In this document: one piece after another, positions 1 to 64,000 of the stretch | Numbering within the stretch: position 1 is the first letter of the stretch | How the letters are laid out: the number at the start of each line of letters is the position of its first letter | NCBI GenBank assembly: GCA_018241185.1 | Contig: JAFEEH010000200.1 | Span: 1 to 64,000, forward strand | DNA length: 64,000 nucleotides | Reading direction: 5' to 3' | Source: Pseudomonadota bacterium | GTDB taxonomy: Bacteria; Pseudomonadota; Gammaproteobacteria; Burkholderiales; Burkholderiaceae_C | Translations under genes and position numbers: made by a program | The notes under the pieces: model-generated | Database searches by the model: none | Seen by the model: only the letters and a program-made list of their open reading frames with translations | What the model was told of the DNA's origin: nothing

Positions 1-653
1 AGCACCTGCGCGGCCGCGGCGAGCGAGGCGCCGGTGGTCATCACGTCGTCGACCAAGAGCACGCGGCACCCCTCGACCTCGGCGCGCCGCGCCGGCTCGA
101 GGGCGAAGGCGCCACGCAGATTGCGCAGGCGCTGCGCGCGTGGCAGGCCGGCCTGCGAGGGCGTGTCGCGCACGCGCAGCAGCAGGGTGGCGTCGCAGCG
201 CCCGGGGGCCAGCCGGCGTGAGAGCGCCAGGGCTTGGTTGAAGCCGCGTTCGCGCAGGCGCCGGGCATGGAGCGGCATGGGCAGCACCCGGTCGGCTGCG
301 TCCAGCGCCGGCTCGGCCCAGGGCGTGGCGCGCATCAGCGTCGCCAGCGGTGTGGCCCAGCCGGCCTCGCCCTGGAACTTGAAGCGGGCGATGCAGTCGG
401 TCCAGGGCCAGGCGTAGTCGCAGGCGGCCAGGCAGGCGTCCAGCGGCGGCGGGTGGCGCAGGCAGGCGCCGCATTGCGTCACGCCCGCCGGCACGCGCAG
501 CGCACAGGTGCGGCAGCGCGGCACCGGCTGGGCGAAGCGGGTCACGCAGGCATCGCACAAGGGGCGGGCGGGCCACGCGTGGCAGACGGCACACTGGCTG
601 GGCAAGCCGCCGAGCCAGGACCGGAACAGCCGTGCAGGAGAAAGGGTAGACAT
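1..653 (-). CDS. comF: ComF family phosphoribosyltransferase-like protein (3' end cut)
   Basis: The reading frame opens with ATG at 653 and runs off the window edge at base 1, so the C-terminus is missing. About 217 residues are visible. The N-terminus holds a double zinc ribbon with cysteine pairs (CAVC and CDAC near residues 21-36, then CRTC and CGAC near 47-64). The C-terminal part carries the PRPP-binding loop 'VLLVDDVMTTGAS', as in type I phosphoribosyltransferases. ComF proteins act in DNA uptake in competent bacteria, and their enzymatic substrate is not settled. A stop codon lies three codons upstream, which fixes the start, but the purine-rich stretch before the ATG is very close for a ribosome binding site. 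The gene diverges from the BioC-like gene. Confidence 0.9.
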   Translation of the reverse strand, partial: MSTLSPARLFRSWLGGLPSQCAVCHAWPARPLCDACVTRFAQPVPRCRTCALRVPAGVTQCGACLRHPPPLDACLAACDYAWPWTDCIARFKFQGEAGWATPLATLMRATPWAEPALDAADRVLPMPLHARRLRERGFNQALALSRRLAPGRCDATLLLRVRDTPSQAGLPRAQRLRNLRGAFALEPARRAEVEGCRVLLVDDVMTTGASLAAAAQV

Positions 654-736
654 GCCTTCCTATACTGGCGCGCTTTCGCGATGCCGGCCTCCCCGCCAAC
701 GGGGCTTGCGCCCGTCATTCGTGACCTTTTCGCTCC

Positions 737-1651
737 ATGCCCACCGAATCCCACCGGCGTCCGCCGACCATCGACCCCGTGGCGGCGCAGCGCTGGTTCC
801 GGCGCGTGCCGGTCGAGGGCTCGCCCTGGCTGCACGAGGAGATCGGCCGGCGCATGGAGGACCGGTTGCAATGGATCAAGGCGCGGCCGCGCCAATGGGC
901 CGACTGGTCGCCCTTGCGCGGCGGGCTGCAAGCGCATGCCCTCGTCGCCCAGCGCTATCCCGATGCGCAGGCCTGGGTCGTCGAGCCCGAACCCGGGCTG
1001 CAGCCGGCCACCGCGCAGGCGCTGGCGTCGCCCTGGTGGAGCACGAAGCGCTGGCGCGGTGGCCGCACCCACCTGTTCGAGCCGCTGCCCGAGGGCGGCG
1101 TCGACCTGCTCTGGGCCAATATGGCGCTGCACATGGCGGCCGACCCGGAGGCGCTGATCGGCCAGTGGCATCGGCAGGTGGCGGTGGACGGCTTCCTGAT
1201 GTTCTCCTGCCTCGGGCCCGACACCGTGCGTGAGCTGCGCGCCGTGCACGCCCGCCTCGGCGGGCAGCCCGCGGGCCACGAGTTCACCGACATGCACGAC
1301 TGGGGCGACATGCTGGTCCACGCCGGCTTTGCCGAGCCGGTGATGGACATGGAGCGCATCGTGCTGACCTGGGGCTCGCCCGAGGCCGCGCTGGCGGAAC
1401 TGCGCACCCTGGGCCGCAACCTGCACCCGGCGCGCTTCCCGGCCCTGCGGGGCCGTGGGTGGAAGGGCGCGCTGATGGAGGCGCTGGGCGGCCTCGCCGT
1501 GCCAGGCGAGCACGACGGTCGCATCGCGCTGACCTTCGAGGTCATCTACGGGCACGCCTTCCGACCGGCTGCCCGGATGTCGGTGGCGAACGAGAGCGCG
1601 GTCTCGCTGCGCGACATGAAGGCGATGCTGGGCCGCGGTCGGCCCGCTTGA
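737..1651 (+). CDS. BioC-like methyltransferase-fold protein with degenerate SAM motif I
   Basis: This 304-residue protein resembles malonyl-ACP O-methyltransferase BioC. It shows the post-motif region 'VDLLWANMALHMAADP' (about 117-132) and the strand 'GFLMFSCLGPDTVRELR' (about 153-169), typical of the BioC/class I fold. The glycine-rich SAM loop expected near residue 55 (VLDxGCGTG type) is replaced by 'WADWSPLRGG', so catalytic competence is doubtful. No bio genes lie nearby; it sits between comF and the cytochrome oxidase operon. Fold assignment is fairly secure. The biotin role is inference from family resemblance, and a divergent or inactive methyltransferase is equally possible. Confidence 0.7.
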   Translation: MPTESHRRPPTIDPVAAQRWFRRVPVEGSPWLHEEIGRRMEDRLQWIKARPRQWADWSPLRGGLQAHALVAQRYPDAQAWVVEPEPGLQPATAQALASPWWSTKRWRGGRTHLFEPLPEGGVDLLWANMALHMAADPEALIGQWHRQVAVDGFLMFSCLGPDTVRELRAVHARLGGQPAGHEFTDMHDWGDMLVHAGFAEPVMDMERIVLTWGSPEAALAELRTLGRNLHPARFPALRGRGWKGALMEALGGLAVPGEHDGRIALTFEVIYGHAFRPAARMSVANESAVSLRDMKAMLGRGRPA

Positions 1652-1882
1652 GCCCCGCCGTCGGGGACACAGGGAAATCCCCGAGAGTGGCCGCGCCCCT
1701 GGGCGCGGGCGTCGCGCAGCGGACTCACCCGTGCCCCGCGCCGGTGCGCGGGCGCCGGGATCGCGAGATGCCCGCGCTACAATCCTTCGTTGCGTGAACC
1801 TCGGGGGATGGTCCCCTGACCAAAGTCCCCGGATTCCCGTCCGGCCCGGCTTGGCGCACCACCCGATCTGCTGAACTCGCAC

Positions 1883-2359
1883 GTGCCGAATTCCGTGTTT
1901 CGCTTCGCCACCGTCTCGGGCCAGAACGTCCACTGGTTCCTGAGGCGCAACTGCTCGATCACGCCGAGCCAGCTGGGCTGGCTGTACGCGTCGCTGTGCG
2001 TGGTGTCGATGGGCATCGGGCTGGTTTTCTGGGTGCATGGCGCCCGCCTCGTGCTTCCTTTCGCCTGGCTCGAACTCGCTGCGGTCGGGCTGGCCTTCAT
2101 CCTGTACGCGCGCCACGCCACCGATGGCGAACGCATCGCCCTCGAGCAGGGGCGCCTAGTTGTCGAGCTCGAGAACGGCGGGACCGTGGAGCGCGCCGAA
2201 TTTCTGCAGCACCAGGTCCGGGTGGAACCTCAGGCCAGCGACCGTTCGCTGATCGAGGTCTCGGGCCAGGGGCGGTCGGTACGGGTGGGGCGCTACGTGC
2301 GCCCCGAATTGCGTGCTGCGCTGGCGAGGGAGATTCGCATGGCCCTGCGCGGCGCTTGA
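1883..2359 (+). CDS. DUF2244 family integral membrane protein
   Basis: A 158-residue protein with two adjacent hydrophobic segments (about residues 34-50 and 58-76, including 'LYASLCVVSMGIGLVFWVHG') followed by a soluble C-terminal domain rich in beta-prone and charged residues. This matches DUF2244 proteins, which often sit directly upstream of coxB in betaproteobacteria. The start is GTG at 1883, preceded by about 230 bases without another gene. It points into the oxidase operon, with 66 bases to coxB. The function is unknown; a role with cytochrome oxidase is inferred only from position. Confidence 0.75.
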   Translation: MPNSVFRFATVSGQNVHWFLRRNCSITPSQLGWLYASLCVVSMGIGLVFWVHGARLVLPFAWLELAAVGLAFILYARHATDGERIALEQGRLVVELENGGTVERAEFLQHQVRVEPQASDRSLIEVSGQGRSVRVGRYVRPELRAALAREIRMALRGA

Positions 2360-2425
2360 AGCGCCCGGGGGCCCGCGCGCGGCGGAGCCGGTGGATTGAT
2401 TGGAAGCCTTGAAGAAGTGAACACG

Positions 2426-3595
2426 ATGAAGAGCATTTGGACCAAGCCGGCGGCATTGCTGCTGGTGGCCGGCGCGGCGTTCAGCAGTGCGGCGCATGCG
2501 GTGAGCGACCTGCCCGGCGGCCCGGCCGTGCGCCAGCTCAACCTGCCGGTGGGCGTCACCAAGATTTCCGAAGAGCAGCACTTCCTGCACAACGCCCTGC
2601 TGGTGCTGTGCAGCGTCATCTTCGTCGCCGTGTTCGCGGTGATGTTCTATTCGATCTGGAAGCACCGCAAGTCGGTGGGCCACAAGGCCGCCAATTTCCA
2701 CGAGTCGGTGGTGGTCGAGGTCGTCTGGACCATCGTGCCCTTCATCATCGTGATCCTCATGGCCCTGCCAGCCACCAAGGTGCTGGTGGCCCAGAAGGAC
2801 ACAACCAATGCCGACCTGACCATCAAGGTCACCGGCTACCAGTGGAAGTGGGGCTACGACTACATCAAGGGCGAGGGCGAGGGCCTGTCCTTCATCTCCA
2901 CCCTGGACAGCTCGCACCGTGCCCTGTCCGACGCCGGCGCCAAGGGCGACGTGCCCGCCGACTACCTGCTCAAGGTCGACAACCCGCTGGTCGTGCCCGA
3001 GAAGCAGAAGATCCGCATCATCACCACGGCCAACGACGTGATCCACGCCTTCGCCGTGCCGCAGTTCGGCATCAAGCAGGACGCGATTCCCGGCTTCGTG
3101 CGCGACACCTGGTTCCGCGCCGAGAAGACCGGCGACTACTATGGCCAGTGCCAGGAGCTGTGCGGCAAGGAACACGCCTACATGCCGATCCATGTGAAGG
3201 TGGTCTCGGCCGCCGACTACAAGGTCTGGGTCGACGCCAAGAAGAAGGAGGCCGCGGCCAAGCTCGACGACCCGACCAAGGTCTGGACGCTGCCGGACAT
3301 CCTGGCGCGCGGCGAGAAGGTGTACGCCGCCAACTGCGCGGCCTGCCACCAGGCCAACGGCAAGGGGGGCGGCCCGATCAAGCCGCTGGACGGCTCGCCC
3401 GTGGTGCTCGATGCCGACCATGCCAAGCAGATCCACGTGCTGCTCAATGGACAGAACAACGGTGCGATGCCGTCCTGGAAGCAATTGAGCGACACCGACC
3501 TCGCGGCCGTGGCCAGCTACACCAAGAACAGCTGGTCGAACAAGACCGGTCAGCTCGTCCAGCCTGCCGAAGTGCTGGCCCAGCGCGGCAAGTAA
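2426..3595 (+). CDS. coxB: Cytochrome c oxidase subunit II with fused cytochrome c domain (caa3 type)
   Basis: Subunit II of the haem-copper terminal oxidase, which accepts electrons at the CuA centre and passes them to subunit I. The 389-residue protein has a signal peptide, two membrane helices (about 45-72 and 90-115) and a periplasmic cupredoxin domain with the CuA ligand cluster 'CQELCGKEHAYM' (cysteines near 242 and 246). A C-terminal cytochrome c domain has 'CAACH' at about 304-308 and a likely axial Met in 'GAMPSW'. The start at 2426 gives a proper signal peptide; an in-frame ATG ten codons earlier does not. It is the first oxidase subunit gene of the operon. The cytochrome c fusion marks a caa3-type enzyme using soluble or membrane cytochrome c. 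Confidence 0.97.
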   Translation: MKSIWTKPAALLLVAGAAFSSAAHAVSDLPGGPAVRQLNLPVGVTKISEEQHFLHNALLVLCSVIFVAVFAVMFYSIWKHRKSVGHKAANFHESVVVEVVWTIVPFIIVILMALPATKVLVAQKDTTNADLTIKVTGYQWKWGYDYIKGEGEGLSFISTLDSSHRALSDAGAKGDVPADYLLKVDNPLVVPEKQKIRIITTANDVIHAFAVPQFGIKQDAIPGFVRDTWFRAEKTGDYYGQCQELCGKEHAYMPIHVKVVSAADYKVWVDAKKKEAAAKLDDPTKVWTLPDILARGEKVYAANCAACHQANGKGGGPIKPLDGSPVVLDADHAKQIHVLLNGQNNGAMPSWKQLSDTDLAAVASYTKNSWSNKTGQLVQPAEVLAQRGK

Positions 3596-3634
3596 GCCGT
3601 CGCCGACGACGAATAGCCAAGGAAGACAGTCCCC

Positions 3635-5269
3635 ATGAGCGCAGTCCTCGATCCCCACGGCCACGCCGGCCACGGCGAACACGTCCATGACGAGCACCAC
3701 GACCATCCGCACGGCTGGCGCCGCTGGGTGTTCGCGACCAACCACAAGGACATCGGCACGCTGTACCTGCTGTTCTCGTTCACCATGCTCATGGTGGGCG
3801 GTGTGCTGGCCCTGCTGATCCGCGCCGAGCTGTTCCAGCCCGGACTGCAGCTGGTGAACCCGGAACTGTTCAACCAGTTCACCACGATGCACGGCCTGAT
3901 CATGGTGTTCGGCGCCATCATGCCGGCCTTCGTGGGCTTCGCGAACTGGATGATCCCGCTGCAGATCGGCGCCTCGGACATGGCCTTCGCGCGGATGAAC
4001 AACTTCAGCTTCTGGCTGATGATCCCCGCGGCCCTCATGCTCGTGGGCTCGTTCTTCATGCCGGGCGGCGCACCCGCCGCGGGCTGGACGCTCTACGCGC
4101 CGCTCACGCTGCAGATGGGCCCGTCGATGGATGCCGGCATCTTCGCGATGCACATCCTGGGCGCCAGCTCGATCATGGGATCGATCAACATCATCGTCAC
4201 CATCCTCAACATGCGCGCCCCGGGCATGACGCTGATGAAGATGCCGATGTTCTGCTGGACCTGGCTCATCACCGCCTACCTGCTGATCGCCGTGATGCCC
4301 GTGCTGGCCGGCGCGATCACCATGACGCTGACCGACCGCCACTTCGGCACCAGCTTCTTCAACCCCGCCGGCGGCGGCGACCCGGTGATGTACCAGCACA
4401 TCTTCTGGTTCTTCGGCCACCCCGAGGTCTACATCATGATCCTGCCGGCCTTCGGCATCATCAGCCAGATCGTGCCGGCCTTCGCGCGCAAGAAGCTCTT
4501 CGGCTATGCCTCGATGGTGTACGCCACCAGCTCCATCGCCATCCTGAGCTTCATCGTGTGGGCGCACCACATGTTTACCACCGGCATGCCGGTGACGGGC
4601 CAGCTCTTCTTCATGTACGCGACCATGCTGATCGCGGTGCCCACGGCGGTGAAGATCTTCAACTGGATCGCGACCATGTGGCAGGGCTCGATGACCTTCG
4701 AGACCCCGATGCTCTTCGCCGTCGGCTTCATCTTCGTGTTCACGATGGGCGGCTTCACCGGCCTGATCCTGGCCGTGGCACCGATCGACATCCAGCTGCA
4801 GGACACCTACTACGTGGTGGCGCACTTCCACTACGTGCTGGTGGCCGGTTCGCTGTACGCCATGTTCGCGGGCTACTACTACTGGGCGCCCAAGTGGACG
4901 GGCGTGATGTACAACGAGACGCGCGGCAAGATCCACTTCTGGTGGTCGCTGATCTCCTTCAACATCACCTTCTTCCCGATGCACTTTCTGGGGCTGGCTG
5001 GCATGCCGCGTCGCTACGCCGACTACCCCATGCAGTTCGCTGACTTCAACGCCATCGCCACGGTGGGCGCCTTCGGCTTCGGCCTGGCGCAGGTGTACTT
5101 CTTCCTGTTCGTCGTGCTGCCCACGATGCGCGGCAAGGGCGAACCCGCACCGCAGAAGCCCTGGGAAGCGGCCGAAGGCCTGGAATGGGAAGTGCCGTCG
5201 CCGGCTCCCTTCCACACCTTCGAGAACCCGCCCAAGCTCGACGCGACCGCCACCAAGGTGATCGGCTGA
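3635..5269 (+). CDS. coxA: Cytochrome c oxidase subunit I
   Basis: The catalytic subunit of the aa3-type oxidase, carrying haem a and the haem a3-CuB centre where oxygen is reduced and protons are pumped. The protein has 544 residues, normal for the family, and is almost entirely membrane helices. The N-terminus is His-rich. The active-site motifs '[17 protein letters not shown]' and '[11 protein letters not shown]' hold the CuB histidines and the His-Tyr region, and '[17 protein letters not shown]' holds the two haem-binding histidines. An AAGGA ribosome binding site lies at proper distance before the ATG, 39 bases after coxB. Confidence 0.98.
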
Positions 5270-5289
5270 TCCGGAGCGCGGAGACGTCC

Positions 5290-5400
5290 ATGACGCCCGA
5301 ACAGAAGAGGAACAACCGCCGCATGGGGCTCACGCTGGCCTCCATCGCGCTGATGTTCTTCATCGGTTTCATCGTCCGAATGGTCTGGGTGGGGCACTGA
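5290..5400 (+). CDS. Cytochrome oxidase small assembly-type membrane protein (36 residues)
   Basis: A very short gene with ATG at 5290 encodes a 36-residue protein: a charged N-terminus 'MTPEQKRNNRRMG' followed by one membrane helix of about 20 residues ending 'VRMVWVGH'. It lies 20 bases after coxA and 4 bases before ctaG, in the place where betaproteobacterial oxidase operons usually carry a tiny single-helix protein annotated as a cytochrome oxidase small assembly protein. Position, codon phase and typical shape support it as real. A role in oxidase assembly or stability is inferred from context. Confidence 0.75.
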   Translation: MTPEQKRNNRRMGLTLASIALMFFIGFIVRMVWVGH

Positions 5401-5404
5401 CGCC

Positions 5405-6028
5405 ATGGGTTTCGGCCAACGCCTTCGCCGCGAGAACGTCCGCATGGTCGGCAAGCTGGCCATCGTGGCGGGGGGCATGTTCGCCTTCGGCTATGCGCTG
5501 GTGCCGTTGTACCGCGCGATCTGCGAGGTGACCGGCATCAATGTGCTCGCCCGTTCCGAGCTGGAAGTGCCCGGGGGCGCCAAGGGGGGTGCGCAGGTCA
5601 AGCTGCCCGCCAATACGCAGGTCGACACCTCCCGGACGATCACGGTGGAGTTCGACGCCAATGCGCGCGGCCTGTGGGAGTTCGCTCCGGCCCAGCGCTC
5701 GATGCAGGTGCATCCCGGCGAACTGCACACAGTGATGTACGAGTTCCAGAACACCCAGAACCGGCGCATGGCCGCTCAGGCGATTCCGAGCTATGCGCCG
5801 CAGCAGGCGGCACCGTACTTCAACAAGCTCGAGTGCTTCTGCTTCAACCAGTACACGCTCGATGCCGGCGAGAAGAAGCATTGGCCGGTCGCTTTCGTGA
5901 TCGACCCCAAGATTTCCAAGGACGTGAAGACGATCACGTTGTCGTACACCTTCTTCGAGGTGGGCGGCAAGACGCCTGCCGCGCCGACGGCTGGTGCCAC
6001 GCAACTGTCCGCGGAGCCGCGCTCATGA
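5405..6028 (+). CDS. ctaG: Cytochrome c oxidase assembly protein CtaG (Cox11 family)
   Basis: Cox11/CtaG inserts copper into the CuB site of subunit I. The 207-residue protein has one N-terminal membrane helix (about residues 18-38) and a periplasmic immunoglobulin-like domain. The copper-binding CFCF motif sits within 'KLECFCFNQ', with cysteines near 144 and 146. The downstream DUF2970 gene starts within its stop codon (ATGA). Its place between coxA and coxC is the normal one in betaproteobacteria. Confidence 0.96.
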   Translation: MGFGQRLRRENVRMVGKLAIVAGGMFAFGYALVPLYRAICEVTGINVLARSELEVPGGAKGGAQVKLPANTQVDTSRTITVEFDANARGLWEFAPAQRSMQVHPGELHTVMYEFQNTQNRRMAAQAIPSYAPQQAAPYFNKLECFCFNQYTLDAGEKKHWPVAFVIDPKISKDVKTITLSYTFFEVGGKTPAAPTAGATQLSAEPRS

Positions 6029-6237
6029 CGCAGGTCGACGGCAGCCCGGAAAAGAAGGCTTCCCTGTGGCGCACCGTGAAGGCGGTGGCCTGGGGCTTCT
6101 TCGGCGTGCGCAAGAACAGCGAATACCAGAAGGACAGCGCGAGCCTGTCGCCCCTGCACATCGTGGCGGTGGGCTTCGTCGCGGTGCTGGTCTTCGTCGG
6201 CGTGCTGGTTGCGCTGGTCAAGTTCGCCGTGGCCTGA
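6025..6237 (+). CDS. DUF2970 small membrane protein
   Basis: A 70-residue protein whose ATG overlaps the ctaG stop (ATGA), implying translational coupling. The N-terminal half is polar with a conserved-looking 'TVKAVAWGFFGVRK' segment; the C-terminal half is one hydrophobic helix ('IVAVGFVAVLVFVGVLVALV'). This matches DUF2970, a small family found in betaproteobacterial oxidase operons. Its function is unknown; placement suggests an oxidase accessory subunit or assembly aid. Confidence 0.8.
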   Translation: MTQVDGSPEKKASLWRTVKAVAWGFFGVRKNSEYQKDSASLSPLHIVAVGFVAVLVFVGVLVALVKFAVA

Positions 6238-6301
6238 GCCGGTGCACGTGTCCGCAATGGTTTGATTGAGTCAGAAGAGAAGAGAAAGCCCAGGAGCTGA
6301 A

Positions 6302-7183
6302 ATGAGTTCGACCACCCACGGCGCCACGCCTTACTACTTCGTGCCCGGGCCTTCGCGGCACCCGGTGATGGCGGCCATCGGCCTGTTCTTCGTCATCCTC
6401 GGTGCAGGGCAATGGGTCAACGGCCACACCTGGGGCGCCTATTCGCTGGGCTTCGGCCTGCTCTGGTGGTGGATGGTGCTGTACCAGTGGTTCGGCGAGG
6501 CCGTGCGCGAGAGCGAGAGCGGCCGCTACGGCCACAAGATCGACCTCTCGTTCCGCTGGAGCATGAGCTGGTTCATCTTTTCGGAGGTAATGTTCTTCGG
6601 CGCGTTCTTCACCGCCTTGTGGTGGGCCCGCACCCATGCGCTCCCGAACCTCGGCAGCCTGGACAACGCGCTGCTCTGGCCCGATTTCAAGGCCGTGTGG
6701 CCCAGCATGCAGGCCGGTGCGACCGGTTCGCCGGCGGGCATCGTCGAGCCCTTCCAGACCGTCGGCCCGTTCTGGCTGCCGACCATCAATACGGCGCTGC
6801 TGCTGACCTCGGGCGTGACGCTCACCATCGCCCACCACGCGCTGCGTGCCGACCATCGCGCGCAGTGCATCCGCTTCATGTGGCTCACCGTGCTGCTGGG
6901 CGTGGTCTTCCTCGGCGTGCAGATCTACGAGTACCACCACCTGTACACCGAGCTGAACCTCAAGCTCAGCTCCGGCACCTACGGCTCGACCTTCTTCATG
7001 CTCACCGGCTTCCACGGGCTGCACGTGTTCGTCGGCATGCTCATGCTGCTGTTCATCACGCTGCGGCTGATGAAGGGCCACTTCACGCCCGAGCGCCACT
7101 TCGGCTTCGAGGGAGCGGCCTGGTACTGGCACTTCGTCGACGTGGTGTGGCTGGGCTTGTACGTCCTCGTCTACTGGATGTAA
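6302..7183 (+). CDS. coxC: Cytochrome c oxidase subunit III
   Basis: Subunit III stabilises the catalytic core and supports proton uptake. The protein has 293 residues and seven membrane helices, with the recognisable 'FRWSMSWFIFSEVMFFGAFF' helix and the C-terminal 'GAAWYWHFVDVVWLGLYV' segment containing the family's conserved W-HFVD-VW pattern. The start at 6302 has an AGGAG box seven bases upstream; an earlier in-frame start at 6266 lacks one. A strong bidirectional terminator follows, closing the structural part of the operon. Confidence 0.97.
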   Translation: MSSTTHGATPYYFVPGPSRHPVMAAIGLFFVILGAGQWVNGHTWGAYSLGFGLLWWWMVLYQWFGEAVRESESGRYGHKIDLSFRWSMSWFIFSEVMFFGAFFTALWWARTHALPNLGSLDNALLWPDFKAVWPSMQAGATGSPAGIVEPFQTVGPFWLPTINTALLLTSGVTLTIAHHALRADHRAQCIRFMWLTVLLGVVFLGVQIYEYHHLYTELNLKLSSGTYGSTFFMLTGFHGLHVFVGMLMLLFITLRLMKGHFTPERHFGFEGAAWYWHFVDVVWLGLYVLVYWM

Positions 7184-7204
7184 GCCAAGCGCATGACTCA
7201 CAAC

Positions 7205-7232
7205 AAAAAAAGCGCCGCAAGGCGCTTTTTTT
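7205..7232. terminator. Bidirectional Rho-independent terminator
   Basis: A run of A, a six-base stem AGCGCC/GGCGCT with a GCAA tetraloop, then a run of T. It reads as an intrinsic terminator on both strands, serving coxC on the plus strand and the converging DUF2909 gene on the minus strand. It starts about 20 bases after the coxC stop. Confidence 0.9.
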
Positions 7233-7276
7233 CATGGCTCGGTCTTGGTGGCGATGCCGATGCCCATCGCCCGGCC

Positions 7277-7498
7277 TCACTTGCCGACCGGCAGGCCCCC
7301 TGGCTGGATGTACCCGAACTTCCACGCCAGCAGGATGCACAGGAACAAAAGCACCGACAGGCCGATCCGAACCGTGAGGGCGCGCGCCATGCCGCCCGAT
7401 TTGGCGCGGCCGTCGCGCCCGTCCTTCAGCATGTAGAACAGCGCCCAGCCCAGGCTCCCCAGGATGCCGACGAAGGCCAGGGCGACAAGGTATTTCAT
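7277..7498 (-). CDS. DUF2909 twin-transmembrane small protein
   Basis: A 73-residue protein made of two hydrophobic helices ('LVALAFVGILGSLGWALFYM' and 'RIGLSVLLFLCILLAWKFGY') joined by a short charged loop 'KDGRDGRAKSG'. This fits DUF2909 (twin transmembrane protein), commonly found in opposite orientation between coxC and the SURF1 gene in this bacterial group. ATG at 7498 is chosen; an ATG three codons earlier (7507) is also possible. The function is unknown. Conserved position within the oxidase locus suggests a link to the respiratory chain. Confidence 0.8.
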   Translation of the reverse strand: MKYLVALAFVGILGSLGWALFYMLKDGRDGRAKSGGMARALTVRIGLSVLLFLCILLAWKFGYIQPGGLPVGK

Positions 7499-7534
7499 GA
7501 GCCCCATTATCGGCCGCGGCAGTCGGCGGACCCC

Positions 7535-8356
7535 ATGCGCGACGTGCCGCTGACCCCGTCGGACGGTCGCCCGACGCGCCACCGCAGCCGCACGCGGTTC
7601 TGGGTCATGACGCTGGCCACGCTGGCGATGGTCGCCGTGACGCTGTCGCTCGGGCGCTGGCAGCTTTCGCGGGCTGCGCAGAAGGAAGCGCTGCAGGCGC
7701 GCATCGCGGCGCAGGAAGCCTTCCCTCCCCTCGATGTCTCGGCCTTCCTGTCGGTCGAGGACATGCCCAGCGAACTGCACCGGCGCGTGAAGCTGCGCGG
7801 CCTGTGGATCCCGACCCAGACCGTGCTGCTGGACAACCGCCAGATGAACGGCACGCCGGGCTTCTACGTGCTGACGCCGCTGGCGCTCGAGGGCATCGAG
7901 CAGACAGTCATGGTCCAGCGCGGCTGGGTGCAGCGCAACTTCATCGACCGCACGCAGGTGCCGGCCATCGACACGCCGGCCGGCCTGGTCGACGTCGAGG
8001 CGCGCATCGAGCCGCCGCCCGCGCACCTGCTGCAGTTGGGCGCCGATCCTCCGGCGCAGCCGGCCTCCACCGCCGCGCCCGGGCCGGCCAAGGCGGCCGA
8101 TGTAGGGGCATCGCGCATCCGGCAGAATCTCGACCTCGCCGCCTTCAAGGCCGAGACCGGGCTGCCGTTGCGTACCGACATCTCGCTGCAGCAGGTGGGT
8201 GCGGCCTCGGAAGGTCTGCAGCGCGAGTGGCCGGCGCCCGCGCTGGGCATCGAGAAGCACTACGGCTACGCCTTCCAGTGGTTCGGACTCGCAGCCCTCC
8301 TGGTCATCCTTTATGTCTGGTTCCAACTCATCGCTCCCCGCCGCCGCCGTGGCTGA
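7535..8356 (+). CDS. SURF1 family oxidase assembly protein
   Basis: SURF1/Shy1 proteins help insert haem a into subunit I. The 273-residue protein has the typical two-helix layout: an N-terminal helix (about residues 22-40, ending 'LGRWQLSRAAQKEAL', the family's conserved G-WQ-R pattern) and a C-terminal helix ('WFGLAALLVILYVWF'). Between them lies the periplasmic loop with 'LDNRQMNGTPGFYVLTPL' and 'VQRGWV', characteristic of the family. A proline/alanine-rich insertion lies near residues 170-190. The next gene begins within its end. Confidence 0.93.
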   Translation: MRDVPLTPSDGRPTRHRSRTRFWVMTLATLAMVAVTLSLGRWQLSRAAQKEALQARIAAQEAFPPLDVSAFLSVEDMPSELHRRVKLRGLWIPTQTVLLDNRQMNGTPGFYVLTPLALEGIEQTVMVQRGWVQRNFIDRTQVPAIDTPAGLVDVEARIEPPPAHLLQLGADPPAQPASTAAPGPAKAADVGASRIRQNLDLAAFKAETGLPLRTDISLQQVGAASEGLQREWPAPALGIEKHYGYAFQWFGLAALLVILYVWFQLIAPRRRRG

Positions 8357-9026
8357 CGAACCGCTCGGACTGACGGTGCACTCCATGCCCACGCCACGCG
8401 AGGCGATGGGCGAGGTCGATGCCGTCCGCCGCACGGCGCTGGGCCGCTGGAAGATGGTGGCGGTGCTCCTGTGCTGCGCGGCGCCGGTGATCGCCTCGTA
8501 CTTCACCTATTACGTGGTGCGGCCCGAAGGACGCAGCGTCTACGGCCAGCTTGTCGATCCGCAACGCCCCGTGCCCTCGTTCGTGGCACGCGCGCCCGAT
8601 GGCGCCGAGGTCAACCTGCAGAGCCTGAAGGGCCAGTGGCTGCTCGTCGCCGTGGCCGACGCGGCCTGCGACGCGCTGTGCGAGCAGCAGCTGTACCTGC
8701 AGCGGCAACTGCGCGAAACGCTGGGCCGCGAGAAGGACCGGGTCGATCGCGTCTGGCTGGTGTCCGACGCCGCGCCGATCCCCGAGCGCCTAGCCAACGG
8801 TCTGCACGGCGCCACCGTGCTGCGCGTGCCAGCCGCGCAGATCGCGCAATGGCTGGCGCCCGAGGCCGGCCATGCCATCGGCGAACACCTGTACGTGGTC
8901 GACCCCATGGGCAACTGGATGATGCGTTTCCCCGCCCGCATGGACGTGTCCGGTGCGGCCAAGGCCAAGCGCGACCTCGACCGCCTGCTGCGCGCCTCGT
9001 CCTCGTGGGACGAGGCCGGGCGTTGA
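8349..9026 (+). CDS. SCO-like membrane-anchored thioredoxin-fold protein
   Basis: About 225 residues: one N-terminal membrane helix ('MVAVLLCCAAPVIASYFTYY') and a periplasmic domain. The domain contains a CxxxC pair ('ACDALCEQQ') at the place where SCO1 has its copper-binding CPxxC, followed by 'VDRVWLVSD' and 'HLYVVDPMGNWMMRF', which parallels the SCO1 'YIYDPQGRLRLY' strand. I read it as a divergent SCO/thioredoxin-like assembly factor. In databases such genes are often just hypothetical. GTG at 8349 minimises overlap with the SURF1 gene; ATG at 8313 or 8385 are alternatives. It lies in the oxidase assembly operon directly before ctaA. Confidence 0.65.
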   Translation: MADEPLGLTVHSMPTPREAMGEVDAVRRTALGRWKMVAVLLCCAAPVIASYFTYYVVRPEGRSVYGQLVDPQRPVPSFVARAPDGAEVNLQSLKGQWLLVAVADAACDALCEQQLYLQRQLRETLGREKDRVDRVWLVSDAAPIPERLANGLHGATVLRVPAAQIAQWLAPEAGHAIGEHLYVVDPMGNWMMRFPARMDVSGAAKAKRDLDRLLRASSSWDEAGR

Positions 9027-9042
9027 CCGGTTGGTATCGGCG

Positions 9043-10245
9043 ATGAACAGCAGCCAGCCCCTCTACGACCTCGCGCCGATCGCCTGGCTGCTGGCCGTGG
9101 GCGTACTGCTGGCCGTGGGGCCGGTGGCGTGGGTGTGGTGGCGCCATGCGGGCACCGGGCCGGCGCGCCGGCTGCATGCGCTCACCGTGCTCACGCTCTT
9201 CCTCACCTTCGACCTGACACTCTTCGGTGCCTTCACCCGGCTCACCGATTCGGGCCTGGGCTGCCCCGACTGGCCGGGCTGCTACGGCAATGCCAGCCCG
9301 CTGGGCGCACGGCACGAGATCGCCATGGCCCAGGCCGCACAGCCGACCGGGCCCGTCACGCATTCCAAGGCGTGGGTGGAGATGGTGCACCGCTACCTGG
9401 CCACCGGCGTCGGCGCGCTGATCCTCGTGCTGGCCGTCGCGACCTGGGTGGCGCGGCGCCGCCAACGCAACGCCCCCCCGAGCCACGAACAGATCGCCCT
9501 GTCTGCCTGGTGGCCGGCCGCCACGCTGGTCTGGGTCTGTCTGCAAGGCGCCTTCGGTGCGCTGACCGTCACCTGGCGCCTCTACCCGGCCATCGTCACG
9601 CTGCACCTGCTGGGCGCGGTGGTGCTGCTGGCGCTGCTGTGCATCCAGGCCGTGCGCTATCGGCAGGCGGCCGAGGGGCGCGTGCCCACCGCGGTGCCGA
9701 ACGGTCTTCGCACGCTGCTGTGGGTGGGCGCCGGGTTGCTGCTGCTGCAGGTTGCCCTGGGTGGCTGGGTCAGCACCAATTACGCGGTGCTGGCCTGCAC
9801 CCAGTTCCCGACCTGCCAGGGCAGCTGGTGGCCGCCCATGAATTTCTTTCAAGCCTTCGAGATCTGGCGCGAACTGGGCGAAACCAAGGCCGGCGTGCCG
9901 CTGGAGTTCGCGGCGCTCACGGCCATCCACTACACGCACCGGCTCGCGGCCTACCTGGTGTTTGCCGTGCTGGGCGTGCTGGCGGTGCGGCTGATGCGCC
10001 TGCCCGCGCTGCGCACCCAGGGCCGCTGGCTGGCCGGGCTGGCGCTGCTGCAACTGGCCACCGGCCTGGGCAACGTGCTGCTGGGCTGGCCGCTGGTCGC
10101 CGCCGTGCTGCACACCGGTGGCGCAGCGGCCATGGCGGTGGTGCTGACCTGGACACTGTGCGAGAGCCGGCGCGAAGCCGCGGGCGCACGCTCGCCACTC
10201 GCCCATGTGCCGCCACCCACGCGCCGGCTGGAGGCCGTTCGATGA
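9043..10245 (+). CDS. ctaA: Haem A synthase CtaA (COX15 family)
   Basis: Converts haem O to haem A by oxidising the C8 methyl group. The 400-residue protein has eight predicted helices and the internal duplication of the family. Conserved pieces include '[20 protein letters not shown]' (first half), '[14 protein letters not shown]' with the haem-ligand His, and in the second half '[16 protein letters not shown]' and '[13 protein letters not shown]'. It overlaps the following ctaB by the ATGA pattern, so haem O formation and oxidation are translationally coupled. Confidence 0.96.
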
Positions 10246-11144
10246 GCGCCCCGATCGCCCACAGCACCCCCATGGCCAGCGTGCTGCGCCAGTTCTACGC
10301 GCTCACCAAGCCGCGCGTGGTGCAGCTGATCGTCTTCTGCGCGCTCATCGGCATGGTGCTTGCGGTGCCGGGCGCACCGTCGATGGCCGACGTCTGGCGC
10401 GCCTTCATCGCCTGCTTCGGCATCTGGCTGGTGGCAGGGGCGGCCGCTGCCTTCAACTGCCTGGTCGAGAAGGGCATCGACGCCAAGATGAAGCGCACCG
10501 CCTGGCGCCCCACCGCGCGCGGCGAGTTGAGCGACCGGCAGACGCTGCTGTTCTCGGCCGGCCTGTGCCTGCTGGGCTCGGCCATCCTCTGGTTCGCCGT
10601 CAACCCGCTGACCATGTGGCTGACCTTCGCCACCTTCGTCGGCTATGCGGTCATCTACACCGTCGTGCTGAAGCCGCTGACGCCGCAGAACATCGTGATC
10701 GGGGGCGCCTCGGGCGCTATGCCGCCGGTGCTGGGCTGGGCCGCGATGACGGGCGAGGTCGGCCCCGAGGCCTTGATCCTTTTCCTCATCATCTTCCTGT
10801 GGACGCCGCCGCACTTCTGGGCGCTGGCGCTGTACCGCGTCGAGGACTACCGCAAGGCCGGGCTGCCCATGCTGCCGGTCACGCACGGCAACGAGTTCAC
10901 GCGGCTGCAGATCCTGCTGTACACGCTGATCCTGTTCGCGGCCTGCCTCATGCCCTTCATCTACGGCATGAGCGGCTGGCTGTACCTGCTGGTGGCCTTC
11001 GCCGTGAGCATCGGCTTCTGCGGCTATGGCGTGGCGCTGTGGCGGCGTTACTCCGACACGCTGGCCCGCAAGACCTTCCGTTTCTCGCTGATCCACCTGA
11101 GCGTGCTGTTTGCCGCACTGCTGATCGACCACTACCTGCGCTGA
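10242..11144 (+). CDS. ctaB: Protohaem IX farnesyltransferase (haem O synthase)
   Basis: Adds a farnesyl group to haem B to make haem O, the substrate of CtaA. The 300-residue UbiA-superfamily membrane protein has the prenyl-diphosphate-binding motif within '[19 protein letters not shown]' and a second aspartate-bearing loop '[15 protein letters not shown]'. The N-terminal '[10 protein letters not shown]' is typical of the family. ATG at 10242 overlaps the ctaA stop. The name cyoE is used for the homologue in quinol oxidase operons. Confidence 0.96.
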
Positions 11145-11151
11145 CACTCCC

Positions 11152-11778
11152 ATGCACAAGCGAAATGCTCTTAAATTGATAGCTGGTGGCGCAGGCTGGG
11201 CGGGCGCTGCAGCCCTTTTTGGCTTGAATCTCACGGCCTGCACCGACTCCAAGCCCACCTTCAACGCGGTCGACCTGACAGGCGCGGAGTACGCCCGCGA
11301 CTTCAAGCTCACCGACATGAACGGCCAGGTGCGCACCCTGGGCGACTTCAAGGGCAAGGTGGTCGTGGTCTTCTTCGGCTACGCGCAGTGCCCCGACGTG
11401 TGCCCCACGACCATGACCGAGATGGCGCAGGTCAAGCAGAAGCTGGGCAAGGACGGCGACAAGCTGCAGGTGGTGTTCATCACCGTCGACCCGGAGCGCG
11501 ACACGCCCGAGATCATGAAGGCGTACATGGGTGCGTTCGACCCGGCCTTCGTCGCCCTGATCCCCACGCCCGAGCAGCTTGCTGCCGTGGCGAAGGACTT
11601 CAAGGTCTACTACAAGAAGGTCGAGGGCAAGACGCCCACCAGCTATTCGATGGACCACTCGGCCGCCCAGTACATCTACGACCCCCAGGGCCGCCTGCGC
11701 CTGTATGCGCGCTACGGCGCCGGGGTCGATCCGATGGTGGCCGACATCAAGGCGCTGCTGGCCTCCAACGCCGCCTGA
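11152..11778 (+). CDS. sco1: SCO1/SenC family copper chaperone, N-terminus encoded by a repeat
   Basis: SCO proteins deliver copper to the CuA site of subunit II. The 208-residue lipoprotein-like protein has the copper motif 'CPDVCP' (cysteines about 80 and 84) and the His within 'YSMDHSAAQYIYDPQG'. Its first 30 residues form a signal sequence ending 'FGLNLTAC', where the cysteine could be lipid-modified. That signal sequence is encoded by a copy of the dispersed repeat at 11166-11229, in the same frame as in the M16 peptidase gene at 17755. It is the last gene of the oxidase assembly operon, 7 bases after ctaB. Confidence 0.93.
   Translation: MHKRNALKLIAGGAGWAGAAALFGLNLTACTDSKPTFNAVDLTGAEYARDFKLTDMNGQVRTLGDFKGKVVVVFFGYAQCPDVCPTTMTEMAQVKQKLGKDGDKLQVVFITVDPERDTPEIMKAYMGAFDPAFVALIPTPEQLAAVAKDFKVYYKKVEGKTPTSYSMDHSAAQYIYDPQGRLRLYARYGAGVDPMVADIKALLASNAA
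11166..11229 (+). repeat. Dispersed sense-strand repeat, copy 1 (inside sco1 signal sequence)
   Basis: This copy starts about 20 bases after the ctaB stop and runs through codons 5-26 of sco1. It shares the block GCGGGCGCTGCAGCC plus CTTTTTGGCTTGAAT with the copy at 17779. The ATAGCT core is intact, but the left stem-loop arm and the GC hairpin are degraded relative to non-coding copies. Confidence 0.85.
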
Positions 11779-11796
11779 GCGCGCCGCACGCACCAC

Positions 11797-12612
11797 ATGT
11801 CGGTCGAGCACCTGCGCGCGCGCAAGGGCGCGTTCCGCATCGCGCTGATCCCGCCCGAGGTGCTGGCCGCGCTGAACGACGGCCTGCTCGAAACCGTCAA
11901 CCTCAACGAGTTCCTGGCGCTGGATACCCCGCGCCTGGCGCGCGCGGTGGCCGCCCAGATCGGCCTCGACCCCGCGCACGAACGCCTGGCCGACACCTTG
12001 GCCATGCTCGACGCCTTCAAGCCCATGCAGCGTCACACGCACATCGCGCGTGCGCTGTACGACCTGACGGCGGCGCACCCCGAGCGCGACGCCGTCGCGC
12101 ATCGGCTGGCGACGCACCCCAGCGACGTGGCGCGCAGCTGGGCCGTGCAGTGGGTGCAGTTCGCTGGCCTGCCGCTGGCGGCGCGCCTGCAGGCGGTGCG
12201 CCGCTTCGCCGCCGACCCGCACTTCGGGGTGCGTGAGTTCGCGTGGATGGCCGTGCGCGACGCGGTGATCGGCGACGTCGACGCCGCCGTGGCCGCCCTC
12301 GTCCCGTGGACGGCCGATACCGACGAGAACCTCCGCCGCTTCGCCAGCGAGCTCACGCGCCCGCGCGGCGTCTGGTGCGCGCCCATCCCGCCGCTGCAGC
12401 GCGAGCCCTGGCGTGCATTGCCCCTGCTGGAACCCCTGCGCGCCGACGGCAGCCGCTACGTGCAGAACTCGGTCGCCAACTGGCTCAACGACGCCAGCAA
12501 GAGCCAGGGCCCTTGGGTCCAGGCCTTGGCTGACCGCTGGTTGGCCGAGAGCGACACGCCGGCCACGCGCTACATCGTCAGGCGCGCGTTGCGGACGCTA
12601 TCGAAACCATAG
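11797..12612 (+). CDS. HEAT-like helical repeat protein of unknown function
   Basis: A 271-residue soluble, largely helical protein with repeated patterns of paired amphipathic helices ('RSWAVQWVQFAGLPLAARLQ', 'FGVREFAWMAVRDAVIGDVD', 'ENLRRFASELTRPRGVW'), resembling the HEAT-like repeats of the AlkC/AlkD superfamily. No catalytic residues could be assigned. It begins 18 bases after sco1 and may be the last gene of that transcript. The final codons and stop ('LSKP' then TAG) come from a dispersed repeat copy, so the natural C-terminus may have been replaced. DNA-alkylation repair is possible but unproven. Confidence 0.7.
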   Translation: MSVEHLRARKGAFRIALIPPEVLAALNDGLLETVNLNEFLALDTPRLARAVAAQIGLDPAHERLADTLAMLDAFKPMQRHTHIARALYDLTAAHPERDAVAHRLATHPSDVARSWAVQWVQFAGLPLAARLQAVRRFAADPHFGVREFAWMAVRDAVIGDVDAAVAALVPWTADTDENLRRFASELTRPRGVWCAPIPPLQREPWRALPLLEPLRADGSRYVQNSVANWLNDASKSQGPWVQALADRWLAESDTPATRYIVRRALRTLSKP

Positions 12613-12653
12613 CTGCTCGCGCCCGCTCGATGGGCGTTTGGGGCTGATTTGGC
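12597..12653 (+). repeat. Dispersed sense-strand repeat, copy 2 (supplies gene end)
   Basis: This copy overlaps the last five codons of the HEAT-like gene and provides its TAG stop within the ATAGC core. Both stem-loops can be seen: GCTATC-N6-ATAGC and GCGCCCG-N4-TGGGCGT. The block then ends with ATTTGGC. Confidence 0.8.
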
Positions 12654-12666
12654 ATCGAGATGCAGA

Positions 12667-12774
12667 CAGCCAAACGCAGAGGCGCAGAAGCGACGCAGAG
12701 GACGCAGAGAAATCCTTTTTGAATTTCTCTTCTGCGCCCTCTGCGAAACCCTTTGCGCCCTCTGCGTTCGGCTG
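12667..12774. repeat. Large imperfect palindrome with CGCAGAGG sub-repeats, copy 1
   Basis: Arms of about 45 bases built of repeated CGCAGAG units pair with CTCTGCG units across a centre near 12720. The ends are CAGCC and CGGCTG. It lies between the HEAT-like gene and the converging rpoH. It is the most divergent of four copies; the others are at 23836, 42234 and 43254. Short frames inside it are artefacts. Confidence 0.8.
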
Positions 12775-12783
12775 CCCGAATTG

Positions 12784-12813
12784 AAAAAGCCCGGCACAAG
12801 GCCGGGCTCTTCA
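12784..12813 (-). terminator. Rho-independent terminator of rpoH
   Basis: On the minus strand an AGCCCGGC/GCCGGGCT stem with a short loop is followed by a run of five T. It is placed about 20 bases after the rpoH stop codon. Confidence 0.85.
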
Positions 12814-12833
12814 ACCGAGAAGCAGGCCGCGGA

Positions 12834-13775
12834 TCAGGCGTACGCCGCCAGCGCCTTCTTCATCTTCTTCATCGCCGCCGATTCGATCTGGCGGATGCGC
12901 TCGGCCGAGACGCCGTAGTCGGCCGCCAGTTCGTGCAGCGTCATGCCGCCCGAACCGTCGTCGTTCACCTTGAGCCAGCGCTCCTCGACGATGCGGCGGC
13001 TGCGGTCGTCGAGCGCTTGCAGCGCGGTGGCGATGCCATCGCTCGACAGCCGGTCGCGCTGGCGCGACTCGAGTTGCGCGGTCGGTTCCTGCGAGGCGTC
13101 GGCCAGGTAGGCGATCGGGCCGTAGGTGTCCTCGCCGTCGTCGGCCGGGCCGGGGTCGAGCACCACATCACCGCCGGACAGGCGGGTTTCCATCTCGATC
13201 ACTTCCTCGGGCTTCACGTTCAGCTTGCGCGCCACCTCGCCGATCTCGTCGGTGTTCAGCGTTTCGCGGTGCGTCTCGGCATCCGCCGCGGCGGCATCGG
13301 CCTTGAAGCCTTGCTTCATCGAGCGCAGGTTGAAGAACAGCTTGCGCTGGGCCTTGGTCGTCGCGACCTTGACCATGCGCCAGTTCTTCAGGATGTACTC
13401 GTGGATCTCGGCCTTGATCCAGTGCATGGCATAGCTCACCAGCCGCACGCCCTGGTCGGGATCGAAGCGCTTCACGGCCTTCATCAGGCCCACGTTGCCT
13501 TCCTGGATCAGGTCGCCATGCGGCAGCCCGTAGCCCAGGTACTGGCGCGAGATCGAGATGACCAGACGCAGGTGCGACAGGATCAGCGCGCCGGCGGCCT
13601 CCAGGTCGTTGTGGTCGCGCAGCCGGCGTGCAAAACCCTGCTCTTCCTCGAGGGTGAGCAAGGGCAGCCGGTTCGCGGCAGAAATGTAGGCGTCCAGATT
13701 GCCAAGCGAGGGCACCATGGCCCACGGGTTGGCCACGGCCAACTGGTTGGCAGAGGATCCAGACAGACTTGTCAT
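12834..13775 (-). CDS. rpoH: RNA polymerase sigma-32 (heat-shock) factor RpoH
   Basis: Directs RNA polymerase to heat-shock promoters. The 313-residue protein has sigma region 2 ('LRLVISISRQYLGYGLPHGD' and 'QEGNVGLMKAVKRFDP'), the RpoH box region ('TTKAQRKLFFNLR') and region 4 with a helix-turn-helix ('LHELAADYGVSAERIRQIE'). The start at 13775 is chosen because an AAGGAG box lies eight bases upstream; an ATG nine codons earlier (13802) has none. The perfect CIRCE element at 13804-13830 lies just upstream in the probable leader or promoter, so repression by HrcA, encoded at 60450, is expected. A terminator follows the gene. Confidence 0.97.
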   Translation of the reverse strand: MTSLSGSSANQLAVANPWAMVPSLGNLDAYISAANRLPLLTLEEEQGFARRLRDHNDLEAAGALILSHLRLVISISRQYLGYGLPHGDLIQEGNVGLMKAVKRFDPDQGVRLVSYAMHWIKAEIHEYILKNWRMVKVATTKAQRKLFFNLRSMKQGFKADAAAADAETHRETLNTDEIGEVARKLNVKPEEVIEMETRLSGGDVVLDPGPADDGEDTYGPIAYLADASQEPTAQLESRQRDRLSSDGIATALQALDDRSRRIVEERWLKVNDDGSGGMTLHELAADYGVSAERIRQIESAAMKKMKKALAAYA

Positions 13776-13803
13776 AGGGGAAACTCCTTGGTTGGCATTC
13801 ATA

Positions 13804-13830
13804 TTAGCACTCGGTTAGAGGGAGTGCTAA
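13804..13830 (-). promoter_or_regulatory. CIRCE element (HrcA operator) upstream of rpoH
   Basis: A perfect inverted repeat TTAGCACTC-N9-GAGTGCTAA, identical to the CIRCE consensus. It lies 28 bases upstream of the chosen rpoH ATG. CIRCE normally controls groESL or dnaK operons through the HrcA repressor. Here it should repress rpoH itself, making the sigma-32 regulon respond to HrcA. Confidence 0.95.
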
Positions 13831-13884
13831 AGCGGGAGTTCCCAATAAAACGTATCGGGTCGATAGTTTTTTGCAGGCCGTACT

Positions 13885-14352
13885 TCAGCCGCGAATCCCC
13901 AGCTTGCCCAGCCCCAGTCCAGCAACGAAAAGGGGCCCGACGTAGAGGTATTGGAGGTCCTCGAAAAAAGAAGGTTTCCTGCCTTCGATCCTGTGGCCGA
14001 TGAACTGGAAGATCCAGCCGACCACGAAGATCGCTGCCGACACCGGCAGCACCTGGCTGCCCAGGGCGTGAACGGCTGCGAGCAGCACGCCGGTCCAGAC
14101 CAGCATCACGGCGAAGAACACCGGCGAGCGCAGCAACGCGTAGTACACGAGGCTGGCCGCCACGAACGCGTAGGCCACCCAGGGATGGATGGCGAACAGC
14201 AGCCCGACGATGCTGAGCATGATCGCCGGGATGGCAACGACGTGGATCAATTCGTTGGTCGGATGGCGGTGGCTCTCGGCGTAGTGGGCCAGCAGGCGGT
14301 CCACGCGGCGGCGTGGCGCGGCGCTTTCGAGAGGTGCGGCGATGGTGTCCAT
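13885..14352 (-). CDS. DUF962 / Mpo1-like membrane protein
   Basis: A 155-residue protein with four hydrophobic segments and the family signature 'HYAESHRHPTNELIHVVAIP' near the N-terminus (His and Asn/Glu residues), plus the C-terminal 'GHRIEGRKPSFFEDLQYLYV'. Members of DUF962 include yeast Mpo1, an iron-dependent dioxygenase of 2-hydroxy fatty acid degradation. A similar activity is possible, as the key histidines are present. The ATG at 14352 has an AGGA box; an alternative start lies 12 codons upstream. The gene stands alone upstream of rpoH on the same strand. Confidence 0.8.
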   Translation of the reverse strand: MDTIAAPLESAAPRRRVDRLLAHYAESHRHPTNELIHVVAIPAIMLSIVGLLFAIHPWVAYAFVAASLVYYALLRSPVFFAVMLVWTGVLLAAVHALGSQVLPVSAAIFVVGWIFQFIGHRIEGRKPSFFEDLQYLYVGPLFVAGLGLGKLGIRG

Positions 14353-14534
14353 GGGCTTTTCCTGAATGTGCGGCGCGCCGGTCGTCAATACGTCACGCCC
14401 GGGGTCAAATGTGAAACGAAAGTCAACATTTCGTCAACTTTTCACTCGCGGCGCCAGGCCGCCGGGCGCACAGTACGCCTCGCCGGTACCGGACACAAGT
14501 CCTCGACCTCCGGCAACTCACAAGGAGCGAGGGA

Positions 14535-14876
14535 GTGGAAGCCTTCATGGACAAATTGATCATCACCAGCCGCCAGGGCGGGCGCAAGCTGATCGACCTG
14601 GATCGCCCCCGCATGACCATCGGCCGTGCGCCGGGCAGCGACCTGCCGGTCGAGACGCCCCTGGCCAGCCGCGTGCACGCGCTGCTGTCGGCGCGCAGCG
14701 ACGGGGTCTACGTCAGCGACCTGGACAGCAGCAACGGCACCTTCGTCAACGGCCGCAAGATCGAGCGGCACCTGCTGCGCCACCGCGACGTGATCCGCGT
14801 CGGCGACTGGGACATCCGCTACATCGACGGCAACGTCGAACCCCAGCGCGAGACGACGGTCGCACCGGCGATCTGA
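14535..14876 (+). CDS. FHA domain protein
   Basis: A 113-residue protein consisting almost entirely of one forkhead-associated domain: 'MTIGRAPGSDLPVETPLASR' (phosphothreonine-binding GR and S-R loop) and 'VSDLDSSNGTFVNGRKI' (the conserved SSNGTFVNG). FHA domains bind phosphothreonine peptides, so a Ser/Thr kinase partner is expected, but none is visible in this window. GTG at 14535 has an AAGGAG box seven bases upstream; ATG four codons on (14547) is the alternative. A bidirectional terminator separates it from the converging ftsY. Confidence 0.88.
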   Translation: MEAFMDKLIITSRQGGRKLIDLDRPRMTIGRAPGSDLPVETPLASRVHALLSARSDGVYVSDLDSSNGTFVNGRKIERHLLRHRDVIRVGDWDIRYIDGNVEPQRETTVAPAI

Positions 14877-14916
14877 AACCACCCGGCGGCCCGCCCGACC
14901 GCGGATCGTCCGCAGC

Positions 14917-14946
14917 AAAAAAGGCCAGCGCGTGCGCTGGCCTTTT
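14917..14946. terminator. Bidirectional Rho-independent terminator
   Basis: A run of A, the stem GGCCAGCGC/GCGCTGGCC in near-perfect pairing around a short loop, then a run of T. It serves the FHA gene on the plus strand and ftsY on the minus strand. Confidence 0.88.
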
Positions 14947-14971
14947 CCATTGCTGCAACGTGCCGCTGCCG

Positions 14972-16267
14972 TCAGCCCACCAGCGCCTGCGCGAACTCGC
15001 GCGCATCGAAGGTTTCCAGGTCTTCCAGCTTCTCGCCGACGCCGATGAAGTAGACCGGCACAGGCTTCTTGCCGGGCTGGGCCTTGGCCCGCTCCACCCC
15101 CCATTGCGCGATGGCGCACAGCACACCGCCCTTGGCGGTGCCGTCGAGCTTGGTCACGACCAGGCCGGTGAGGTCCAGTGCCTCGTCGAAGGCCTTGACC
15201 TGCTGCAGCGCGTTCTGCCCCGTGTTGCCGTCGATCACCAGCAGCACCTCGTGCGGCGCCGTGGCGTCGGCCTTGGTGACCACGCGCTTGATCTTCTTCA
15301 ACTCGTCCATCAGGTGCAGCTGCGTCGGCAGGCGCCCGGCGGTGTCGACCAGCACCACGTCCTTGCCGCGCGCCTTGCCGGCGTTCACGGCGTCGAAGCT
15401 CACGGCGGCCGGGTCGCCGCCTTCCTGGCTCACGATTTCGACCAGGTTGCGGTCGGCCCAGACGGCGAGTTGCTCGCGCGCCGCGGCGCGGAAGGTGTCG
15501 GCGGCAGCCAGCAGCACGGTGCAGCCTTCGTTGGCCAAGTGCTTGGTCAGCTTGCCGATGGAGGTCGTCTTGCCGGCGCCGTTCACGCCCGCGACCATGA
15601 TCACCGTCGGCGTGTGGCGGCCCACCTCGAGCGGCTTTTCCAGCGGCTTGAGCACTTCGGCCACGGCGTCGACCAGCAGGGCGCGCACCTGCTCGGGCCG
15701 GGTCGCACTGGCGGCCCACACGCGGTCGCGCAGGTCCTGCAGGATGTGCGCGGCCGCCGGGATGCCGGTGTCGGCCATCAGCAGCGCGTCCTCGAGCTGC
15801 TCGTACAGGTCGTCGTCGATGGTCGCGTTGACGAACACGGCCTGGATGCCGTTGCCGGTCTTCTTCAGGCCCGACTTGAGGCGGTTCATCCAGCCCTGGC
15901 GCTCGGGCGCGGGGGCGGCTGCCGGGGGCGGCGAAGGCGCGCGAGCCGGTGGCACTACCGCGGGAGCGGGTGGGGCGGCGACTGGCGAAGGCGCAGGTGC
16001 TGGCGCGGTGACCGGCGCAGCGGTGGGTACGGGTGCGAGTGCGGGTGTCGGTGTTGCCACCGGCGCGGACACTGGCGCTGGCGCCGCAACAGGCGCCGGG
16101 GCCTCGGCCGCCTTGCCGCCCCCGAACCAGCTCGAAGGCGAGAACACGGAGCGCGTGGCGGGCGCGTCGGCCGGGGCGGCCACGGCAGGCGCGTCCGATG
16201 AAGGGGCCGGCGCGGGTGGCGCAGGGGCCTCGGCCGGCGGCGCCTTTTTCTTGAAGAAACTGAACAT
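14972..16267 (-). CDS. ftsY: Signal recognition particle receptor FtsY
   Basis: The SRP receptor GTPase that docks ribosomes making membrane proteins. Of 431 residues, the first about 120 are a low-complexity Ala/Pro-rich linker after 'MFSFFKKK', replacing the acidic A domain of E. coli. The NG domain follows with G1 'GVNGAGKTTSIGKL', 'AAADTFRAAAREQL', G3 'DTAGRLPTQ' and G4 'TKLDGTAKGG'. ATG at 16267 lies 30 bases from the divergently transcribed M16 peptidase gene, a gene order usual in betaproteobacteria. Confidence 0.97.
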   Translation of the reverse strand: MFSFFKKKAPPAEAPAPPAPAPSSDAPAVAAPADAPATRSVFSPSSWFGGGKAAEAPAPVAAPAPVSAPVATPTPALAPVPTAAPVTAPAPAPSPVAAPPAPAVVPPARAPSPPPAAAPAPERQGWMNRLKSGLKKTGNGIQAVFVNATIDDDLYEQLEDALLMADTGIPAAAHILQDLRDRVWAASATRPEQVRALLVDAVAEVLKPLEKPLEVGRHTPTVIMVAGVNGAGKTTSIGKLTKHLANEGCTVLLAAADTFRAAAREQLAVWADRNLVEIVSQEGGDPAAVSFDAVNAGKARGKDVVLVDTAGRLPTQLHLMDELKKIKRVVTKADATAPHEVLLVIDGNTGQNALQQVKAFDEALDLTGLVVTKLDGTAKGGVLCAIAQWGVERAKAQPGKKPVPVYFIGVGEKLEDLETFDAREFAQALVG

Positions 16268-16297
16268 TCGGAGGATTTCTAGAATCCGATCCATTCT

Positions 16298-17758
16298 ATG
16301 GAACACCCCTCGCCACGCCGTTTCACGGCCGGCGTGGCGCTGCTGGCGGCCCTGGCGGGCCCGCTTGCGTCCGTCGCGCTCGCCCAGGCCCCGTCCCCCT
16401 TGCCGACGCCGGCCGCCCCGTCTTCCCTTCCCACCGCCTCCGTCAGGCCCGTCCAGTACACCCTGGCCAATGGCATGACGCTGATCGTCCAGCCTGACCG
16501 GCGGGCGCCCACCGCGGTGCAGATGCTGTGGGTGCGCGTGGGCTCGGTGGACGAGGTCGACGGCACCTCGGGCGTGGCCCACGTGCTCGAACACATGATG
16601 TTCAAGGGCACGGCCACCCTCAAGCCCGGCGAGTTCTCGCGCCGCGTGGCCGCGCTGGGCGGGCGCGAGAACGCCTTCACCACCCGCGACTACACCGGCT
16701 ACTACCAGCAGATCCCGGCCGAGAAGCTGGAGGACGTGATGAAGCTGGAATCCGACCGCTTCGCTCACAACCAGTGGCCGGACGACGAGTTCAAGCGCGA
16801 GCTCGAGGTGGTGAAGGAGGAGCGCCGCATGCGCACCGAGGACCAGCCGCGCGCCCTGCTCGGCGAGCAGCAGAACGCCGCGGTCTTCATCGCCTCGCCC
16901 TACCACCGCCCGGTGGTGGGCTGGATGAGCGACCTCGACGCCATGACGCCGCAGGACGCCCGCGCCTTTTTCCAGCGCTGGTACGTGCCGGCCAACGCCG
17001 CCGTCGTGGTGGCGGGCGACGTCGACCCCGAGCGCGTGCGCGCCCTGGCCGAGAAGTACTACGGCAGCATCCCCGCCCGCGCCGTGCCCGAGCGCAAGCC
17101 GCGCACCGAGCCGCTGCAGCGCGGCGTCCGCCGCATTGAGTTCAAGGCGCCGGCCGAGCAGGCGTATGTCTCGCTCGCCTTCCGCGTGCCGCAGATGGAG
17201 CAGCTCGACAGCCCGACCGACGCCTGGGCGCTGGTGGTGCTGTCGGCCGTGCTCGACGGCTACACCGGCTCGCGCCTGGACCGCACGCTGACCCAGGGGC
17301 CGGGCCGCGTGGCCGACAGCGTCGGCGCCGGCTATGGCTTTGCCGGCCGCGGGCCGCAGCTGTTCCAACTGGTCGGCGTGCCCGCCGCCGGCCAGACCAC
17401 CGAGACGGTGGAGGCCGCGCTGCGCGCCCAGGTCGCGCGCATCGCGAAGGAAGGCGTGGGCGCCGCCGAGCTGGCGCGCGTCAAGACGCAATGGGTGGCC
17501 AGCGAAACCTACAAGCGCGACTCGGTGATGGCCCAGGCGCGCGAGCTGGGCAGCAACTGGGTGCAGGGCCTGCCGCTGGATGCGAGCGAACGCATCGTCA
17601 AGCACCTGCTCGCCGTCACGCCCGAACAGGTGCAGGCGGTGGCGGCCAAATACTTCGGCGACGACCAACTCACGGTCGCCACGCTGCGGCCCCTGCCCAT
17701 CGACCCCAAGGCCCGTCGCGGCCGCGGCTTCGCCGCCCCGCAGGGAGAGATGCGATGA
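16298..17758 (+). CDS. M16 family zinc metallopeptidase, catalytic partner
   Basis: A 486-residue periplasmic peptidase of the pitrilysin/PqqL-like M16B group. It has a signal peptide followed by a proline-rich stretch, then the inverted zinc motif HxxEH in 'HVLEHMMFKG' (His about 95 and 99, Glu 98) and the supporting 'ENAFTTRDYTGYYQQIP' region. The C-terminal half has the second M16 fold. Its stop overlaps the ATG of the next M16 gene (ATGA). The pair resembles the catalytic/non-catalytic dimers of this family. The substrate is unknown. Confidence 0.92.
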   Translation: MEHPSPRRFTAGVALLAALAGPLASVALAQAPSPLPTPAAPSSLPTASVRPVQYTLANGMTLIVQPDRRAPTAVQMLWVRVGSVDEVDGTSGVAHVLEHMMFKGTATLKPGEFSRRVAALGGRENAFTTRDYTGYYQQIPAEKLEDVMKLESDRFAHNQWPDDEFKRELEVVKEERRMRTEDQPRALLGEQQNAAVFIASPYHRPVVGWMSDLDAMTPQDARAFFQRWYVPANAAVVVAGDVDPERVRALAEKYYGSIPARAVPERKPRTEPLQRGVRRIEFKAPAEQAYVSLAFRVPQMEQLDSPTDAWALVVLSAVLDGYTGSRLDRTLTQGPGRVADSVGAGYGFAGRGPQLFQLVGVPAAGQTTETVEAALRAQVARIAKEGVGAAELARVKTQWVASETYKRDSVMAQARELGSNWVQGLPLDASERIVKHLLAVTPEQVQAVAAKYFGDDQLTVATLRPLPIDPKARRGRGFAAPQGEMR

Positions 17759-19188
17759 ACCGGTTCACGCCTTCGTTCGCTATGAAAAATATAGCTGCTC
17801 GCGCAGCACTGGCGGGCGCTGCAGCCCTTTTTGGCTTGAATGCACAGGCCGGCGTGCCGATCGAGCGCTGGCAACTGCCCAACGGCGCGCAGGTCTACAT
17901 GGCCGCCACCGATGCGCTGCCCATCGTCGACGTGCAGATCGACTTCGACGCCGGCAGCCGGCGCGACCCGCCCGCGCAGGCGGGCCTGGCCGGCGTGACG
18001 GCCGGCATGGTGGAGAAAGGCGTGCGCGCCGAAGACTGCCCGCCCTCGGCCGCGCGCAAGGCCACCTCGCCGGCCGACGGCGGCGGCTGTCGCGTGCCGG
18101 CGCTCGACCAGAACCAGCTCGGCGAGGCCTGGGCCGACCTGGGCGCCGAGTTCGACGTCGGCGCCAGCGCCGACCGCATGAGCTTCACCCTGCGCAGCCT
18201 GGCCGACCCGGTGCTGCTGGCCAAGGCCGTGGCGCTGGCCGCGCGCGAGATCGGCGAGCCGTCCTTCCCCGACGAGGTGTGGCAGCGCGAACGCGAACGC
18301 CTGTCCGCCGCCATCCGCGAGAGCAACACCAAGCCCGGCCCGGTCGCCAGCCGCACCTTCGGCCGCGACGTGTACGGCGGCCACCCCTATGGCGACGACG
18401 CGACCGAAGCCACGCTGGCCGCGATCTCCACCGCCGACATGCGCGCGCGCTACGCCCAGACCGTCCTGCCGTGCCGGGCCAAGCTCACGGTGGTGGGCGC
18501 CGTCACGCGCGCGCAGGCCGATCGCATCGCGACCGACCTGCTGGCGCGCCTGCCGGCGACCGCGGGTGCCTGCCCCGCACTGCCGCCCGTGGCCGAGGTG
18601 CCGCCGCTGGCGAAGGCCGTCACCGAGCGCATCCCCTTCGACTCGGCCCAGGCCCACGTGCTGATCGGCCAGCCGGGGTACGCACGCCGCAGCCCCGACC
18701 ACTTCGCGCTCACGCTGGGCAACTACATCCTGGGCGGGGGCGGCTTCGTCTCGCGCCTGACGGACGAGGTGCGCGAGAAGCGCGGCCTGGCCTACAGCGT
18801 CTACAGCGGCTTCTCGCCGGGCCTGCACGCGGGCGCCTTCCGCATCGGCTTCCAGACCCGGCCCGACCAGGCCGACGAAGCCGTGAAGGTGGCGCAGGAC
18901 GTGCTCGCCAGGTTCGTCGCCGAGGGTCCCACCGAGGCCGAGCTCAAGGCCGCCAAGGACAACCTCATCGGCGGCTTCCCGCTGCTGCTGGACAGCAACC
19001 GCAAGCTGCTGGGCAACGTCGCCAACATCGCCTGGAACGACCTGCCGCTGGACTACCTCGACACCTGGACGGCGAAGATGAACGCGGTGACCGTGGCCGA
19101 CATCAAGGCCGCGTTCGCGCGCACGCTGCAGCCGCAGAAGATGGTGACGGTGGTGGTGGGTGGGGCCGAACCGGCCGCAAAAAAGTAA
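17755..19188 (+). CDS. M16 family peptidase-like protein, non-catalytic partner, repeat-derived signal peptide
   Basis: A 477-residue M16B protein coupled to the preceding gene by ATGA overlap. The zinc-binding HxxEH is absent; the corresponding stretch reads 'AGLAGVTAGMVEKGVRAEDC', so it is probably the structural half of a heterodimer. The C-terminal domain keeps the substrate-positioning loop 'LGGGGFVSRLTDEVREKRGL'. Residues 10-29, the core of its signal peptide ('AARAALAGAAALFGLN'), are encoded by a dispersed repeat. Cleavage is likely after 'AQA'. Confidence 0.9.
   Translation: MNRFTPSFAMKNIAARAALAGAAALFGLNAQAGVPIERWQLPNGAQVYMAATDALPIVDVQIDFDAGSRRDPPAQAGLAGVTAGMVEKGVRAEDCPPSAARKATSPADGGGCRVPALDQNQLGEAWADLGAEFDVGASADRMSFTLRSLADPVLLAKAVALAAREIGEPSFPDEVWQRERERLSAAIRESNTKPGPVASRTFGRDVYGGHPYGDDATEATLAAISTADMRARYAQTVLPCRAKLTVVGAVTRAQADRIATDLLARLPATAGACPALPPVAEVPPLAKAVTERIPFDSAQAHVLIGQPGYARRSPDHFALTLGNYILGGGGFVSRLTDEVREKRGLAYSVYSGFSPGLHAGAFRIGFQTRPDQADEAVKVAQDVLARFVAEGPTEAELKAAKDNLIGGFPLLLDSNRKLLGNVANIAWNDLPLDYLDTWTAKMNAVTVADIKAAFARTLQPQKMVTVVVGGAEPAAKK
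17779..17841 (+). repeat. Dispersed sense-strand repeat, copy 3 (signal peptide of M16 gene)
   Basis: Begins 21 bases after the stop of the first M16 gene and encodes the hydrophobic core of the second one's signal peptide. It aligns without gaps, and in the same codon phase, with the copy in sco1. The shared end GCGGGCGCTGCAGCCCTTTT is identical in both. Confidence 0.88.
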
Positions 19189-19214
19189 GAATCGACTTAG
19201 TAATTCTCCACAGG

Positions 19215-19269
19215 AAAAGTGCCTCTAGCGCCCGTTGGAAGGGCGCAACCAGCTATCGATTCGATAGTA
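19215..19269 (-). repeat. Dispersed sense-strand repeat, copy 4 (after argP)
   Basis: Minus orientation, beginning about 20 bases after the argP stop codon. Non-coding. It retains CTATCGAATCGATAGC as a near-perfect small palindrome and GCGCCC...GGGCGC as the second hairpin. It lies in the 100-base gap between converging argP and the M16 gene. Confidence 0.85.
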
Positions 19270-19288
19270 AAGTGGAAGCCGTCCGCGC

Positions 19289-20185
19289 TCAGCGCAACGT
19301 CTCGCGCGCCGCCTGCACCACCGCACGTGTGAGCCCGGCCAGCAGCGTCGACGCGGCGCGTGCGTGCTGCCAGTAGAGCGGCACGTCCAGCACCGCGCCG
19401 GGCACCAGTTCGACCAGGCTGCCGTCGGCCAGGGCCGGTGCCGCCAGCGCCTCGGGATGCAGGCCCCAGCCCATGCCGGCCCGTGCCGCCTCGACGAAGG
19501 CGTGCGACGAGGGCAACCGGTGCTGCGGCAGCACCACGGCGCGGTGGCACACGCGCCGTGCCCAGCGCGCCTGCAACTGGTCCTTGTGGTCGAACAGCAG
19601 GCTTGGCGCCTCGGCCAGCGAACGTGCGCCCACGCCCTGTGCGAAATGCCGAGCGACGAAGTCCGGGCTGGCCGCCGCCACGTAGCGCATCGCGCCCAGC
19701 GGCTGCACGCTGCAGCCCGCGGCCGGCTGGGCCAGCGCCGTCACGGCGGCCAGCACGGCGCCGCTGCGCAGCCGCTCGGCGGTGTGGTCCTGGTCGTCGA
19801 CGGCGATGTCCAGCAGCACCGGCGCCTGTGCCGCGAAAGTCGCGATGCCGGGCGTGAACCAGGTCGCCAGGCTGTCGGCGTTGACGGCGACGGGCAGGGT
19901 CGCGCGGGCGGGCGCCGCGCCGTCGCCATCGACCGCGGGCAGGGCGGCACCGAGGTCGTGCTCCATCAGGCGCACCTGCTCGACGTGCTGGCACAGGCGC
20001 CGCCCGGCGTCGGTGGCGGTGCAGGGCTGGCCGCGTACCACCAGCGCACCGCCCATGCGCTCCTCCAGCAGCCGCACCCGCTGCGACACGGCCGAGGGAC
20101 TCACGTGCAGCGCGCGGGCCGCACGTTCGAAGCTGCCCTCGCGGACGACGGCATGCAGGGCGGCGAGGGCGGCGTAGTCGAGCAT
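19289..20185 (-). CDS. argP: LysR-type regulator ArgP (IciA)
   Basis: A 298-residue LysR family regulator with an N-terminal winged helix-turn-helix ('MLDYAALAALHAVVREGSFE' through 'SPSAVSQRVRLLEERMG') and a periplasmic-binding-like effector domain. Sequence and context match ArgP, which senses lysine and arginine and activates the exporter gene argO/lysE. It is transcribed away from argO, and the 76-base space between them contains a perfect 10-bp palindromic arm pair, the likely binding site. Confidence 0.92.
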   Translation of the reverse strand: MLDYAALAALHAVVREGSFERAARALHVSPSAVSQRVRLLEERMGGALVVRGQPCTATDAGRRLCQHVEQVRLMEHDLGAALPAVDGDGAAPARATLPVAVNADSLATWFTPGIATFAAQAPVLLDIAVDDQDHTAERLRSGAVLAAVTALAQPAAGCSVQPLGAMRYVAAASPDFVARHFAQGVGARSLAEAPSLLFDHKDQLQARWARRVCHRAVVLPQHRLPSSHAFVEAARAGMGWGLHPEALAAPALADGSLVELVPGAVLDVPLYWQHARAASTLLAGLTRAVVQAARETLR

Positions 20186-20195
20186 GGATGAAGAA

Positions 20196-20225
20196 AAACT
20201 GAATCGAGTGAAGAAGATTCAGTTT
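20196..20225. promoter_or_regulatory. Palindromic operator between argP and argO
   Basis: A perfect inverted repeat AAACTGAATC-N10-GATTCAGTTT begins 11 bases upstream of the argP ATG and ends 37 bases before the argO ATG. Its position and symmetry fit an ArgP (LysR-type) binding site for argO activation and argP autoregulation. Confidence 0.75.
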
Positions 20226-20261
20226 GTCTTCATCGCGCGGCGGAGGCAAGCTCGACCCCCG

Positions 20262-20891
20262 ATGACCGCCACTTCTTTCCTGCTTGCCTTCGGCCAGGGC
20301 CTGCTGCTGAGCCTGGGCCTCATCGTCGCCATCGGCGCGCAGAACGCCTTCGTGCTGCGCCAGGGCCTGCGGCGAGAGCACGTGGGCGAGGTTGTGCTGT
20401 TCTGCGCCCTGGCCGATGCGGTGCTGGTGGCCGCGGGGGTGGCCGGCATGGCGCAGTTCCTGGCCGGGCGGCCGGACCTGGCACGCGCGCTCGCCATGGC
20501 GGGCGCGGCCTTCCTGGTCGGCTATGGGCTGCGCGCGCTGTGGCGCTGCCGGCGCGGCGATGCGCTGCGTGCACAGGCGGGTCACCCCGCCTTGCCGCGC
20601 GGCGCGGTGCTGGCACAGGCCGCTGCCTTCACCCTGCTGAATCCACACGTCTACCTCGACACCGTGCTCCTGGTCGGCAGCATCGGGGCGCAGCATCCGC
20701 CGCTGCAGCGCCTGGCCTTCGTCGCGGGCGCGGCGCTGGCGAGCGCAGGCTGGTTCGTGGCGCTGGGCTACGGCGCGCGCCTGCTGGCGCCGCTCTTCGA
20801 GCGCCCCCGGGCGTGGCAGGTGCTCGACGCCGGCATCGGGCTCACGATGCTGGCGCTGGCGGCGGGGCTGCTGGCGCGCGCGCTCGCTTAA
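20262..20891 (+). CDS. argO: LysE/ArgO family basic amino acid exporter
   Basis: A 209-residue inner membrane protein with six predicted helices. The N-terminal 'FGQGLLLSLGLIVAIGAQNA' with the GAQNAFVLRQG signature and the mid-protein 'AFTLLNPHVYLDTVLLVGS' identify the LysE/ArgO exporter family. It exports arginine and/or lysine. An ATG at 20262 with a weak GGAGG box is chosen over a start 26 codons upstream that would run through the operator palindrome. It is divergent from argP. Confidence 0.92.
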   Translation: MTATSFLLAFGQGLLLSLGLIVAIGAQNAFVLRQGLRREHVGEVVLFCALADAVLVAAGVAGMAQFLAGRPDLARALAMAGAAFLVGYGLRALWRCRRGDALRAQAGHPALPRGAVLAQAAAFTLLNPHVYLDTVLLVGSIGAQHPPLQRLAFVAGAALASAGWFVALGYGARLLAPLFERPRAWQVLDAGIGLTMLALAAGLLARALA

Positions 20892-20900
20892 GCTCGCTGC

Positions 20901-21524
20901 ATGCCCCGTACTTCTCCGCAGCCCGCCGCCAGGAGCACCCGTCCGCACGAAGTCCGCATCATCGGCGGCCAGTGGCGCCGCACACGGCTGGCCGTTTCAG
21001 ACAAGCCCGGCCTGCGCCCCACGCCCGACCGTGTGCGCGAGACGCTGTTCAACTGGCTCGCCAGCCTGGCCGGCGCCACGGGCGGCGAGCTGCCCGGCTG
21101 GCATTGCATCGATGTCTTCGCCGGCACCGGCGCGCTGGGCTTCGAGGCCGCGTCGCGCGGCGCCGCCGTGGCCCTGCTGTGCGAGCAGGACCCGGCCCTG
21201 GTCGCGCAGATGAAGGCGACGCGCCAGAAGCTGCAGGCCGATGCCGTGCGCGTCGAGCGCGGCGATGGCGTGGCCCAGCTCGAGCGCGCGCTTGCGGGGC
21301 AGTGGCACGCCGTCTTCATCGATCCGCCCTTCGACCAGGACGCGCTGTACGAGCGCAGCCTGCGTGCCGTGGCCCGCGTGCTGCGGCCCGGCGGCGTGGT
21401 GTACCTGGAAGCCGCGCGCGCCTGGAGCGACGAGGACCTGGCCCCTTTCGGCCTGTCGGTCTTCCGCCACCTGAAGGCCGGCGTGGTGCATGCGCATCTG
21501 CTGCGCGCCGTCGGGAGCGCCTGA
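20901..21524 (+). CDS. rsmD: 16S rRNA (guanine-966-N2)-methyltransferase RsmD
   Basis: Methylates G966 of 16S rRNA. The 207-residue protein has the family N-terminus 'VRIIGGQWRRTRLAV', 'GLRPTPDRVRETLFNWL', the SAM motif 'DVFAGTGALGFEAASRGA' and the catalytic 'DPPF' at about residue 138. It lies 9 bases after argO, and in most betaproteobacteria it directly follows the M16 peptidase pair. Here argP/argO have been inserted between them. Confidence 0.95.
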   Translation: MPRTSPQPAARSTRPHEVRIIGGQWRRTRLAVSDKPGLRPTPDRVRETLFNWLASLAGATGGELPGWHCIDVFAGTGALGFEAASRGAAVALLCEQDPALVAQMKATRQKLQADAVRVERGDGVAQLERALAGQWHAVFIDPPFDQDALYERSLRAVARVLRPGGVVYLEAARAWSDEDLAPFGLSVFRHLKAGVVHAHLLRAVGSA

Positions 21525-21623
21525 ATCCTGTGTGACAGGCCCGGCCCGGCCTCGGATGTTGCGCCGCAAGGCGGCGTACATAATGCGCCGAAAGACGAAC
21601 CCGGTCCCCAGCAGGAGGAACTC

Positions 21624-22127
21624 ATGACATCCAACGTGATCGCGGTCTACCCCGGCACCTTCGATCCCATGACGCTCGGTCACGAGGACGTGGTGCGGCG
21701 TGCGACGCAGCTGTTCTCCAAGGTGATCGTGGCGGTGGCCGCCGGCCACCACAAGAAGGCGCTGTTCACGCTGCAGGAGCGCATCGACATGGCCCGCGAG
21801 GTCGCGCGGCCCTATGGCGACACGGTCACCGTCGAGAGCTTCTCGGGGCTGCTGCGCGACTTCGTCGTCGCCCGCGGCGGCAAGGCCATGGTGCGCGGCC
21901 TGCGCGCCGTGACCGACTTCGACTACGAGTTCCAGCTCGCCGGCATGAACCGTTCGCTCATGCCCGAGGTCGAGACGGTGTTCCTCACGCCCAAGGACAA
22001 GTACCAGTTCATCTCCAGCACCTTCGTGCGCGAGATCGCCGTGCTCGGCGGCGAGGTCGGCAAGTTCGTCTCGCCGCACGTCGAGCAGCGGCTCGCGGCC
22101 AAGGTGCGCAGCCTCGGGCGGGAGTGA
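21624..22127 (+). CDS. coaD: Phosphopantetheine adenylyltransferase CoaD
   Basis: Catalyses the fourth step of coenzyme A synthesis, transferring AMP to 4'-phosphopantetheine. The 167-residue protein has the nucleotidyltransferase motif '[19 protein letters not shown]' at the N-terminus, '[20 protein letters not shown]' and the C-terminal '[14 protein letters not shown]'. A strong AGGAGGAACTC box precedes the ATG. The stop overlaps the GTG of pxpB. Confidence 0.97.
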
Positions 22128-22804
22128 CGTTGGCCGATCGCGCGGCCGGTCCCGCACCACGCGTGCATGCCCTGGGCGACGCCGCGTTGCTCGTCGAACT
22201 GCCGCCGCCCGCCACACTCGCCGTTCAGCGCAAGGTCTGGGCGCTCGGCAATGCCGCGCAGGCCTGGCCCGAGGTGGGCGAGGTGCTGCCGGGCATGAAC
22301 AACCTCACCCTGCTGTTCGACCCCGAGCGCATCGACGCCGGCGAGCTGGAGCTGCGCGTGCTCACGCTGTGGCCCGAGCTGGGCGATGCCGCCGCGGGCC
22401 AGGCCCGCACGGTCGAGGTCCCGGTGGCCTACGGCGGCGAGCACGGCCCCGACCTGCACGACGTGGCCCGGCACACCGGCCTGCCGGCCGACGAGGTGGT
22501 GCGGCGCCATGCCGCGGGCGACTACGTGGTCTATCTGCTGGGCTTCCTGCCCGGCTTCGCGTTCATGGGCGGCCTGGCGCCCGAACTGGCCACGCCGCGA
22601 CGCAGCGAGCCGCGCACCGCGGTGCCGGCGCGCTCGGTGGGCATCGGCGGCGCGCAGACGGGCATCTACCCGCTGGTGTCGCCCGGCGGCTGGCAGCTCA
22701 TCGGGCGCACACCGCTGGCGCTGTTCGATCCGCAGGCGGCCGAGCCCACCTTGCTGCGCCCGGGCGACCGCGTGCGCTTCGTCGTCGAAAGCGTCGAGCT
22801 GTGA
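22124..22804 (+). CDS. pxpB: 5-oxoprolinase subunit PxpB
   Basis: A subunit of the prokaryotic ATP-dependent 5-oxoprolinase PxpABC, which converts pyroglutamate to glutamate. The 226-residue KipI/allophanate-hydrolase subunit 1 family protein shows '[13 protein letters not shown]' near the start and the hallmark '[13 protein letters not shown]' and '[20 protein letters not shown]'. GTG at 22124 overlaps the coaD stop; a TTG two codons later is an alternative. Coupled to pxpC by GTGA overlap. Confidence 0.93.
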
Positions 22805-23832
22805 GCGGCACCGTCCTCATCCACAAGCCCGGCATGCTCGCCTCGGTCCAGGACCTGGGCCGCGAGGGGCTGCGCCAGCGCGGCATCTGCCCGGGCGGCG
22901 CGCTCGACACGCTGGCGTTGCGCCTGGCCAACCGGCTGGTCGGCAACCCCGAAGGCGCGGCCGGCCTCGAGCTGACGATGGGCAATGCCGAATTGCGCTT
23001 CGAATCCGACACCCGCATCGCCTACCTCGGCAGCGACTTCGACGCGCGCCTGGACGACCAGCCGTTGCACCCCGGCTGGAGCGTGCCCGTGCGCGCCGGC
23101 CAGCGGCTGCGCTTCGGCGGGGCCAACCGCGTGGCGAGTTCGGCCGGCCTGCGCAGCTGGCTGGCGGTGGCCGGTGGCATCGACGTGCCGCCGATGATGG
23201 GCTCGCGCAGCACCGACCTGAAGGCCGGCTTCGGCGGACACGAAGGGCGTGCGCTGAAGAAAGGCGACCGGCTGCCGCTGGGGCCCTCGCCGCTGAGCGA
23301 AGCGCAGCGCACGCGTCGTGCCTTTGGCGTGCGTGGCCCCGATCCGTGGCGCGACGAGGGCGCCGATGCGCCGGTGGCGCCGTCCTTCGACGACGGTGCG
23401 ACCGCGCTGCGCGTGATGGCCGGGCCCGAGTCCCATCAGTTCACCGCCGCATCCCGCGCCGCGTTTCACGCCGCCGCCTGGCGCATCACGCCGCAAAGCA
23501 ACCGCATGGGCAGTCGGCTCGAGGGCCCGGCGCTGCAGCGCGAGGCAGCGGGCGACATGCTCTCGGCCGGCGTCGTGCCCGGCACGGTGCAGGTCCCGCC
23601 CTCGGGCCAGCCCATCATCCTCATGGGCGACGCGCAGACCACCGGCGGCTACCCGCGCATCGCCGTCGTGATTCGCGCCGACCTGTGGAAGCTCGCGCAG
23701 GCGCCCCTGGGTGGCCTGCTGCGCCTGGTCGAGGTCGACGCCGCCGCCGCGCTGGCGGCCTGGCAGGCGCAGAAGCGCTACCTGGCGTCGGTGGACCAGG
23801 GGCTGGCGGCGATGGGATGGCCGGCGGGCTGA
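22801..23832 (+). CDS. pxpC: 5-oxoprolinase subunit PxpC
   Basis: The biotin-dependent-carboxylase-like (KipA/AHS2) subunit of 5-oxoprolinase. It has 343 residues, with '[20 protein letters not shown]' at the N-terminus, '[10 protein letters not shown]' and the C-terminal '[20 protein letters not shown]' typical of the family. GTG start at 22801 overlaps the pxpB stop. A large palindromic repeat separates it from pxpA. Confidence 0.93.
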
Positions 23833-23835
23833 AGG

Positions 23836-23998
23836 CGGACTTCCGCAGGCAGAGGTTTTGCAGAAGGCGCAGAAGCCATCCGTTTCCAGCCTGCAGCGCC
23901 GCTGCTCACGGCGTGGACGTGGCCCGCGCGCAAATCCCTTGGTCTGTCTTTTTCGCGTCCTTTGCGTAACCTTCGCGTCCTCTGCGTCCGGAAGTCCG
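23836..23998. repeat. Large imperfect palindrome with CGCAGAGG sub-repeats, copy 2
   Basis: Ends CGGACTTCCG and CGGAAGTCCG pair; inner arms contain GCAGAGG and CCTCTGCG units. The centre holds an unrelated GC-rich stretch of about 60 bases, so this copy is longer than the others. It fills the 206-base gap between pxpC and pxpA inside one operon. Confidence 0.82.
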
Positions 23999-24038
23999 CT
24001 TTTTTCTCCGACCTCCGTTTTCCTCAGAAGGTGGCCCC

Positions 24039-24779
24039 ATGCAAATCGACCTCAACGCCGACCTCGGCGAAGGCGCCGGCAACGACGAGGCGCTGCTCGC
24101 GCTCGTGAGTTCGGCCAACATCGCCTGTGGCTGGCATGCCGGCGATGCCAAGACCATGCGCCAATGCGTGCGCTGGGCCATCGACAACGGCGTGGCCATC
24201 GGCGCGCACCCCAGCTTTCCCGACCGCGAGAACTTCGGCCGCAGCGCGATGCAGCTGCCGCCGGACGAGATCGTCGCCAACATGCTCTACCAGATCGGCG
24301 CGCTGGCCGCGATCGTGAAGGCCGAGGGCGGCACGCTGGTCCACGTGAAGCCGCACGGCATGCTCTACAACCAGGCCGTGAAGGAGCCCGAGCTGGCCGC
24401 GGCGCTGTGCGAGGCGGTGCGCAAGTTCGACCCGTCGCTCAAGTTCTTCGGCCTGGCCGGCAGCGGCATGATCGAGGCCGCGCGCCGCGCCGGCCTGGCG
24501 CCGGTGGAAGAAGTCTTCGCCGACCGCGGCTATATGCCCGACGGCAGCCTGGTGCCCCGCAGCCAGCCCGGTGCGCTGATCGAGGACGAGGAGGCCTCGC
24601 TCGCGCAGACGCTCTCGCTGGTGCGCGACCACCAGGTCACCGCCATCGACGGCAGCACGGTGGCAGTCAACGCCCAGAGCGTGTGCCTGCACGGCGACGG
24701 CGCGCATGCGCTGGCCTTCGCCAGACGCATCCGCGAGCGTCTCACGGCCGAGGGCATCGCGATCACGCCGCTGGCATGA
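24039..24779 (+). CDS. pxpA: 5-oxoprolinase subunit PxpA (LamB/YcsF family)
   Basis: The third subunit of the PxpABC 5-oxoprolinase. The 246-residue TIM-barrel-like LamB/YcsF protein has the N-terminal '[20 protein letters not shown]', '[18 protein letters not shown]' and '[15 protein letters not shown]', all family hallmarks. It overlaps the pcp gene by ATGA. Presence of all three subunits makes pyroglutamate hydrolysis certain at the level of gene content. Confidence 0.95.
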
Positions 24780-25432
24780 CGTCGCCGCGCGTGCTGCTCA
24801 CCGGCTTCGAGCCCTTCGGCGGCGAAGCGATCAACCCCTCGTGGGAAGCGGTGCGCGCGCTCGATGGCTGTCGCGTGGGCGATGCGACGGTGCACTCGCG
24901 CCGCATCGCCTGCGTGTTCGGCCAGGCCCTGCGTGAGCTCGATGCCGCCATCGACGAACTGCAGCCTACCCTCGTGATCGCCGTCGGCCAGGCGGGCGGG
25001 CGGGCCGAGATCACGCCCGAGCGCGTCGCCATCAACGTCGACGATGGCCGCATCTGCGACAACGCCGGCTGCCAGCCGATCGACGAGCCGGTGGTGGCCG
25101 GTGCGCCGGCGGCGTACTTCTCGACGCTGCCCATCAAGGCCATCGTGCGCGACCTGCGCGCGGCGGGCGTGCCGGCCTCGGTGTCCAACAGCGCTGGCAC
25201 CTTCGTGTGCAACCACCTCTTCTTCGGGCTCATGCACCGGCTCGCGACGCGCGGGCCGGCAGGGCTGCGGGGCGGCTTCATCCACATTCCTTTCCTGCCC
25301 GAGCAGGCGGCGCGCTGGCCGGGCCAGCCCAGCATGGCGCTCGCGGCCGTGGTCGACGCGCTGCGCATCGCGGTGAGCACCTCGCTGGTGGTGCACCAGG
25401 ACCTGCGCGGGACCGGCGGCGCGCTGCACTGA
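24776..25432 (+). CDS. pcp: Pyroglutamyl-peptidase I
   Basis: Removes N-terminal pyroglutamate from peptides, producing the substrate of PxpABC. The 218-residue C15 family cysteine peptidase has '[20 protein letters not shown]' at the N-terminus, the catalytic Cys in '[15 protein letters not shown]' and the His in '[12 protein letters not shown]'; a catalytic Glu is within 'ERVAINVDD'. ATGA overlap with pxpA shows coupling, so the operon frees and then opens pyroglutamate. Confidence 0.94.
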
Positions 25433-25535
25433 GCCGGCGGCGCACGCCGACACCGTCGACGTGACGGATGCCCTTGCCTCCCTGCCCGGTCGCTTTTACA
25501 AGCGGGCGATCAAAAGAAGTTCAGGGAGTTGCTTC

Positions 25536-25760
25536 ATGGAACTGCGCGACATCGCAGTCACCGTGCGCGAGCTGGCGCACGGCGGGTTCGGGTGGGTGCT
25601 GCTCGAAGGCACCGGCGAGGACGGCACCTTCGCCTCCTACGCGCGCCTGCAGGTTTCCGAGCGGGCGTACGACAGCTATTCGTCGGCGCTGGCCGCGGGC
25701 ATCGGCGCACTGCGCAGCCTGGGCACGGCGGAGCAGGGGCCGCGCCGGCGGGTCGGCTGA
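25536..25760 (+). CDS. Hypothetical 74-residue protein
   Basis: A short gene with a good AGGGAG box eight bases before the ATG at 25536, 103 bases after pcp. The protein begins 'MELRDIAVTVRELAHGGFGW' and has mixed alpha/beta character without membrane helices or cysteines. An earlier in-frame start at 25461 is possible but lacks a ribosome binding site. I do not recognise the family. A sense-strand repeat of the opposite orientation begins just after its stop. Confidence 0.55.
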   Translation: MELRDIAVTVRELAHGGFGWVLLEGTGEDGTFASYARLQVSERAYDSYSSALAAGIGALRSLGTAEQGPRRRVG

Positions 25761-25770
25761 TATTGGGGGC

Positions 25771-25824
25771 GAATTGGGCTGCAGCGCCCGTCCAGTGGGC
25801 GTGGGCAGCTATTGATTCGATAGC
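25771..25824 (-). repeat. Dispersed sense-strand repeat, copy 5 (supplies end of hydrolase gene)
   Basis: Minus orientation. Its CTATCGAATCAATAG segment forms the last codons and the TAG stop of the alpha/beta hydrolase gene, exactly as copy 2 does for the HEAT-like gene. The rest lies in the gap and has the GCGCCCGTCC...GGGCG hairpin. Confidence 0.85.
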
Positions 25825-26522
25825 AGAAGACGGCGCAGCCAGTCGCCCAGGAAGGCGTTCACGGTGCCGGGCTTCTCCATGGTCAGCATGTGGCCGCAGG
25901 CCGGGACCCAGTGCAGCTCGGCCTGCGGCAGCAGCGCGGCGATCTCGCGCGAGGCGGCCGGCGGCGTCAGGCGGTCGCTGTCGCCGCACATCACCAGCGC
26001 CGGACAGCGCAGCCGGCCCAGGTGCTGGCGTGCATCGGGGCGCTGCATCATCGCGCGGTTCTGGCGGATCAGCTGCGCCGCGCCGGCGTCCAGGATGATG
26101 TCCAGGTAACGCTGCGTCAGTGCCCGGTCGGCGGCCTGCGCCGGGTGGAAGGCGAAGACGATGTTGGGCTCGATCACGTCGCGCACGTCGCCCTGCTCGA
26201 AGAGTTCGATGGCCGAGGCGCGCAGCTCGTAGGTCTCGGGCGTTTCGGGCGCGGCATTCGTGCCCAGCAGCGCCAGCCCGGCGATGCGCTCCGGCGCCTG
26301 GCGGGCCGCCTCCATGGCCACCATGCCGCCCATCGAAGCGCCGCACAGCACCAGCGGGCCGGCCGTCTCGGCCAGCACGGCGGCGGCCATGGTCTCGATG
26401 CTGGCGTGGCGCATGTGGGCGTCGCTCACGAGCGGATCGAGGGCGGGCGGGACGATGGGCAGCTGGGCTTCCCACAGCCGGGCATCGCAGGCCAGGCCGG
26501 GGAGAAAGACGAGGCGGGGCAT
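25809..26522 (-). CDS. Alpha/beta fold hydrolase
   Basis: A 237-residue serine hydrolase. It shows the oxyanion region 'LVFLPGLACDARLWEAQLP', the nucleophile elbow 'GASMGG' (Ser near residue 81), the acid in 'VMCGDSDRLTPP' and the catalytic His in 'PACGHMLTMEKP'. Overall it resembles the esterase/3-oxoadipate enol-lactonase-like group. The substrate is unknown. The last residues 'LLSNQ' and stop are encoded by a dispersed repeat. ATG at 26522 is chosen; the upstream in-frame extension lacks family similarity. Confidence 0.85.
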   Translation of the reverse strand: MPRLVFLPGLACDARLWEAQLPIVPPALDPLVSDAHMRHASIETMAAAVLAETAGPLVLCGASMGGMVAMEAARQAPERIAGLALLGTNAAPETPETYELRASAIELFEQGDVRDVIEPNIVFAFHPAQAADRALTQRYLDIILDAGAAQLIRQNRAMMQRPDARQHLGRLRCPALVMCGDSDRLTPPAASREIAALLPQAELHWVPACGHMLTMEKPGTVNAFLGDWLRRLLLSNQ

Positions 26523-26635
26523 GGCGGCATTCTGGCATCCGCCGATGCTGCGGTGCGGCCCCCTCGACCATCGAATGGCCTTGGCTTGCGCGACATCATC
26601 CCGGCGACGCGTGCGTGTGGACAATGGCGAGGTCC

Positions 26636-27304
26636 ATGCCCACCGACCTGATCCTCATCCGCCACGGCGAGACCGACTGGAACCGCGAGCTGCGCTTCCA
26701 GGGCCACATCGACGTGCCCCTCAACGACACCGGCCACGAGCAGGCGCGCCGCCTGGGCCTGCGCCTGAAGGGCGAGCGCGTGGCGCACATCGTGTGCAGC
26801 GACCTGCTGCGCACACAACAGACCACCGCGCCGGCCGCACAGCAGCTCGGCCTGCCGGTGCAGACCACCGTGACGCTGCGCGAGCAGAACTTCGGCATCG
26901 GCGAAGGCCTGCGCGGCGACGAGATCCAGGCGAAGCACCCGCGCGCCTGGGAGGACTGGCTGCTGTTCCAGGCCGACCGCAGCCTGCCCGGCGGCGAGAC
27001 CACGCGGGAGTTCCATGCGCGCGCCATCGCGGCGCTGGGCAGCATCGCGGCGCAGCATCCGGGCGGCACGGTGCTGGTGGTGACGCACGGCGGCGTGCTC
27101 GACATGGTGTGGCGCACCGTGCGCGGCCTGGGGCTGGACGGCCCGCGGCAGAGCGACATCCCCAACGCGGGCATCAGCCGCGTGCGGCTGGCCGACCCCG
27201 CGCAGCCCGAAGCCATCGAGATTCTCGACTGGGCCGACACGGCGCACCTCGTGGGCCTGGGGCCGCAGCCGACCTACGACCAGAAGCGGCACCTGGCGCG
27301 TTGA
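26636..27304 (+). CDS. Histidine phosphatase family protein (phosphoglycerate mutase-like)
   Basis: A 222-residue protein with the catalytic phosphohistidine motif 'LILIRHGETDWN' at the N-terminus, 'CSDLLRTQQTTAPAAQ' and the second catalytic His in 'VVTHGGVLDMVWR'. It is related to the GpmB/CobC-like branch of cofactor-independent histidine phosphatases; the name phosphoglycerate mutase is often applied without proof. It converges with the downstream SGNH hydrolase gene with only 6 bases between them. Confidence 0.88.
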   Translation: MPTDLILIRHGETDWNRELRFQGHIDVPLNDTGHEQARRLGLRLKGERVAHIVCSDLLRTQQTTAPAAQQLGLPVQTTVTLREQNFGIGEGLRGDEIQAKHPRAWEDWLLFQADRSLPGGETTREFHARAIAALGSIAAQHPGGTVLVVTHGGVLDMVWRTVRGLGLDGPRQSDIPNAGISRVRLADPAQPEAIEILDWADTAHLVGLGPQPTYDQKRHLAR

Positions 27305-27310
27305 GCGCGA

Positions 27311-28177
27311 TCAGAGCAGCGGGATCAGCGCGTCCTCCCAGCGGCGTGCGAGCTTGGCGAAGCCGTCGCTGCTCGGATGAATTTCGTCCTCCCAGTCGGC
27401 GCTGGGAACTGTCGATCCTGCGGGCGCCAAGCTCAGGGTGCCACGCGTATCGACCACATGGACGTTGGGGCTGTCGATCCGCTTCAAGGCTTCGTTGAGG
27501 CTGTCGACTACCGCGCGGGCGGCTGCAGCCATCTGCCCGTCATTCAGGCCGGCCTGCTTCATGGCCGGGTACAGCCACGGCCCCGGCCCGAGGCGGGTCC
27601 CGGCGAAGACCCGTGCGCCGCAGGGACGCGGCTGAAAGTAGTCGTATCCGTGAAGCAGGACCGGGCAGCTTCTGTTCTTGCTGCTGGCCGCGTTGTCGCG
27701 CAGTGCGATCAACTGGCGGATCGATTGCATGATCGGCTGGAGCTGGGCGTCATAGCATGCCGGCGTCAGCGCATCGCCCACCGAAATCTGGCCGTCTGCA
27801 ACGCTGCGGAACACGCTGGCGAACACGTTCTTCAGGTCATTCCCGCCGGCCGACAGCAAGATGGCGTCGAATTCGAAGCTGGGAAAGCCCAGAAGCGCGC
27901 GGGTCTGCCGCGCCTGCCATCCGTGCGCCATCTCATCGGCTTCGTCGCCCACGTGGGAGAGATCGTGCAATGCGACGACGAACGGCGTCTTGATCGCACT
28001 CAGCAGGTTGCTGCCGACGGGCAAGGGCGTGAACTTGTCGAACCAGGAGTCGCCTTCCGCCAGGATGCGGCGTTCCGGGCCGATGGCTTGGTCTTCCTTG
28101 AAGGCCACCTGCACGGCGCCACCCGTGTTCTCGATGCGATACATGCCGAATCGACGCGGGTTCGGATCAGTCGCCAT
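27311..28177 (-). CDS. SGNH/GDSL-type hydrolase
   Basis: A 288-residue cytoplasmic-looking protein with SGNH blocks: block I 'AEGDSWFDKF' (Ser nucleophile), block III 'LLSAGGNDLKN' and block V 'DEIHPSSDGF' with the catalytic Asp-His pair. A Tyr/Phe-rich insert ('VLLHGYDYFQPRP') precedes the last block. No signal peptide is seen with the start at 28177, which has a GGAG box. The GDSW variant of block I is less usual. The substrate is unknown. Confidence 0.82.
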   Translation of the reverse strand: MATDPNPRRFGMYRIENTGGAVQVAFKEDQAIGPERRILAEGDSWFDKFTPLPVGSNLLSAIKTPFVVALHDLSHVGDEADEMAHGWQARQTRALLGFPSFEFDAILLSAGGNDLKNVFASVFRSVADGQISVGDALTPACYDAQLQPIMQSIRQLIALRDNAASSKNRSCPVLLHGYDYFQPRPCGARVFAGTRLGPGPWLYPAMKQAGLNDGQMAAAARAVVDSLNEALKRIDSPNVHVVDTRGTLSLAPAGSTVPSADWEDEIHPSSDGFAKLARRWEDALIPLL

Positions 28178-28253
28178 GCTGTGCTCCGGTAGTGATGCGC
28201 CGACTGTGAACCTGAGTTCGCCCCAACGAATCCCTTTCAATGGGGAGCCGGGG

Positions 28254-28511
28254 CTAGCGCGTGGTGGCCCGTGCGTTGTTGTCTTCGGCGCGCAGAAGCA
28301 CTGCTGCGTCCTCGCACCAGAACTGCGCCGCGGCGTAGAAGCCGTCCCACACGCAGCCGTTGCAGCCGCGGCCGCAGCAGGTGGTCGGCTCGGGCGGCGG
28401 CGCGCGCAGTGCCACGCCCTGCATCTCGGCACGCGCCTGCCAGGCAGCGAAGCAGGCACGCGCGTGGGCCAGGTCGCCGGCGCGCGGTGATCCGGGCGGG
28501 GTGTCGCTCAT
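28254..28511 (-). CDS. Oxidoreductase-like cysteine-rich small protein (PF09791 type)
   Basis: An 85-residue protein with the cysteine cluster 'CCGRGCNGCVWDGF', matching the oxidoreductase-like N-terminal domain family (CCxxGCxxCVW). In eukaryotes the domain occurs in mitochondrial proteins; in bacteria it is found as stand-alone small proteins. A metal or iron-sulphur site is plausible from the four cysteines. ATG at 28511 overlaps the stop of the upstream arylesterase gene. Confidence 0.75.
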   Translation of the reverse strand: MSDTPPGSPRAGDLAHARACFAAWQARAEMQGVALRAPPPEPTTCCGRGCNGCVWDGFYAAAQFWCEDAAVLLRAEDNNARATTR

Positions 28512-29140
28512 CGCCAGCCCGCGGCGCGCAGCTGGTCTGCGATCTGCTTCGCAATGCGCGCGTAGCCCTGCGCATTGGCATGGATGCGGTCGGAGCGAAG
28601 CGCCGCATCCGACAGCACGTCCGCATACACGCCCGGGATCAGCAGCGCCCCGCCGGCGCGCGCCAACTCGGCGTAGAAGGGCGCGTCGCTCAGCGCGCCC
28701 ACGGCGGCGCGCATGGCGTCGGGCGCTGGCGTGGCGATCAGCGCCACATGCGCGGTATGGGCGCGCGCCTGTGTGAGCAACTCGGCGATGTGGCGTCGCG
28801 TGGCGTCGGCCGGCACGCCGCGCAGCATGTCGTTGCCGCCGATGCCGACCAGGATCGCGTCGAAGCGCTGCGCCGCCAGCAGCGGCGCGAGGCGTGCCAG
28901 CGCGCCTTCGGCGGTGTCGCCGTTCACGCCCTCGTTCACCACCTGCCAACCGGTGAGCGACGCCAGCTGCGCAGGCCACGCGGCCTCGGGCGGCGCGCCG
29001 TAGCCGAAGGTCAGGCTGTCGCCCAGTGCTAGCACGGTGGCGCTGGCCGGCAGCATCGCGGCCTTGGGCGCCTGGCGCTGGCAGGCCGACAGGGCCCAGG
29101 GTGCGGCGGCGAGCAGGGGGAGAACATGGCGGCGTTGCAT
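28508..29140 (-). CDS. Arylesterase / TesA-like SGNH lipoprotein
   Basis: A 210-residue SGNH hydrolase of the TesA/arylesterase type. A signal sequence ends in 'PWALSAC', where the cysteine is a likely lipidation site. Catalytic blocks follow: 'VLALGDSLTFGYG' (Ser), 'NEGVNGDTAEG' (Gly), 'GIGGNDMLRG' (Asn) and 'DRIHANAQGYARIA' (Asp-His). The product is probably a periplasmic lipase or thioesterase. The ATG at 29140 is chosen over an upstream start that would add 15 residues before the signal peptide. Confidence 0.88.
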   Translation of the reverse strand: MQRRHVLPLLAAAPWALSACQRQAPKAAMLPASATVLALGDSLTFGYGAPPEAAWPAQLASLTGWQVVNEGVNGDTAEGALARLAPLLAAQRFDAILVGIGGNDMLRGVPADATRRHIAELLTQARAHTAHVALIATPAPDAMRAAVGALSDAPFYAELARAGGALLIPGVYADVLSDAALRSDRIHANAQGYARIAKQIADQLRAAGWR

Positions 29141-29183
29141 GGCGCGAAGGAGTGTAGAGACCGGCCGACAACCCCACGGGTTC

Positions 29184-29242
29184 AAGCCAAATCGGCCTGC
29201 AGCGCCCGTCCCGCCTGCGCAAAGCGCTATCGATTTCGTAGC
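29184..29242 (-). repeat. Dispersed sense-strand repeat, copy 6 (after the GntR gene)
   Basis: Minus orientation, beginning nine bases after the stop codon of the GntR regulator gene. Non-coding. Both hairpins are visible: GCTACGAAATCGATAGC and GGCGGGACGGGCGCTG with its partner GCGCCCGTCCCGCC, followed by the ATTTGGCTTGAA end. Confidence 0.85.
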
Positions 29243-29250
29243 GCCGCGAT

Positions 29251-29997
29251 TCAGTGCCGTGCGTGGTGGCGTTCGTACAGCTCCAGCACGATGTCCTTCA
29301 CACCGTTCACATGCGCGGCCACCGCCCGCGCCGCGGCCTCGGGATCGCCCTGGCGCAGGGCGGCCACGATGGCGCGGTGGTCCTCGTTGGAGCTGCGGTT
29401 GAAGCCCGCCAGCGAGAGCTGCATGAAGGACATGCGCTGGATGTGGCCCTGCAGCATCGCGAGGATCTGCTTGGACAGCGGCCGCTCGGCGGCGCGGTAG
29501 AGCAGGTCGTGGAAGCGCCCGTTGAGTTCGCTGAAGGCCCAGGCCGTGGGCGCGTCGTCCATCGCGGCCACCAGGCGCTCGGCCTCGTCCAGGTCGGCGG
29601 CCGTGAGCAGCGGCGCGGCGGTGCGCATGAGGTGCGGCTCGACCATCGAGCGCAGCTCGAAGGCGTCGCGCAGCTGCGCCAGCGTCAGTTCCTTGACCAG
29701 CGCGCCGCGGTTGAGCAGCAGCTCGACGAAGCCGTGCGCCTCCAGCGTGCGCAGCGCCTCGCGCACCGGGATCTTGCTGACGTGGAACAGCGCGGCCAGC
29801 TCGTCCTGGCGCAGCGCGCGGCCGGGCGCGAGCAGCCCGCGCACGATCGCCTCGTGCAGCACGCGCACGATGTCGTCGGTCGACAGGCGGCCGCCCGCGG
29901 CCGTGCGGCGCTCGCGCACCAGCCGCTGCAGCGGCGTCTCGCCGGGCGCGGCGGCGGCCTCAGCGGGCGTCGGCGCGTCGGCTGTCGTGGCCTTCAT
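29251..29997 (-). CDS. GntR family (FadR/FCD-type) transcriptional regulator
   Basis: A 248-residue regulator with an N-terminal winged helix-turn-helix ('LAALFHVSKIPVREALRTLE') and a helical FCD ligand domain ('LRSMVEPHLMRTAAPLL' and the metal-binding His-rich part 'GRFHDLLYRAAER', 'NEDHRAIVAAL'). These usually repress nearby catabolic genes until an organic acid ligand binds. It is the last gene of the ABC transporter/amidohydrolase cluster and overlaps the ATPase gene by 38 bases, so it likely controls that cluster. Confidence 0.9.
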   Translation of the reverse strand: MKATTADAPTPAEAAAAPGETPLQRLVRERRTAAGGRLSTDDIVRVLHEAIVRGLLAPGRALRQDELAALFHVSKIPVREALRTLEAHGFVELLLNRGALVKELTLAQLRDAFELRSMVEPHLMRTAAPLLTAADLDEAERLVAAMDDAPTAWAFSELNGRFHDLLYRAAERPLSKQILAMLQGHIQRMSFMQLSLAGFNRSSNEDHRAIVAALRQGDPEAAARAVAAHVNGVKDIVLELYERHHARH

Positions 29998-30811
29998 GGA
30001 TCGTCTCGCGCACGAAGGCGCAGATCTCGTTGAACAGCGGGTGCTCCTGCATCTGCGCGCGCCGCGGCCGCTCGAAGGGCACGCGGATGTCGGCCACGAT
30101 GCGCGAGGGCCGTGCGTTCATCACCAGCACGCGGTCGGACAGGAACACCGCCTCGCGGATGCTGTGGGTGATGAACACGGCCGTCTTGTGCACCTGGTCC
30201 CAGAGCTGGGCGAGCATCAGGTTCATGTCGTCGCGGGTGATCGCGTCCAGCGCCGAGAAGGGCTCGTCCATCAGCAAGAGGCGCGGGTCGTTCACCAGCC
30301 CGCGGCAGATGGCCACGCGCTGGCGCATGCCGCCGGAGAGTTCGGCCGGCCGCTTGTCGCGAAAGTCCCAGAGCCCCGTGAGCTTCAGCAGCCGCTCGGC
30401 CTCGGGCCGGTGGTCGGCGAGCACGCGTTTCTGCGTGCGGATCGGGAAGAGCACGTTGTCCAGCACGCTCTTCCAGGGCAGCAGCGTCGGGTCCTGGAAC
30501 ACGTAGCCGAAGTCGCGCCGCGGCCCGTCCACCGCGCGGCCGTCGACGGCGATGCGGCCGGCGGTCGGCAGCTCGAGGCCGCCGATCATCGACATCAGCG
30601 TGCTCTTGCCGCAGCCGCTCGGGCCGACCAGGCTCACGAAGTCGCCCTCGTCGATGTCGAAGTCGGCGCGTTCCACGGCGTGCACGTCGCCGTTGCGGGT
30701 CGTATAGGTCTTGCCGACCTGCTGCACCGTGAGGTAGCTGCGGTCGCGCTCGGGCGCGGTGCTCCGCGGCAGCAGCCAGGGGTGCGTGGGGGTGTCCGGG
30801 GTCGATTCCAT
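29960..30811 (-). CDS. ABC transporter ATP-binding protein (SsuB/TauB/ThiZ-like)
   Basis: A 283-residue ATPase of the nitrate/sulfonate/taurine-type uptake systems. Walker A is 'GPSGCGKSTLMSMIGG', the signature is 'LSGGMRQRVAICRGL', and Walker B is 'LLLMDEPFSALD' followed by 'HSIREAVFLSDRV'. It is part of a gene set with permease, substrate-binding protein and a RutB-like hydrolase, all on the minus strand with tiny gaps. The likely substrates are nitrogen compounds such as pyrimidine derivatives, which is inference from neighbours. Confidence 0.93.
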   Translation of the reverse strand: MESTPDTPTHPWLLPRSTAPERDRSYLTVQQVGKTYTTRNGDVHAVERADFDIDEGDFVSLVGPSGCGKSTLMSMIGGLELPTAGRIAVDGRAVDGPRRDFGYVFQDPTLLPWKSVLDNVLFPIRTQKRVLADHRPEAERLLKLTGLWDFRDKRPAELSGGMRQRVAICRGLVNDPRLLLMDEPFSALDAITRDDMNLMLAQLWDQVHKTAVFITHSIREAVFLSDRVLVMNARPSRIVADIRVPFERPRRAQMQEHPLFNEICAFVRETIHEGHDSRRADAR

Positions 30812-30816
30812 CGTGC

Positions 30817-31575
30817 TCAGGCCCCGAAGGCGTGCCGGGTCCAGCGCTCCAGCAGGGCCACGACGCCGTAGAAGCCCAGGCCGAAGACGCACAGCACGGT
30901 GATGGCGGCGAGGATCAGCGAGGTGTCGGCCTGCGAGGACGCGAAGAGGATGAGGTAGCCCAACCCCGCCTGCGACGTAATGAATTCGCCGACGATCACG
31001 CCGATGATGGCGAAGGTGGTCGCGATCTTCATGCCGCTGAACACGTAGGGCAGCGCGTGCGGCAGGCGCACCGACACGAACACCTGCCAGCTCGATGCCG
31101 TGAGCGCCCGGCACAGGCGCAGCAGCGACTGGTCGACGTGGTCCAGCCCGGCCAGCGCCGCGATCACCACCGGGAAGAAGCTGATGAAGACCGAGAAGGT
31201 CAGCCGCGACTGGAAGCCGATGCCCAGCCAGACGATGAACAGCGGCGCCAGCGCGATCTTGGGGATGAGCTGGAACAGCACGACGTTGGGGTAGAGCATG
31301 CTGCGCATCAGCCTCGAGGCGCTGAGCAGCGCCGCCAGCGCCACGCCCAGCAGCGAGGCGATGGCGAAACCGGCCACGCTCTCCCACACCGTGGGCCAGG
31401 CATGTTCCATGAGGAGCGGGAAGGTCTCCACCAGGCGCCGGGCGATCGCGCTGGGCGTGGGCAGCAGCACCTCGCGGATGTCGAAGGCGCGCACCACGAT
31501 CTCCCACAGCACCAGCGTGCCGACCGCGAAGGCGAGCGGCAGGCCGATGCGCTGCAGCGGGCCAGCCTCCGTCAT
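30817..31575 (-). CDS. ABC transporter permease (SsuC/TauC/ThiX-like)
   Basis: A 252-residue inner membrane protein with six predicted helices and the EAA loop typical of the BPD_transp_1 fold ('SWQVFVSVRLPHALPYVFSG'). 'QLIPKIALAPLFIVWLGIG' and 'IIGVIVGEFITSQAGLGYLI' are characteristic of the sulfonate/nitrate/taurine/pyrimidine group. ATG at 31575 overlaps the stop of the upstream hydrolase gene (ATGA), and the ATPase gene follows after 5 bases. Confidence 0.93.
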   Translation of the reverse strand: MTEAGPLQRIGLPLAFAVGTLVLWEIVVRAFDIREVLLPTPSAIARRLVETFPLLMEHAWPTVWESVAGFAIASLLGVALAALLSASRLMRSMLYPNVVLFQLIPKIALAPLFIVWLGIGFQSRLTFSVFISFFPVVIAALAGLDHVDQSLLRLCRALTASSWQVFVSVRLPHALPYVFSGMKIATTFAIIGVIVGEFITSQAGLGYLILFASSQADTSLILAAITVLCVFGLGFYGVVALLERWTRHAFGA

Positions 31576-32255
31576 GGCGCAGGCAGGCCGTCCAGCAGCG
31601 CCACGATGTCGTCGGTGCCGGCGGTCCAGCCGAAGAATTTCTCGACGTTGAACACGCTCGCTTCGAAGACCGCCGACGGGCCGGCGTGCAGGGTCGCGTC
31701 GGCCACCATGACGGCGAAGAACTCGCGATGGAAGGCGTCGCGCACCGCCGTCTCGACGCACACGTTGGTGTTGACGCCGACGAACACCAGCGTGGTGATG
31801 CCGTGCGCGCGGAGCAGCATCTCGAGGTTGGTGCCGGCGAAGGCGCTGTAGCGCGGCTTGTGCACCACGGGCTCGTGGGGCAGGGGCCGCATCGCATCGA
31901 CGATGGCGTGGTCCCACGAGCCGCGGATCAGCAACTGGCTGCCGGGGTGTGCGCGCATGTACTTGAGCGGGTTGGACTTGTGCCACATCGGCGAGGTCGG
32001 CGGACCGGCCTCGGCCAGGCTCTCGCTCCAGCCGTTCTGCGCATGCACGACCATCAGGCCGGCCCGGCGCGCGGCCTGCAGCACGCGGGCAGCGCGGGCG
32101 ACCACGGGCGGCGTGCCCGAGATGTCGAAGCCGGCGAGGTCGAGGTAGCCGCCCGGCGAGAGGTAGCCGTTCTGCATGTCGATCACCACCAGCGCGGTCT
32201 GCGCCCGCGTGGCCTGCAGCGGCTCCGGGCGGGCCGGGATCGCGAAAGACGCCAT
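31572..32255 (-). CDS. Isochorismatase-family cysteine hydrolase, RutB-like
   Basis: A 227-residue hydrolase. The catalytic triad of the family is visible: Asp in 'LVVIDMQNGYLSPGGYLDLA', Lys in 'VVHKPRYSAFAGTNLE' and Cys in 'FVGVNTNVCVETAVRDAF'. The 'SPGGYLDLAGFDIS' and 'WHKSNPLKYMR' segments are especially close to RutB, the ureidoacrylate amidohydrolase of uracil breakdown. No rutA or other rut genes are present, so the true substrate may be another ureido or amide compound imported by the linked ABC transporter. It is coupled to its neighbours by TGATG and ATGA overlaps. Confidence 0.87.
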   Translation of the reverse strand: MASFAIPARPEPLQATRAQTALVVIDMQNGYLSPGGYLDLAGFDISGTPPVVARAARVLQAARRAGLMVVHAQNGWSESLAEAGPPTSPMWHKSNPLKYMRAHPGSQLLIRGSWDHAIVDAMRPLPHEPVVHKPRYSAFAGTNLEMLLRAHGITTLVFVGVNTNVCVETAVRDAFHREFFAVMVADATLHAGPSAVFEASVFNVEKFFGWTAGTDDIVALLDGLPAP

Positions 32256-33361
32256 CAGGCGCCGCTCACCATCTTGCTGTAGGGGGCGACGTTCTTGCGG
32301 ATGGCGTCCCACTCGGCGCTGGTCAGCTTGATCTTTCCGACGAAACGGTTGGTGGCGAGGTCCTCGGGCACCAGGGGCTTGGCGTCGGCCTTCAGCGCGC
32401 CGGCGCGGGCGGCCAGCGAGATCATGCCGGCCAGCTTGGGGATGCTGCTGTAGCCCATGCCGTGCTCGATGGCTTCCGGCGCCACCATGGTGGCCTGCGC
32501 GAGGCCCTGCGACAGCCTGGCGTTCTCCTTGCCGCCCTTGGCCAGCGCGATCTCGGGCTGCGCCTTGTAGAGGATCTCCAGCGACTCGTCGGGCTTCTTG
32601 AGCGTGTAGACCACCGACTCCAGGATGCCGTCGACCATGGCCTGGCACAGGCCGGGGTCGGCGTGGATGGTCTCGGTGCGCGCGATGACCTGCGCCGCAT
32701 AGAGCTCGATGCCGGACTTGGCCCAGGGGATGAAGCGCGTCTTCACGCCCAGCGAATCGAGCACCGGAATGCTGGACGAGCCGATGGCGGTGATCGCGTC
32801 GACCTGCTTGTCCATCAGCGCGCGCTCGATCAGGCGCGCATCGAGCTGCTGGCGCGTGACCTTCGACAGGTCGATGCCTGTCTTCTGGGCGAAGGCGGTC
32901 CAGTAGGGCGATTCGGCCGAGGTGGCCACGGTGCCGACGCGCTTGCCCTCGAAGTCCTTGGGGTTGCGGATGGGCGAGTCGGCCAGCACCAGGTTGCCCA
33001 TCAGCGAGTCGTAGCCGACAGTGGCCAGCGCCTGCAGCGGCAGGCCGCGCGCCATGTTGACCAGGGTGCCGCCGAAGAAGACCACGCCCAGGTCGAACTG
33101 CTTGTTGGCCACCGCCTGCGCGGCCGCCACCGAGCCGTTGCCGCGCGAGACGGTGAGGTCGATGCCGCGCTTCTTGAAGTAGCCCAGCTCCTTGCCCACC
33201 ATGGGCCAGTAGTTGGAGCCGTTGACCACCCAGGGCAGCGTGATGCTGATGGCGCGGGTCTGCGCGAAGGCGGGCAGGGCGAGGGTGCTGCCGGCGGCAG
33301 CGGCGCCGGCCGCCTGCAGCAGTCGGCGGCGGGACAGGGCGGGCGGGGTGCGAAAAGACAT
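32255..33361 (-). CDS. ABC transporter substrate-binding protein (SsuA/THI5-like)
   Basis: A 368-residue periplasmic binding protein of the NMT1/THI5-like group. A Tat-type signal ('RRRLLQAAGAAAAG' with cleavage after 'AFA') is followed by 'VNGSNYWPMVGKELGYFKKR' and 'KQFDLGVVFFGGTLVN'. ATG at 33361 is preferred over a start 21 codons upstream that would precede the twin-arginine motif. The ligand is not predictable from sequence; related proteins bind sulfonates, nitrate or thiamine pyrimidine precursors. It is first in the transporter operon after the phosphoribosyltransferase gene. Confidence 0.9.
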   Translation of the reverse strand: MSFRTPPALSRRRLLQAAGAAAAGSTLALPAFAQTRAISITLPWVVNGSNYWPMVGKELGYFKKRGIDLTVSRGNGSVAAAQAVANKQFDLGVVFFGGTLVNMARGLPLQALATVGYDSLMGNLVLADSPIRNPKDFEGKRVGTVATSAESPYWTAFAQKTGIDLSKVTRQQLDARLIERALMDKQVDAITAIGSSSIPVLDSLGVKTRFIPWAKSGIELYAAQVIARTETIHADPGLCQAMVDGILESVVYTLKKPDESLEILYKAQPEIALAKGGKENARLSQGLAQATMVAPEAIEHGMGYSSIPKLAGMISLAARAGALKADAKPLVPEDLATNRFVGKIKLTSAEWDAIRKNVAPYSKMVSGA

Positions 33362-33511
33362 GGCGGACTCCGGGAGGCCGTTCGGGTCCATCGCGGTGCA
33401 GCACGGCCGGGCGCGATGCACCAAAACGTATACGAAACAAGATACGAAAAGTGCGAACAGCCCGGTTCACGCAGTTTGCGTGCCAAGCGGCGCGATGCCG
33501 TGCGCGTTCCG

Positions 33512-34228
33512 TCAGTCGCGCAGGCCCCAGCCGCCGTCCACCGCCTGCAGCAAGGGCGAGTCGAACACGCCGACCAGGCGCGCCGCGCGCTCGGGCCCCA
33601 GGGTCTGCACCCAGCGGCGGCCCTGCCGCATCGCGACGCCGCAGGCCAGCACCTGCGCGCCGAGCGATTCGATGAGCGACCACGGCGCGCCCAGCGTGCT
33701 GCCGCTGCTCACCGCGTCGTCGACCAGCACCACCCGCTTTCCTCGCACCAGCGGCAGCAGGTTGGGGTCGAGGTAGACCCGCTTGCCGGCCGTGGGCGTG
33801 GTGATCGACTGCACGGCGCCCGACAGCGCCTCGTCGTACCAGAACTTGCGCGAGTAGCCCATGGGCACGTAGCGGCTGTGGCCCAGGTGGCGCGCGACCA
33901 CGGGCGCGAAGGTCAGGCCCAGCGTCGGGATGCCGATCACCACCTCGGGCTGCAGCGGCGCGAGGCGCTCGGCCAGCATGCGGCCCAGGGTCTCGACCAC
34001 CTCCAGCGAGGCCTGGTTGCAGATCAGCGAGGCGACGGCATGCGTCGGCTCGCTGTCCAGCGCGCGGATGGGCAGCACCAGCACGCGGCCGTCGGGCAGG
34101 CGCGCAGGGTAGCCGTACTGCCAGGGGCCGTCGGCGGGAGCGGTTTCGTCGGCATCGACGATGTGCTGCCAGTAGGCCGTGGTGGGCTCGGTGAAGGGGG
34201 CCGAGGGCGTCGGCGAAGAGGTCGTCAT
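33512..34228 (-). CDS. Phosphoribosyltransferase (orotate PRT-like)
   Basis: A 238-residue type I phosphoribosyltransferase with the PRPP loop 'VVLVDDAVSSGSTLGA' (about residues 158-173) and the upstream 'VVIGIPTLGLTFAPVVARHL', as in orotate or adenine/xanthine PRTs. It lies upstream of, and co-directional with, the RutB-like hydrolase and ABC transporter genes, which points to salvage of an imported nucleobase. The base cannot be named from sequence alone. A 150-base gap separates it from the binding-protein gene, so it may be a separate transcript. Confidence 0.83.
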   Translation of the reverse strand: MTTSSPTPSAPFTEPTTAYWQHIVDADETAPADGPWQYGYPARLPDGRVLVLPIRALDSEPTHAVASLICNQASLEVVETLGRMLAERLAPLQPEVVIGIPTLGLTFAPVVARHLGHSRYVPMGYSRKFWYDEALSGAVQSITTPTAGKRVYLDPNLLPLVRGKRVVLVDDAVSSGSTLGAPWSLIESLGAQVLACGVAMRQGRRWVQTLGPERAARLVGVFDSPLLQAVDGGWGLRD

Positions 34229-34242
34229 CCGGAGTTATGGAT

Positions 34243-34297
34243 AAAAAGTGCCTGCAGCGCCCGCCGGGCTTGCGCGAGCAGCTATGAATTCGATAGC
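34243..34297 (-). repeat. Dispersed sense-strand repeat, copy 7 (after TPR gene)
   Basis: Minus orientation, starting four bases after the stop of the TPR gene and ending 15 bases before the phosphoribosyltransferase ATG. Non-coding, with intact GCTATCGAATTCATAGC palindrome and GCGGGCGCTGCAGGC end followed by ACTTTTT. Confidence 0.87.
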
Positions 34298-34300
34298 AAA

Positions 34301-35659
34301 TCAGTGCGCCGCTGCGAGCGGCGGCAACCCCAGCCCCGCATACACCGTGCCGGCCAGCCGGCGCAGCCGCCGCGACTCCGGCTGCCCGTTGAGCTGCTGC
34401 TGCACGATGCCCTGGGCGCCGGTGAGCGCGGCGGCCGTGCCGCTGCGCACCAGCGCATCGAGGTAGACCTGCTCGAAGAGGTCGCGCTGCGCGTGGCTGC
34501 CGCCGATCTCGACCATGCGCGGCAGGGCCGTGCCCAGGCCGTCGATGGCGGCGGCGTGGTCGCCGCGCGCGTGCGCCCGCAGCCCGCGCGCCGCCGGCAC
34601 GCACACACGCTCCCACGCATGGCGTGTGGCCGCGGGCGCGGTGGGTGCATAGGCCTCGATGTGGCGCAGCAGCGTGTCGGCCTCGGGCCGGCCGGCGCGC
34701 GCCAGGCCGTAGAGGTACTGCAGGTCGAGGAATGGCAGCACATGGTCGGCGGTGCGTCCGGACAGATGCGCCGCCACGTCCTGCCAGCGATCGCCCACGT
34801 CGATGCCCGCGAGTTCCAGCCGCGCAAGCAGCGACACGGCGCCGATCTGGTCCTGCGAGTAGTCCTTGACCACGCCCCAGCAATGGCGGTCGTACACCGC
34901 CAGCGCCTCGTCGTCACGGCCCAGGTCGATGAGGAAGAGCGCCAGGTGCCACCAGTTGTGCGTGACCATGAAGGAGTTCAGGCCGGTCCAGGTCTCGCTC
35001 ACGTCCTCCATGAAGGCCAGGCCCTCGCTGAGGCGGCCTTCGGTCAGCATCACGTGCGCCAGCGCATGGTGCGCCCATGGCTCCTTGCGCTCCATCGCGA
35101 TGGCGCGGCGCGCGCTGGCTTCGGCCTCGCGCATCAGGTGGCACTGCTCGTAGCCGAAGGCCAGCATGCCATGCAGGTAGGGCACGTCGGCCGCGTGCGG
35201 CGCGGCCGCCAGCGCCAGGCGCAGCATGCCGGGGCAGTCGCCGAGGTTGAAGCAGTGGTACTGCCCGAGCTTGAGCGACACCAGGTCGCGCGGGAACTCG
35301 CGCGCCTGCTCCTCGTGCAGGCGGATCGCCTCGCGGAGGTCGCCTGCCACCCAGGCCGCCACCGCAGCGATGTAGCGGCGCTCGCGCGGCGTGGCGCGCG
35401 CGGCGCCGGCCTGTGCGCGGGCGATGAAAGGGCGGGCGTTCGCCACCGCGTCGGCCGACTCCGCGAACATCTGCAGCGTGGCGCAATAGGCCTGCACCAG
35501 GGGGTTGAGGTCGACGTTGGGCGTGAGCGCCAGGTTGGCGGCGCGCGCTTCGCAGGCGATGAAACCTTCGACGAAGTCCTCGACCAGCCGGTGGCTGGCG
35601 CTGTCGCTCAGGCTGAGCGGGTTGCCGAGCGGGTCGGCGGCAGAAGCGGCGTGGGGCAT
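34301..35659 (-). CDS. Tetratricopeptide repeat protein (TTC38-like)
   Basis: A 452-residue soluble protein built from helical hairpins of TPR type throughout. Typical pieces are 'YIAAVAAWVAGDLREAIRLH', 'AHHALAHVMLTEGRLSEGLA' and 'WWHLALFLIDLGRDDEALAV'. The pattern 'VTHNWWHLALF' and overall layout match TTC38-like bacterial TPR proteins. It has no signal peptide. Function is unknown; such proteins usually scaffold complexes. It is followed by a repeat and the phosphoribosyltransferase gene on the same strand. Confidence 0.82.
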   Translation of the reverse strand: MPHAASAADPLGNPLSLSDSASHRLVEDFVEGFIACEARAANLALTPNVDLNPLVQAYCATLQMFAESADAVANARPFIARAQAGAARATPRERRYIAAVAAWVAGDLREAIRLHEEQAREFPRDLVSLKLGQYHCFNLGDCPGMLRLALAAAPHAADVPYLHGMLAFGYEQCHLMREAEASARRAIAMERKEPWAHHALAHVMLTEGRLSEGLAFMEDVSETWTGLNSFMVTHNWWHLALFLIDLGRDDEALAVYDRHCWGVVKDYSQDQIGAVSLLARLELAGIDVGDRWQDVAAHLSGRTADHVLPFLDLQYLYGLARAGRPEADTLLRHIEAYAPTAPAATRHAWERVCVPAARGLRAHARGDHAAAIDGLGTALPRMVEIGGSHAQRDLFEQVYLDALVRSGTAAALTGAQGIVQQQLNGQPESRRLRRLAGTVYAGLGLPPLAAAH

Positions 35660-35702
35660 GCGCCGATTCTGCGCCGTGCAGCCGGCAGACTCCGCCCCTG
35701 CA

Positions 35703-36101
35703 TCACACTCCAGCGGCCTGGTGGCGGAACTCCTGCGTCCGGCCCCCGTAGCCGTAGGCCGCGGCGCGGGCGTCGATCACGTGCACGTAGCTCACCTCGT
35801 GCAGGTCGGGCCGCAGCCGCACGAAGGCCGCGTGCACTTCGGCCAGGTAGCGCGCTTTCTCGGCCTTGGTGTTGGTCTCGTCGGTGATGCTGATGTCCAG
35901 GTGGAAGGCGCTGCGCTGCTGCTCGGCCAGCGAGCGCCCGCCGACGAACCACAGCGCGGCGGGAATGAACTGCACCGTGGTGGCGATCACCTCGGGCTTC
36001 TTGCCCAGCACGCTTTGCGTCAGCTCGCCGACCACGGCAACGGACTCGCGGGCAAGGGCGGCATCGGGCTCGCCGGACAGGTGGATGACGATGTGGGGCA
36101 T
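35703..36101 (-). CDS. Tautomerase (4-oxalocrotonate tautomerase) family protein
   Basis: A 132-residue protein beginning 'MPHIVIHLSG', so that Pro-1 is exposed after Met removal, as required for tautomerase catalysis. 'VQFIPAALWFVGGRSL' and the duplicated beta-alpha-beta layout fit a fused-dimer 4-OT/MIF superfamily protein. A clear AAGGAGA box precedes the ATG. It is divergently transcribed from a LysR-type regulator across 111 bases that hold a palindrome, so control by that regulator is likely. Confidence 0.85.
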   Translation of the reverse strand: MPHIVIHLSGEPDAALARESVAVVGELTQSVLGKKPEVIATTVQFIPAALWFVGGRSLAEQQRSAFHLDISITDETNTKAEKARYLAEVHAAFVRLRPDLHEVSYVHVIDARAAAYGYGGRTQEFRHQAAGV

Positions 36102-36183
36102 GGCGTATCTCCTTGGGAGTGGAATGACGATGGGGTCATTCTGGGCATGCCGTTGCCATCGGAAAAGCGGGAATCAATAATGT

Positions 36184-36208
36184 CATCCATCGCAATAGCC
36201 GATGGATG
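36184..36208. promoter_or_regulatory. Palindrome between tautomerase and LysR genes
   Basis: Perfect inverted repeat CATCCATCG-N7-CGATGGATG ending four bases before the LysR ATG. The size and symmetry fit a LysR-type autoregulatory site; no experimental basis. Confidence 0.6.
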
Positions 36209-36212
36209 AGAC

Positions 36213-37079
36213 ATGCAGGGATTCGACCTCGAACAGCTGCGCACCCTGGTCGCCGTGGTCGACGCGGGCAGCGTCACCGGCGGCGCGCCGCGGGTGTTCC
36301 TCTCGCAGTCGGCCGCGAGCGAGCAGCTGCGCAAGCTCGAGGAGCGCGCCGGCCAGGTGCTGCTCCATCGCGGCAAGGCCGGCGTGTCGCCCACGGCCGC
36401 CGGCGAGCGCCTGCTGACCCATGCCCGGCGCCTGCTCGCGATGAGCGACGAGGCCTGGCGCGACCTGCACGGCGTGACGCTGCAGGGTGAGCTGCGCATG
36501 GGCATCACCGACTACTACCGACCGGCGGACCTGGCGCGCCTGCTGGCGCGGCTGGGTGAACAGTACCCGCAGGTGCGGCTGCACGTCACGGTGGGCAAGA
36601 GCGGCGAGGTCGAGGCCGCCTACGCGCAGGGCGAGCACGACGTCGGTGTGTCCATGCGCATCGTGGGGCAGAGCACGCCGGCGCGTGCGACCGGGCCCCT
36701 TCTGCGCCAGGAGCCCCTGCGCTGGATGGCGGCGCCGGGTGTGCGGCCGGCGCGCGGCGAGCCGCTGCGGCTGCTGGCCCTGCCCGACAGCTGCTCGCTG
36801 CACCAGTTCATCGTCGGTCTGCTGCGCCGGCGCAAGGTGCCGTACAGCATCGTGCACGTGGCCTCGGGTGTGGCGGGGCTTCAGTCGGCGCTGGCGGCAG
36901 GGCTCGGCATTGCCTGTCTCAACGAATCGGCGCTGGCTCCCGGTGTGGCAGCGCTGGCCGCACCGCACGGGCTGCCGACGCTGCCCAAAGTCGCCTTCCA
37001 CGTGCTGCCGCCGCGCCAGGGCGAAGACCCATTCGTCGGCCGTGTGCGAGAGGAACTGACGGCGCTGCTGGCGGCCTAG
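36213..37079 (+). CDS. LysR-type transcriptional regulator
   Basis: A 288-residue regulator. The N-terminal winged helix-turn-helix reads 'LEQLRTLVAVVDAGSVTGGA' and 'SQSAASEQLRKLEERAG'; the effector-binding domain follows ('GELRMGITDYYRPADLARLL'). It is divergent from the tautomerase gene and converges with the amidase gene. The likely target is the tautomerase; the effector is unknown. Confidence 0.9.
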   Translation: MQGFDLEQLRTLVAVVDAGSVTGGAPRVFLSQSAASEQLRKLEERAGQVLLHRGKAGVSPTAAGERLLTHARRLLAMSDEAWRDLHGVTLQGELRMGITDYYRPADLARLLARLGEQYPQVRLHVTVGKSGEVEAAYAQGEHDVGVSMRIVGQSTPARATGPLLRQEPLRWMAAPGVRPARGEPLRLLALPDSCSLHQFIVGLLRRRKVPYSIVHVASGVAGLQSALAAGLGIACLNESALAPGVAALAAPHGLPTLPKVAFHVLPPRQGEDPFVGRVREELTALLAA

Positions 37080-37119
37080 CCGCGCCCCCGCGTGCCGACA
37101 GCGCCGCGGCGGCCCGGGG

Positions 37120-38538
37120 CTACGCCGCCGGCGGCTGCGGCCACGGCCGTTGTTCGCCCCGGATCTGTTCGAAGGCGCGCGCGACCTTCAGCACGCCCAG
37201 GTCGTCGAAGCGCTGGCCCGCGATCTGCAGGCCGATGGGCAGGCCCTGTGCCGAGTAGCCGCAGTTGACCGAGGCGGCCGGCTGCTCCGACATGTTGAAG
37301 GGCACGGTGAAGCCGATGTGCTCCAGCGGGCGCAGCGGGTCGTTGGTGGGCGAGGCGTCCTCGGCCGGCGCCGGCATGTTGGGCGACACGGGCGAGATCA
37401 CGTAGTCGAAGCGTGCGCAGGCGGCCACCGTGGCCACGCGCGTGACGTGGAACTGGCTCGCGGCGCGGAACATCTGCTCGCCGGAGAAGCCGGCCGCGCT
37501 CTCGGCCCAGGCGCGGATGTAGGGCAGCACCTTGTCGCGCTGGTCGGCGCGCAGGGCCTTCATGTCGACGAAGGAGCGCATGCGCCAGAAGTGGTCCATG
37601 CCGTCGAGCATGGCCTGCGACATGAAGGGCTGCATCGGCTGCACGCTGGCGCCGGCGCGTTCGAAGAGGATCGCGGCATGCCGCACCGCGGCGACGATCT
37701 CGGGATCGACGGCCAGCCCGCAGCCCGCGTCCAGCAGCAGGCCGATGCGCAGGCCGCGCAGGTGATCGGGCCCGACGGCGTGTTGCGACCAGGGGATGTC
37801 CTGCGCCGGCAGTCCCATGCTGTCGCGTGCGTCGGGCAGTGCCAGCGCCTGCATCATCAGCGCGGCGTCGGCCACGCTGCGGGTCATGGGGCCGGCGACG
37901 CGGCCGGTGTAGCTGTTGTCCAGCGGGATGCGGCCCAGGCTGGGCTTGAGGGTGACGATGCCGCACCACGAGGCCGGAAGCCGCAGCGAGCCGCCGATGT
38001 CGGTACCCACGTGCAGCGGTCCGTAGCCGGCCGCCGCGGCCGCGCCGGCGCCGGCGCTGGATCCGCCCGGCGTGCGGGTGAGGTCCCACGGGTTGCGCGA
38101 CAGGCGGTGGAAGCTCGACAGCCCGGAGGACAGCATGCCGAAGTCGGGCATGGTGGTCTTGCTCACGAGCACCATGCCGGCTTCCTGGAGGCGGGCGGCG
38201 GCGGGCGCGTCGGCCGCGGCCGGGCGCAGGTCGACCGCGGCGGTGCCGGCGGGCATCGGGTCGCCGGCGGTAGTGATGTTCTCCTTCAGCGTGCCCGGCA
38301 CGCCGTCGAGCGGGCCCAGTGCCTCGCCGCGCTGCCAGCGCGCCTCGCTGGCGCGGGCCTGCGCCAGCGCCGCTTCGGGGCGGTAGAGGTAGGTGGCCTG
38401 CAGGGCCGGCTCCCAACGCTCGATGTGGTCGATCACCGCCTGGGTGGCGTCGACAGGGGACAGCGTGCCGGCGCGGTAGGCGTCGGACAGGTCGGCCGCG
38501 CTCCAGTCGTGCAGCGGGCGGGCGGTATCAGCGGTCAT
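37120..38538 (-). CDS. Amidase (amidase signature family)
   Basis: A 472-residue amidase with the Ser-cisSer-Lys triad region: Lys in 'DGVPGTLKENITTAGDPMP', cis-Ser in '[17 protein letters not shown]' and the nucleophile Ser in 'HVGTDIGGSLRLPASWCG'. It hydrolyses carboxamides; the substrate is unknown. ATG at 38538 avoids 14 unlikely leading residues. It is the last gene of the dipeptide-type ABC operon, 73 bases after the binding-protein gene, suggesting it acts on the imported compound. Confidence 0.92.
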   Translation of the reverse strand: MTADTARPLHDWSAADLSDAYRAGTLSPVDATQAVIDHIERWEPALQATYLYRPEAALAQARASEARWQRGEALGPLDGVPGTLKENITTAGDPMPAGTAAVDLRPAAADAPAAARLQEAGMVLVSKTTMPDFGMLSSGLSSFHRLSRNPWDLTRTPGGSSAGAGAAAAAGYGPLHVGTDIGGSLRLPASWCGIVTLKPSLGRIPLDNSYTGRVAGPMTRSVADAALMMQALALPDARDSMGLPAQDIPWSQHAVGPDHLRGLRIGLLLDAGCGLAVDPEIVAAVRHAAILFERAGASVQPMQPFMSQAMLDGMDHFWRMRSFVDMKALRADQRDKVLPYIRAWAESAAGFSGEQMFRAASQFHVTRVATVAACARFDYVISPVSPNMPAPAEDASPTNDPLRPLEHIGFTVPFNMSEQPAASVNCGYSAQGLPIGLQIAGQRFDDLGVLKVARAFEQIRGEQRPWPQPPAA

Positions 38539-38611
38539 GGCGTGCGAAGAAAAAAGCCGTGTCCCGCGGCGGCGGAACACGGCATGGGCAGGAGTCAGTC
38601 CGTCGGAAGGT

Positions 38612-40102
38612 TCAGGACCACGACAGCGCGGCCAGCTCGTTGGCCGAGATCGGCATCGCGGTCCACAGGCCCTTGACGGTCTTCTTCGCGATGATCGGGA
38701 AGGTCGGCTGGAACAGGAACCCGTTGGCCGCGTCGTCGGCCAGCATGCGCTGCGCGTCGCCCAGCAGCTTGTTGCGCTCCGTCGCGTTGCCGGTGGTCTT
38801 GATCTTGTCGTACAGCGCCTGGAAGGCCTTGTTGTTGTAGCCCCAGTAGTACTCCGGCTTGGCGTAGTTGCCCAGGTCGAAGGGCTCCACGTGCGAGACG
38901 ATCGTCAGGTCGTAGTTGAAGCCGCCGCCATAGGTGCCGCTGAGCCACTGCGCCCATTCGACGTTCTGGATCTTCACGTTGATGCCGATCTTGGCGAGCT
39001 GGGCCACGATCACTTCGCCGCCCTGGCGCGCGTAGGGCGGGGGGGGCAGGGTCATGGTCAGTTCGAGCGGCGTCTTCACACCGGCCTCGGCCAGCAGCTT
39101 CTTGGCTTTCTCGATGTCGAAGGGGTTCACGCCCGTGGTGTCGACGTAGCCGGGTGCACCGGGCACATAGTGGCTGCCGATGGGCGTGCCGAAGCCGTCG
39201 GCGGCGCCTTCGATCACGGCCTTGCGGTCGATGGCGGCCAGGATGGCGCGGCGTACCCGCACATCGTCCAGCGGCTTCTTGCGCTCGTTGATGGCCAGGA
39301 TCGTCTTGGCGCGCGACCCCCCCAGGATGACCTGGAACTGCGGGTTCATCTTGAACTGCGGCACCACGCGCGTCGCGATGCGCGGGAAGGCGTCGACGTC
39401 GCCGGCCAGCAGCGACGCGGCCTGCGCCGCCGGGTCGGAAATGAAGCGGAAGGTGACCTTCTGCAGCTTGGGCTTCTGCACGCCCTTGTAGCCCGGCCAG
39501 CGGCTGACCACCAGCGAGGAGCCCTTGGCCCAGCTGTCGAGCTTGTACGGGCCGGTGCCCACGGGCTGCGTCGCGTTGGTGCCGGCGCTCTTGGGCTCGA
39601 CGATCACGGCCGTGGCCTGGCCCAGGATGAAGGGCAGGTCGGGGTCGATCTCCTTGTTGATCACGACCACCGTGTGCGCGTCCACCGCCTGCACCGAGAA
39701 GTTGGCGAAGGTGCGCTTGTCCTTGTTCGTGCTCTTCTCGCCGCCGGCGCGCTCGAAGCTGAACTTCACGGTCTCGGCGTTGAAGGGTTCGCCGTTCTGG
39801 AAGGTGATGCCCTGGCGCAGCTTGAAGGTGTAGGTCTTCAGGTCGGGAGAGATTTCCCAGCTCTCGGCCAGCAGCGGCGACACGCTGCCGTCGGCGTTGA
39901 TCTTGGTGAGCGTCTCCATGATGTTGTAGAGCACGATCTCGCCGATGGCCGAGGCGGCATTGGCGGTGGGGTCCAGGCCCGGCGGTTCGAGCGTCATGCC
40001 CAGCACCATGGAATCCTTCCTTCCCTGCGCCAGGCTGGCCAGCGGCGTGGCGAGCGCGGCGGTGGCGCTGCCGGTGAGAAGAAGGGTGCGGCGGTTCAAC
40101 AT
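38612..40102 (-). CDS. ABC transporter substrate-binding protein, family 5 (DppA/OppA-like)
   Basis: A 496-residue periplasmic peptide/nickel-type binding protein. The signal sequence contains 'NRRTLLLTGSATAALATPLA' and ends near 'SLAQG'. The conserved family segments 'MTLEPPGLDPTANAASAIGE', 'VGTGPYKLDSWAKGSSLVV' and 'DVRVRRAILAAIDRKAVIEG' are all present. ATG at 40102 has a GGAG box about 12 bases upstream. The 228-base gap before the upstream dppF-like gene holds no further gene and may contain its own promoter or an RNA structure. The ligand is unknown; an amidase follows. Confidence 0.92.
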   Translation of the reverse strand: MLNRRTLLLTGSATAALATPLASLAQGRKDSMVLGMTLEPPGLDPTANAASAIGEIVLYNIMETLTKINADGSVSPLLAESWEISPDLKTYTFKLRQGITFQNGEPFNAETVKFSFERAGGEKSTNKDKRTFANFSVQAVDAHTVVVINKEIDPDLPFILGQATAVIVEPKSAGTNATQPVGTGPYKLDSWAKGSSLVVSRWPGYKGVQKPKLQKVTFRFISDPAAQAASLLAGDVDAFPRIATRVVPQFKMNPQFQVILGGSRAKTILAINERKKPLDDVRVRRAILAAIDRKAVIEGAADGFGTPIGSHYVPGAPGYVDTTGVNPFDIEKAKKLLAEAGVKTPLELTMTLPPPPYARQGGEVIVAQLAKIGINVKIQNVEWAQWLSGTYGGGFNYDLTIVSHVEPFDLGNYAKPEYYWGYNNKAFQALYDKIKTTGNATERNKLLGDAQRMLADDAANGFLFQPTFPIIAKKTVKGLWTAMPISANELAALSWS

Positions 40103-40330
40103 ATCGATGGATCTCCGAAGGGATGGGCGTGGGCGCGCTGCGGTTGCCCGTGGCCGCAGGTCGCGGCACGCAAAGGGCAGCCCTCCAGCAGGAACGATGC
40201 CATGCCTTGGTCCATTCTCTCGCACGGCCCCCGCGCCGTGCGGGTCGCGAAGGGCGTTGTGCCTCCGGAGCTTCCCCAAGGCGGGGCGCGGTGGCCCCAA
40301 GTCGGGGCTGGTGGCGCAGCCCTGCGGTGC

Positions 40331-41227
40331 TCAGCCGTGCAGCACGCCCCCGGCCGGCGTGTGCTGCACGGCCTCGAGCAGGGCGCGCGTGTAGGGGTGC
40401 TCGGCCTCGCGGAACAGGCGCTCGGGCGCGCCGCGCTCGACGATCTGCCCCTTGAGCACCACGCACACGTCGTCGCACAGGTGGTTGACCACCGCGAGGT
40501 CGTGGCTGATGAGCAGATAGCTGATGCCGAACTGCTGCTGCAGGTCCTGCATGAGGTTGAGCACCTGCGCCTGCACCGACACGTCGAGCGCGCTCACCGG
40601 CTCGTCGGCCACGATGAGCCTGGGCCGCGTGATGAGCGCGCGCGCGATGGCAATGCGCTGGCGCTGCCCGCCCGAGAACTCGTGCGGGTACTTGTCGAGG
40701 TCGGTGGTTCGCAGGCCCACGGCGGCCAGCGATTCGGCGGCGCGTTCGCGCTGTTCGGCGCGCGTGGCCGCTTCGGCGGTGCCGGCCAGGGCCTCGAGCG
40801 GCTCGGCGACGATGCGTGCCACCGTCTGGCGCGGGTCGAGCGAACCGTACGGGTCCTGGAAGACCATCTGGAAGTCGCGCCGCGCCACGCGCAGGTCGTG
40901 CTTCGACAGGGCGTTGATGTCGCGGCCCAGCATCCGGATGCTGCCGCTGGTGGGCGTGTCCAGCGCCATCACCAGGCGCGCGATGGTCGACTTGCCCGAG
41001 CCCGATTCGCCCACGATGCCCAAGCTGCGCCCGGCCTCGACCGTGAAGCTCACGCCGTTGAGCGCCTTCACCAGCGGCGGCGGGCCGAGCAGCTTCTCGC
41101 GCGGCAACGCGTAGTGGCGGACCAGGTCGGTGACTTCGAGCAGGGGCGGGTTCTTCGAGCCAAAAGTGCCTGCAGCGCCCGTCCCGCCTGCGGAATCAGC
41201 TACGGAATTGATAGCGGAATCACTCAT
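40331..41227 (-). CDS. ABC transporter ATP-binding protein (DppF-like), repeat-derived N-terminus
   Basis: A 298-residue ATPase of the oligopeptide type. Walker A 'GESGSGKSTIARLVMAL', signature '[15 protein letters not shown]', Walker B 'LIVADEPVSALDVSVQAQVL', and the C-terminal 'LFREAEHPYTRALLEAVQ' typical of DppF/OppF. Its first 24 residues ('[17 protein letters not shown]...') are not seen in normal DppF proteins and are encoded by a dispersed repeat copy; family similarity starts at 'LLEVTDLVRHY'. ATG at 41227 overlaps the dppD-like stop (ATGA). Confidence 0.92.
   Translation of the reverse strand: MSDSAINSVADSAGGTGAAGTFGSKNPPLLEVTDLVRHYALPREKLLGPPPLVKALNGVSFTVEAGRSLGIVGESGSGKSTIARLVMALDTPTSGSIRMLGRDINALSKHDLRVARRDFQMVFQDPYGSLDPRQTVARIVAEPLEALAGTAEAATRAEQRERAAESLAAVGLRTTDLDKYPHEFSGGQRQRIAIARALITRPRLIVADEPVSALDVSVQAQVLNLMQDLQQQFGISYLLISHDLAVVNHLCDDVCVVLKGQIVERGAPERLFREAEHPYTRALLEAVQHTPAGGVLHG
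41159..41215 (-). repeat. Dispersed sense-strand repeat, copy 8 (N-terminus of DppF-like gene)
   Basis: Minus orientation. It covers codons 5-22 of the DppF-like gene, directly after the dppD-like stop codon, in the same codon phase as copies in sco1 and the M16 gene (GGC GCT GCA GGC ACT TTT GGC). GCAGGCGGGACGGGCGCTGC is shared with copy 6. Confidence 0.85.
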
Positions 41228-42222
41228 GCCGCGACCTCCCGTCCCGCGGCCTCGGCGGCCACCGCCTCGATCCGGATGCAGCGCACCTGGTGCCCATGCG
41301 CCAATGGTGTGGGCGGTGGTGGCGTGGTGTGGCAGGCGTCGATGGTGAAGCGGCAGCGGCCCGCAAAGGGGCAGCCGGGCGGCAGGTCGACCAGCTCGGG
41401 CACGCTGCCGCGGATGGTGGCCAGGCGCCCGCCGCGTGGTGCGCCGAGCACCGGGCGCGCGGCGAACAGGCCTTGCGTGTAGGGGTGCGCGCGTTCGGCG
41501 AACACGGCACCGGTGGGGCCGCTCTCGACCACGCTGCCGCCGTACATCACGAGCATGCGCGACACGTTGTTGGCGATCACGCCGAGGTCGTGCGAGATCA
41601 GGATCATCGCCATGCCACGCTCCTCGACCAGGCCGCGGATCAGGTCGAGGATCTGCTTCTGGATCGTGACGTCGAGCGCGGTGGTGGGTTCGTCGGCGAT
41701 CAGCAGGTCGGGGCCGCAGGCCAGCGCCATCGCGATGCCGATGCGCTGGCGCTGCCCGCCCGAGAACTGGTGCGGGTAGGCGTCGAGCTTGGCTGCCGCA
41801 TCGGGAATGCCCACGCGCTCCAGCAGCGCCAGCACCTCCTTGCGCGCGTCGGCCGCCGTGAGCCCGCGGTGCAGCCGCAGCGGCTCGCCGACCTGGCGCG
41901 CAATGGTGTGCACCGGGTTGAGCGCCGTCATCGGCTCCTGAAAGATCATGCCGATGCGGTTGCCGCGCACCTGGCACAGCGCCTTGTCGGGCAGGCCCAC
42001 CAGTTGCTGGCCGTCGAAGCGGATGCTGCCCGTGACCTTCGCATTCGAAGGCAGCAGGCCCATGAGCGACATGACGGTGATGGACTTGCCGCAACCGGAT
42101 TCGCCCACGATGCCCAGCGTCTCGCCGCGCTCGAGCGAGAAGCTGATGCCGCGCACCGCTTCGGCGGGGCCGCGCTGCGTCTGCAGGCCGATGTGGAGGT
42201 CGTTGACTTCGAGGAGTGCCAT
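41224..42222 (-). CDS. ABC transporter ATP-binding protein (DppD-like)
   Basis: A 332-residue ATPase of the peptide-type importers. Walker A '[19 protein letters not shown]', '[16 protein letters not shown]' (Q-loop), signature '[15 protein letters not shown]', Walker B '[16 protein letters not shown]'. The C-terminal cysteine-bearing tail '[18 protein letters not shown]' is the iron-sulphur-type motif of DppD/OppD proteins. It pairs with the DppF-like ATPase downstream. A large palindrome separates it from dppC upstream. Confidence 0.94.
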
Positions 42223-42233
42223 GGAATCGGGAT

Positions 42234-42359
42234 CGGACTACCGGACGCAGAGGACGCGAAGGTTTCGCAGAGGACGCAAAAGGGTCAGAAAGAAATTCTT
42301 TATGGAAGTTCTTCTGCGTCCTCCGCGGAACTTCTGCGTCCTCTGCGTCCGGAAGTCCG
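42234..42359. repeat. Large palindrome with CGCAGAGG sub-repeats, copy 3 (dppC-dppD gap)
   Basis: Ends CGGACTACCGGACGCAGAGG and its near-complement CCTCTGCGTCCGGAAGTCCG. Each arm is about 50 bases, with two tandem GACGCAGAGG-like units. It fills nearly all of the 149-base space between the dppC-like and dppD-like genes. Confidence 0.92.
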
Positions 42360-42371
42360 TATTCGTGTTCA

Positions 42372-43241
42372 TCACCGTGCCCTCGCCAGCTTCGGGTCGA
42401 GCAGGTCGCGCAGGCCGTCGCCGAGGAGGTTCAGGCCGAGCACGGCGAAGGCGATGGCCAGGCCGGGCCAGACGGCCAGCAGGGGCTGCTGGAACATCAG
42501 CGTCTGCGCCTCGCTCAGCATGCGGCCCCACGAGGGCTGCGGCGGTTGCGTGCCCAGGCCGAGGTACGACAGCGCGGCCTCGGCCAGGATGGCGATGGCG
42601 AAGCGGATGGTGATCTGCACGATCAGCACGGCCGAGATGTTGGGCAGCACGTGCTGCATCGTGATGGCGAAGGGGCCCTTGCCGCAGGCGCGCGCCGCCG
42701 CGATGTACTCGCGCGACCAGATCGCATTGGCCGAGGCACGCGTGATGCGCGCGAACGTCGGGATGTTGTAGATGCCGATGGCGATGATCGCGTTCACGAT
42801 GCCGGCGCCGAACACGGCCGTGAGCATGATGGCCGAGAGGATGGCCGGGAAGGCGAGCGAGAAGTCGGTCAGCCGCATGATGGCCTCCTCCACCCAGCCG
42901 CGCCGGGCCGCCGCCAGCAGGCCGAGCGCCGTGCCGACCACCAGGCCGATGCCCACCGCGATCACGCCCACCAGGATCGACGCGCGCGCCCCCACCAGCA
43001 GCAGCGAGGCCACGTCGCGCCCGAAGGCGTCGGTGCCCAGCCAGTGCCGCGCCGAGGGCGACTGCATCTTGGCCGCCATGTCCATCTCGTAGGGCGACCA
43101 GGGCGTCCACACGTACGACACGGCGGCGGCCGCAACGAGCAGCAGCGTCAGCACGCCGCCGATGACGAAGCTGCGGTGCCGCAGGGCGCGTTGCCAGAAG
43201 CCGGGGGCGGAGCGAGCCGAGGAAAGGGTCGTGGTGGTCAT
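42372..43241 (-). CDS. ABC transporter permease (DppC-like)
   Basis: A 289-residue permease with an N-terminal helix, the 'RHWLGTDAFGRDVASLLLVG' segment (the TDxxGRD motif typical of DppC/OppC) and five more helices, plus the EAA-type loop 'ARACGKGPFAITMQHVLPNI'. It is bracketed on both sides by almost identical palindromic repeats (42234-42359 and 43254-43380). Confidence 0.94.
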   Translation of the reverse strand: MTTTTLSSARSAPGFWQRALRHRSFVIGGVLTLLLVAAAAVSYVWTPWSPYEMDMAAKMQSPSARHWLGTDAFGRDVASLLLVGARASILVGVIAVGIGLVVGTALGLLAAARRGWVEEAIMRLTDFSLAFPAILSAIMLTAVFGAGIVNAIIAIGIYNIPTFARITRASANAIWSREYIAAARACGKGPFAITMQHVLPNISAVLIVQITIRFAIAILAEAALSYLGLGTQPPQPSWGRMLSEAQTLMFQQPLLAVWPGLAIAFAVLGLNLLGDGLRDLLDPKLARAR

Positions 43242-43253
43242 GGGTTGTGAATA

Positions 43254-43380
43254 CGGACTACCGGACGCAGAGGACGCAAAGGTTTCGCAGAGAACGCAGA
43301 AGGAAGCAGATGAAGTTCTTCTTTGCTTTTACTTCTGCGACCTCTGCGGAACTTCTGCGTCCTCTGCGTCCGGAAGTCCG
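43254..43380. repeat. Large palindrome with CGCAGAGG sub-repeats, copy 4 (dppB-dppC gap)
   Basis: The outer 30 bases on each side are identical or nearly identical to the copy at 42234-42359. The centre differs. It fills most of the 156-base gap between dppB-like and dppC-like genes. Confidence 0.92.
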
Positions 43381-43397
43381 CTCCCGATTTCAGGGCC

Positions 43398-44348
43398 TCA
43401 CACATCGCTCGCCTTAATGCGCGGATCGATCACCGCATACAGCACGTCGACCACGAAGTTCACGATGACGACGAAGGCGGCCAGCAGCATCACGCAGTTG
43501 CGCACCACGATCAGGTCGCGGTTGCTGATGGCCTGGAAGATCAGGCGGCCCAGGCCGGGCAGGTAGAACACGTTCTCGACCACGATGGTGCCGGCCAGCA
43601 GCTCGGAGAACTGCATGCCCATCACGGTCACGACCGGGATGAGCGCGTTGCGCAGCACATGGCGCCAGAGCACCGCGCGCTGGCCCACGCCCTTGGCGCG
43701 CGCGGTGCGCACGAAGTCCTCGCGCATCACCTCCAGCACCGCCGAACGCGTGATGCGCGCCAGGATGGCGGCCTGCACCACGGCCAGCGACAGGGCGGGC
43801 AGCAGCAGCGACTTGATGCCCGCGCCGATGCCTTCGCCCCAGCCGTCGAAACCGCCGGCCGAGAACCACTGCAGCTTCACCGAGAACAGCAGGATCAGCA
43901 GGATCGCGAACCAGAAGTTGGGAATGGCCACGCCGACCTGGGCCAGGCCCATCAGGCCCACGTCACCCAGCTTGTTGTGGCGGGCCGCGGCGGTCACCCC
44001 GACCAGCAGCGCGATGACGGTGGTGAAGGCCATGGCCATGAAGGCCAGCGGGATGGTCAGCTGCAGGCGCTCGAGGATCAGGTCGAGCACGGGCGAGCCG
44101 TAGGTGTAGCTGTCGCCGAGGTGGCCGGTGAGCAGGCCGCCGATCCATTGCCAGTAGCGCGTCCAGGCCGGCTGGTCCAGGCCCAGCTTGGTGGCCAGGG
44201 CGGCGACCGCACTGGGGTCGGCATCCGGGCCCATCAGCATCTGCGCGGCGTTGCCGGGCAGGATCTCGAGCACGAGGAAGACGATGACCGAGGCGCCGAT
44301 CAGGGTGCCGACGAGGGTCGCGAGGCGCTTGAGGAGGAACAGGCTCAT
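43398..44348 (-). CDS. ABC transporter permease (DppB-like)
   Basis: A 316-residue permease of the peptide type: 'LFLLKRLATLVGTLIGASVI' at the N-terminus, a periplasmic loop with 'LPGNAAQMLMGPDADPSAVA', 'GDSYTYGSPVLDLILERLQL', and the EAA loop 'TARAKGVGQRAVLWRHVLRN', followed by 'ENVFYLPGLGRLIFQAI'. It is the first gene of the operon dppB, dppC, dppD, dppF, binding protein, amidase. The 213 bases upstream, shared with the divergent ferredoxin gene, should contain its promoter. Confidence 0.94.
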   Translation of the reverse strand: MSLFLLKRLATLVGTLIGASVIVFLVLEILPGNAAQMLMGPDADPSAVAALATKLGLDQPAWTRYWQWIGGLLTGHLGDSYTYGSPVLDLILERLQLTIPLAFMAMAFTTVIALLVGVTAAARHNKLGDVGLMGLAQVGVAIPNFWFAILLILLFSVKLQWFSAGGFDGWGEGIGAGIKSLLLPALSLAVVQAAILARITRSAVLEVMREDFVRTARAKGVGQRAVLWRHVLRNALIPVVTVMGMQFSELLAGTIVVENVFYLPGLGRLIFQAISNRDLIVVRNCVMLLAAFVVIVNFVVDVLYAVIDPRIKASDV

Positions 44349-44441
44349 GGTGGGGCGTGGCGCGCTGCTTGCGCCTCGGGCGGCGTGGCCGGAAGGCGAC
44401 TGCGAAGTGCGCGGCGGGTCGCGGGGGCGGCCGCAGCATAA

Positions 44442-44831
<390 letters not shown>

Positions 44832-44855
44832 GGGCCTGCGCGGCGCTGGCCGGGC

Positions 44856-45320
44856 TCAACCCTTCTTCTTGCGCTTGCCACCCGCAGCGGCCGTCGACGG
44901 ATCGCGCGCGGTGAAGGCGTCGGTCTCGCCTTTCGTGTGCTTCTTCGGCTTGTGGGTCTTCGGCGGCTTCGCCATCGTTTCGCGCGGCACGGGATTCGCC
45001 GCTGGCGCGGGCGGCGCCGCAATCAGGGCGGGGCGCTGTCGGCCAGCCTCGCGCTCCAGTGCGCTGCGCTCGCGGGCCATCGCATCGGCCTGTCGCTGCA
45101 CATCGCGGGTGCGCCGGTCCTGTGCCTGGCGGTCGGCGCTGCTGCGTGCGTCGTCCACTGCCACCGGTCGCCCGTCGGGGCAGGGCTGGTCGCTGTAGCT
45201 GCTGCCGCAGCGCCAGGTCTGGCTTCCCAAGCCATTTGGGCCTGCAGCGCCCGCCGGATGGGCGCAAGCCGCTATCAAAAGTGAAGCAATCGTGTGAGCG
45301 GCGCGGTGTTGTGTGCGCAT
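44856..45320 (-). CDS. DUF4124-like secreted protein with repeat-derived signal peptide
   Basis: A 154-residue protein. The signal peptide 'IASLLIAACAHPAGAAG' is encoded by a dispersed repeat; cleavage is likely near 'AGA'. The mature part starts with 'WRCGSSYSDQPCPDGR', matching the DUF4124 pattern (W-C-YSD-PC). A coiled-coil-prone Arg/Glu/Gln-rich middle ('DRQAQDRRTRDVQRQADAMA') and a Lys-rich tail follow. The function of DUF4124 proteins is unknown; they are periplasmic. It follows pth on the same strand by 28 bases. Confidence 0.8.
   Translation of the reverse strand: MRTQHRAAHTIASLLIAACAHPAGAAGPNGLGSQTWRCGSSYSDQPCPDGRPVAVDDARSSADRQAQDRRTRDVQRQADAMARERSALEREAGRQRPALIAAPPAPAANPVPRETMAKPPKTHKPKKHTKGETDAFTARDPSTAAAGGKRKKKG
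45231..45287 (-). repeat. Dispersed sense-strand repeat, copy 9 (signal peptide of DUF4124-like gene)
   Basis: Minus orientation, codons 12-30 of the DUF4124-like gene, about 60 bases after the pth stop. Same codon phase as copies 1, 3 and 8 (GCG GGC GCT GCA GGC CCA AAT GGC TTG). Here the AATGGC end resembles the ATTTGGC of non-coding copies. Confidence 0.82.
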
Positions 45321-45348
45321 CGTCTCCTCCTCCCTGTGGTGCTCGGCG

Positions 45349-45990
45349 CTAACCCGGCACCGCGGCGGGCGGCCCGCCGTCGCCCGGCTCGCGCCGGGGC
45401 GGTTTGGGCCGGGGCGGCTTGCTGGTGTGGATCAGCAAGGTCGCCTTGTCCATCTCGCCGGCCACCAGGGCCGGCACCGCATGCAGGGTGCGCACGATCG
45501 TGTCGTCGATCGCCTCGCGCTGCTCGCGCAGCGGCTTCTTGAGCACCCAGTTCACGACTTCGCTCTTCACGCCAGGATGGCCGATGCCGATGCGCAGACG
45601 CCAGTAGTCGCCCGTCCCGAGCTGTGCATGGATGTCGCGCAGGCCGTTGTGGCCCGCATGGCTGCCGCCGAGCTTGAGCTTGGCTTGGCCGGGCACGATG
45701 TCGAGCTCGTCGTGCACCACGAGGATCTCCTCCGGTGCGATCTTGAAGAAGCGGGCGAGGGCGCCGACCGCCTTGCCCGAGAGGTTCATGAAGGTCTGCG
45801 GCTCGAGCAGCCAGACGTTCTGGCCATGGATCGAGGTGCGCGCCACCAGCCCGTGGTAGCTGCGTTCGGGCTGCAGCGTCAGCTTCCAGTCGCGCGCCAG
45901 CGCATCGATCCACCAGAAGCCCGCGTTGTGGCGCGTGGCCTCGTACTCCGGGCCCGGGTTGCCCAGGCCGACGAACAGCTTGATGCTCAT
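45349..45990 (-). CDS. pth: Peptidyl-tRNA hydrolase
   Basis: Releases tRNA from stalled peptidyl-tRNA. The 213-residue protein has '[20 protein letters not shown]' (catalytic His within RHNAGF), '[11 protein letters not shown]', '[19 protein letters not shown]' and '[11 protein letters not shown]'. The C-terminus has a Lys/Pro/Arg-rich extension. ATG at 45990 is chosen over a TTG two codons earlier. Co-directional neighbours rplY and prs are separated from it here by two plus-strand lipoprotein genes, an interruption of the usual prs-rplY-pth order. Confidence 0.96.
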
Positions 45991-46126
45991 GGGCAAATTA
46001 TCACGGCAAGGCCAGTGTGCCCTTCGGCACCGACAAGCTGCGCACTGGCGGCGCTGCTAGGCTCGCCCACCGCCGCGCCGCCAACGCGGCGGCAATCGAA
46101 CAACATGGCAACAGCAGGAGAAGAGC

Positions 46127-46750
46127 ATGTCCATTTCCCCCGGTGCGTCGGTGCGCCTGTCTTTCACCCGACTGATTGCGGCTGCAGCGGCGGCGGCGGT
46201 TCTCGTCCTCACCGGCGGATGTGCGTCGCACTACGTCGACGCCGCGACCCGAGACCGCACCGCCGAGTTCCAGCGGCCGGCGTCGCCGGCACCGGTTCAG
46301 CTGGTATTCCAGTTCGAAACCAAGGGCGCGGCCAACAGCAGGGCCACCGATCACCTCAAGCCGCGGGTGAGCGAGCAGGTCAAGAGCAGCGGGCTGTTCT
46401 CCAGCGTGCAGGACACTGCGGCGCCCGGCGTCGCCTTGCTGTCGGTCACGATCAACAACGTGCCGATGAACGACGACGCCTTCAGCAAGGGCTTCGTGAC
46501 GGGTCTGACCTTCGGCCTCGCAGGCTCTCAGGTGTCGGACGGCTATGTGTGCACCGTCAAATACATGCCCGGCAGTGGCGAGCCCATCGTGAAAACCGCC
46601 CGTCATGTCATCCATACCACCGTGGGAGCGAGCGCGTCACCGGGCAACGCGGTGAAGGCCAAGAACATCGAGGAAGCCGTCACGCTCATGACCAAGCAGC
46701 TGCTGAGCACAGCCTTGAACGATCTGTCTCATGATCCGGCATTTCGCTGA
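46127..46750 (+). CDS. Putative lipoprotein, first of a pair
   Basis: A 207-residue protein with a lipoprotein signal ending 'LVLTGGCASHY' (Cys about residue 32). The mature part has a region 'HLKPRVSEQVKSSGLFSSVQ' reminiscent of lipoproteins that carry a LptE/DUF-type alpha-beta fold, and 'AVTLMTKQLLSTAL' near the end. I cannot assign a family with confidence. A CAGGAG box precedes the ATG. The second lipoprotein gene starts 10 bases later, and the two share the pattern of a predicted domain aligned with 'sib'-like segments 'LxxELxxxGLL'. Both are inserted, on the opposite strand, between pth and rplY. Confidence 0.7.
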   Translation: MSISPGASVRLSFTRLIAAAAAAAVLVLTGGCASHYVDAATRDRTAEFQRPASPAPVQLVFQFETKGAANSRATDHLKPRVSEQVKSSGLFSSVQDTAAPGVALLSVTINNVPMNDDAFSKGFVTGLTFGLAGSQVSDGYVCTVKYMPGSGEPIVKTARHVIHTTVGASASPGNAVKAKNIEEAVTLMTKQLLSTALNDLSHDPAFR

Positions 46751-46760
46751 GCTGCTGACC

Positions 46761-47348
46761 ATGACACTCAAGCAACGCATTGGCCGTTCCACGGCGATGG
46801 CCGCGACGGCCGCCATGCTGCTGTTCACGGGTTGCGCGCAGGTCAAGCTGGGTGCAGTCAATCCCAGCATCGACAACATTCAGGCCGCCAAGGCCTCCGG
46901 CATGCCGGCAGTGGCGGTCGGGACCTTCGCGCTCGCCGAGGGTGTGCCTCGCAGCGTGGACCAGTCGGTCAGCATCCGCAGCAACCGCTTCTTCTCGCCC
47001 TACGACAGTTCGTTCGCCAAGTACCTTCAGGAAACCCTGGCAGCCGAACTGCGCGCCGCCGGACTCCTGGATGCAAACGCGGCGACGCGCATCAGCGGCC
47101 AGCTGACGCGCAGCGAAGTCGAGGCTGGCACTTCGACGGGCACGGCAAGCCTGGGTGCCTGGTTCGTCGTGCATCGCAACGATGCCGTCGTCTATCGCAA
47201 GCAACTGGTGGAGCAGGACAACTGGCCGTCGAGCTTCGTCGGTGCCGTTGCCATCCCTGATGCTGCGAACCACTACGCGGCGCTTTACCGCCGGCTGGTG
47301 GCGCGATTGCTGACGGACGAGGACTTCCGCAAGGCCATGAAGCCCTGA
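46761..47348 (+). CDS. Putative lipoprotein, second of a pair
   Basis: A 195-residue protein with a lipoprotein signal ending 'AAMLLFTGCAQVKLG' (lipobox FTGC). The mature part contains 'FFSPYDSSFAKYLQETLAAE' and 'ARLLTDEDFRKAMKP' and no recognised catalytic motif. It has the same general plan as the preceding lipoprotein and is probably co-transcribed with it. An earlier ATG at 46731 overlaps the first gene. A strong terminator follows. Confidence 0.72.
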   Translation: MTLKQRIGRSTAMAATAAMLLFTGCAQVKLGAVNPSIDNIQAAKASGMPAVAVGTFALAEGVPRSVDQSVSIRSNRFFSPYDSSFAKYLQETLAAELRAAGLLDANAATRISGQLTRSEVEAGTSTGTASLGAWFVVHRNDAVVYRKQLVEQDNWPSSFVGAVAIPDAANHYAALYRRLVARLLTDEDFRKAMKP

Positions 47349-47364
47349 CGTCGGCCGCTGAACG

Positions 47365-47393
47365 AAAAAAGCGCCCGGGGGGGCGCTTTTTTT
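47365..47393. terminator. Bidirectional Rho-independent terminator
   Basis: A run of A, the stem AGCGCCC/GGGCGCT with a small G loop, then a run of seven T. It ends the lipoprotein pair and, on the other strand, rplY. Confidence 0.9.
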
Positions 47394-47433
47394 CGTCCGA
47401 TGCGGCCGGGAATCCGATCGCTGGATGATCGGC

Positions 47434-48072
47434 TTACTTCTTCTTGCCGCCCTTGGCAGGCGCCGGCGCGGGTGCAGCCGCTGCGGCTTCGGCCGGTGCG
47501 GGCTCCTCCTCGACCGCCGGGGCAACGGCCGACGCCACGACGGGGTTCGGCTTGCCGTGCAGGATGACCTTGGCGCCCTTGGGCAGCTTCAGGTCGCTCA
47601 CGTGCACCGTGGCGGCGTTGGTCAGGCCCGACAGGTCGACCTCGATGAACTCGGGCAGGTCGGCCGGCAGCACGCTGATCTGGATTTCGGTCATCACGTG
47701 GTTGACCAGGTTGTGATGCAGCTTGACGGCTTCGGACTCTTCCTCACCCTTGAAGTGCAGCGGCACCTTCACGGTCAGGCGAGTGCGGGCGTCGACGCGC
47801 TGGAAGTCGATGTGCTGCACCAGTTGCTTGAAGGGGTGGTATTGCACATCGCGCAGCAGGACCTTGCTCACGCTGCCGCCCAGTTCCATCTCGAGGATGG
47901 AGGAGTGGAAGGCTTCCTTCTTGAGGGCGTGCCACAGGGCGTTGTGATCGAGCTCGATCAGTTGGGGCTGGCCATCACCACCGTAGACGATGCCGGGCGT
48001 CTTGCCGGCATTGCGCAGACGGCGGCTCGCACCCGTACCCTGCTTGGCGCGCTCGAAAGCGACGAATTTCAT
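47434..48072 (-). CDS. rplY: 50S ribosomal protein L25/general stress protein Ctc
   Basis: Binds 5S rRNA. The 212-residue protein is the long Ctc form: an L25 domain ('[20 protein letters not shown]') followed by the TL5 beta domain ('[20 protein letters not shown]', '[13 protein letters not shown]') and an Ala/Pro/Lys-rich tail. GGAG box before the ATG. It follows prs, the usual order in betaproteobacteria, across a gap with an 11-bp perfect hairpin. Confidence 0.97.
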
Positions 48073-48173
48073 ATCGATTCTCCAGATGGAACCGGCCGCG
48101 ACCAGCCTGGCTCCGTTTCAAAAAGCCCCGAGGGGCACGACGAAGGGCAGGCGGAGCCTGCTCCTTCAAATGT

Positions 48174-48198
48174 CTGAAGAACGCGAAGCGTTCTTCAG
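48174..48198 (-). other. Perfect 11-bp hairpin over the prs stop codon
   Basis: CTGAAGAACGC-GAA-GCGTTCTTCAG. It overlaps the last codon and stop of prs (which ends at 48195). Stem 11 bp, loop 3. There is no T-run, so it is not a normal terminator; a second weaker GCCCC/GGGGC hairpin with T-run follows at about 48120-48140. Confidence 0.7.
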
Positions 48199-49169
48199 AA
48201 CAGGTTTTCCTGGTCCGAGAACAGGCTCATCACCGACTCGCCCTTGGCGATGCGCTGGATGGTCTCGGCGAACAGCGGCGCCACGGACAGCTGGCGGATC
48301 TTGCTGCAGCCCAGTGCGGCATCGGACAGAGGGATCGTGTTGGTCACGCAAACCTCGTCGAGCGCGGTGCCTTGTGCGATGCGCTCCATCGCCGGGCCCG
48401 AGAAGACCGGGTGCGTGCAATACGCGTACACGCTCTTGGCGCCCCGTTCCTTGAGCACCTCGGCCGCCTTCACCAGCGTGCCGGCGGTGTCGATCATGTC
48501 GTCCATGATCACGCAGTTGCGGCCTTCGATCTCGCCGATGACGTTCATCACCTCGCTCACGTTCGCCTTGGGGCGGCGCTTGTCGATGATGGCGAGGTCG
48601 CAGTTCAACTGCTTGGCCAGCGCACGGGCGCGAACCACGCCGCCCACGTCGGGCGAGACCACGATCAGGTCTTCGTAGTTCTTGGCGCGCAGGTCGCCCA
48701 GCAGCACTGGCGAGGCGTAGATGTTGTCGACCGGGATGTCGAAGAAGCCCTGGATCTGGTCGGCATGCAGGTCCATCGTGAGGACGCGATCGACGCCGAC
48801 GGTCTGCAGCAGGTTGGCGACCACCTTGGCCGAGATCGGCACACGGCTGGAGCGCGGGCGGCGGTCCTGGCGGGCATAGCCGAAGTAGGGGATGACGGCG
48901 CTGATCCGCTCGGCCGAGGCGCGCTTGAGCGCGTCGACCATGATCAGCAGTTCCATCAGGTTCTCGTTCGTGGGCGCGCAGGTCGACTGGACGACGAACA
49001 CGTCGCGGGCACGCACGTTCTGGTTGATCTCGACGGTGACTTCGCCGTCGGAGAAGCGGCCGACGCGGGCGGCGCCCAGCGTGGTGCCCAGGTGCTGCGC
49101 GATCTCGGCCGCGAGGCCGGGATTGGCATTGCCGGTGAAAACCATGAAGTCAGGGTGATGCGCCTGCAT
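48195..49169 (-). CDS. prs: Ribose-phosphate pyrophosphokinase (PRPP synthetase)
   Basis: Makes PRPP from ribose 5-phosphate and ATP. The 324-residue protein has the N-terminal '[19 protein letters not shown]', '[20 protein letters not shown]' (ATP-binding flexible loop), '[19 protein letters not shown]' and the PRPP loop '[20 protein letters not shown]'. It supplies the substrate for the phosphoribosyltransferases in this window. The tRNA-Gln gene lies just upstream. Confidence 0.98.
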
Positions 49170-49253
49170 GCGTGTTTCCCGGCGGTCTGAGCGATTGGGC
49201 CTTGAAGGCCCGCACCTTGCGGCGCGGCGCCGTTCTTTGTCGTGGAAAGAATT

Positions 49254-49330
49254 TGGCAGGGGAGAAAGGATTCGAACCTTTGCATGCCGGAATCAAAATC
49301 CGGTGCCTTAACCAGCTTGGCGACTCCCCT
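49254..49330 (-). tRNA. tRNA-Gln (anticodon TTG)
   Basis: On the minus strand a 77-base cloverleaf: acceptor AGGGGAG/CTCCCCT, D arm with GGTTAAGGC, anticodon stem CCGGA/TCCGG with loop TTTTGAT (anticodon TTG), T arm GGTTCGAATCC, discriminator G and encoded CCA. It lies between ispE and prs, as is usual in this group. Confidence 0.97.
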
Positions 49331-49338
49331 ACACAGGA

Positions 49339-49357
49339 GAGTGGTCAAAGACCACTC
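49339..49357 (-). other. Perfect 8-bp hairpin upstream of tRNA-Gln
   Basis: GAGTGGTC-AAA-GACCACTC, nine bases upstream of the tRNA-Gln 5' end and 45 bases after the ispE stop. No T-run follows, so it could be a processing signal in a leader shared by ispE and the tRNA. Confidence 0.6.
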
Positions 49358-49401
49358 ACCGATGAATGTCGCACCCAGCCACCTCTCGGCGACTGGCTTT
49401 T

Positions 49402-50268
49402 CTAGACCGCCCAGCCTGCGAGAGGATGGACTGCCAGATTGCTGCACTGCCGAAGCTGCCAACCCGGGGGAGGGTCGTCGAGCAACAGGCCGTGCGGCGC
49501 ATTGTCCCTCTGTTCCAGCGGCGCGAACACCGCGCTGCCGGACCCGGTCATCCGTGCTTCCAGTCCCTGGCTGCCGAGCCACTCGATGGCCTGGCGCACC
49601 TCGGGGCAGAGCCTCTGGGCGACCGGCTGCAAGTCGTTGTGGCCGAATCTGAAGATTTCGGCTGCATCGTTTGCAGCAAAGCCAGAGAGTATAGCAGGAC
49701 TTGTTGCGCGCTGAAGGTCTTCGGCGGCAAAAATGAGACGCGTGTCCAGCCCGGCTGTCGGTTTGAGCACCGCGAAGCGGCCGCCCGGCAGGGCCACCGG
49801 CGTGATCTCCTCGCCGATGCCCTCGACCCAGGCGTTGTGCCCACGCAGGAAGAAGGGCACGTCGGCACCCAGCGTGAGGCCGATGCGTTCGAGCCGCTGC
49901 AGCGGCAGGCCCAGGCCCCACAGCCGATTGAGCGCCAGCAGGCAGGTGGCCGCGTCGGACGAGCCGCCGCCCATCCCGGCCTGGGCCGGCACATGCTTGG
50001 CGATGCCGATGTGTGCACCCTGGCCCGGGCCGGCGAAGGCCTGCAGCGCCCGCGCGGCCCGCAGCACCAGGTCGTCCGCGGGCAGCGGCGTGGTCAGGTC
50101 CTCGCGCGAGAGCTGGCCGTCATGGCGCAGTTCGACATGCAGCACGTCGCTCCAGTCGATCAGCATGAACACCGACTGCAGCAGGTGGTAGCCGTCGTCG
50201 CGGCGGCCGGTGATGTGCAGGAAGAGGTTGAGCTTGGCCGGCGCCGGCAGGTCGTACAGGGCGTTCAC
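49402..50268 (-). CDS. ispE: 4-diphosphocytidyl-2-C-methyl-D-erythritol kinase
   Basis: Phosphorylates CDP-methylerythritol in the non-mevalonate isoprenoid pathway. The 288-residue GHMP kinase has 'PAPAKLNLFLHITGRRDDGY' at the N-terminus, the ATP loop 'PAQAGMGGGSSDAATCLLAL' and 'TGSGSAVFAPL' near the C-terminus. The start is GTG at 50268, overlapping the lolB stop (GTGA). Confidence 0.95.
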   Translation of the reverse strand: MNALYDLPAPAKLNLFLHITGRRDDGYHLLQSVFMLIDWSDVLHVELRHDGQLSREDLTTPLPADDLVLRAARALQAFAGPGQGAHIGIAKHVPAQAGMGGGSSDAATCLLALNRLWGLGLPLQRLERIGLTLGADVPFFLRGHNAWVEGIGEEITPVALPGGRFAVLKPTAGLDTRLIFAAEDLQRATSPAILSGFAANDAAEIFRFGHNDLQPVAQRLCPEVRQAIEWLGSQGLEARMTGSGSAVFAPLEQRDNAPHGLLLDDPPPGWQLRQCSNLAVHPLAGWAV

Positions 50269-50795
50269 GGCCGGCGGCTCTCGACGCCGGCGCGCGGCAC
50301 GGCCTCGAAGACCACGCGCAGGTCGGCGGTGGGCTGTGGCGATTCGCGCACCGCCTGCAGTCGGCCCGAGGCGACCTGGCTCAGGTCGGCGCGCCAACCT
50401 GGCACCGCAGCCGGCTGGCCCGCCAGCCATTGGAAGAGTGCATCCACCGGCAGGGCGGCACCGGTCACGCGTTCGGCCAGCGCGTCGATGGAGTCGTAGC
50501 GTTGCGTGCGCTGCCCGTCGCGCAGCAGCGCTTCGCCCGGCGACCACTGCAGGATGCCCAGCGTGCTGCCGATGGGGCTGGTGAGCGTGAGTTCGCCCCG
50601 CCCGGGGGCGCCGCGCAGTTCGAACAGGGCGGCGAAGGACTGCACCGGCTGGCTGTCCACGCGCAGCGACAGGCGCCCCGTCCATTGACCGTCTTGAGGG
50701 TCAAAAGAGCCGCTGGGGTGCATGGGTGTTGCGCAACCAGCTATCAAAAAAGGAGCAACAGCCGCCGCGGCGGCCAGGGCCGTGCGGCGCTTCAC
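50265..50795 (-). CDS. lolB: Outer membrane lipoprotein receptor LolB, repeat-derived lipobox
   Basis: LolB takes lipoproteins from LolA and inserts them into the outer membrane. The 176-residue protein has a signal 'AAAAAVAPFLIAGCATPMHP' with lipobox LIAGC, then the conserved 'WTGRLSLRV', 'LTLTSPIGSTLGILQWSPG' segments. The GTG at 50795 overlaps the TPR stop (GTGA), giving tight coupling from TPR gene through lolB to ispE. The segment FLIAGCATP is encoded by a dispersed repeat copy. Confidence 0.93.
   Translation of the reverse strand: MKRRTALAAAAAVAPFLIAGCATPMHPSGSFDPQDGQWTGRLSLRVDSQPVQSFAALFELRGAPGRGELTLTSPIGSTLGILQWSPGEALLRDGQRTQRYDSIDALAERVTGAALPVDALFQWLAGQPAAVPGWRADLSQVASGRLQAVRESPQPTADLRVVFEAVPRAGVESRRP
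50702..50758 (-). repeat. Dispersed sense-strand repeat, copy 10 (lipobox of lolB)
   Basis: Minus orientation. It starts about 30 bases after the stop of the upstream TPR gene and encodes the h-region end and lipobox of lolB. The left half (TTTTTTGATAGCTGGTTGCGC) is very close to copies 4 and 9; the right half has diverged strongly. Confidence 0.7.
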
Positions 50796-52606
50796 AGCTT
50801 CACGCGCAGGCGCTTGAGGGTTTCCTGCAGGGTCTGGTTGTCGGCATCGGCCAGCACCGCTTCCTTCCACACCGACACGGCGCGGTCGCGCTGGCCGCTG
50901 GCCCACAGCACCTCGCCCAGGTGGGCACCGATCTCGGGATCGGGACGCTTCTTGTAGGCGGCTTCGAGGATGCGCTGCGCCTCCGCGACGTTGCCCAGGC
51001 GGTACTCGACCCAGCCCAGGCTGTCGGCGATGAAGGGATCGTCCGGTGCCAGCGAGACGGCCTTGCGGATCAGCTCGCGCGCTTCCTCGAGGCGGATGTT
51101 CCGATCGGCCAGCGAGTAGCCCAGCGCGTTGTACGCGTTCTGGTTGTCGGGCTTCATCGCCATCAGCTTGCGCAGCAGCCGCTCCATTTCGTCGAGGCGA
51201 TCGAGCTTCTCGGCGACCATGGCCTGTTCGTAGATCAGGTCGCTGTCGGCGGGGTCGGCGGCGCTGGCCTTGGCCAACATGTCGTAGGCGGCCTGGTACT
51301 CCTTGGCCTCGCGCAGCAGCTGCACCTCGGCCATGAACTTCTGCTTCTTGTCGGCGTCGCTGCGCTCGGGCAGGTTGCGGATCAGCTCGCGCGCCTGCGG
51401 CAGCTTGCCCTGGCGAGCCAGCAGCAGGGCGCGGCGCGTCTGCGCAGCGACCAGCTGATCGGTGCCGTCGATGCGCGACAGCCAGCGCTCGGCACCGGCG
51501 AAGTCCTTGCGCCGTTCGGCGAGCTGCGACAGCTGGATGTAGGCCTGTGCCATGCCGCGCGTGCGCTCGTCGGCGTCGCGCTGCTGGCTCGCCAGTTCGA
51601 GGTAGCGTTGCAGCGACGCCTCTGCCGCGCTGTCCTGGCGCGCCTGCACCTGCAGCGAGCCCAGCAGGAGCCAGGGATCGGGCAGGTCGGGACGGGCTTT
51701 CGTGACTGCCTCGAGTTCGGCCGTCGCTTCTGCGTAGCGCTGGCCCTCGGCCAGCACCCGTGCATAGGCCACACGGGCCTCGGGCAGGGCCTTGGGGGTG
51801 GCCAGGTAGCGTTTGACCATCGCCTCGGCCTCGGGCCTGTCCGGATCGATCAGGTCGAGCGCGAGCACCGCAGGTCCATCGGCGTCGGGATCGGCGGCCT
51901 GGCCCTGGCGGGCGGCTTCCATGGCGCCGGCCGCATCGCCGGCCACCAGGCGCAGGCGGCCGACCGTGGTCCAGGCCAGGCCGGCGGTGGCGGGGTTCTT
52001 CAGGTCGTCGACCAGGGCCTGCTCGACCACGGAGGCAGCGAGCTTCTTGTCGGTGGCGCGGCTGTAGTTGCGCGCGATGACGGCCATGAGCAGCGGGTGC
52101 TCGACCACCGGCGTGGCCGCGAGTTCCGCCCGCAGCGGCTCCACTGTCTCGCTCAGGCGGCCGAGCACGATCAACACCTGAAGTTCGAGGCGCCGCGCAT
52201 CGCGCGAATCAGGGATCGATTGCTTCCAGGCGCGGGCCGCGGCCAAGGCGGCCTCGGGAGAGCGCGCCTGCACCGCGACGTCGACCGCACGCTGGAACAG
52301 CTGGGGGTCGCCCGTGCGGCGCGCGGCGTCGAGGAGCAGCTGGAAGCCTTCGACCGGATCGCCGCCGGCACGCGTGTTGAGTTCGCCCAGCAGCACCTCG
52401 TAAAAGAGCTGCGCGGTCATTGCCGAGGCACGGGCGGTGCTCTCCTCGGGCTTCTCGGTTTTCCCGGCGGCAGGTGGGCGAACGGGGGTGGACGCCGGGG
52501 CCGAAGGGTCCGCTGGCGCCGGGCCGGGCGACTGCGCGTGGGCGGTCAGTGCGGCAAGTGCGAGGGCGGCCGCCGCAAGGCGGTGTCGGCGGAGCGTGGG
52601 GTGCAT
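50792..52606 (-). CDS. Secreted tetratricopeptide repeat protein
   Basis: A 604-residue periplasmic protein: signal peptide ending 'LTAHAQS', a Pro-rich linker, then about 15 helical repeats of TPR type from residue 45 onward (for example 'AGLAWTTVGRLRLVAGDAAG' and 'NAYNALGYSLADRNIRLEEA'). The last TPRs ('PFIADSLGWVEYRLGNVAEA') match the family always found before lolB in betaproteobacteria. Its partner is unknown. Its stop overlaps the lolB start, so the two are co-translated, suggesting a role in outer membrane biogenesis. Confidence 0.88.
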   Translation of the reverse strand: MHPTLRRHRLAAAALALAALTAHAQSPGPAPADPSAPASTPVRPPAAGKTEKPEESTARASAMTAQLFYEVLLGELNTRAGGDPVEGFQLLLDAARRTGDPQLFQRAVDVAVQARSPEAALAAARAWKQSIPDSRDARRLELQVLIVLGRLSETVEPLRAELAATPVVEHPLLMAVIARNYSRATDKKLAASVVEQALVDDLKNPATAGLAWTTVGRLRLVAGDAAGAMEAARQGQAADPDADGPAVLALDLIDPDRPEAEAMVKRYLATPKALPEARVAYARVLAEGQRYAEATAELEAVTKARPDLPDPWLLLGSLQVQARQDSAAEASLQRYLELASQQRDADERTRGMAQAYIQLSQLAERRKDFAGAERWLSRIDGTDQLVAAQTRRALLLARQGKLPQARELIRNLPERSDADKKQKFMAEVQLLREAKEYQAAYDMLAKASAADPADSDLIYEQAMVAEKLDRLDEMERLLRKLMAMKPDNQNAYNALGYSLADRNIRLEEARELIRKAVSLAPDDPFIADSLGWVEYRLGNVAEAQRILEAAYKKRPDPEIGAHLGEVLWASGQRDRAVSVWKEAVLADADNQTLQETLKRLRVKL

Positions 52607-52722
52607 CGAACCATAATAATCCAAGCGTCTTAGGCCACGGCCCCGGTGGGCTTCCTCGCAAACATGGCCTTCCGGGCCTTTGCGGCACGCCGCTCCGAAC
52701 GCCTGGCACCCCTCCCTGACCC

Positions 52723-53538
52723 ATGCCTGAACTCCCCGAAGTCGAAGTCACGCGGCGCGGCTTTGCCGACCGCATCGCGGGCAGCCGCATCACCGCCGTG
52801 CGCACCGGCAAGCCGCTGCGCTGGGCGCTCGCCGTGGCGCCCGAACTCCTCGTCGGCCGCGTCGTGCGAGGAGTGCGCCGGCGCGGCAAATACCTGCTCA
52901 TCGACCTCGACACCGGTCTGCTGTTGCTGCACCTGGGCATGTCCGGCAGTCTGCGTTTCGGGGCCGATCTGCCGCCGGCGCAAGTGCACGACCACTTCGA
53001 TCTGGTTACGACGCAGGGCATGCTGCGGCTCAACGATCCACGCCGATTCGGCGCCGTGGTCTATGTGGAGGCCGAGGATTCGCCGCTCGCCCACAAGCTG
53101 CTGGGCGGGCTGGGCATGGAGCCGCTCGATGGCAGCTTCCATCTGGCCGAATTCCAGGCGGGGCTGCGGCGCCGGCGCGCGCCGATCAAGCAGGTGCTGC
53201 TGGCCGGCGACGTGGTCGTGGGCGTGGGCAACATCTATGCGTCGGAGGCACTGTTCCTGGCCGGTATCCGGCCGACGCTGGCGGCCTCGCGCATCTCGCG
53301 GCCGCGGGCCGCCCGGCTGCATGCGGCGGTGCGCGAGATCCTGGCGCGTGCCGTGGAACGTGGTGGCAGCACCTTGCGTGATTTCTCGCACGTGGATGGG
53401 CAGAGTGGCTACTTCCAGCTCGATGCAATGGTCTATGGTCGGGGGGGCGAGCCATGCCGTGTCTGCGCCACGCCGATCCGCCAGATCCGCCAGGGGCAGC
53501 GCTCGACGTTCTTCTGCCCCGTGTGTCAAAAAAGCTGA
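52723..53538 (+). CDS. mutM: Formamidopyrimidine-DNA glycosylase MutM (Fpg)
   Basis: Removes 8-oxoguanine from DNA. The 271-residue protein begins '[14 protein letters not shown]' (catalytic Pro-2 and Glu), has '[14 protein letters not shown]' and '[12 protein letters not shown]', helix-two-turn-helix '[20 protein letters not shown]', and the C-terminal zinc finger '[14 protein letters not shown]' with 'FFCPVCQKS'. It is divergent from the TPR/lolB operon across 116 bases and followed by the dynamin-like gene. Confidence 0.97.
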
Positions 53539-53630
53539 AACAGGCCGAACGGTCGCCGCAGTGCGCCCGAAAGGCCGCGCCGCTCGCGGAGTGGCAATGT
53601 TATATTTTGTAAACCCAACGAGCCGCCGCC

Positions 53631-55601
53631 TTGAGCCGATCCTTCAACCAGCAATTCGACCAGCACGGTGCCTGGCGGCGCAACTTCGCGCACCGGCTCA
53701 AATGGCTGGCCAGCTGGTTGCGCGAGAACGACCTGATGGACCAGTCGGTGTCCGATCGCATGCGCGAGCTCGAGGCGCAGATGCGCACGAGCAAGGTCAT
53801 GGTCGCCTTCGTCGCCGAGTTCTCGCGGGGCAAGTCCGAACTCATCAACGCCATCTTCTTCGCCGGCTACGGCCGTCGCATCATGCCGGCGAGTGCCGGG
53901 CGCACGACCATGTGCCCGACCGAGCTGGGCTATGACGCCGCGTATCTGCCGGGCCTGCGGCTGCTGCCCATCGAGACGCGCCTCGAGCCCCATTCGCTGA
54001 CCCATTGGCGAGATCAGACGGAGCGCTGGACCGAGGTGCCGGTCGACGTGCAGGACGCCGAATCGCTCTCCGGCGCCATGCACAAGGTGGCCGAGGTGGA
54101 CTGGGTGCCGGTCGAGCGGGCGCGTGCCCTCGGCTTCTGGAGCGACGAGACGCCGCAGGACAACCCCATGGTCGACGCCGAAGGCCGCGTCGAAGTCCCG
54201 CGCTGGCGCCATGCGCTGCTGAACATGCCGCATCCGCTGCTGGAGCAGGGCCTGGTCATCCTTGACACGCCGGGCCTCAACGCCATCGGTGCCGAGCCCG
54301 AACTGACCGTCAGCCTGATCCCGCAGGCCCACGCCGTGGTGTTCATCCTGGGTGCCGACACGGGCGTGACACGTTCCGACCTCGCCATCTGGCGCGAGCA
54401 CCTCGTGACCGAGGGCGACCCGGGCGAGACCCGCATCGTCGTGCTCAACAAGATCGACACGCTCTGGGACACGCTCAGCGCACCGGGGCAGATCGACGCG
54501 CAGATCGAGCGCCAGTGCACCCTCTCGGCCGACACGCTGGGCGTGCCGCGCGAGCGCGTGCTGCCGGTGTCGGCGCAGAAAGGGCTGCAGGCCAAGATCG
54601 CCAAGGACGCCGCGCTGCTGCAGGGCAGCCGCCTGCCGGCGCTCGAAGCCACGCTGGGCGACGGCCTGCTGGGCCGGCGCGAGACCATGCTTCGGCTGGC
54701 CGTCGAGGCCGGGGTGTCCGCCCTGCGCGCCGAGGCGTCGCGCATCCTGAGCGTGCGCGAGCGCGATCTGTCGGAGCAGGCGCTGGAATTGCAGGGGCTG
54801 CGCGGCAAGAACAGTTCCGTGATCCGCCACATGCGCTCGCGCATCGAGCAGGAACAGTCCGAGTTCGAGACCAGCAACACGCGCATCCTGGCTCTGCGCT
54901 CGGTGCAGGGCAAGTTGCTGCGCGAGGTGTACGCCGTGCTCGGCAGCACCGCGCTCAAGTCCGACCTCGCCCGGCTGGCCGCCACGCTCAAGCGCCCCGG
55001 TATCAAGCTCAGCGTGCGCAAGGTGTACGGCGCCACCTTCGACGTGCTGCGCAGCAACCTGCGCGAGGTGCAGGCCACCACGAGCGAGATCCAGGCGATG
55101 CTGCACGCCACCTTCCGCCAGCTCAACGCCGAGCATGGCTTCTCCCTGCAGGCACCGGCGGAGCCCGACCTGTCGGGCTTCGTCCGGGAGCTCGACGGCA
55201 TCGAGCGCAGCCACCTGCACTATCTGGGCGTGGGCAACCTGCTCAAGCTCGCGCAGGGCGACTTCTGCGACCGGCTGGTCCGCGCGCTCGGAAGCCGGGT
55301 GCGTACCGTGAACGAAGCCGCGATGACCGAGGTGGAGCGCTGGAGCAAGGCGGCCGGCGCGCAGCTCGACGCCCAGCTCAAGGAGCGCCGTCGCAACTTC
55401 GTGCGCCGCATCGAATCGGTGGAGCGCATCCAGAACGCGGCCGGAGGCCTGGACGAACGGCTGGGCGAGATCCGCGCTCAGGAGCAGGAACTGCAATTGC
55501 TCAACGAGCGCCTGCAGGAACTCACCGCCCTGCTGACCAGCCACGAGCCGATCCCGCCCGCCGTGCCCGGCGAGCCGCGCGGCGAACTGCGCGCCGCGTG
55601 A
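53631..55601 (+). CDS. Dynamin-like GTPase
   Basis: A 656-residue large GTPase, almost certainly of the bacterial dynamin-like family. The G1 region reads 'VAFVAEFSRGKSELINAIFF' (GxxxxGKS with Ser in the second half), G3 'VILDTPGLNAIGAEPELT' and G4 'VVLNKIDTLWDTL'. The C-terminal half is long helices with coiled-coil character ('RSRIEQEQSEFETSNTRILA', 'QEQELQLLNERLQELTALLT'). No clear membrane helix is present. The start is TTG at 53631. It overlaps mutY by GTGA. Function: membrane remodelling is inferred from the family; the genomic pairing with mutM/mutY is of interest. Confidence 0.85.
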   Translation: MSRSFNQQFDQHGAWRRNFAHRLKWLASWLRENDLMDQSVSDRMRELEAQMRTSKVMVAFVAEFSRGKSELINAIFFAGYGRRIMPASAGRTTMCPTELGYDAAYLPGLRLLPIETRLEPHSLTHWRDQTERWTEVPVDVQDAESLSGAMHKVAEVDWVPVERARALGFWSDETPQDNPMVDAEGRVEVPRWRHALLNMPHPLLEQGLVILDTPGLNAIGAEPELTVSLIPQAHAVVFILGADTGVTRSDLAIWREHLVTEGDPGETRIVVLNKIDTLWDTLSAPGQIDAQIERQCTLSADTLGVPRERVLPVSAQKGLQAKIAKDAALLQGSRLPALEATLGDGLLGRRETMLRLAVEAGVSALRAEASRILSVRERDLSEQALELQGLRGKNSSVIRHMRSRIEQEQSEFETSNTRILALRSVQGKLLREVYAVLGSTALKSDLARLAATLKRPGIKLSVRKVYGATFDVLRSNLREVQATTSEIQAMLHATFRQLNAEHGFSLQAPAEPDLSGFVRELDGIERSHLHYLGVGNLLKLAQGDFCDRLVRALGSRVRTVNEAAMTEVERWSKAAGAQLDAQLKERRRNFVRRIESVERIQNAAGGLDERLGEIRAQEQELQLLNERLQELTALLTSHEPIPPAVPGEPRGELRAA

Positions 55602-56692
55602 GCGGCCCGCCCCCCGCGGTGGCGTCGGCGAAGTCGCTGACTCCTGCCTTCGCTCCCCTGCTCGTGGCCTGGCAGCGAAGCCACGGCCGCAGCACCCTGC
55701 CATGGCAGAACACGCACGACCCCTACCGGGTGTGGCTGTCCGAAGTCATGCTGCAGCAGACGCAGGTGGTCACCGTGCTGGGCTACTACGCCCGCTTCCT
55801 GGAACGCTTTCCCACTGTGGCTGCGCTGGCGGCCGCCCCCGAGGACGAGGTGCTCGGCCTGTGGAGCGGGCTGGGCTACTACAGCCGCGCCCGCAACCTG
55901 CACCGCTGTGCGCAGGAGGTGGTGGCGCGTTTCGACGGCGCCTTTCCGCACAACGCGGCCGAACTCGCCACCTTGCCGGGCATCGGGCGTTCGACGGCGG
56001 CGGCCATCGCGGCCTTCTGTTTCGGCGAGCGGGTGGCGATCCTGGACGGCAACGTCAAGCGCGTGCTGGGTCGTGTGCTGGCCTTCGAGGGCGACTTGGC
56101 GAGTGCCGCGCAGGAGCGCCTGCTGTGGGACGCTGCCACCGAACTGCTGCCGCCCGAGGGCGAATGCGAAGCCATCTCCGCCTACACGCAGGGGCTGATG
56201 GACCTGGGCGCCACCGTGTGCCTGCCGCGCCAGCCCAACTGCCTGCTGTGCCCGGTGCAGTCGCTGTGCCGCGCGCGGGCACTGGGCGCCACGGACCGCT
56301 TTCCGGTCAAGACGCGCAAGCTGCGCCGCAGCGCGCAGGCGCTGTGGCTGCTGCTGGCGCGGCGGGACGATGGCGCCGTGTGGTTGGAGAAGCGGCCGGA
56401 CAGCGGCATCTGGGCCGGGCTCTACGGCTTGCCCGCCTTCGACAGCCATGGCGCGCTGCTCTGCGCCTGCGGTGCGGCCGACGACACGGGCTTCGAGGAC
56501 CTGCCGGCCTTCACCCATGTGCTGACACACAAGGATTTGCACCTCCACCCGGTCGAGCGGTGGGCAGCCGTTGACGTGGTGCCCGTATCGGGCGCCGGGC
56601 AGTGGGTGGCGGCCGATGCCTGGCAGCGGTTGGGCCTGCCGGCACCGGTGCGCAAGCTGCTGGAGCAGCGATTGGGCGCCGCTGGCGTCTGA
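55598..56692 (+). CDS. mutY: A/G-specific adenine glycosylase MutY
   Basis: Removes adenine mispaired with 8-oxoguanine. The 364-residue protein has 'YRVWLSEVMLQQTQVVTVLG' (catalytic Glu), 'LGLWSGLGYYSRARNLH', HhH 'LATLPGIGRSTAAAIAAF' with Asp in 'AILDGNVKRVLGR', the iron-sulphur cluster 'CLPRQPNCLLCPVQSLC', and a C-terminal NUDIX-like domain ('VWLEKRPDSGIWAGLYGLP'). GTG at 55598 overlaps the dynamin-like stop. The usual hprK gene is not next to it; rapZ follows in the opposite direction. Confidence 0.96.
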   Translation: MSGPPPAVASAKSLTPAFAPLLVAWQRSHGRSTLPWQNTHDPYRVWLSEVMLQQTQVVTVLGYYARFLERFPTVAALAAAPEDEVLGLWSGLGYYSRARNLHRCAQEVVARFDGAFPHNAAELATLPGIGRSTAAAIAAFCFGERVAILDGNVKRVLGRVLAFEGDLASAAQERLLWDAATELLPPEGECEAISAYTQGLMDLGATVCLPRQPNCLLCPVQSLCRARALGATDRFPVKTRKLRRSAQALWLLLARRDDGAVWLEKRPDSGIWAGLYGLPAFDSHGALLCACGAADDTGFEDLPAFTHVLTHKDLHLHPVERWAAVDVVPVSGAGQWVAADAWQRLGLPAPVRKLLEQRLGAAGV

Positions 56693-56694
56693 GT

Positions 56695-56752
56695 GCCAAA
56701 TCGGGCTCCAGCGCCCGCCCCGCCTGCGTGAGCAGCTATGAAATTGATAGTA
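56695..56752 (-). repeat. Dispersed sense-strand repeat, copy 11 (after rapZ)
   Basis: Minus orientation, beginning about 13 bases after the rapZ stop codon. Non-coding, in the gap between converging mutY and rapZ. Contains CTATCAATTTCATAGC and GGCGGGGCGGGCGCTGGAGCC, then CGATTTGGC. Confidence 0.86.
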
Positions 56753-56765
56753 ATTCGATGTCGGT

Positions 56766-57635
56766 CTATTCGGTGTCGAGCTCGCGGTGCCGCTTCAGCG
56801 CCGCCCAACGGTCGCCGAACGCGCGTGCCAGTTGCTCGACCAGGAACACCGAGCGGTGCTGGCCGCCGGTGCAGCCGATGGCCACAGTGACGTAGCTGCG
56901 GTGGTCGTCGGCCAGCGCGTCGAGCCAGTGCTGCAGGAAGCCCTCGATGTCCGCATACATGCGTGCCACCGCGTCGTGCTCGCGCAGCCACTCGGCCACC
57001 GGCGCGTCCCGGCCGGTGAGCGGCCGCAGCTCCGCCACGTAGTGTGGGTTGGGCAGCATGCGCACGTCGAACACGAAGTCCGCGTCCAGCGGCAGGCCGC
57101 GCTTGAAGGCGAAGGACTGGAACACCAGCGTGAGCTGGCGCTGCGGCGCGCCGATCAGCGCCTTGATGTAGGTGCGCAGCTGCGCCGGGCGGATCAGGCT
57201 GGTGTCGATCACATCGGCGCCGTCGCGCAGGTCGGCCAGCAGCTCGCGCTCCAGCTCGATGGCCTGCGCCAGCGCCCGTTCCTGCTCCGGCGCGTCGACC
57301 CGGCCGTCCTGCCGCGACAAGGGGTGGCGGCGCCGCGTCTCGGAGTAGCGTCGCAGCAGCGCATCGGTGGTGGCGTCGAGGAAGAGCGAGCGCAGCGCGA
57401 TGCCTTCGCGCCGCAGCGTGCCCAGTTGCAGCGGCACCAGCGGCAAGGACACGCCGCTGCGCACATCGATGGCGACGGCCACGCGCGCGGCGTTCTGCTG
57501 CGTCTGCAGCGTGATGAAGGGTTCCAGCAGCTCGGGCGGCAGGTTGTCGACGCAGTAGTAACCGGCGTCTTCCAGCGCGTGCAGCGCGACCGATTTGCCG
57601 GAGCCGGACATGCCGGTGATGAGGACGAGGTCCAT
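56766..57635 (-). CDS. rapZ: RNase adapter protein RapZ
   Basis: The 289-residue nucleotide-binding protein has Walker A '[20 protein letters not shown]', '[12 protein letters not shown]', '[19 protein letters not shown]' and the C-terminal '[20 protein letters not shown]'. In enterobacteria RapZ guides RNase E to small RNA GlmZ; in other groups the role is open. hprK, often upstream in betaproteobacteria, is absent here; recN lies upstream. A repeat copy follows its stop. Confidence 0.95.
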
Positions 57636-57655
57636 GTCAGTCGCGCTCGGCTGCC

Positions 57656-57715
57656 CGAAGCGACTGACGCGCTCCCTCGGGGGGCAGCGGACCGCGCGAA
57701 GCGGCGGAGCGTGGG
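57656..57715. repeat. GC-rich repeat of a third family, copy 1 (between recN and rapZ)
   Basis: Holds GCGCTCCCTCGGGGGGCAGCGGACC and GCGAAGCGGCGGAGCGTGGGGGC. A divergent version lies on the other side of recN at 59445-59512. It fills most of the 92-base recN-rapZ gap. Confidence 0.5.
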
Positions 57716-57727
57716 GGCTGTTTCATT

Positions 57728-59428
57728 TCAGGAAGTCGCCTTGGCGCGCGCCTTGCCGCCGGTCGGCGGCCGATCGAGCATCTCGCGCGCATGGGCCAGC
57801 GAGGTGGCGGACACGCGCTCGCCTCCGAGCATGCGCGCGACCTCGCGCGTGCGGCCCTCACCGTCCAGGGGCTGGACGCTGCTTTCGGTGTGGGTGCCGC
57901 CGTCCTTGGCGTTGGCCACGGCGTGCTTGGCCACGAGCAGGTGATGATCCGCACAGGCTGCCACCTGGGGCAGGTGGGTCACGGCGAGCACCTGACGGTC
58001 GCGGCCGAGCTGCTGCATGAGTCGGCCGACGGTTTCGGCCACGGCACCGCCGACGCCGGAGTCGACCTCGTCGAAGATCAGCGTCTGCGCAGTGCCCAGT
58101 TCACTGGTCGTCACCGCGATGGCCAGCGCGATGCGCGACAGCTCGCCGCCGGACGCCACCTTGCCGATGGGGCGCGGCGTGCTGCCGGCATGGCCGGCGA
58201 CGAGGAAGGTCGCCTCTTCGAGCCCCGCGCGGCCGGGCTGCGGCAGGGGCTGCAGGCTGACCTCGAAGCGCCCGCCTTGCATGCCCAGCCCCTGCATGGC
58301 CTGCGTGACCGCTGCCGACAGCTTGGGTGCGGCCTGCTGCCGGGCCTTGGAGACGGCGCGTGCCGCCTTGAGGAAGGCCTGCTCCGCCGCGTGCTCCTTC
58401 GCTTCCAGCGCGGCCAGGTCGCTCTGCGCATCGAGCGTCTGCAGCTCGGCGCGCCAGCCGGCCAGCAGAGCGGGCAGTTCGGCCGGCGTCCGCTTGTAAC
58501 GCCGCGCGAGCGACATCCACAGACCCATGCGCTCGTCGAGTTCCGTCAGGCGCTGTGGGTCGACGTCGGCGCGCCGCAGGTAGCTGTGCAGCGAATGGGC
58601 CGCGTCGGCGGCCTGGGCGACGCTGGAGGCCAGCGCCTCGCCGAGTGCCTTGAACTCGGGCTCGATGTGTTCGCAGTCCTGCAGCAGCGAGGCGGCGCGC
58701 GACAGCGCGGAAAGCGCACCGGCCTCGTCGTCCTCCAGGGCCGCGGCGGCGCCTTCGGCGGCATCGATCAGCGCCTGTGCGTTCGACAGCCGCGAGTGCT
58801 GGGCCGAGAGTTCGTCCCACTCGTCCTCGCCCGGTGCCAGCTTGTCGACCTCGCCGACCTGCCATTGCAGGCGCTCGCGTTCTCTCTGCAGCGTGTCCTG
58901 CGCCTGGCGCGCGGACTCCAGCGCGCCCAGGGCCTGTCGCCACTGCTGCCAGGCGTCGTCCATCGCGGCGGTCTGCACACCGGCGTAGGCGTCGAGCAGT
59001 CCGCGCACGGACTCGGGCCGCGTGAGGCTCTGCCAGGCGTGCTGGCCATGGATGTCGAGCAGGCGGTCGCCCAGTTCGCGCAGTTGCGCGGCGGTGGCCG
59101 GGCTGCCGTTGATCCAGCCGCGGCTGCGGCCCTGCAGGTCGACCGTGCGACGCAGGAGCAGTGTTTCGTCGGCCTCGAAGCCGCCTTGGTCAAGCCAGGT
59201 GGCAAGGGCCGGGTCGGCGTCGAACTCGGCGCTCACGTCGAGACGCTCGGCGCCTTCACGTATCGCACCCGCATCCGCACGGTTGCCCAGCGCGAGTTGG
59301 AGTGCATCGATGAGGATCGATTTGCCGGCGCCGGTCTCGCCGGTCAGCACGGTAAAGCCCGCTCCGAGGTCGAGTTCGAGCGCGCGCACGATCACGAAAT
59401 CGCGCAAGGCGATGCGACGCAAGGCCAT
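57728..59428 (-). CDS. recN: DNA repair protein RecN
   Basis: An SMC-like ATPase that helps repair double-strand breaks. The 566-residue protein starts 'MALRRIALRDFVIVRALELD' with Walker A 'VLTGETGAGKSILIDALQL', has a central coiled coil, the signature 'GKVASGGELSRIALAIAVTT', Walker B 'TLIFDEVDSGVGGAVAETVG' and 'VTHLPQVAACADHHLLV'. It follows nadK on the same strand, the usual order nadK-recN next to hrcA. It is flanked by two GC-rich repeats. Confidence 0.96.
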   Translation of the reverse strand: MALRRIALRDFVIVRALELDLGAGFTVLTGETGAGKSILIDALQLALGNRADAGAIREGAERLDVSAEFDADPALATWLDQGGFEADETLLLRRTVDLQGRSRGWINGSPATAAQLRELGDRLLDIHGQHAWQSLTRPESVRGLLDAYAGVQTAAMDDAWQQWRQALGALESARQAQDTLQRERERLQWQVGEVDKLAPGEDEWDELSAQHSRLSNAQALIDAAEGAAAALEDDEAGALSALSRAASLLQDCEHIEPEFKALGEALASSVAQAADAAHSLHSYLRRADVDPQRLTELDERMGLWMSLARRYKRTPAELPALLAGWRAELQTLDAQSDLAALEAKEHAAEQAFLKAARAVSKARQQAAPKLSAAVTQAMQGLGMQGGRFEVSLQPLPQPGRAGLEEATFLVAGHAGSTPRPIGKVASGGELSRIALAIAVTTSELGTAQTLIFDEVDSGVGGAVAETVGRLMQQLGRDRQVLAVTHLPQVAACADHHLLVAKHAVANAKDGGTHTESSVQPLDGEGRTREVARMLGGERVSATSLAHAREMLDRPPTGGKARAKATS

Positions 59429-59444
59429 CAGGACTCCCGACGGA

Positions 59445-59512
59445 CCGCCCCGAGGGAGGCCTGCACCCCTTGGAGGGGCAGTGGAGACACGCAGTGGGAA
59501 GCGTGGGCGCGC
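59445..59512. repeat. GC-rich repeat of a third family, copy 2 (between nadK and recN)
   Basis: Contains GGACCGCCCCGAGGGAGGC, a GGGGCAG element and GGGAAGCGTGGGCGC, matching the arrangement of the copy at 57656 loosely. It fills most of the 88-base nadK-recN gap. Confidence 0.45.
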
Positions 59513-59516
59513 ATGC

Positions 59517-60419
59517 TCAGGAACCTCCTTCGTTCCAGTGGAGTTTCTTGCGCAAGGTGTCGAAATAGCTCCAGCCACGCGGATGCAGGAAGCGCACGCG
59601 ATAGTCGGAGCGTCGCACCACAATGCGGTCGCCATGCACCAGCGAGGCCAGCGACTGCATGTCGAAATTGGCGCTGGCGTCGCGGCCACCGACCACTTCG
59701 ATCGCGATCTCCTCGGCATCGGGCAGCAGGATCGGCCGGTTCGACAGCGTGTGCGGAGCGATCGGCACCAGCACCCAGCCTGGGATCGACGGGTGCAGCA
59801 GCGGCCCGCCGGCAGACAGGGCATAGGCCGTGGAGCCTGTGGGGGTGGCAATGATGAGGCCGTCCGCGCGCTGGTTGGCCACGAAGTTGCGACCCACCGA
59901 CACCCGCAACTCGACCATGCCCGAGGTCGCGCCACGGTTGACCACGACGTCGTTCATCGCCAGGGCGTCGAAAACGACGGCGCCGTCGCGCACCACCTGC
60001 GCATGCATGAGGCTGCGGTGGTCTTCTTCGTATTCGCCGGCCAGCATGGGGGTGAGCGTGGCCTGGTAGTTGTCCAGCGGGATGTCGGTGATGAAGCCGA
60101 GCCGGCCGCGGTTGATGCCGATCAGGGGAACGCCGTAACGCGCGAGCTGGCGGCCGATGCCGAGCATCGTGCCGTCGCCGCCGACCACCAGTCCCAGGTC
60201 GCACTGCTCGCCGATCTGCTCCACGGTCAGCACCGGATGGCGGCAGGTCTTGGCCGGCAGCCCGTCGGAATCGCTCTCGGCACTGCTGCGCTCCAGGACC
60301 ACCGAGCAACCCTGAGAGCGCAGGAAATCGCCGATGTCGTCCATCACCCGATCCTGCGCGCGCGCCGCCTGTGCCTGGTACTTTCCGATGAGGGCAACGT
60401 GGCGAAAGGGCGGGGTCAT
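59517..60419 (-). CDS. nadK: NAD kinase
   Basis: Phosphorylates NAD to NADP. The 300-residue protein has the catalytic '[20 protein letters not shown]', '[20 protein letters not shown]', '[20 protein letters not shown]' and '[20 protein letters not shown]'. It is divergent from hrcA with only 30 bases between the start codons, so both promoters must overlap; no CIRCE element is present in that gap. Confidence 0.97.
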
Positions 60420-60449
60420 GGCTACAAATTACAACACTAAAATCTTTCA

Positions 60450-61454
60450 ATGCTGGACGACCGCGCCAAGTTGTTGCTCAAGACTTTGGTCGAGCGATAC
60501 ATCGCCGACGGCACACCCGTCGGTTCGCGCACGCTCTCGCGCGCGCCCGGGCTGGAACTCTCGCCCGCGACCATCCGCAACGTGATGGCCGACCTTGAGG
60601 AACTGGGCCTCATCGTCAGCCCGCACACCTCGGCGGGCCGAATCCCGACCGCGCGTGGCTACCGCCTCTTTGTCGACACCATGCTCACCGCGCAGCGGCC
60701 GCAGCTTGCGGCCCCAAGTCTGCCGGCCGACCAGCCGCAGAAGGTGATCGCCAATGCGGCGCAGCTGCTGTCGAACCTCTCGCAGTTCGTCGGCGTGGTC
60801 ATGGCGCCGCGGCGCACCTCGGCCTTCCGCCACATCGAGTTTCTTCGGCTGTCCGACAGGCGGCTGCTGGTCATCATCGTCTCGCCCGATGGCGACGTGC
60901 AGAACCGCGTGATCTTCACCGACCGCGAGTACTCGCAGTCCGAACTGGTCGAGGCGTCGAACTATCTCAATGCGAACTACAGCGGCCTGTCGATGGAACA
61001 GGTGCGCGACCGCTTGAAGACCGAGATGGACACGTTGCGTGGCGAGATCGCCTCGTTGATGCAGGCGGCCGTGCAGGTCAGCTCCGAGGCCATGACGCAG
61101 GCACAGGAAGAGGTGGTCGTTGCCGGTGAGCGCAACCTCCTGGCGGTGAGCGATTTCTCCAGCGACATGGGCCAATTGCGGCGTGCCTTCGAGCTCTTCG
61201 AGCAGAAGGCGCAGTTGCTGCGGCTGCTCGACGTGTCGAGCAAGGCCGATGGCGTGCGCATCTTCATCGGCGGCGAGAGTCAGGTCGTTCCCTACGAGGA
61301 ACTGTCCGTCGTGAGCGCGAACTACGAGGTCGATGGCGAGGTGGTGGGCACGCTGGGCGTGATCGGCCCGACGCGCATGCCCTACGACCGCATGATCCAG
61401 ATCGTGGACATCACCTCGCGCCTGGTGAGCAACGCGCTCAGCCATCACAAATAG
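60450..61454 (+). CDS. hrcA: Heat-inducible transcriptional repressor HrcA
   Basis: Represses heat-shock genes by binding CIRCE elements; GroEL keeps it active. The 334-residue protein has the N-terminal winged helix ('[20 protein letters not shown]', '[20 protein letters not shown]', '[20 protein letters not shown]') and the C-terminal GAF-like domain ending '[20 protein letters not shown]'. The only CIRCE in this window is in front of rpoH at 13804. It is divergent from nadK; a tRNA follows 47 bases after the stop. Confidence 0.97.
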
Positions 61455-61501
61455 GCGGGCCCGAAAGTCGGCGAGTGGGCGCCTAGAATCCCGCGTCGCG
61501 C

Positions 61502-61578
<77 letters not shown>

Positions 61579-61649
61579 CGCGAGGCTTCGACAAGATATT
61601 TTCGCGAGTCCAGGATGCGCCAAAAACGCGTGCTATACTTGCGAGCTTA

Positions 61650-61726
61650 GCGGCTGTAGCTCAGCTGGATAGAGTACTTGGCTACGAACCAAGGGGTCGT
61701 GGGTTCGATTCCTGCCAGCCGCACCA
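61650..61726 (+). tRNA. tRNA-Arg (anticodon ACG)
   Basis: A 77-base cloverleaf with acceptor GCGGCTG/CAGCCGC, anticodon stem CTTGG/CCAAG with loop CTACGAA, T arm GGGTTCGATTCC and encoded CCA. The A of ACG is expected to be deaminated to inosine. A TATACT element lies 16 bases upstream, possibly its own promoter. A terminator follows directly. Confidence 0.96.
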
Positions 61727-61728
61727 CT

Positions 61729-61758
61729 CAAAGCCCGCAACGGAAGTTGCGGGCTTTT
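61729..61758 (+). terminator. Rho-independent terminator after tRNA-Arg
   Basis: Stem AAAGCCCGCAAC / GTTGCGGGCTTT with GGAA loop followed by TCTTTTTGG. It starts three bases after the tRNA-Arg 3' end. Confidence 0.93.
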
Positions 61759-61795
61759 CTTTTTGGTTTTTCCCTCTGCGTGCATAAGCTCCCGT

Positions 61796-62365
61796 ATGAG
61801 CAAAGCCTTCACCAAGGAAAGCGACGCCGACGACGAGGATGGCGAGGCCGGCGGCCTGCCACCCTTGCCCCCGGGCGGCAAGAACTACATCACGCCGCAG
61901 GGATACGCGCGCCTTCGCGCGGAGTTGCTCGATCTCATGGACAACGAGCGGCCGAAGGTGGTCGAAGCGGTGCATTGGGCCGCGAAGAACGGGGACCGCT
62001 CCGAGAACGGCGACTACCTCTACGGCAAGAAGCGCCTGCGAGAGATTGACCGCCGCATCCGGTTTCTGACCAAGCGACTCGAGATCGCCGAGGTCACCGA
62101 CCCGTCGGTTCACCATGGCGGTGAGCAGGTGTTCTTCGGTGCGAAGGTGTCCTATGCGGACGAAGACGGCGTCGAGCGTACGGTGACCATCCTGGGCATC
62201 GACGAAGCCGAGAGTGCGCGCCAGCAGGTGAGCTGGATCTCTCCGGTGGCGCGCACCCTGCTCAAGGCACGGGTCGGCGATCTGGTGAAACTGGTGACCC
62301 CGGGCGGCACGCAGGAGGTCGAGGTGCTGCGCGTCGAGTACCCGGCGCCCGGCGCACCCGTCTGA
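61796..62365 (+). CDS. greB: Transcription elongation factor GreB
   Basis: Rescues backtracked RNA polymerase by stimulating transcript cleavage. The 189-residue protein has the coiled-coil N-terminus with 'LRAELLDLMDNERPKVVEAV', the acidic tip 'NGDRSENGDYLYGKKRLREI' and the C-terminal FKBP-like domain ('FFGAKVSYADEDGVERTVTI', 'GDLVKLVTPGGTQEVEVLRV'). An acidic N-terminal extension ('KESDADDEDGEAGG') precedes. It converges with spoT across 16 bases. Confidence 0.95.
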   Translation: MSKAFTKESDADDEDGEAGGLPPLPPGGKNYITPQGYARLRAELLDLMDNERPKVVEAVHWAAKNGDRSENGDYLYGKKRLREIDRRIRFLTKRLEIAEVTDPSVHHGGEQVFFGAKVSYADEDGVERTVTILGIDEAESARQQVSWISPVARTLLKARVGDLVKLVTPGGTQEVEVLRVEYPAPGAPV

Positions 62366-62381
62366 TCGGGCACAACGCCCC

Positions 62382-64000
62382 TCAGGGTGCCGGAACGATG
62401 CGCACGGCCGCCAGCACCGAAGGCGTCCGCTTGGCGGCTCGCAGGACGGCATCGAGGTGCGTGCGGTCGCGCACGGCGATCACGAAGCGAAGGTCCGTCG
62501 AATCCTGGCGCGTTTCTTCGGCCATCTCCACGTGCGTGATGTCGGCCTCGGCGTTGGCCAGCGTGGCGGCGACCCGCGCCAGCACGCCCTTGTCGTTGCG
62601 CGCCGTGACGACGATGCCCGTTTCGAAAGAGCGCACGGGTTCATCCGCCCACTCGACGGCGAAGAAGCGCTCGGCGTCTTTGTGGCGCAGGCGTTGGCCG
62701 ACGCCACAGGCCTCGGTATGCACCACCAGGCCTTCGCCGTGGCCCAGATAGCCGACGATCGGGTCGCCCGGGATGGGGCGGCAGCACAGCGCAAAGCGCA
62801 CCGAGGAGTTCTCGCTGCCATCGAGCATGACCGCGCCCTGCGACAGGCTTTCGTGCGCCGTGAAGCGCTCGCGACTGAGCATCAGCGCATCGGGCTTCAG
62901 CCCGCGTTCCGCCAGCAGGCCCATCAGGCGCTTGGCCACGATGCTGGCAATGCGCTTGCCCAGACCGATGTCGGTCATCAACTCCGAGCGCGTGCGGTTG
63001 CCGGTGAAGCGCAGCAGCTTCTCCCAGGTGGGCTGGTTCTCGGCATCGTCGTCGGGCAGCTTGCCCAGGCCTTCGGCGCGAAGGGCCTGGCTCAGCAGTT
63101 TCTCGCCCAGGCGTTCGGATTCGGCCTGCGCCAGGGTCTTGAGGTAGTGGCGGATCTTGGAGCGTGCCCGGCCGGTGCGGACGAAGCCCAGCCAGGCCGG
63201 ATTGGGCGTGGACACCGGTGCGGTGATGACCTCCACCACGTCGCCGTTCTTGAGTTCGGTGCGCAGGGGCACCTGTTCGCCATTGATGCGCGCCGCCGAG
63301 GTGTGGTCGCCGATGCGCGTGTGGATGGCGTACGCGAAGTCCACCACCGTGGCGCCGCGCGGCAGCGCCATGATCTCGCTGCGCGGCGTGAATACGTAGA
63401 CCGCATCCGGGAAGAGGTCCACCTTCACATGGTCCCAGAACTCGGTCGCGTCGCGCGTCTCGTCCTGGATGTCCAGCAGCGACTGCAGCCACTTGGCGCT
63501 CAGGCGGTCGCTGTTGTTGCCGGCCGCGTCGGAGGCCTTGTACAGCCAGTGCGCTGCGACGCCGGACTCCGCGACCACGTGCATCGCTTCCGTGCGCAGC
63601 TGGAACTCGACGCTCACGCCCGACGGACCGACCAGCGTGGTGTGCAGCGACTGGTAGCCATTGAGCTTGGCGATCGCGATGTGGTCCTTGAATTTGCCCG
63701 GCAGCGGCTTGTACATCTGGTGCAGGATGCCCAGGCCGGTGTAGCAGGCGATCACGTTCGGCACGATGAGCCGGAAACCGTAGATGTCGGTGACCTGGGC
63801 GAAGCTCAGGTGCTTCTCCTCCATCTTGCGATAGATCGAATACAGCGTCTTTTCTCGGCCGGCCATGCGCACGCTCATCTGCGCGTTGGCGAAGGCGGTC
63901 TCGACGTCGCGCTGCACCTTCTGGATCAGGTCGCGGCGACGGCTGCGGGCCTTGGCCACGGCCTTGGCCAGGATCGCGTAGCGCCAGGGCCGCAGGTGCC
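62382..64000 (-). CDS. spoT: Bifunctional (p)ppGpp synthetase/hydrolase SpoT (5' end cut)
   Basis: The reading frame is open to the window edge at 64000, so the start and the N-terminal HD hydrolase domain lie outside. About 538 residues are visible: the synthetase domain ('YSIYRKMEEKHLSFAQVTDI', 'LPGKFKDHIAIAKLNGYQSL', 'EFQLRTEAMHVVAESGVAAH'), the TGS domain ('VFTPRSEIMALPRGATVVDF'), a cysteine-containing conserved region ('FALCCRPIPGDPIVGY') and a C-terminal ACT domain. The synthetase carries KFKD rather than the EXDD-type motif of RelA, which fits a bifunctional SpoT/Rel enzyme. A GTG at 63959 is an internal codon, not the start. Confidence 0.95.
   Translation of the reverse strand, partial: HLRPWRYAILAKAVAKARSRRRDLIQKVQRDVETAFANAQMSVRMAGREKTLYSIYRKMEEKHLSFAQVTDIYGFRLIVPNVIACYTGLGILHQMYKPLPGKFKDHIAIAKLNGYQSLHTTLVGPSGVSVEFQLRTEAMHVVAESGVAAHWLYKASDAAGNNSDRLSAKWLQSLLDIQDETRDATEFWDHVKVDLFPDAVYVFTPRSEIMALPRGATVVDFAYAIHTRIGDHTSAARINGEQVPLRTELKNGDVVEVITAPVSTPNPAWLGFVRTGRARSKIRHYLKTLAQAESERLGEKLLSQALRAEGLGKLPDDDAENQPTWEKLLRFTGNRTRSELMTDIGLGKRIASIVAKRLMGLLAERGLKPDALMLSRERFTAHESLSQGAVMLDGSENSSVRFALCCRPIPGDPIVGYLGHGEGLVVHTEACGVGQRLRHKDAERFFAVEWADEPVRSFETGIVVTARNDKGVLARVAATLANAEADITHVEMAEETRQDSTDLRFVIAVRDRTHLDAVLRAAKRTPSVLAAVRIVPAP

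Follow-up and report, generated by a model that had tools for sequence, protein, structure and literature searches.

A dispersed two-hairpin repeat encodes the N-termini of several predicted exported proteins in a single reading frame

Repeat-encoded N-termini in the window

The window, the whole 64,000-nt stretch of DNA analysed here, carries 11 copies of a dispersed repeat of ~61 nt that forms two hairpins. The N-termini of five genes overlap a copy, all with ATA-GCT in frame (the ATA frame, ATA GCT ... GGC GCT GCA), which bears out the initial annotation that five genes take N-terminal residues from the repeat in one frame. The gene sco1 (11152..11778, + strand; Pfam SCO1-SenC 1.1e-46) encodes a SCO1/SenC lipoprotein with a repeat copy in its signal sequence (11166..11225, +; profile E 4e-15; translation), and in the translation the lipobox LTAC comes after the repeat-encoded part. 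The second M16 peptidase gene (17755..19188, +; Pfam Peptidase_M16_C 3.3e-37, given from 17707) has a copy in its signal peptide (17779..17837, +; profile E 2e-14), within which is an additional possible ATG at residue 9 counted from 17755. A DppF-like ABC ATPase (40331..41227, - strand; Pfam ABC_tran 6.1e-34; best NCBIfam hit PRK11308), whose start overlaps the stop of the upstream gene (ATGA), carries the repeat (41157..41215, -; profile E 2e-13) as an N-terminal tail with no role in export, as first proposed. A small secreted protein of 154 aa with a Cys (44856..45320, -) has a copy in its signal sequence (45229..45288, -; profile E 7e-11); the label "DUF4124-like" given to it earlier was dropped, as no Pfam family was found at E 0.01 and no NCBIfam family was assigned. 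The copies of these four genes align codon for codon without internal gaps.

The fifth copy (50702..50757, -) spans the lipobox of LolB (50265..50795, -; Pfam LolB 8.5e-16) and is marginal if taken alone (profile E 5e-3; this and the profile E-values above are for the 864-kb sample). Longer copies occupy the same place in lolB of a Comamonadaceae MAG (33.0 bits) and Rhodoferax (28.1 bits), so the window copy looks decayed. Counting ATG and GTG only, the next start falls within or past the domain start in DppF (residue 52) and sco1 (residue 55), and past the lipobox in LolB (residue 24).

A sixth gene (11797..12612, +; no NCBIfam family at E 0.001) is touched by its stop and not its N-terminus: the TAG is that of a copy at 12597..12654 (+; translation and profile). 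Alignment and profile place three others outside called genes (19214..19267, -), on the 3' side of a called gene (25770..25825, -), and beside gene ends (56695..56750, -). Two further profile matches lie upstream of called genes, one with an open ATA frame and no preceding start codon (29184..29242, -) and one immediately upstream with a closed frame (34242..34298, -). An Rfam search of the window at gathering score returned three tRNAs only, and the repeat corresponds to no Rfam family; sub-threshold microRNA-like matches near 12664-12777 were rejected, their source being a different inverted repeat.

The repeat family and its favoured frame

A profile search of an 864-kb sample of this Comamonadaceae genome gave 145 matches, which reduce to 134 distinct places after removal of opposite-strand overlapping matches of one palindrome; the reversed sample gave none at E < 0.1. 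The repeat is both intergenic and in frame within genes, here and in other genera (14 of the 134 places, and 29 of 129 in six other genomes, lack the anchor motif and were left out of the placement count). Copy densities in two other genomes, G025 and G023, are not random estimates because their stretches were picked near pattern matches. A search for a RAYT transposase linked to the repeat, as REPs have, gave one Y1_Tnp gene in the genome (72.9 bits, below the NCBIfam cut-off of 80), and a repeat copy adjoins its 3' end. This family occurs in 30 of 33 relatives, both repeat-rich and repeat-poor, and is missing from the repeat-rich G026.

The consensus in the ATA frame reads ATA GCT GCT ..C GCA ... 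GCG GGC GCT GCA G.. ... TTT GGC TTG. In 121 of 125 full-length copies this frame is open. Its mean hydropathy is +0.59, and those of the five other frames are all negative. Of the 23 same-orientation copies that lie between -15 and +75 nt of the core of a called gene, 15 have the ATA frame in phase, and the two other frames account for 5 and 3 (p 0.0017); without the window copies, the bias is 9 of 17 (p 0.075) and not significant. Of the copies preceded by a start codon no more than 75 nt away, 9 are read in the ATA frame and 2 (GTG and TTG, far upstream) in another; 17 of 124 copies supply an in-frame ATG themselves.

The search for other exported proteins with repeat N-termini, suggested at the outset, yielded five further ATA-frame cases in the 864-kb sample: two solute-binding proteins, a SIMPL protein, a chalcone-isomerase-like protein, and one unknown. 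A DctP-type binding protein outside the window has an additional repeat N-terminus. The SIMPL case is at C136:32732, and those of binding proteins are at C135:23280, C138:37468, and C105:89681. All proteins with a repeat N-terminus except DppF seem to be exported, and several belong to families that require export regardless of the N-terminus (SCO1, LolB, SBP_bac_6, Peripla_BP_6, SIMPL, M16, and Chalcone_3 in Pfam, and DctP). The peptide is a predicted signal sequence or lipobox in SCO1, LolB, and M16, as originally read, and likewise in the solute-binding proteins and SIMPL. A second gene caller recovered five of the ten N-termini and added ATA-frame starts at C10:16570 and C152:25816, both left out of the count; also uncounted, despite an open ATA frame, are C167:16064 (which has a better start) and C112w:29184 (no start). 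Six extra matches to a peptide model included one convincing signal peptide.

Signal copies differ from ordinary copies

Copies serving as putative signals differ from the rest at charge-sensitive codons, which suggests that selection edited them, in a comparison that is partly circular because signal status was assigned partly by look. Codons 7-19 carry a mean of 2.1 charged residues in consensus copies and 0.25 in signal copies, and are free of charge in 6 of 8 signal copies vs 8 of 116 others. Codon 3 is K/R in 7 of 8 vs 22 of 116, and codon 17 is hydrophobic in 7 of 8 vs 19 of 116. The initial annotation spoke of a ready-made export signal, which is supported in part: the residues are indeed encoded by repeat DNA, in a single frame, but that the repeat was picked up ready-made and conferred export is an overstatement, since consensus copies are poor signals. 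The repeat is rather a usable frame, afterwards edited by selection.

Repeat-like N-termini in relatives

Of 80 sco1 loci, at least 14 carry repeat sequence at the site (>=20 bits); 7 of 19 other genomes carry it at lolB (E < 0.01), and 8 of 12 at the N-terminus of the small protein (L271, L272, L286, and L287 were excluded from the latter two comparisons). The DppF tail is in frame at 5 of 29 other loci, in five genera. Xenophilus sp. E41, which we had taken to lack the DppF repeat, does possess it; there, a stop and a second repeat cut the tail off from the gene, which suggests that the tail is dispensable.

The sites are old: the starts of sco1, M16, lolB, and the small protein are repeat-like in relatives, including a repeat-poor Variovorax. 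In Variovorax, sco1 orthologues in which repeat DNA is sparse or absent have nearly identical N-terminal residues, and M16 orthologues have similar ones, so the signals of these two genes may predate the repeat there. However, when 200 kb of one repeat-poor Variovorax were scanned blind with the profile, exactly these four N-termini were matched at the DNA level. All three Variovorax samples together have five places at E < 0.01, and the four signal N-termini make up four of them (two tiny G016 contigs were omitted). These DNA-level matches favour common descent from repeat DNA over chance likeness of Ala-rich peptides; the orthologue comparison thus goes halfway towards contradicting the original reading. 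Genome-wide, the repeat-poor Variovorax has 138 matches at E <= 1 and 61 at E < 1e-3, many of them intergenic (the best 30 contexts were inspected). We therefore rejected the idea that it keeps only useful copies, and the view that Variovorax is without the repeat, from a 14-mer count with 12 genomes at control level, is too strong.

Internal copies and the mode of spread

We found no insert of ~20 residues at internal copies in the four housekeeping genes compared with solved relatives: the length change is 0 in Dxr, a few residues in MurI, about -6 in HscA, and +7 at the first PurL copy. No empty site was seen among the sites compared in Xenophilus. Overwriting or old replacement thus fits better than plain insertion, and new copies would arise by overwriting or conversion.

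Origin of the repeat-encoded signals

We consider the following account, taken as a whole, to be probable. The repeat would be an old, Comamonadaceae-wide dispersed element, one of whose six frames is nearly always open, Ala-rich, and mildly hydrophobic. Copies across gene starts would persist chiefly in the ATA frame, and selection would then replace a few codons (Glu by Lys at codon 3, Arg by neutral residues at codons 8-17), so that the edited copy may act as a signal peptide or lipobox, and the same peptide in cytosolic DppF would be a tolerated tail. This account builds on the identity of the repeat sequence, its frame, the exported gene families, and sites common to genera; that the repeat-derived peptide works in export and that the repeat came before the signal at these sites are probable readings of the sequences.

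A possible but distinctly less likely explanation is that insertion or conversion carries the element to all kinds of places, and that at gene starts it overwrote existing signals and was kept where its frame is harmless, so that export gained nothing. The similar signal residues and lengths of sco1 and M16 in repeat-poor Variovorax are in line with this, as is the lack of ~20-residue inserts in housekeeping genes, whose internal copies show the same kind of frame bias (15 of 20 in two of six frames at E < 1e-3 in our sample; 21 of 25 in other genera). Such filtering does not by itself explain the charge-free signal copies, although purifying selection could.

It is improbable that the repeat is a DNA-level signal, e.g., a protein-binding site or a sequence of the uptake type, which recombination refines where it lies and whose coding use is a side effect. 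Sites common to genera, local dialects, and small length changes in genes would suit it, and sco1 scores best with a local or near dialect in 4 of 6 genera; yet at 60 nt the repeat is longer than expected of an uptake sequence, and the Xenophilus profile beats the local one in the other two (Rhodoferax L135 and MAG L137), where local models are short. That Ala-rich signal peptides came to look alike by chance or convergence is still less credible: the peptide composition is usual for signal peptides and the LolB copy is weak, but 9 of 10 N-termini reach a DNA-level E of 7e-11 or better, few of the 229 of 774 genes that are signal-like by our own crude rule match the repeat, and two other Variovorax genomes, scanned over 400 kb with the Xenophilus profile, gave one match < 0.01. 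Least plausible of all is a birth of the family from signal-peptide coding sequence, as the nearly always open ATA frame might suggest, since that frame has several Arg codons in the consensus and the two-hairpin shape and six-genus spread suit a non-coding origin.

Beyond the account of edited ATA-frame copies that we favour, we offer as speculation that non-coding repeats and signal peptides co-evolve, with conversion from the local dialect writing the signals of a genus's exported proteins, sco1 among them, in the repeat of that genus.

Relation to known repeats

Precedents exist in Rickettsia palindromic elements (RPEs), REPs, and the Yersinia RU-2 of Delihas; what stands out here is the number of cases, the single frame, and the core genes. 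As described in PMC2759123 and the review PMC2229807, RU-2 is predicted to provide a signal peptide in Yersinia YPO1552, whose relatives in other species have unrelated signals (PMC2759123). The enterobacterial RU elements described there are single predicted cases of 103-168 nt, whereas here ten same-frame N-termini occur in one genome sample, in core genes (sco1, lolB) and at sites common to genera. RPEs (Ogata 2000, as presented in PMC2229807 and PMC3733652) are likewise palindromic repeats in frame within conserved genes with one frame favoured, but they are inserts of 105-146 bp. The ~61-nt repeat brings no insert-sized gain in four genes, where in-gene copies are not inserts absent from relatives; the DppF copy is an added tail. 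GTAG/CGTC REPs share a short palindromic form, high copy number, the use of a repeat TAG as the stop of a flanking gene, and some copies at N-termini and within genes (PMC3733652). The present repeat differs in having two hairpins over ~61 nt and not a 20-40 nt palindrome, and no GTAG/CGTC end tag was found in its consensus or fold. The same source deems most N-terminal overlaps misannotation, whereas here alternative starts are missing; this cautions against cutting back a gene start as misannotated because it lies over a repeat.

In the literature searched, we found no earlier case of a dispersed bacterial repeat as a source of export signals for many genes of one genome, core genes included. 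If the account is correct, this would be the first, and ordinary reporter fusions could put to the test the long-standing proposal that signal peptides can arise from mobile or repeated DNA.

Proteins with repeat-encoded N-termini

Five genes of the window (sco1, the M16 peptidase, the DppF-like ATPase, the DUF4124-like small protein, and lolB) take their N-terminus from the repeat, as the initial annotation had claimed, and all read ATA GCT as codons (ATA frame). Other ATG or GTG starts in sco1 and dppF would cut into the domain, and the one in lolB would lose the lipobox. A search of a genome sample found five further N-termini of this kind outside the window, each with an upstream start codon: an SBP_bac_6 binding protein (C138:37468), a Chalcone_3 protein (C131:19012) whose only nearby start codon, an ATG, lies 69 nt upstream, an uncharacterised 150-aa protein (C119:22280), and, both with TTG starts, a Peripla_BP_6 binding protein (C135:23280) and a SIMPL protein (C136:32732). 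A second gene caller recovers only five of the ten. A peptide profile built from eight repeat-encoded N-termini matched repeat copies across the whole genome (at least 150 matches). Of six further matches examined, five were not convincing genes and the sixth encodes a DctP-type binding protein (MMNKRNAIKTIAACAIAAGAAGTFGTAQAQ). At least one signal-like start (C10:3973) comes from the opposite strand of the repeat. The ATA frame also opens a membrane-protein gene of a Rhodoferax MAG (L191:5424-5466), candidate HupE-like by our reading, with a repeat-encoded peptide that resembles a signal.

According to the excerpted sources, a Yersinia repeat supplies part of the signal peptide predicted for YPO1552 (Delihas 2007, PMC2759123), RPEs are covered in a Delihas review (PMC2229807), and REPs can supply TAG stops, their N-terminal overlaps being attributed mostly to misannotation (PMC3733652). 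The excerpted text of PMC12306157 does not name the genera searched for, and our search of open-licence PMC papers returned no publication on this repeat.

The repeat family and its reading frames

The genome comprises 5.34 Mb in 269 contigs, and its sco1 is 96-97% identical to its nearest relatives, which come from Comamonadaceae bacterium ALPHA2B, a MAG, and Xenophilus. A same-genus genome (G103) has coordinates identical to those of Xenophilus sp. E41 (G003), and on these grounds the genome is taken to be Xenophilus. The window holds 11 repeat copies. A profile built from copies within 864 kb (the window and 40 further 20-kb stretches) gave 145 matches at E<0.1 there, 131 of them at E<1e-3, which merge into 134 places and extrapolate to approximately 800-900 copies genome-wide; the reversed 864-kb sequence gave no match at E<0.1. 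The consensus (TGCTATCGAATTGATAGCTGCTCGCGCACGCCGGGCGGGCGCTGCAGGCCGATTTGGCTTG) folds, over 50 copies, into GCT...AGC and GCGC...GCGC hairpins. Copies average 77% identity to it, and nothing points to a recent burst, since just two (one pair) have a nearest neighbour more than 93% identical. The core 14-mer, allowing one mismatch, occurs 203+196 times in the genome versus 9+10 for the reversed pattern; among 150 genomes of the order it is in clear excess only in this genome and G224, and weakly in G264, all three belonging to the same taxonomic family. The purL gene (L147:9669-13706) contains two copies, the first at residues 290-308, a position common to Rhodoferax, and the single Y1_Tnp (RAYT-like) gene (L380:1121-1878) has a copy abutting its 3' end.

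In the ATA frame, 121 of 125 full-length copies are open, and the mean hydropathy is +0.59. The two other same-strand frames are open in 93 and 6 (the latter containing TAG) and the opposite-strand frames in 109, 13, and 104, all five with negative mean hydropathy. Of the 23 copies that stand upstream of a gene core in the same orientation, 15 are in the ATA frame (p 0.0017); without the window the figure is 9 of 17 (p 0.075). Intragenic matches at E<1e-3 in our sample fall mainly (15/20) in the ATA frame (8) and one opposite frame (7), as do 21 of 25 intragenic copies from six other genera, a count that leaves out 29 of 129 places lacking an anchor. Between the two about equally open opposite frames, intragenic copies split 21 versus 5 (p 0.0025). 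At gene 3' ends, all 15 same-orientation matches are in the frame that reads the TAG (11/12 with the second gene caller).

Conservation of the sites in relatives

At sco1, some repeat profile scores at least 20 bits at 14 or more of the 80 loci. Acidovorax-type profiles outscore the Xenophilus profile in A. defluvii (36.3/36.9 versus 28.5 bits) and an Acidovorax MAG (34.1/31.7 versus 15.5); local or near-local profiles fit best at two loci (L127, L129), and the Xenophilus profile outscores the local one at two others (L135, L137). Variovorax orthologues have like residues in GC-rich codons. Repeat matches occur at the lolB start in 7 of 19 other genomes (E<0.01) and at the small-protein start in 8 of 12. 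The dppF start has an in-frame repeat at 6 of 30 loci, representing six genera (own included), and at L223 an upstream copy is out of frame. The DppF tail is dispensable: in Xenophilus sp. E41, whose core is 97% identical, the repeat ends in TAA, a second repeat follows, and dppF starts afresh. A blind scan of 200 kb of Variovorax sp. J22R193, which is repeat-poor by 14-mer, yielded matches at E<0.01 at the sco1, M16, small-protein, and lolB starts alone; the whole genome has 61 places at E<1e-3, the best 30 of which include two further signal-like starts (L330, L342).

The window also contains another dispersed repeat (23943-23998, 42218-42364, and 43249-43396) with GCGTCC/GGACGC-type arms in both direct and inverted order, which the separator before dppF in E41 (L202) resembles. 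An inverted repeat at 12664-12777, with sub-threshold plant/animal microRNA matches in Rfam, presumably belongs to it.

Origin of the signal peptides

The main rival explanation, which we consider less likely, is that the repeat merely overwrote existing signals and added nothing. Within proteins, Dxr aligns gap-free with solved relatives across the repeat, MurI differs from its solved relatives by a few residues in length, HscA is about six residues shorter than DnaK, and PurL at its first copy is seven residues longer than solved relatives (the corresponding stretch of Rhodoferax PurL is similar and equally long). None of the four has gained the approximately 20 residues that a simple insert would add, and a comparison of five sites within Xenophilus showed no empty site. 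At gene starts, copies read in the ATA frame as predicted signal peptides or lipoboxes differ from the others: codons 7-19 lack charge in 6/8 versus 8/116, codon 3 is K/R in 7/8 versus 22/116, and codon 17 is hydrophobic in 7/8 versus 19/116. These eight copies were picked partly by look, so the contrast indicates consistency, not proof. An in-frame ATG (GCTATG) lies within 17 of 124 copies.

The history that we moderately favour is that an old repeat, present across the family and with one frame that is open and Ala-rich, came to overlie gene starts and was there probably edited into signal peptides.
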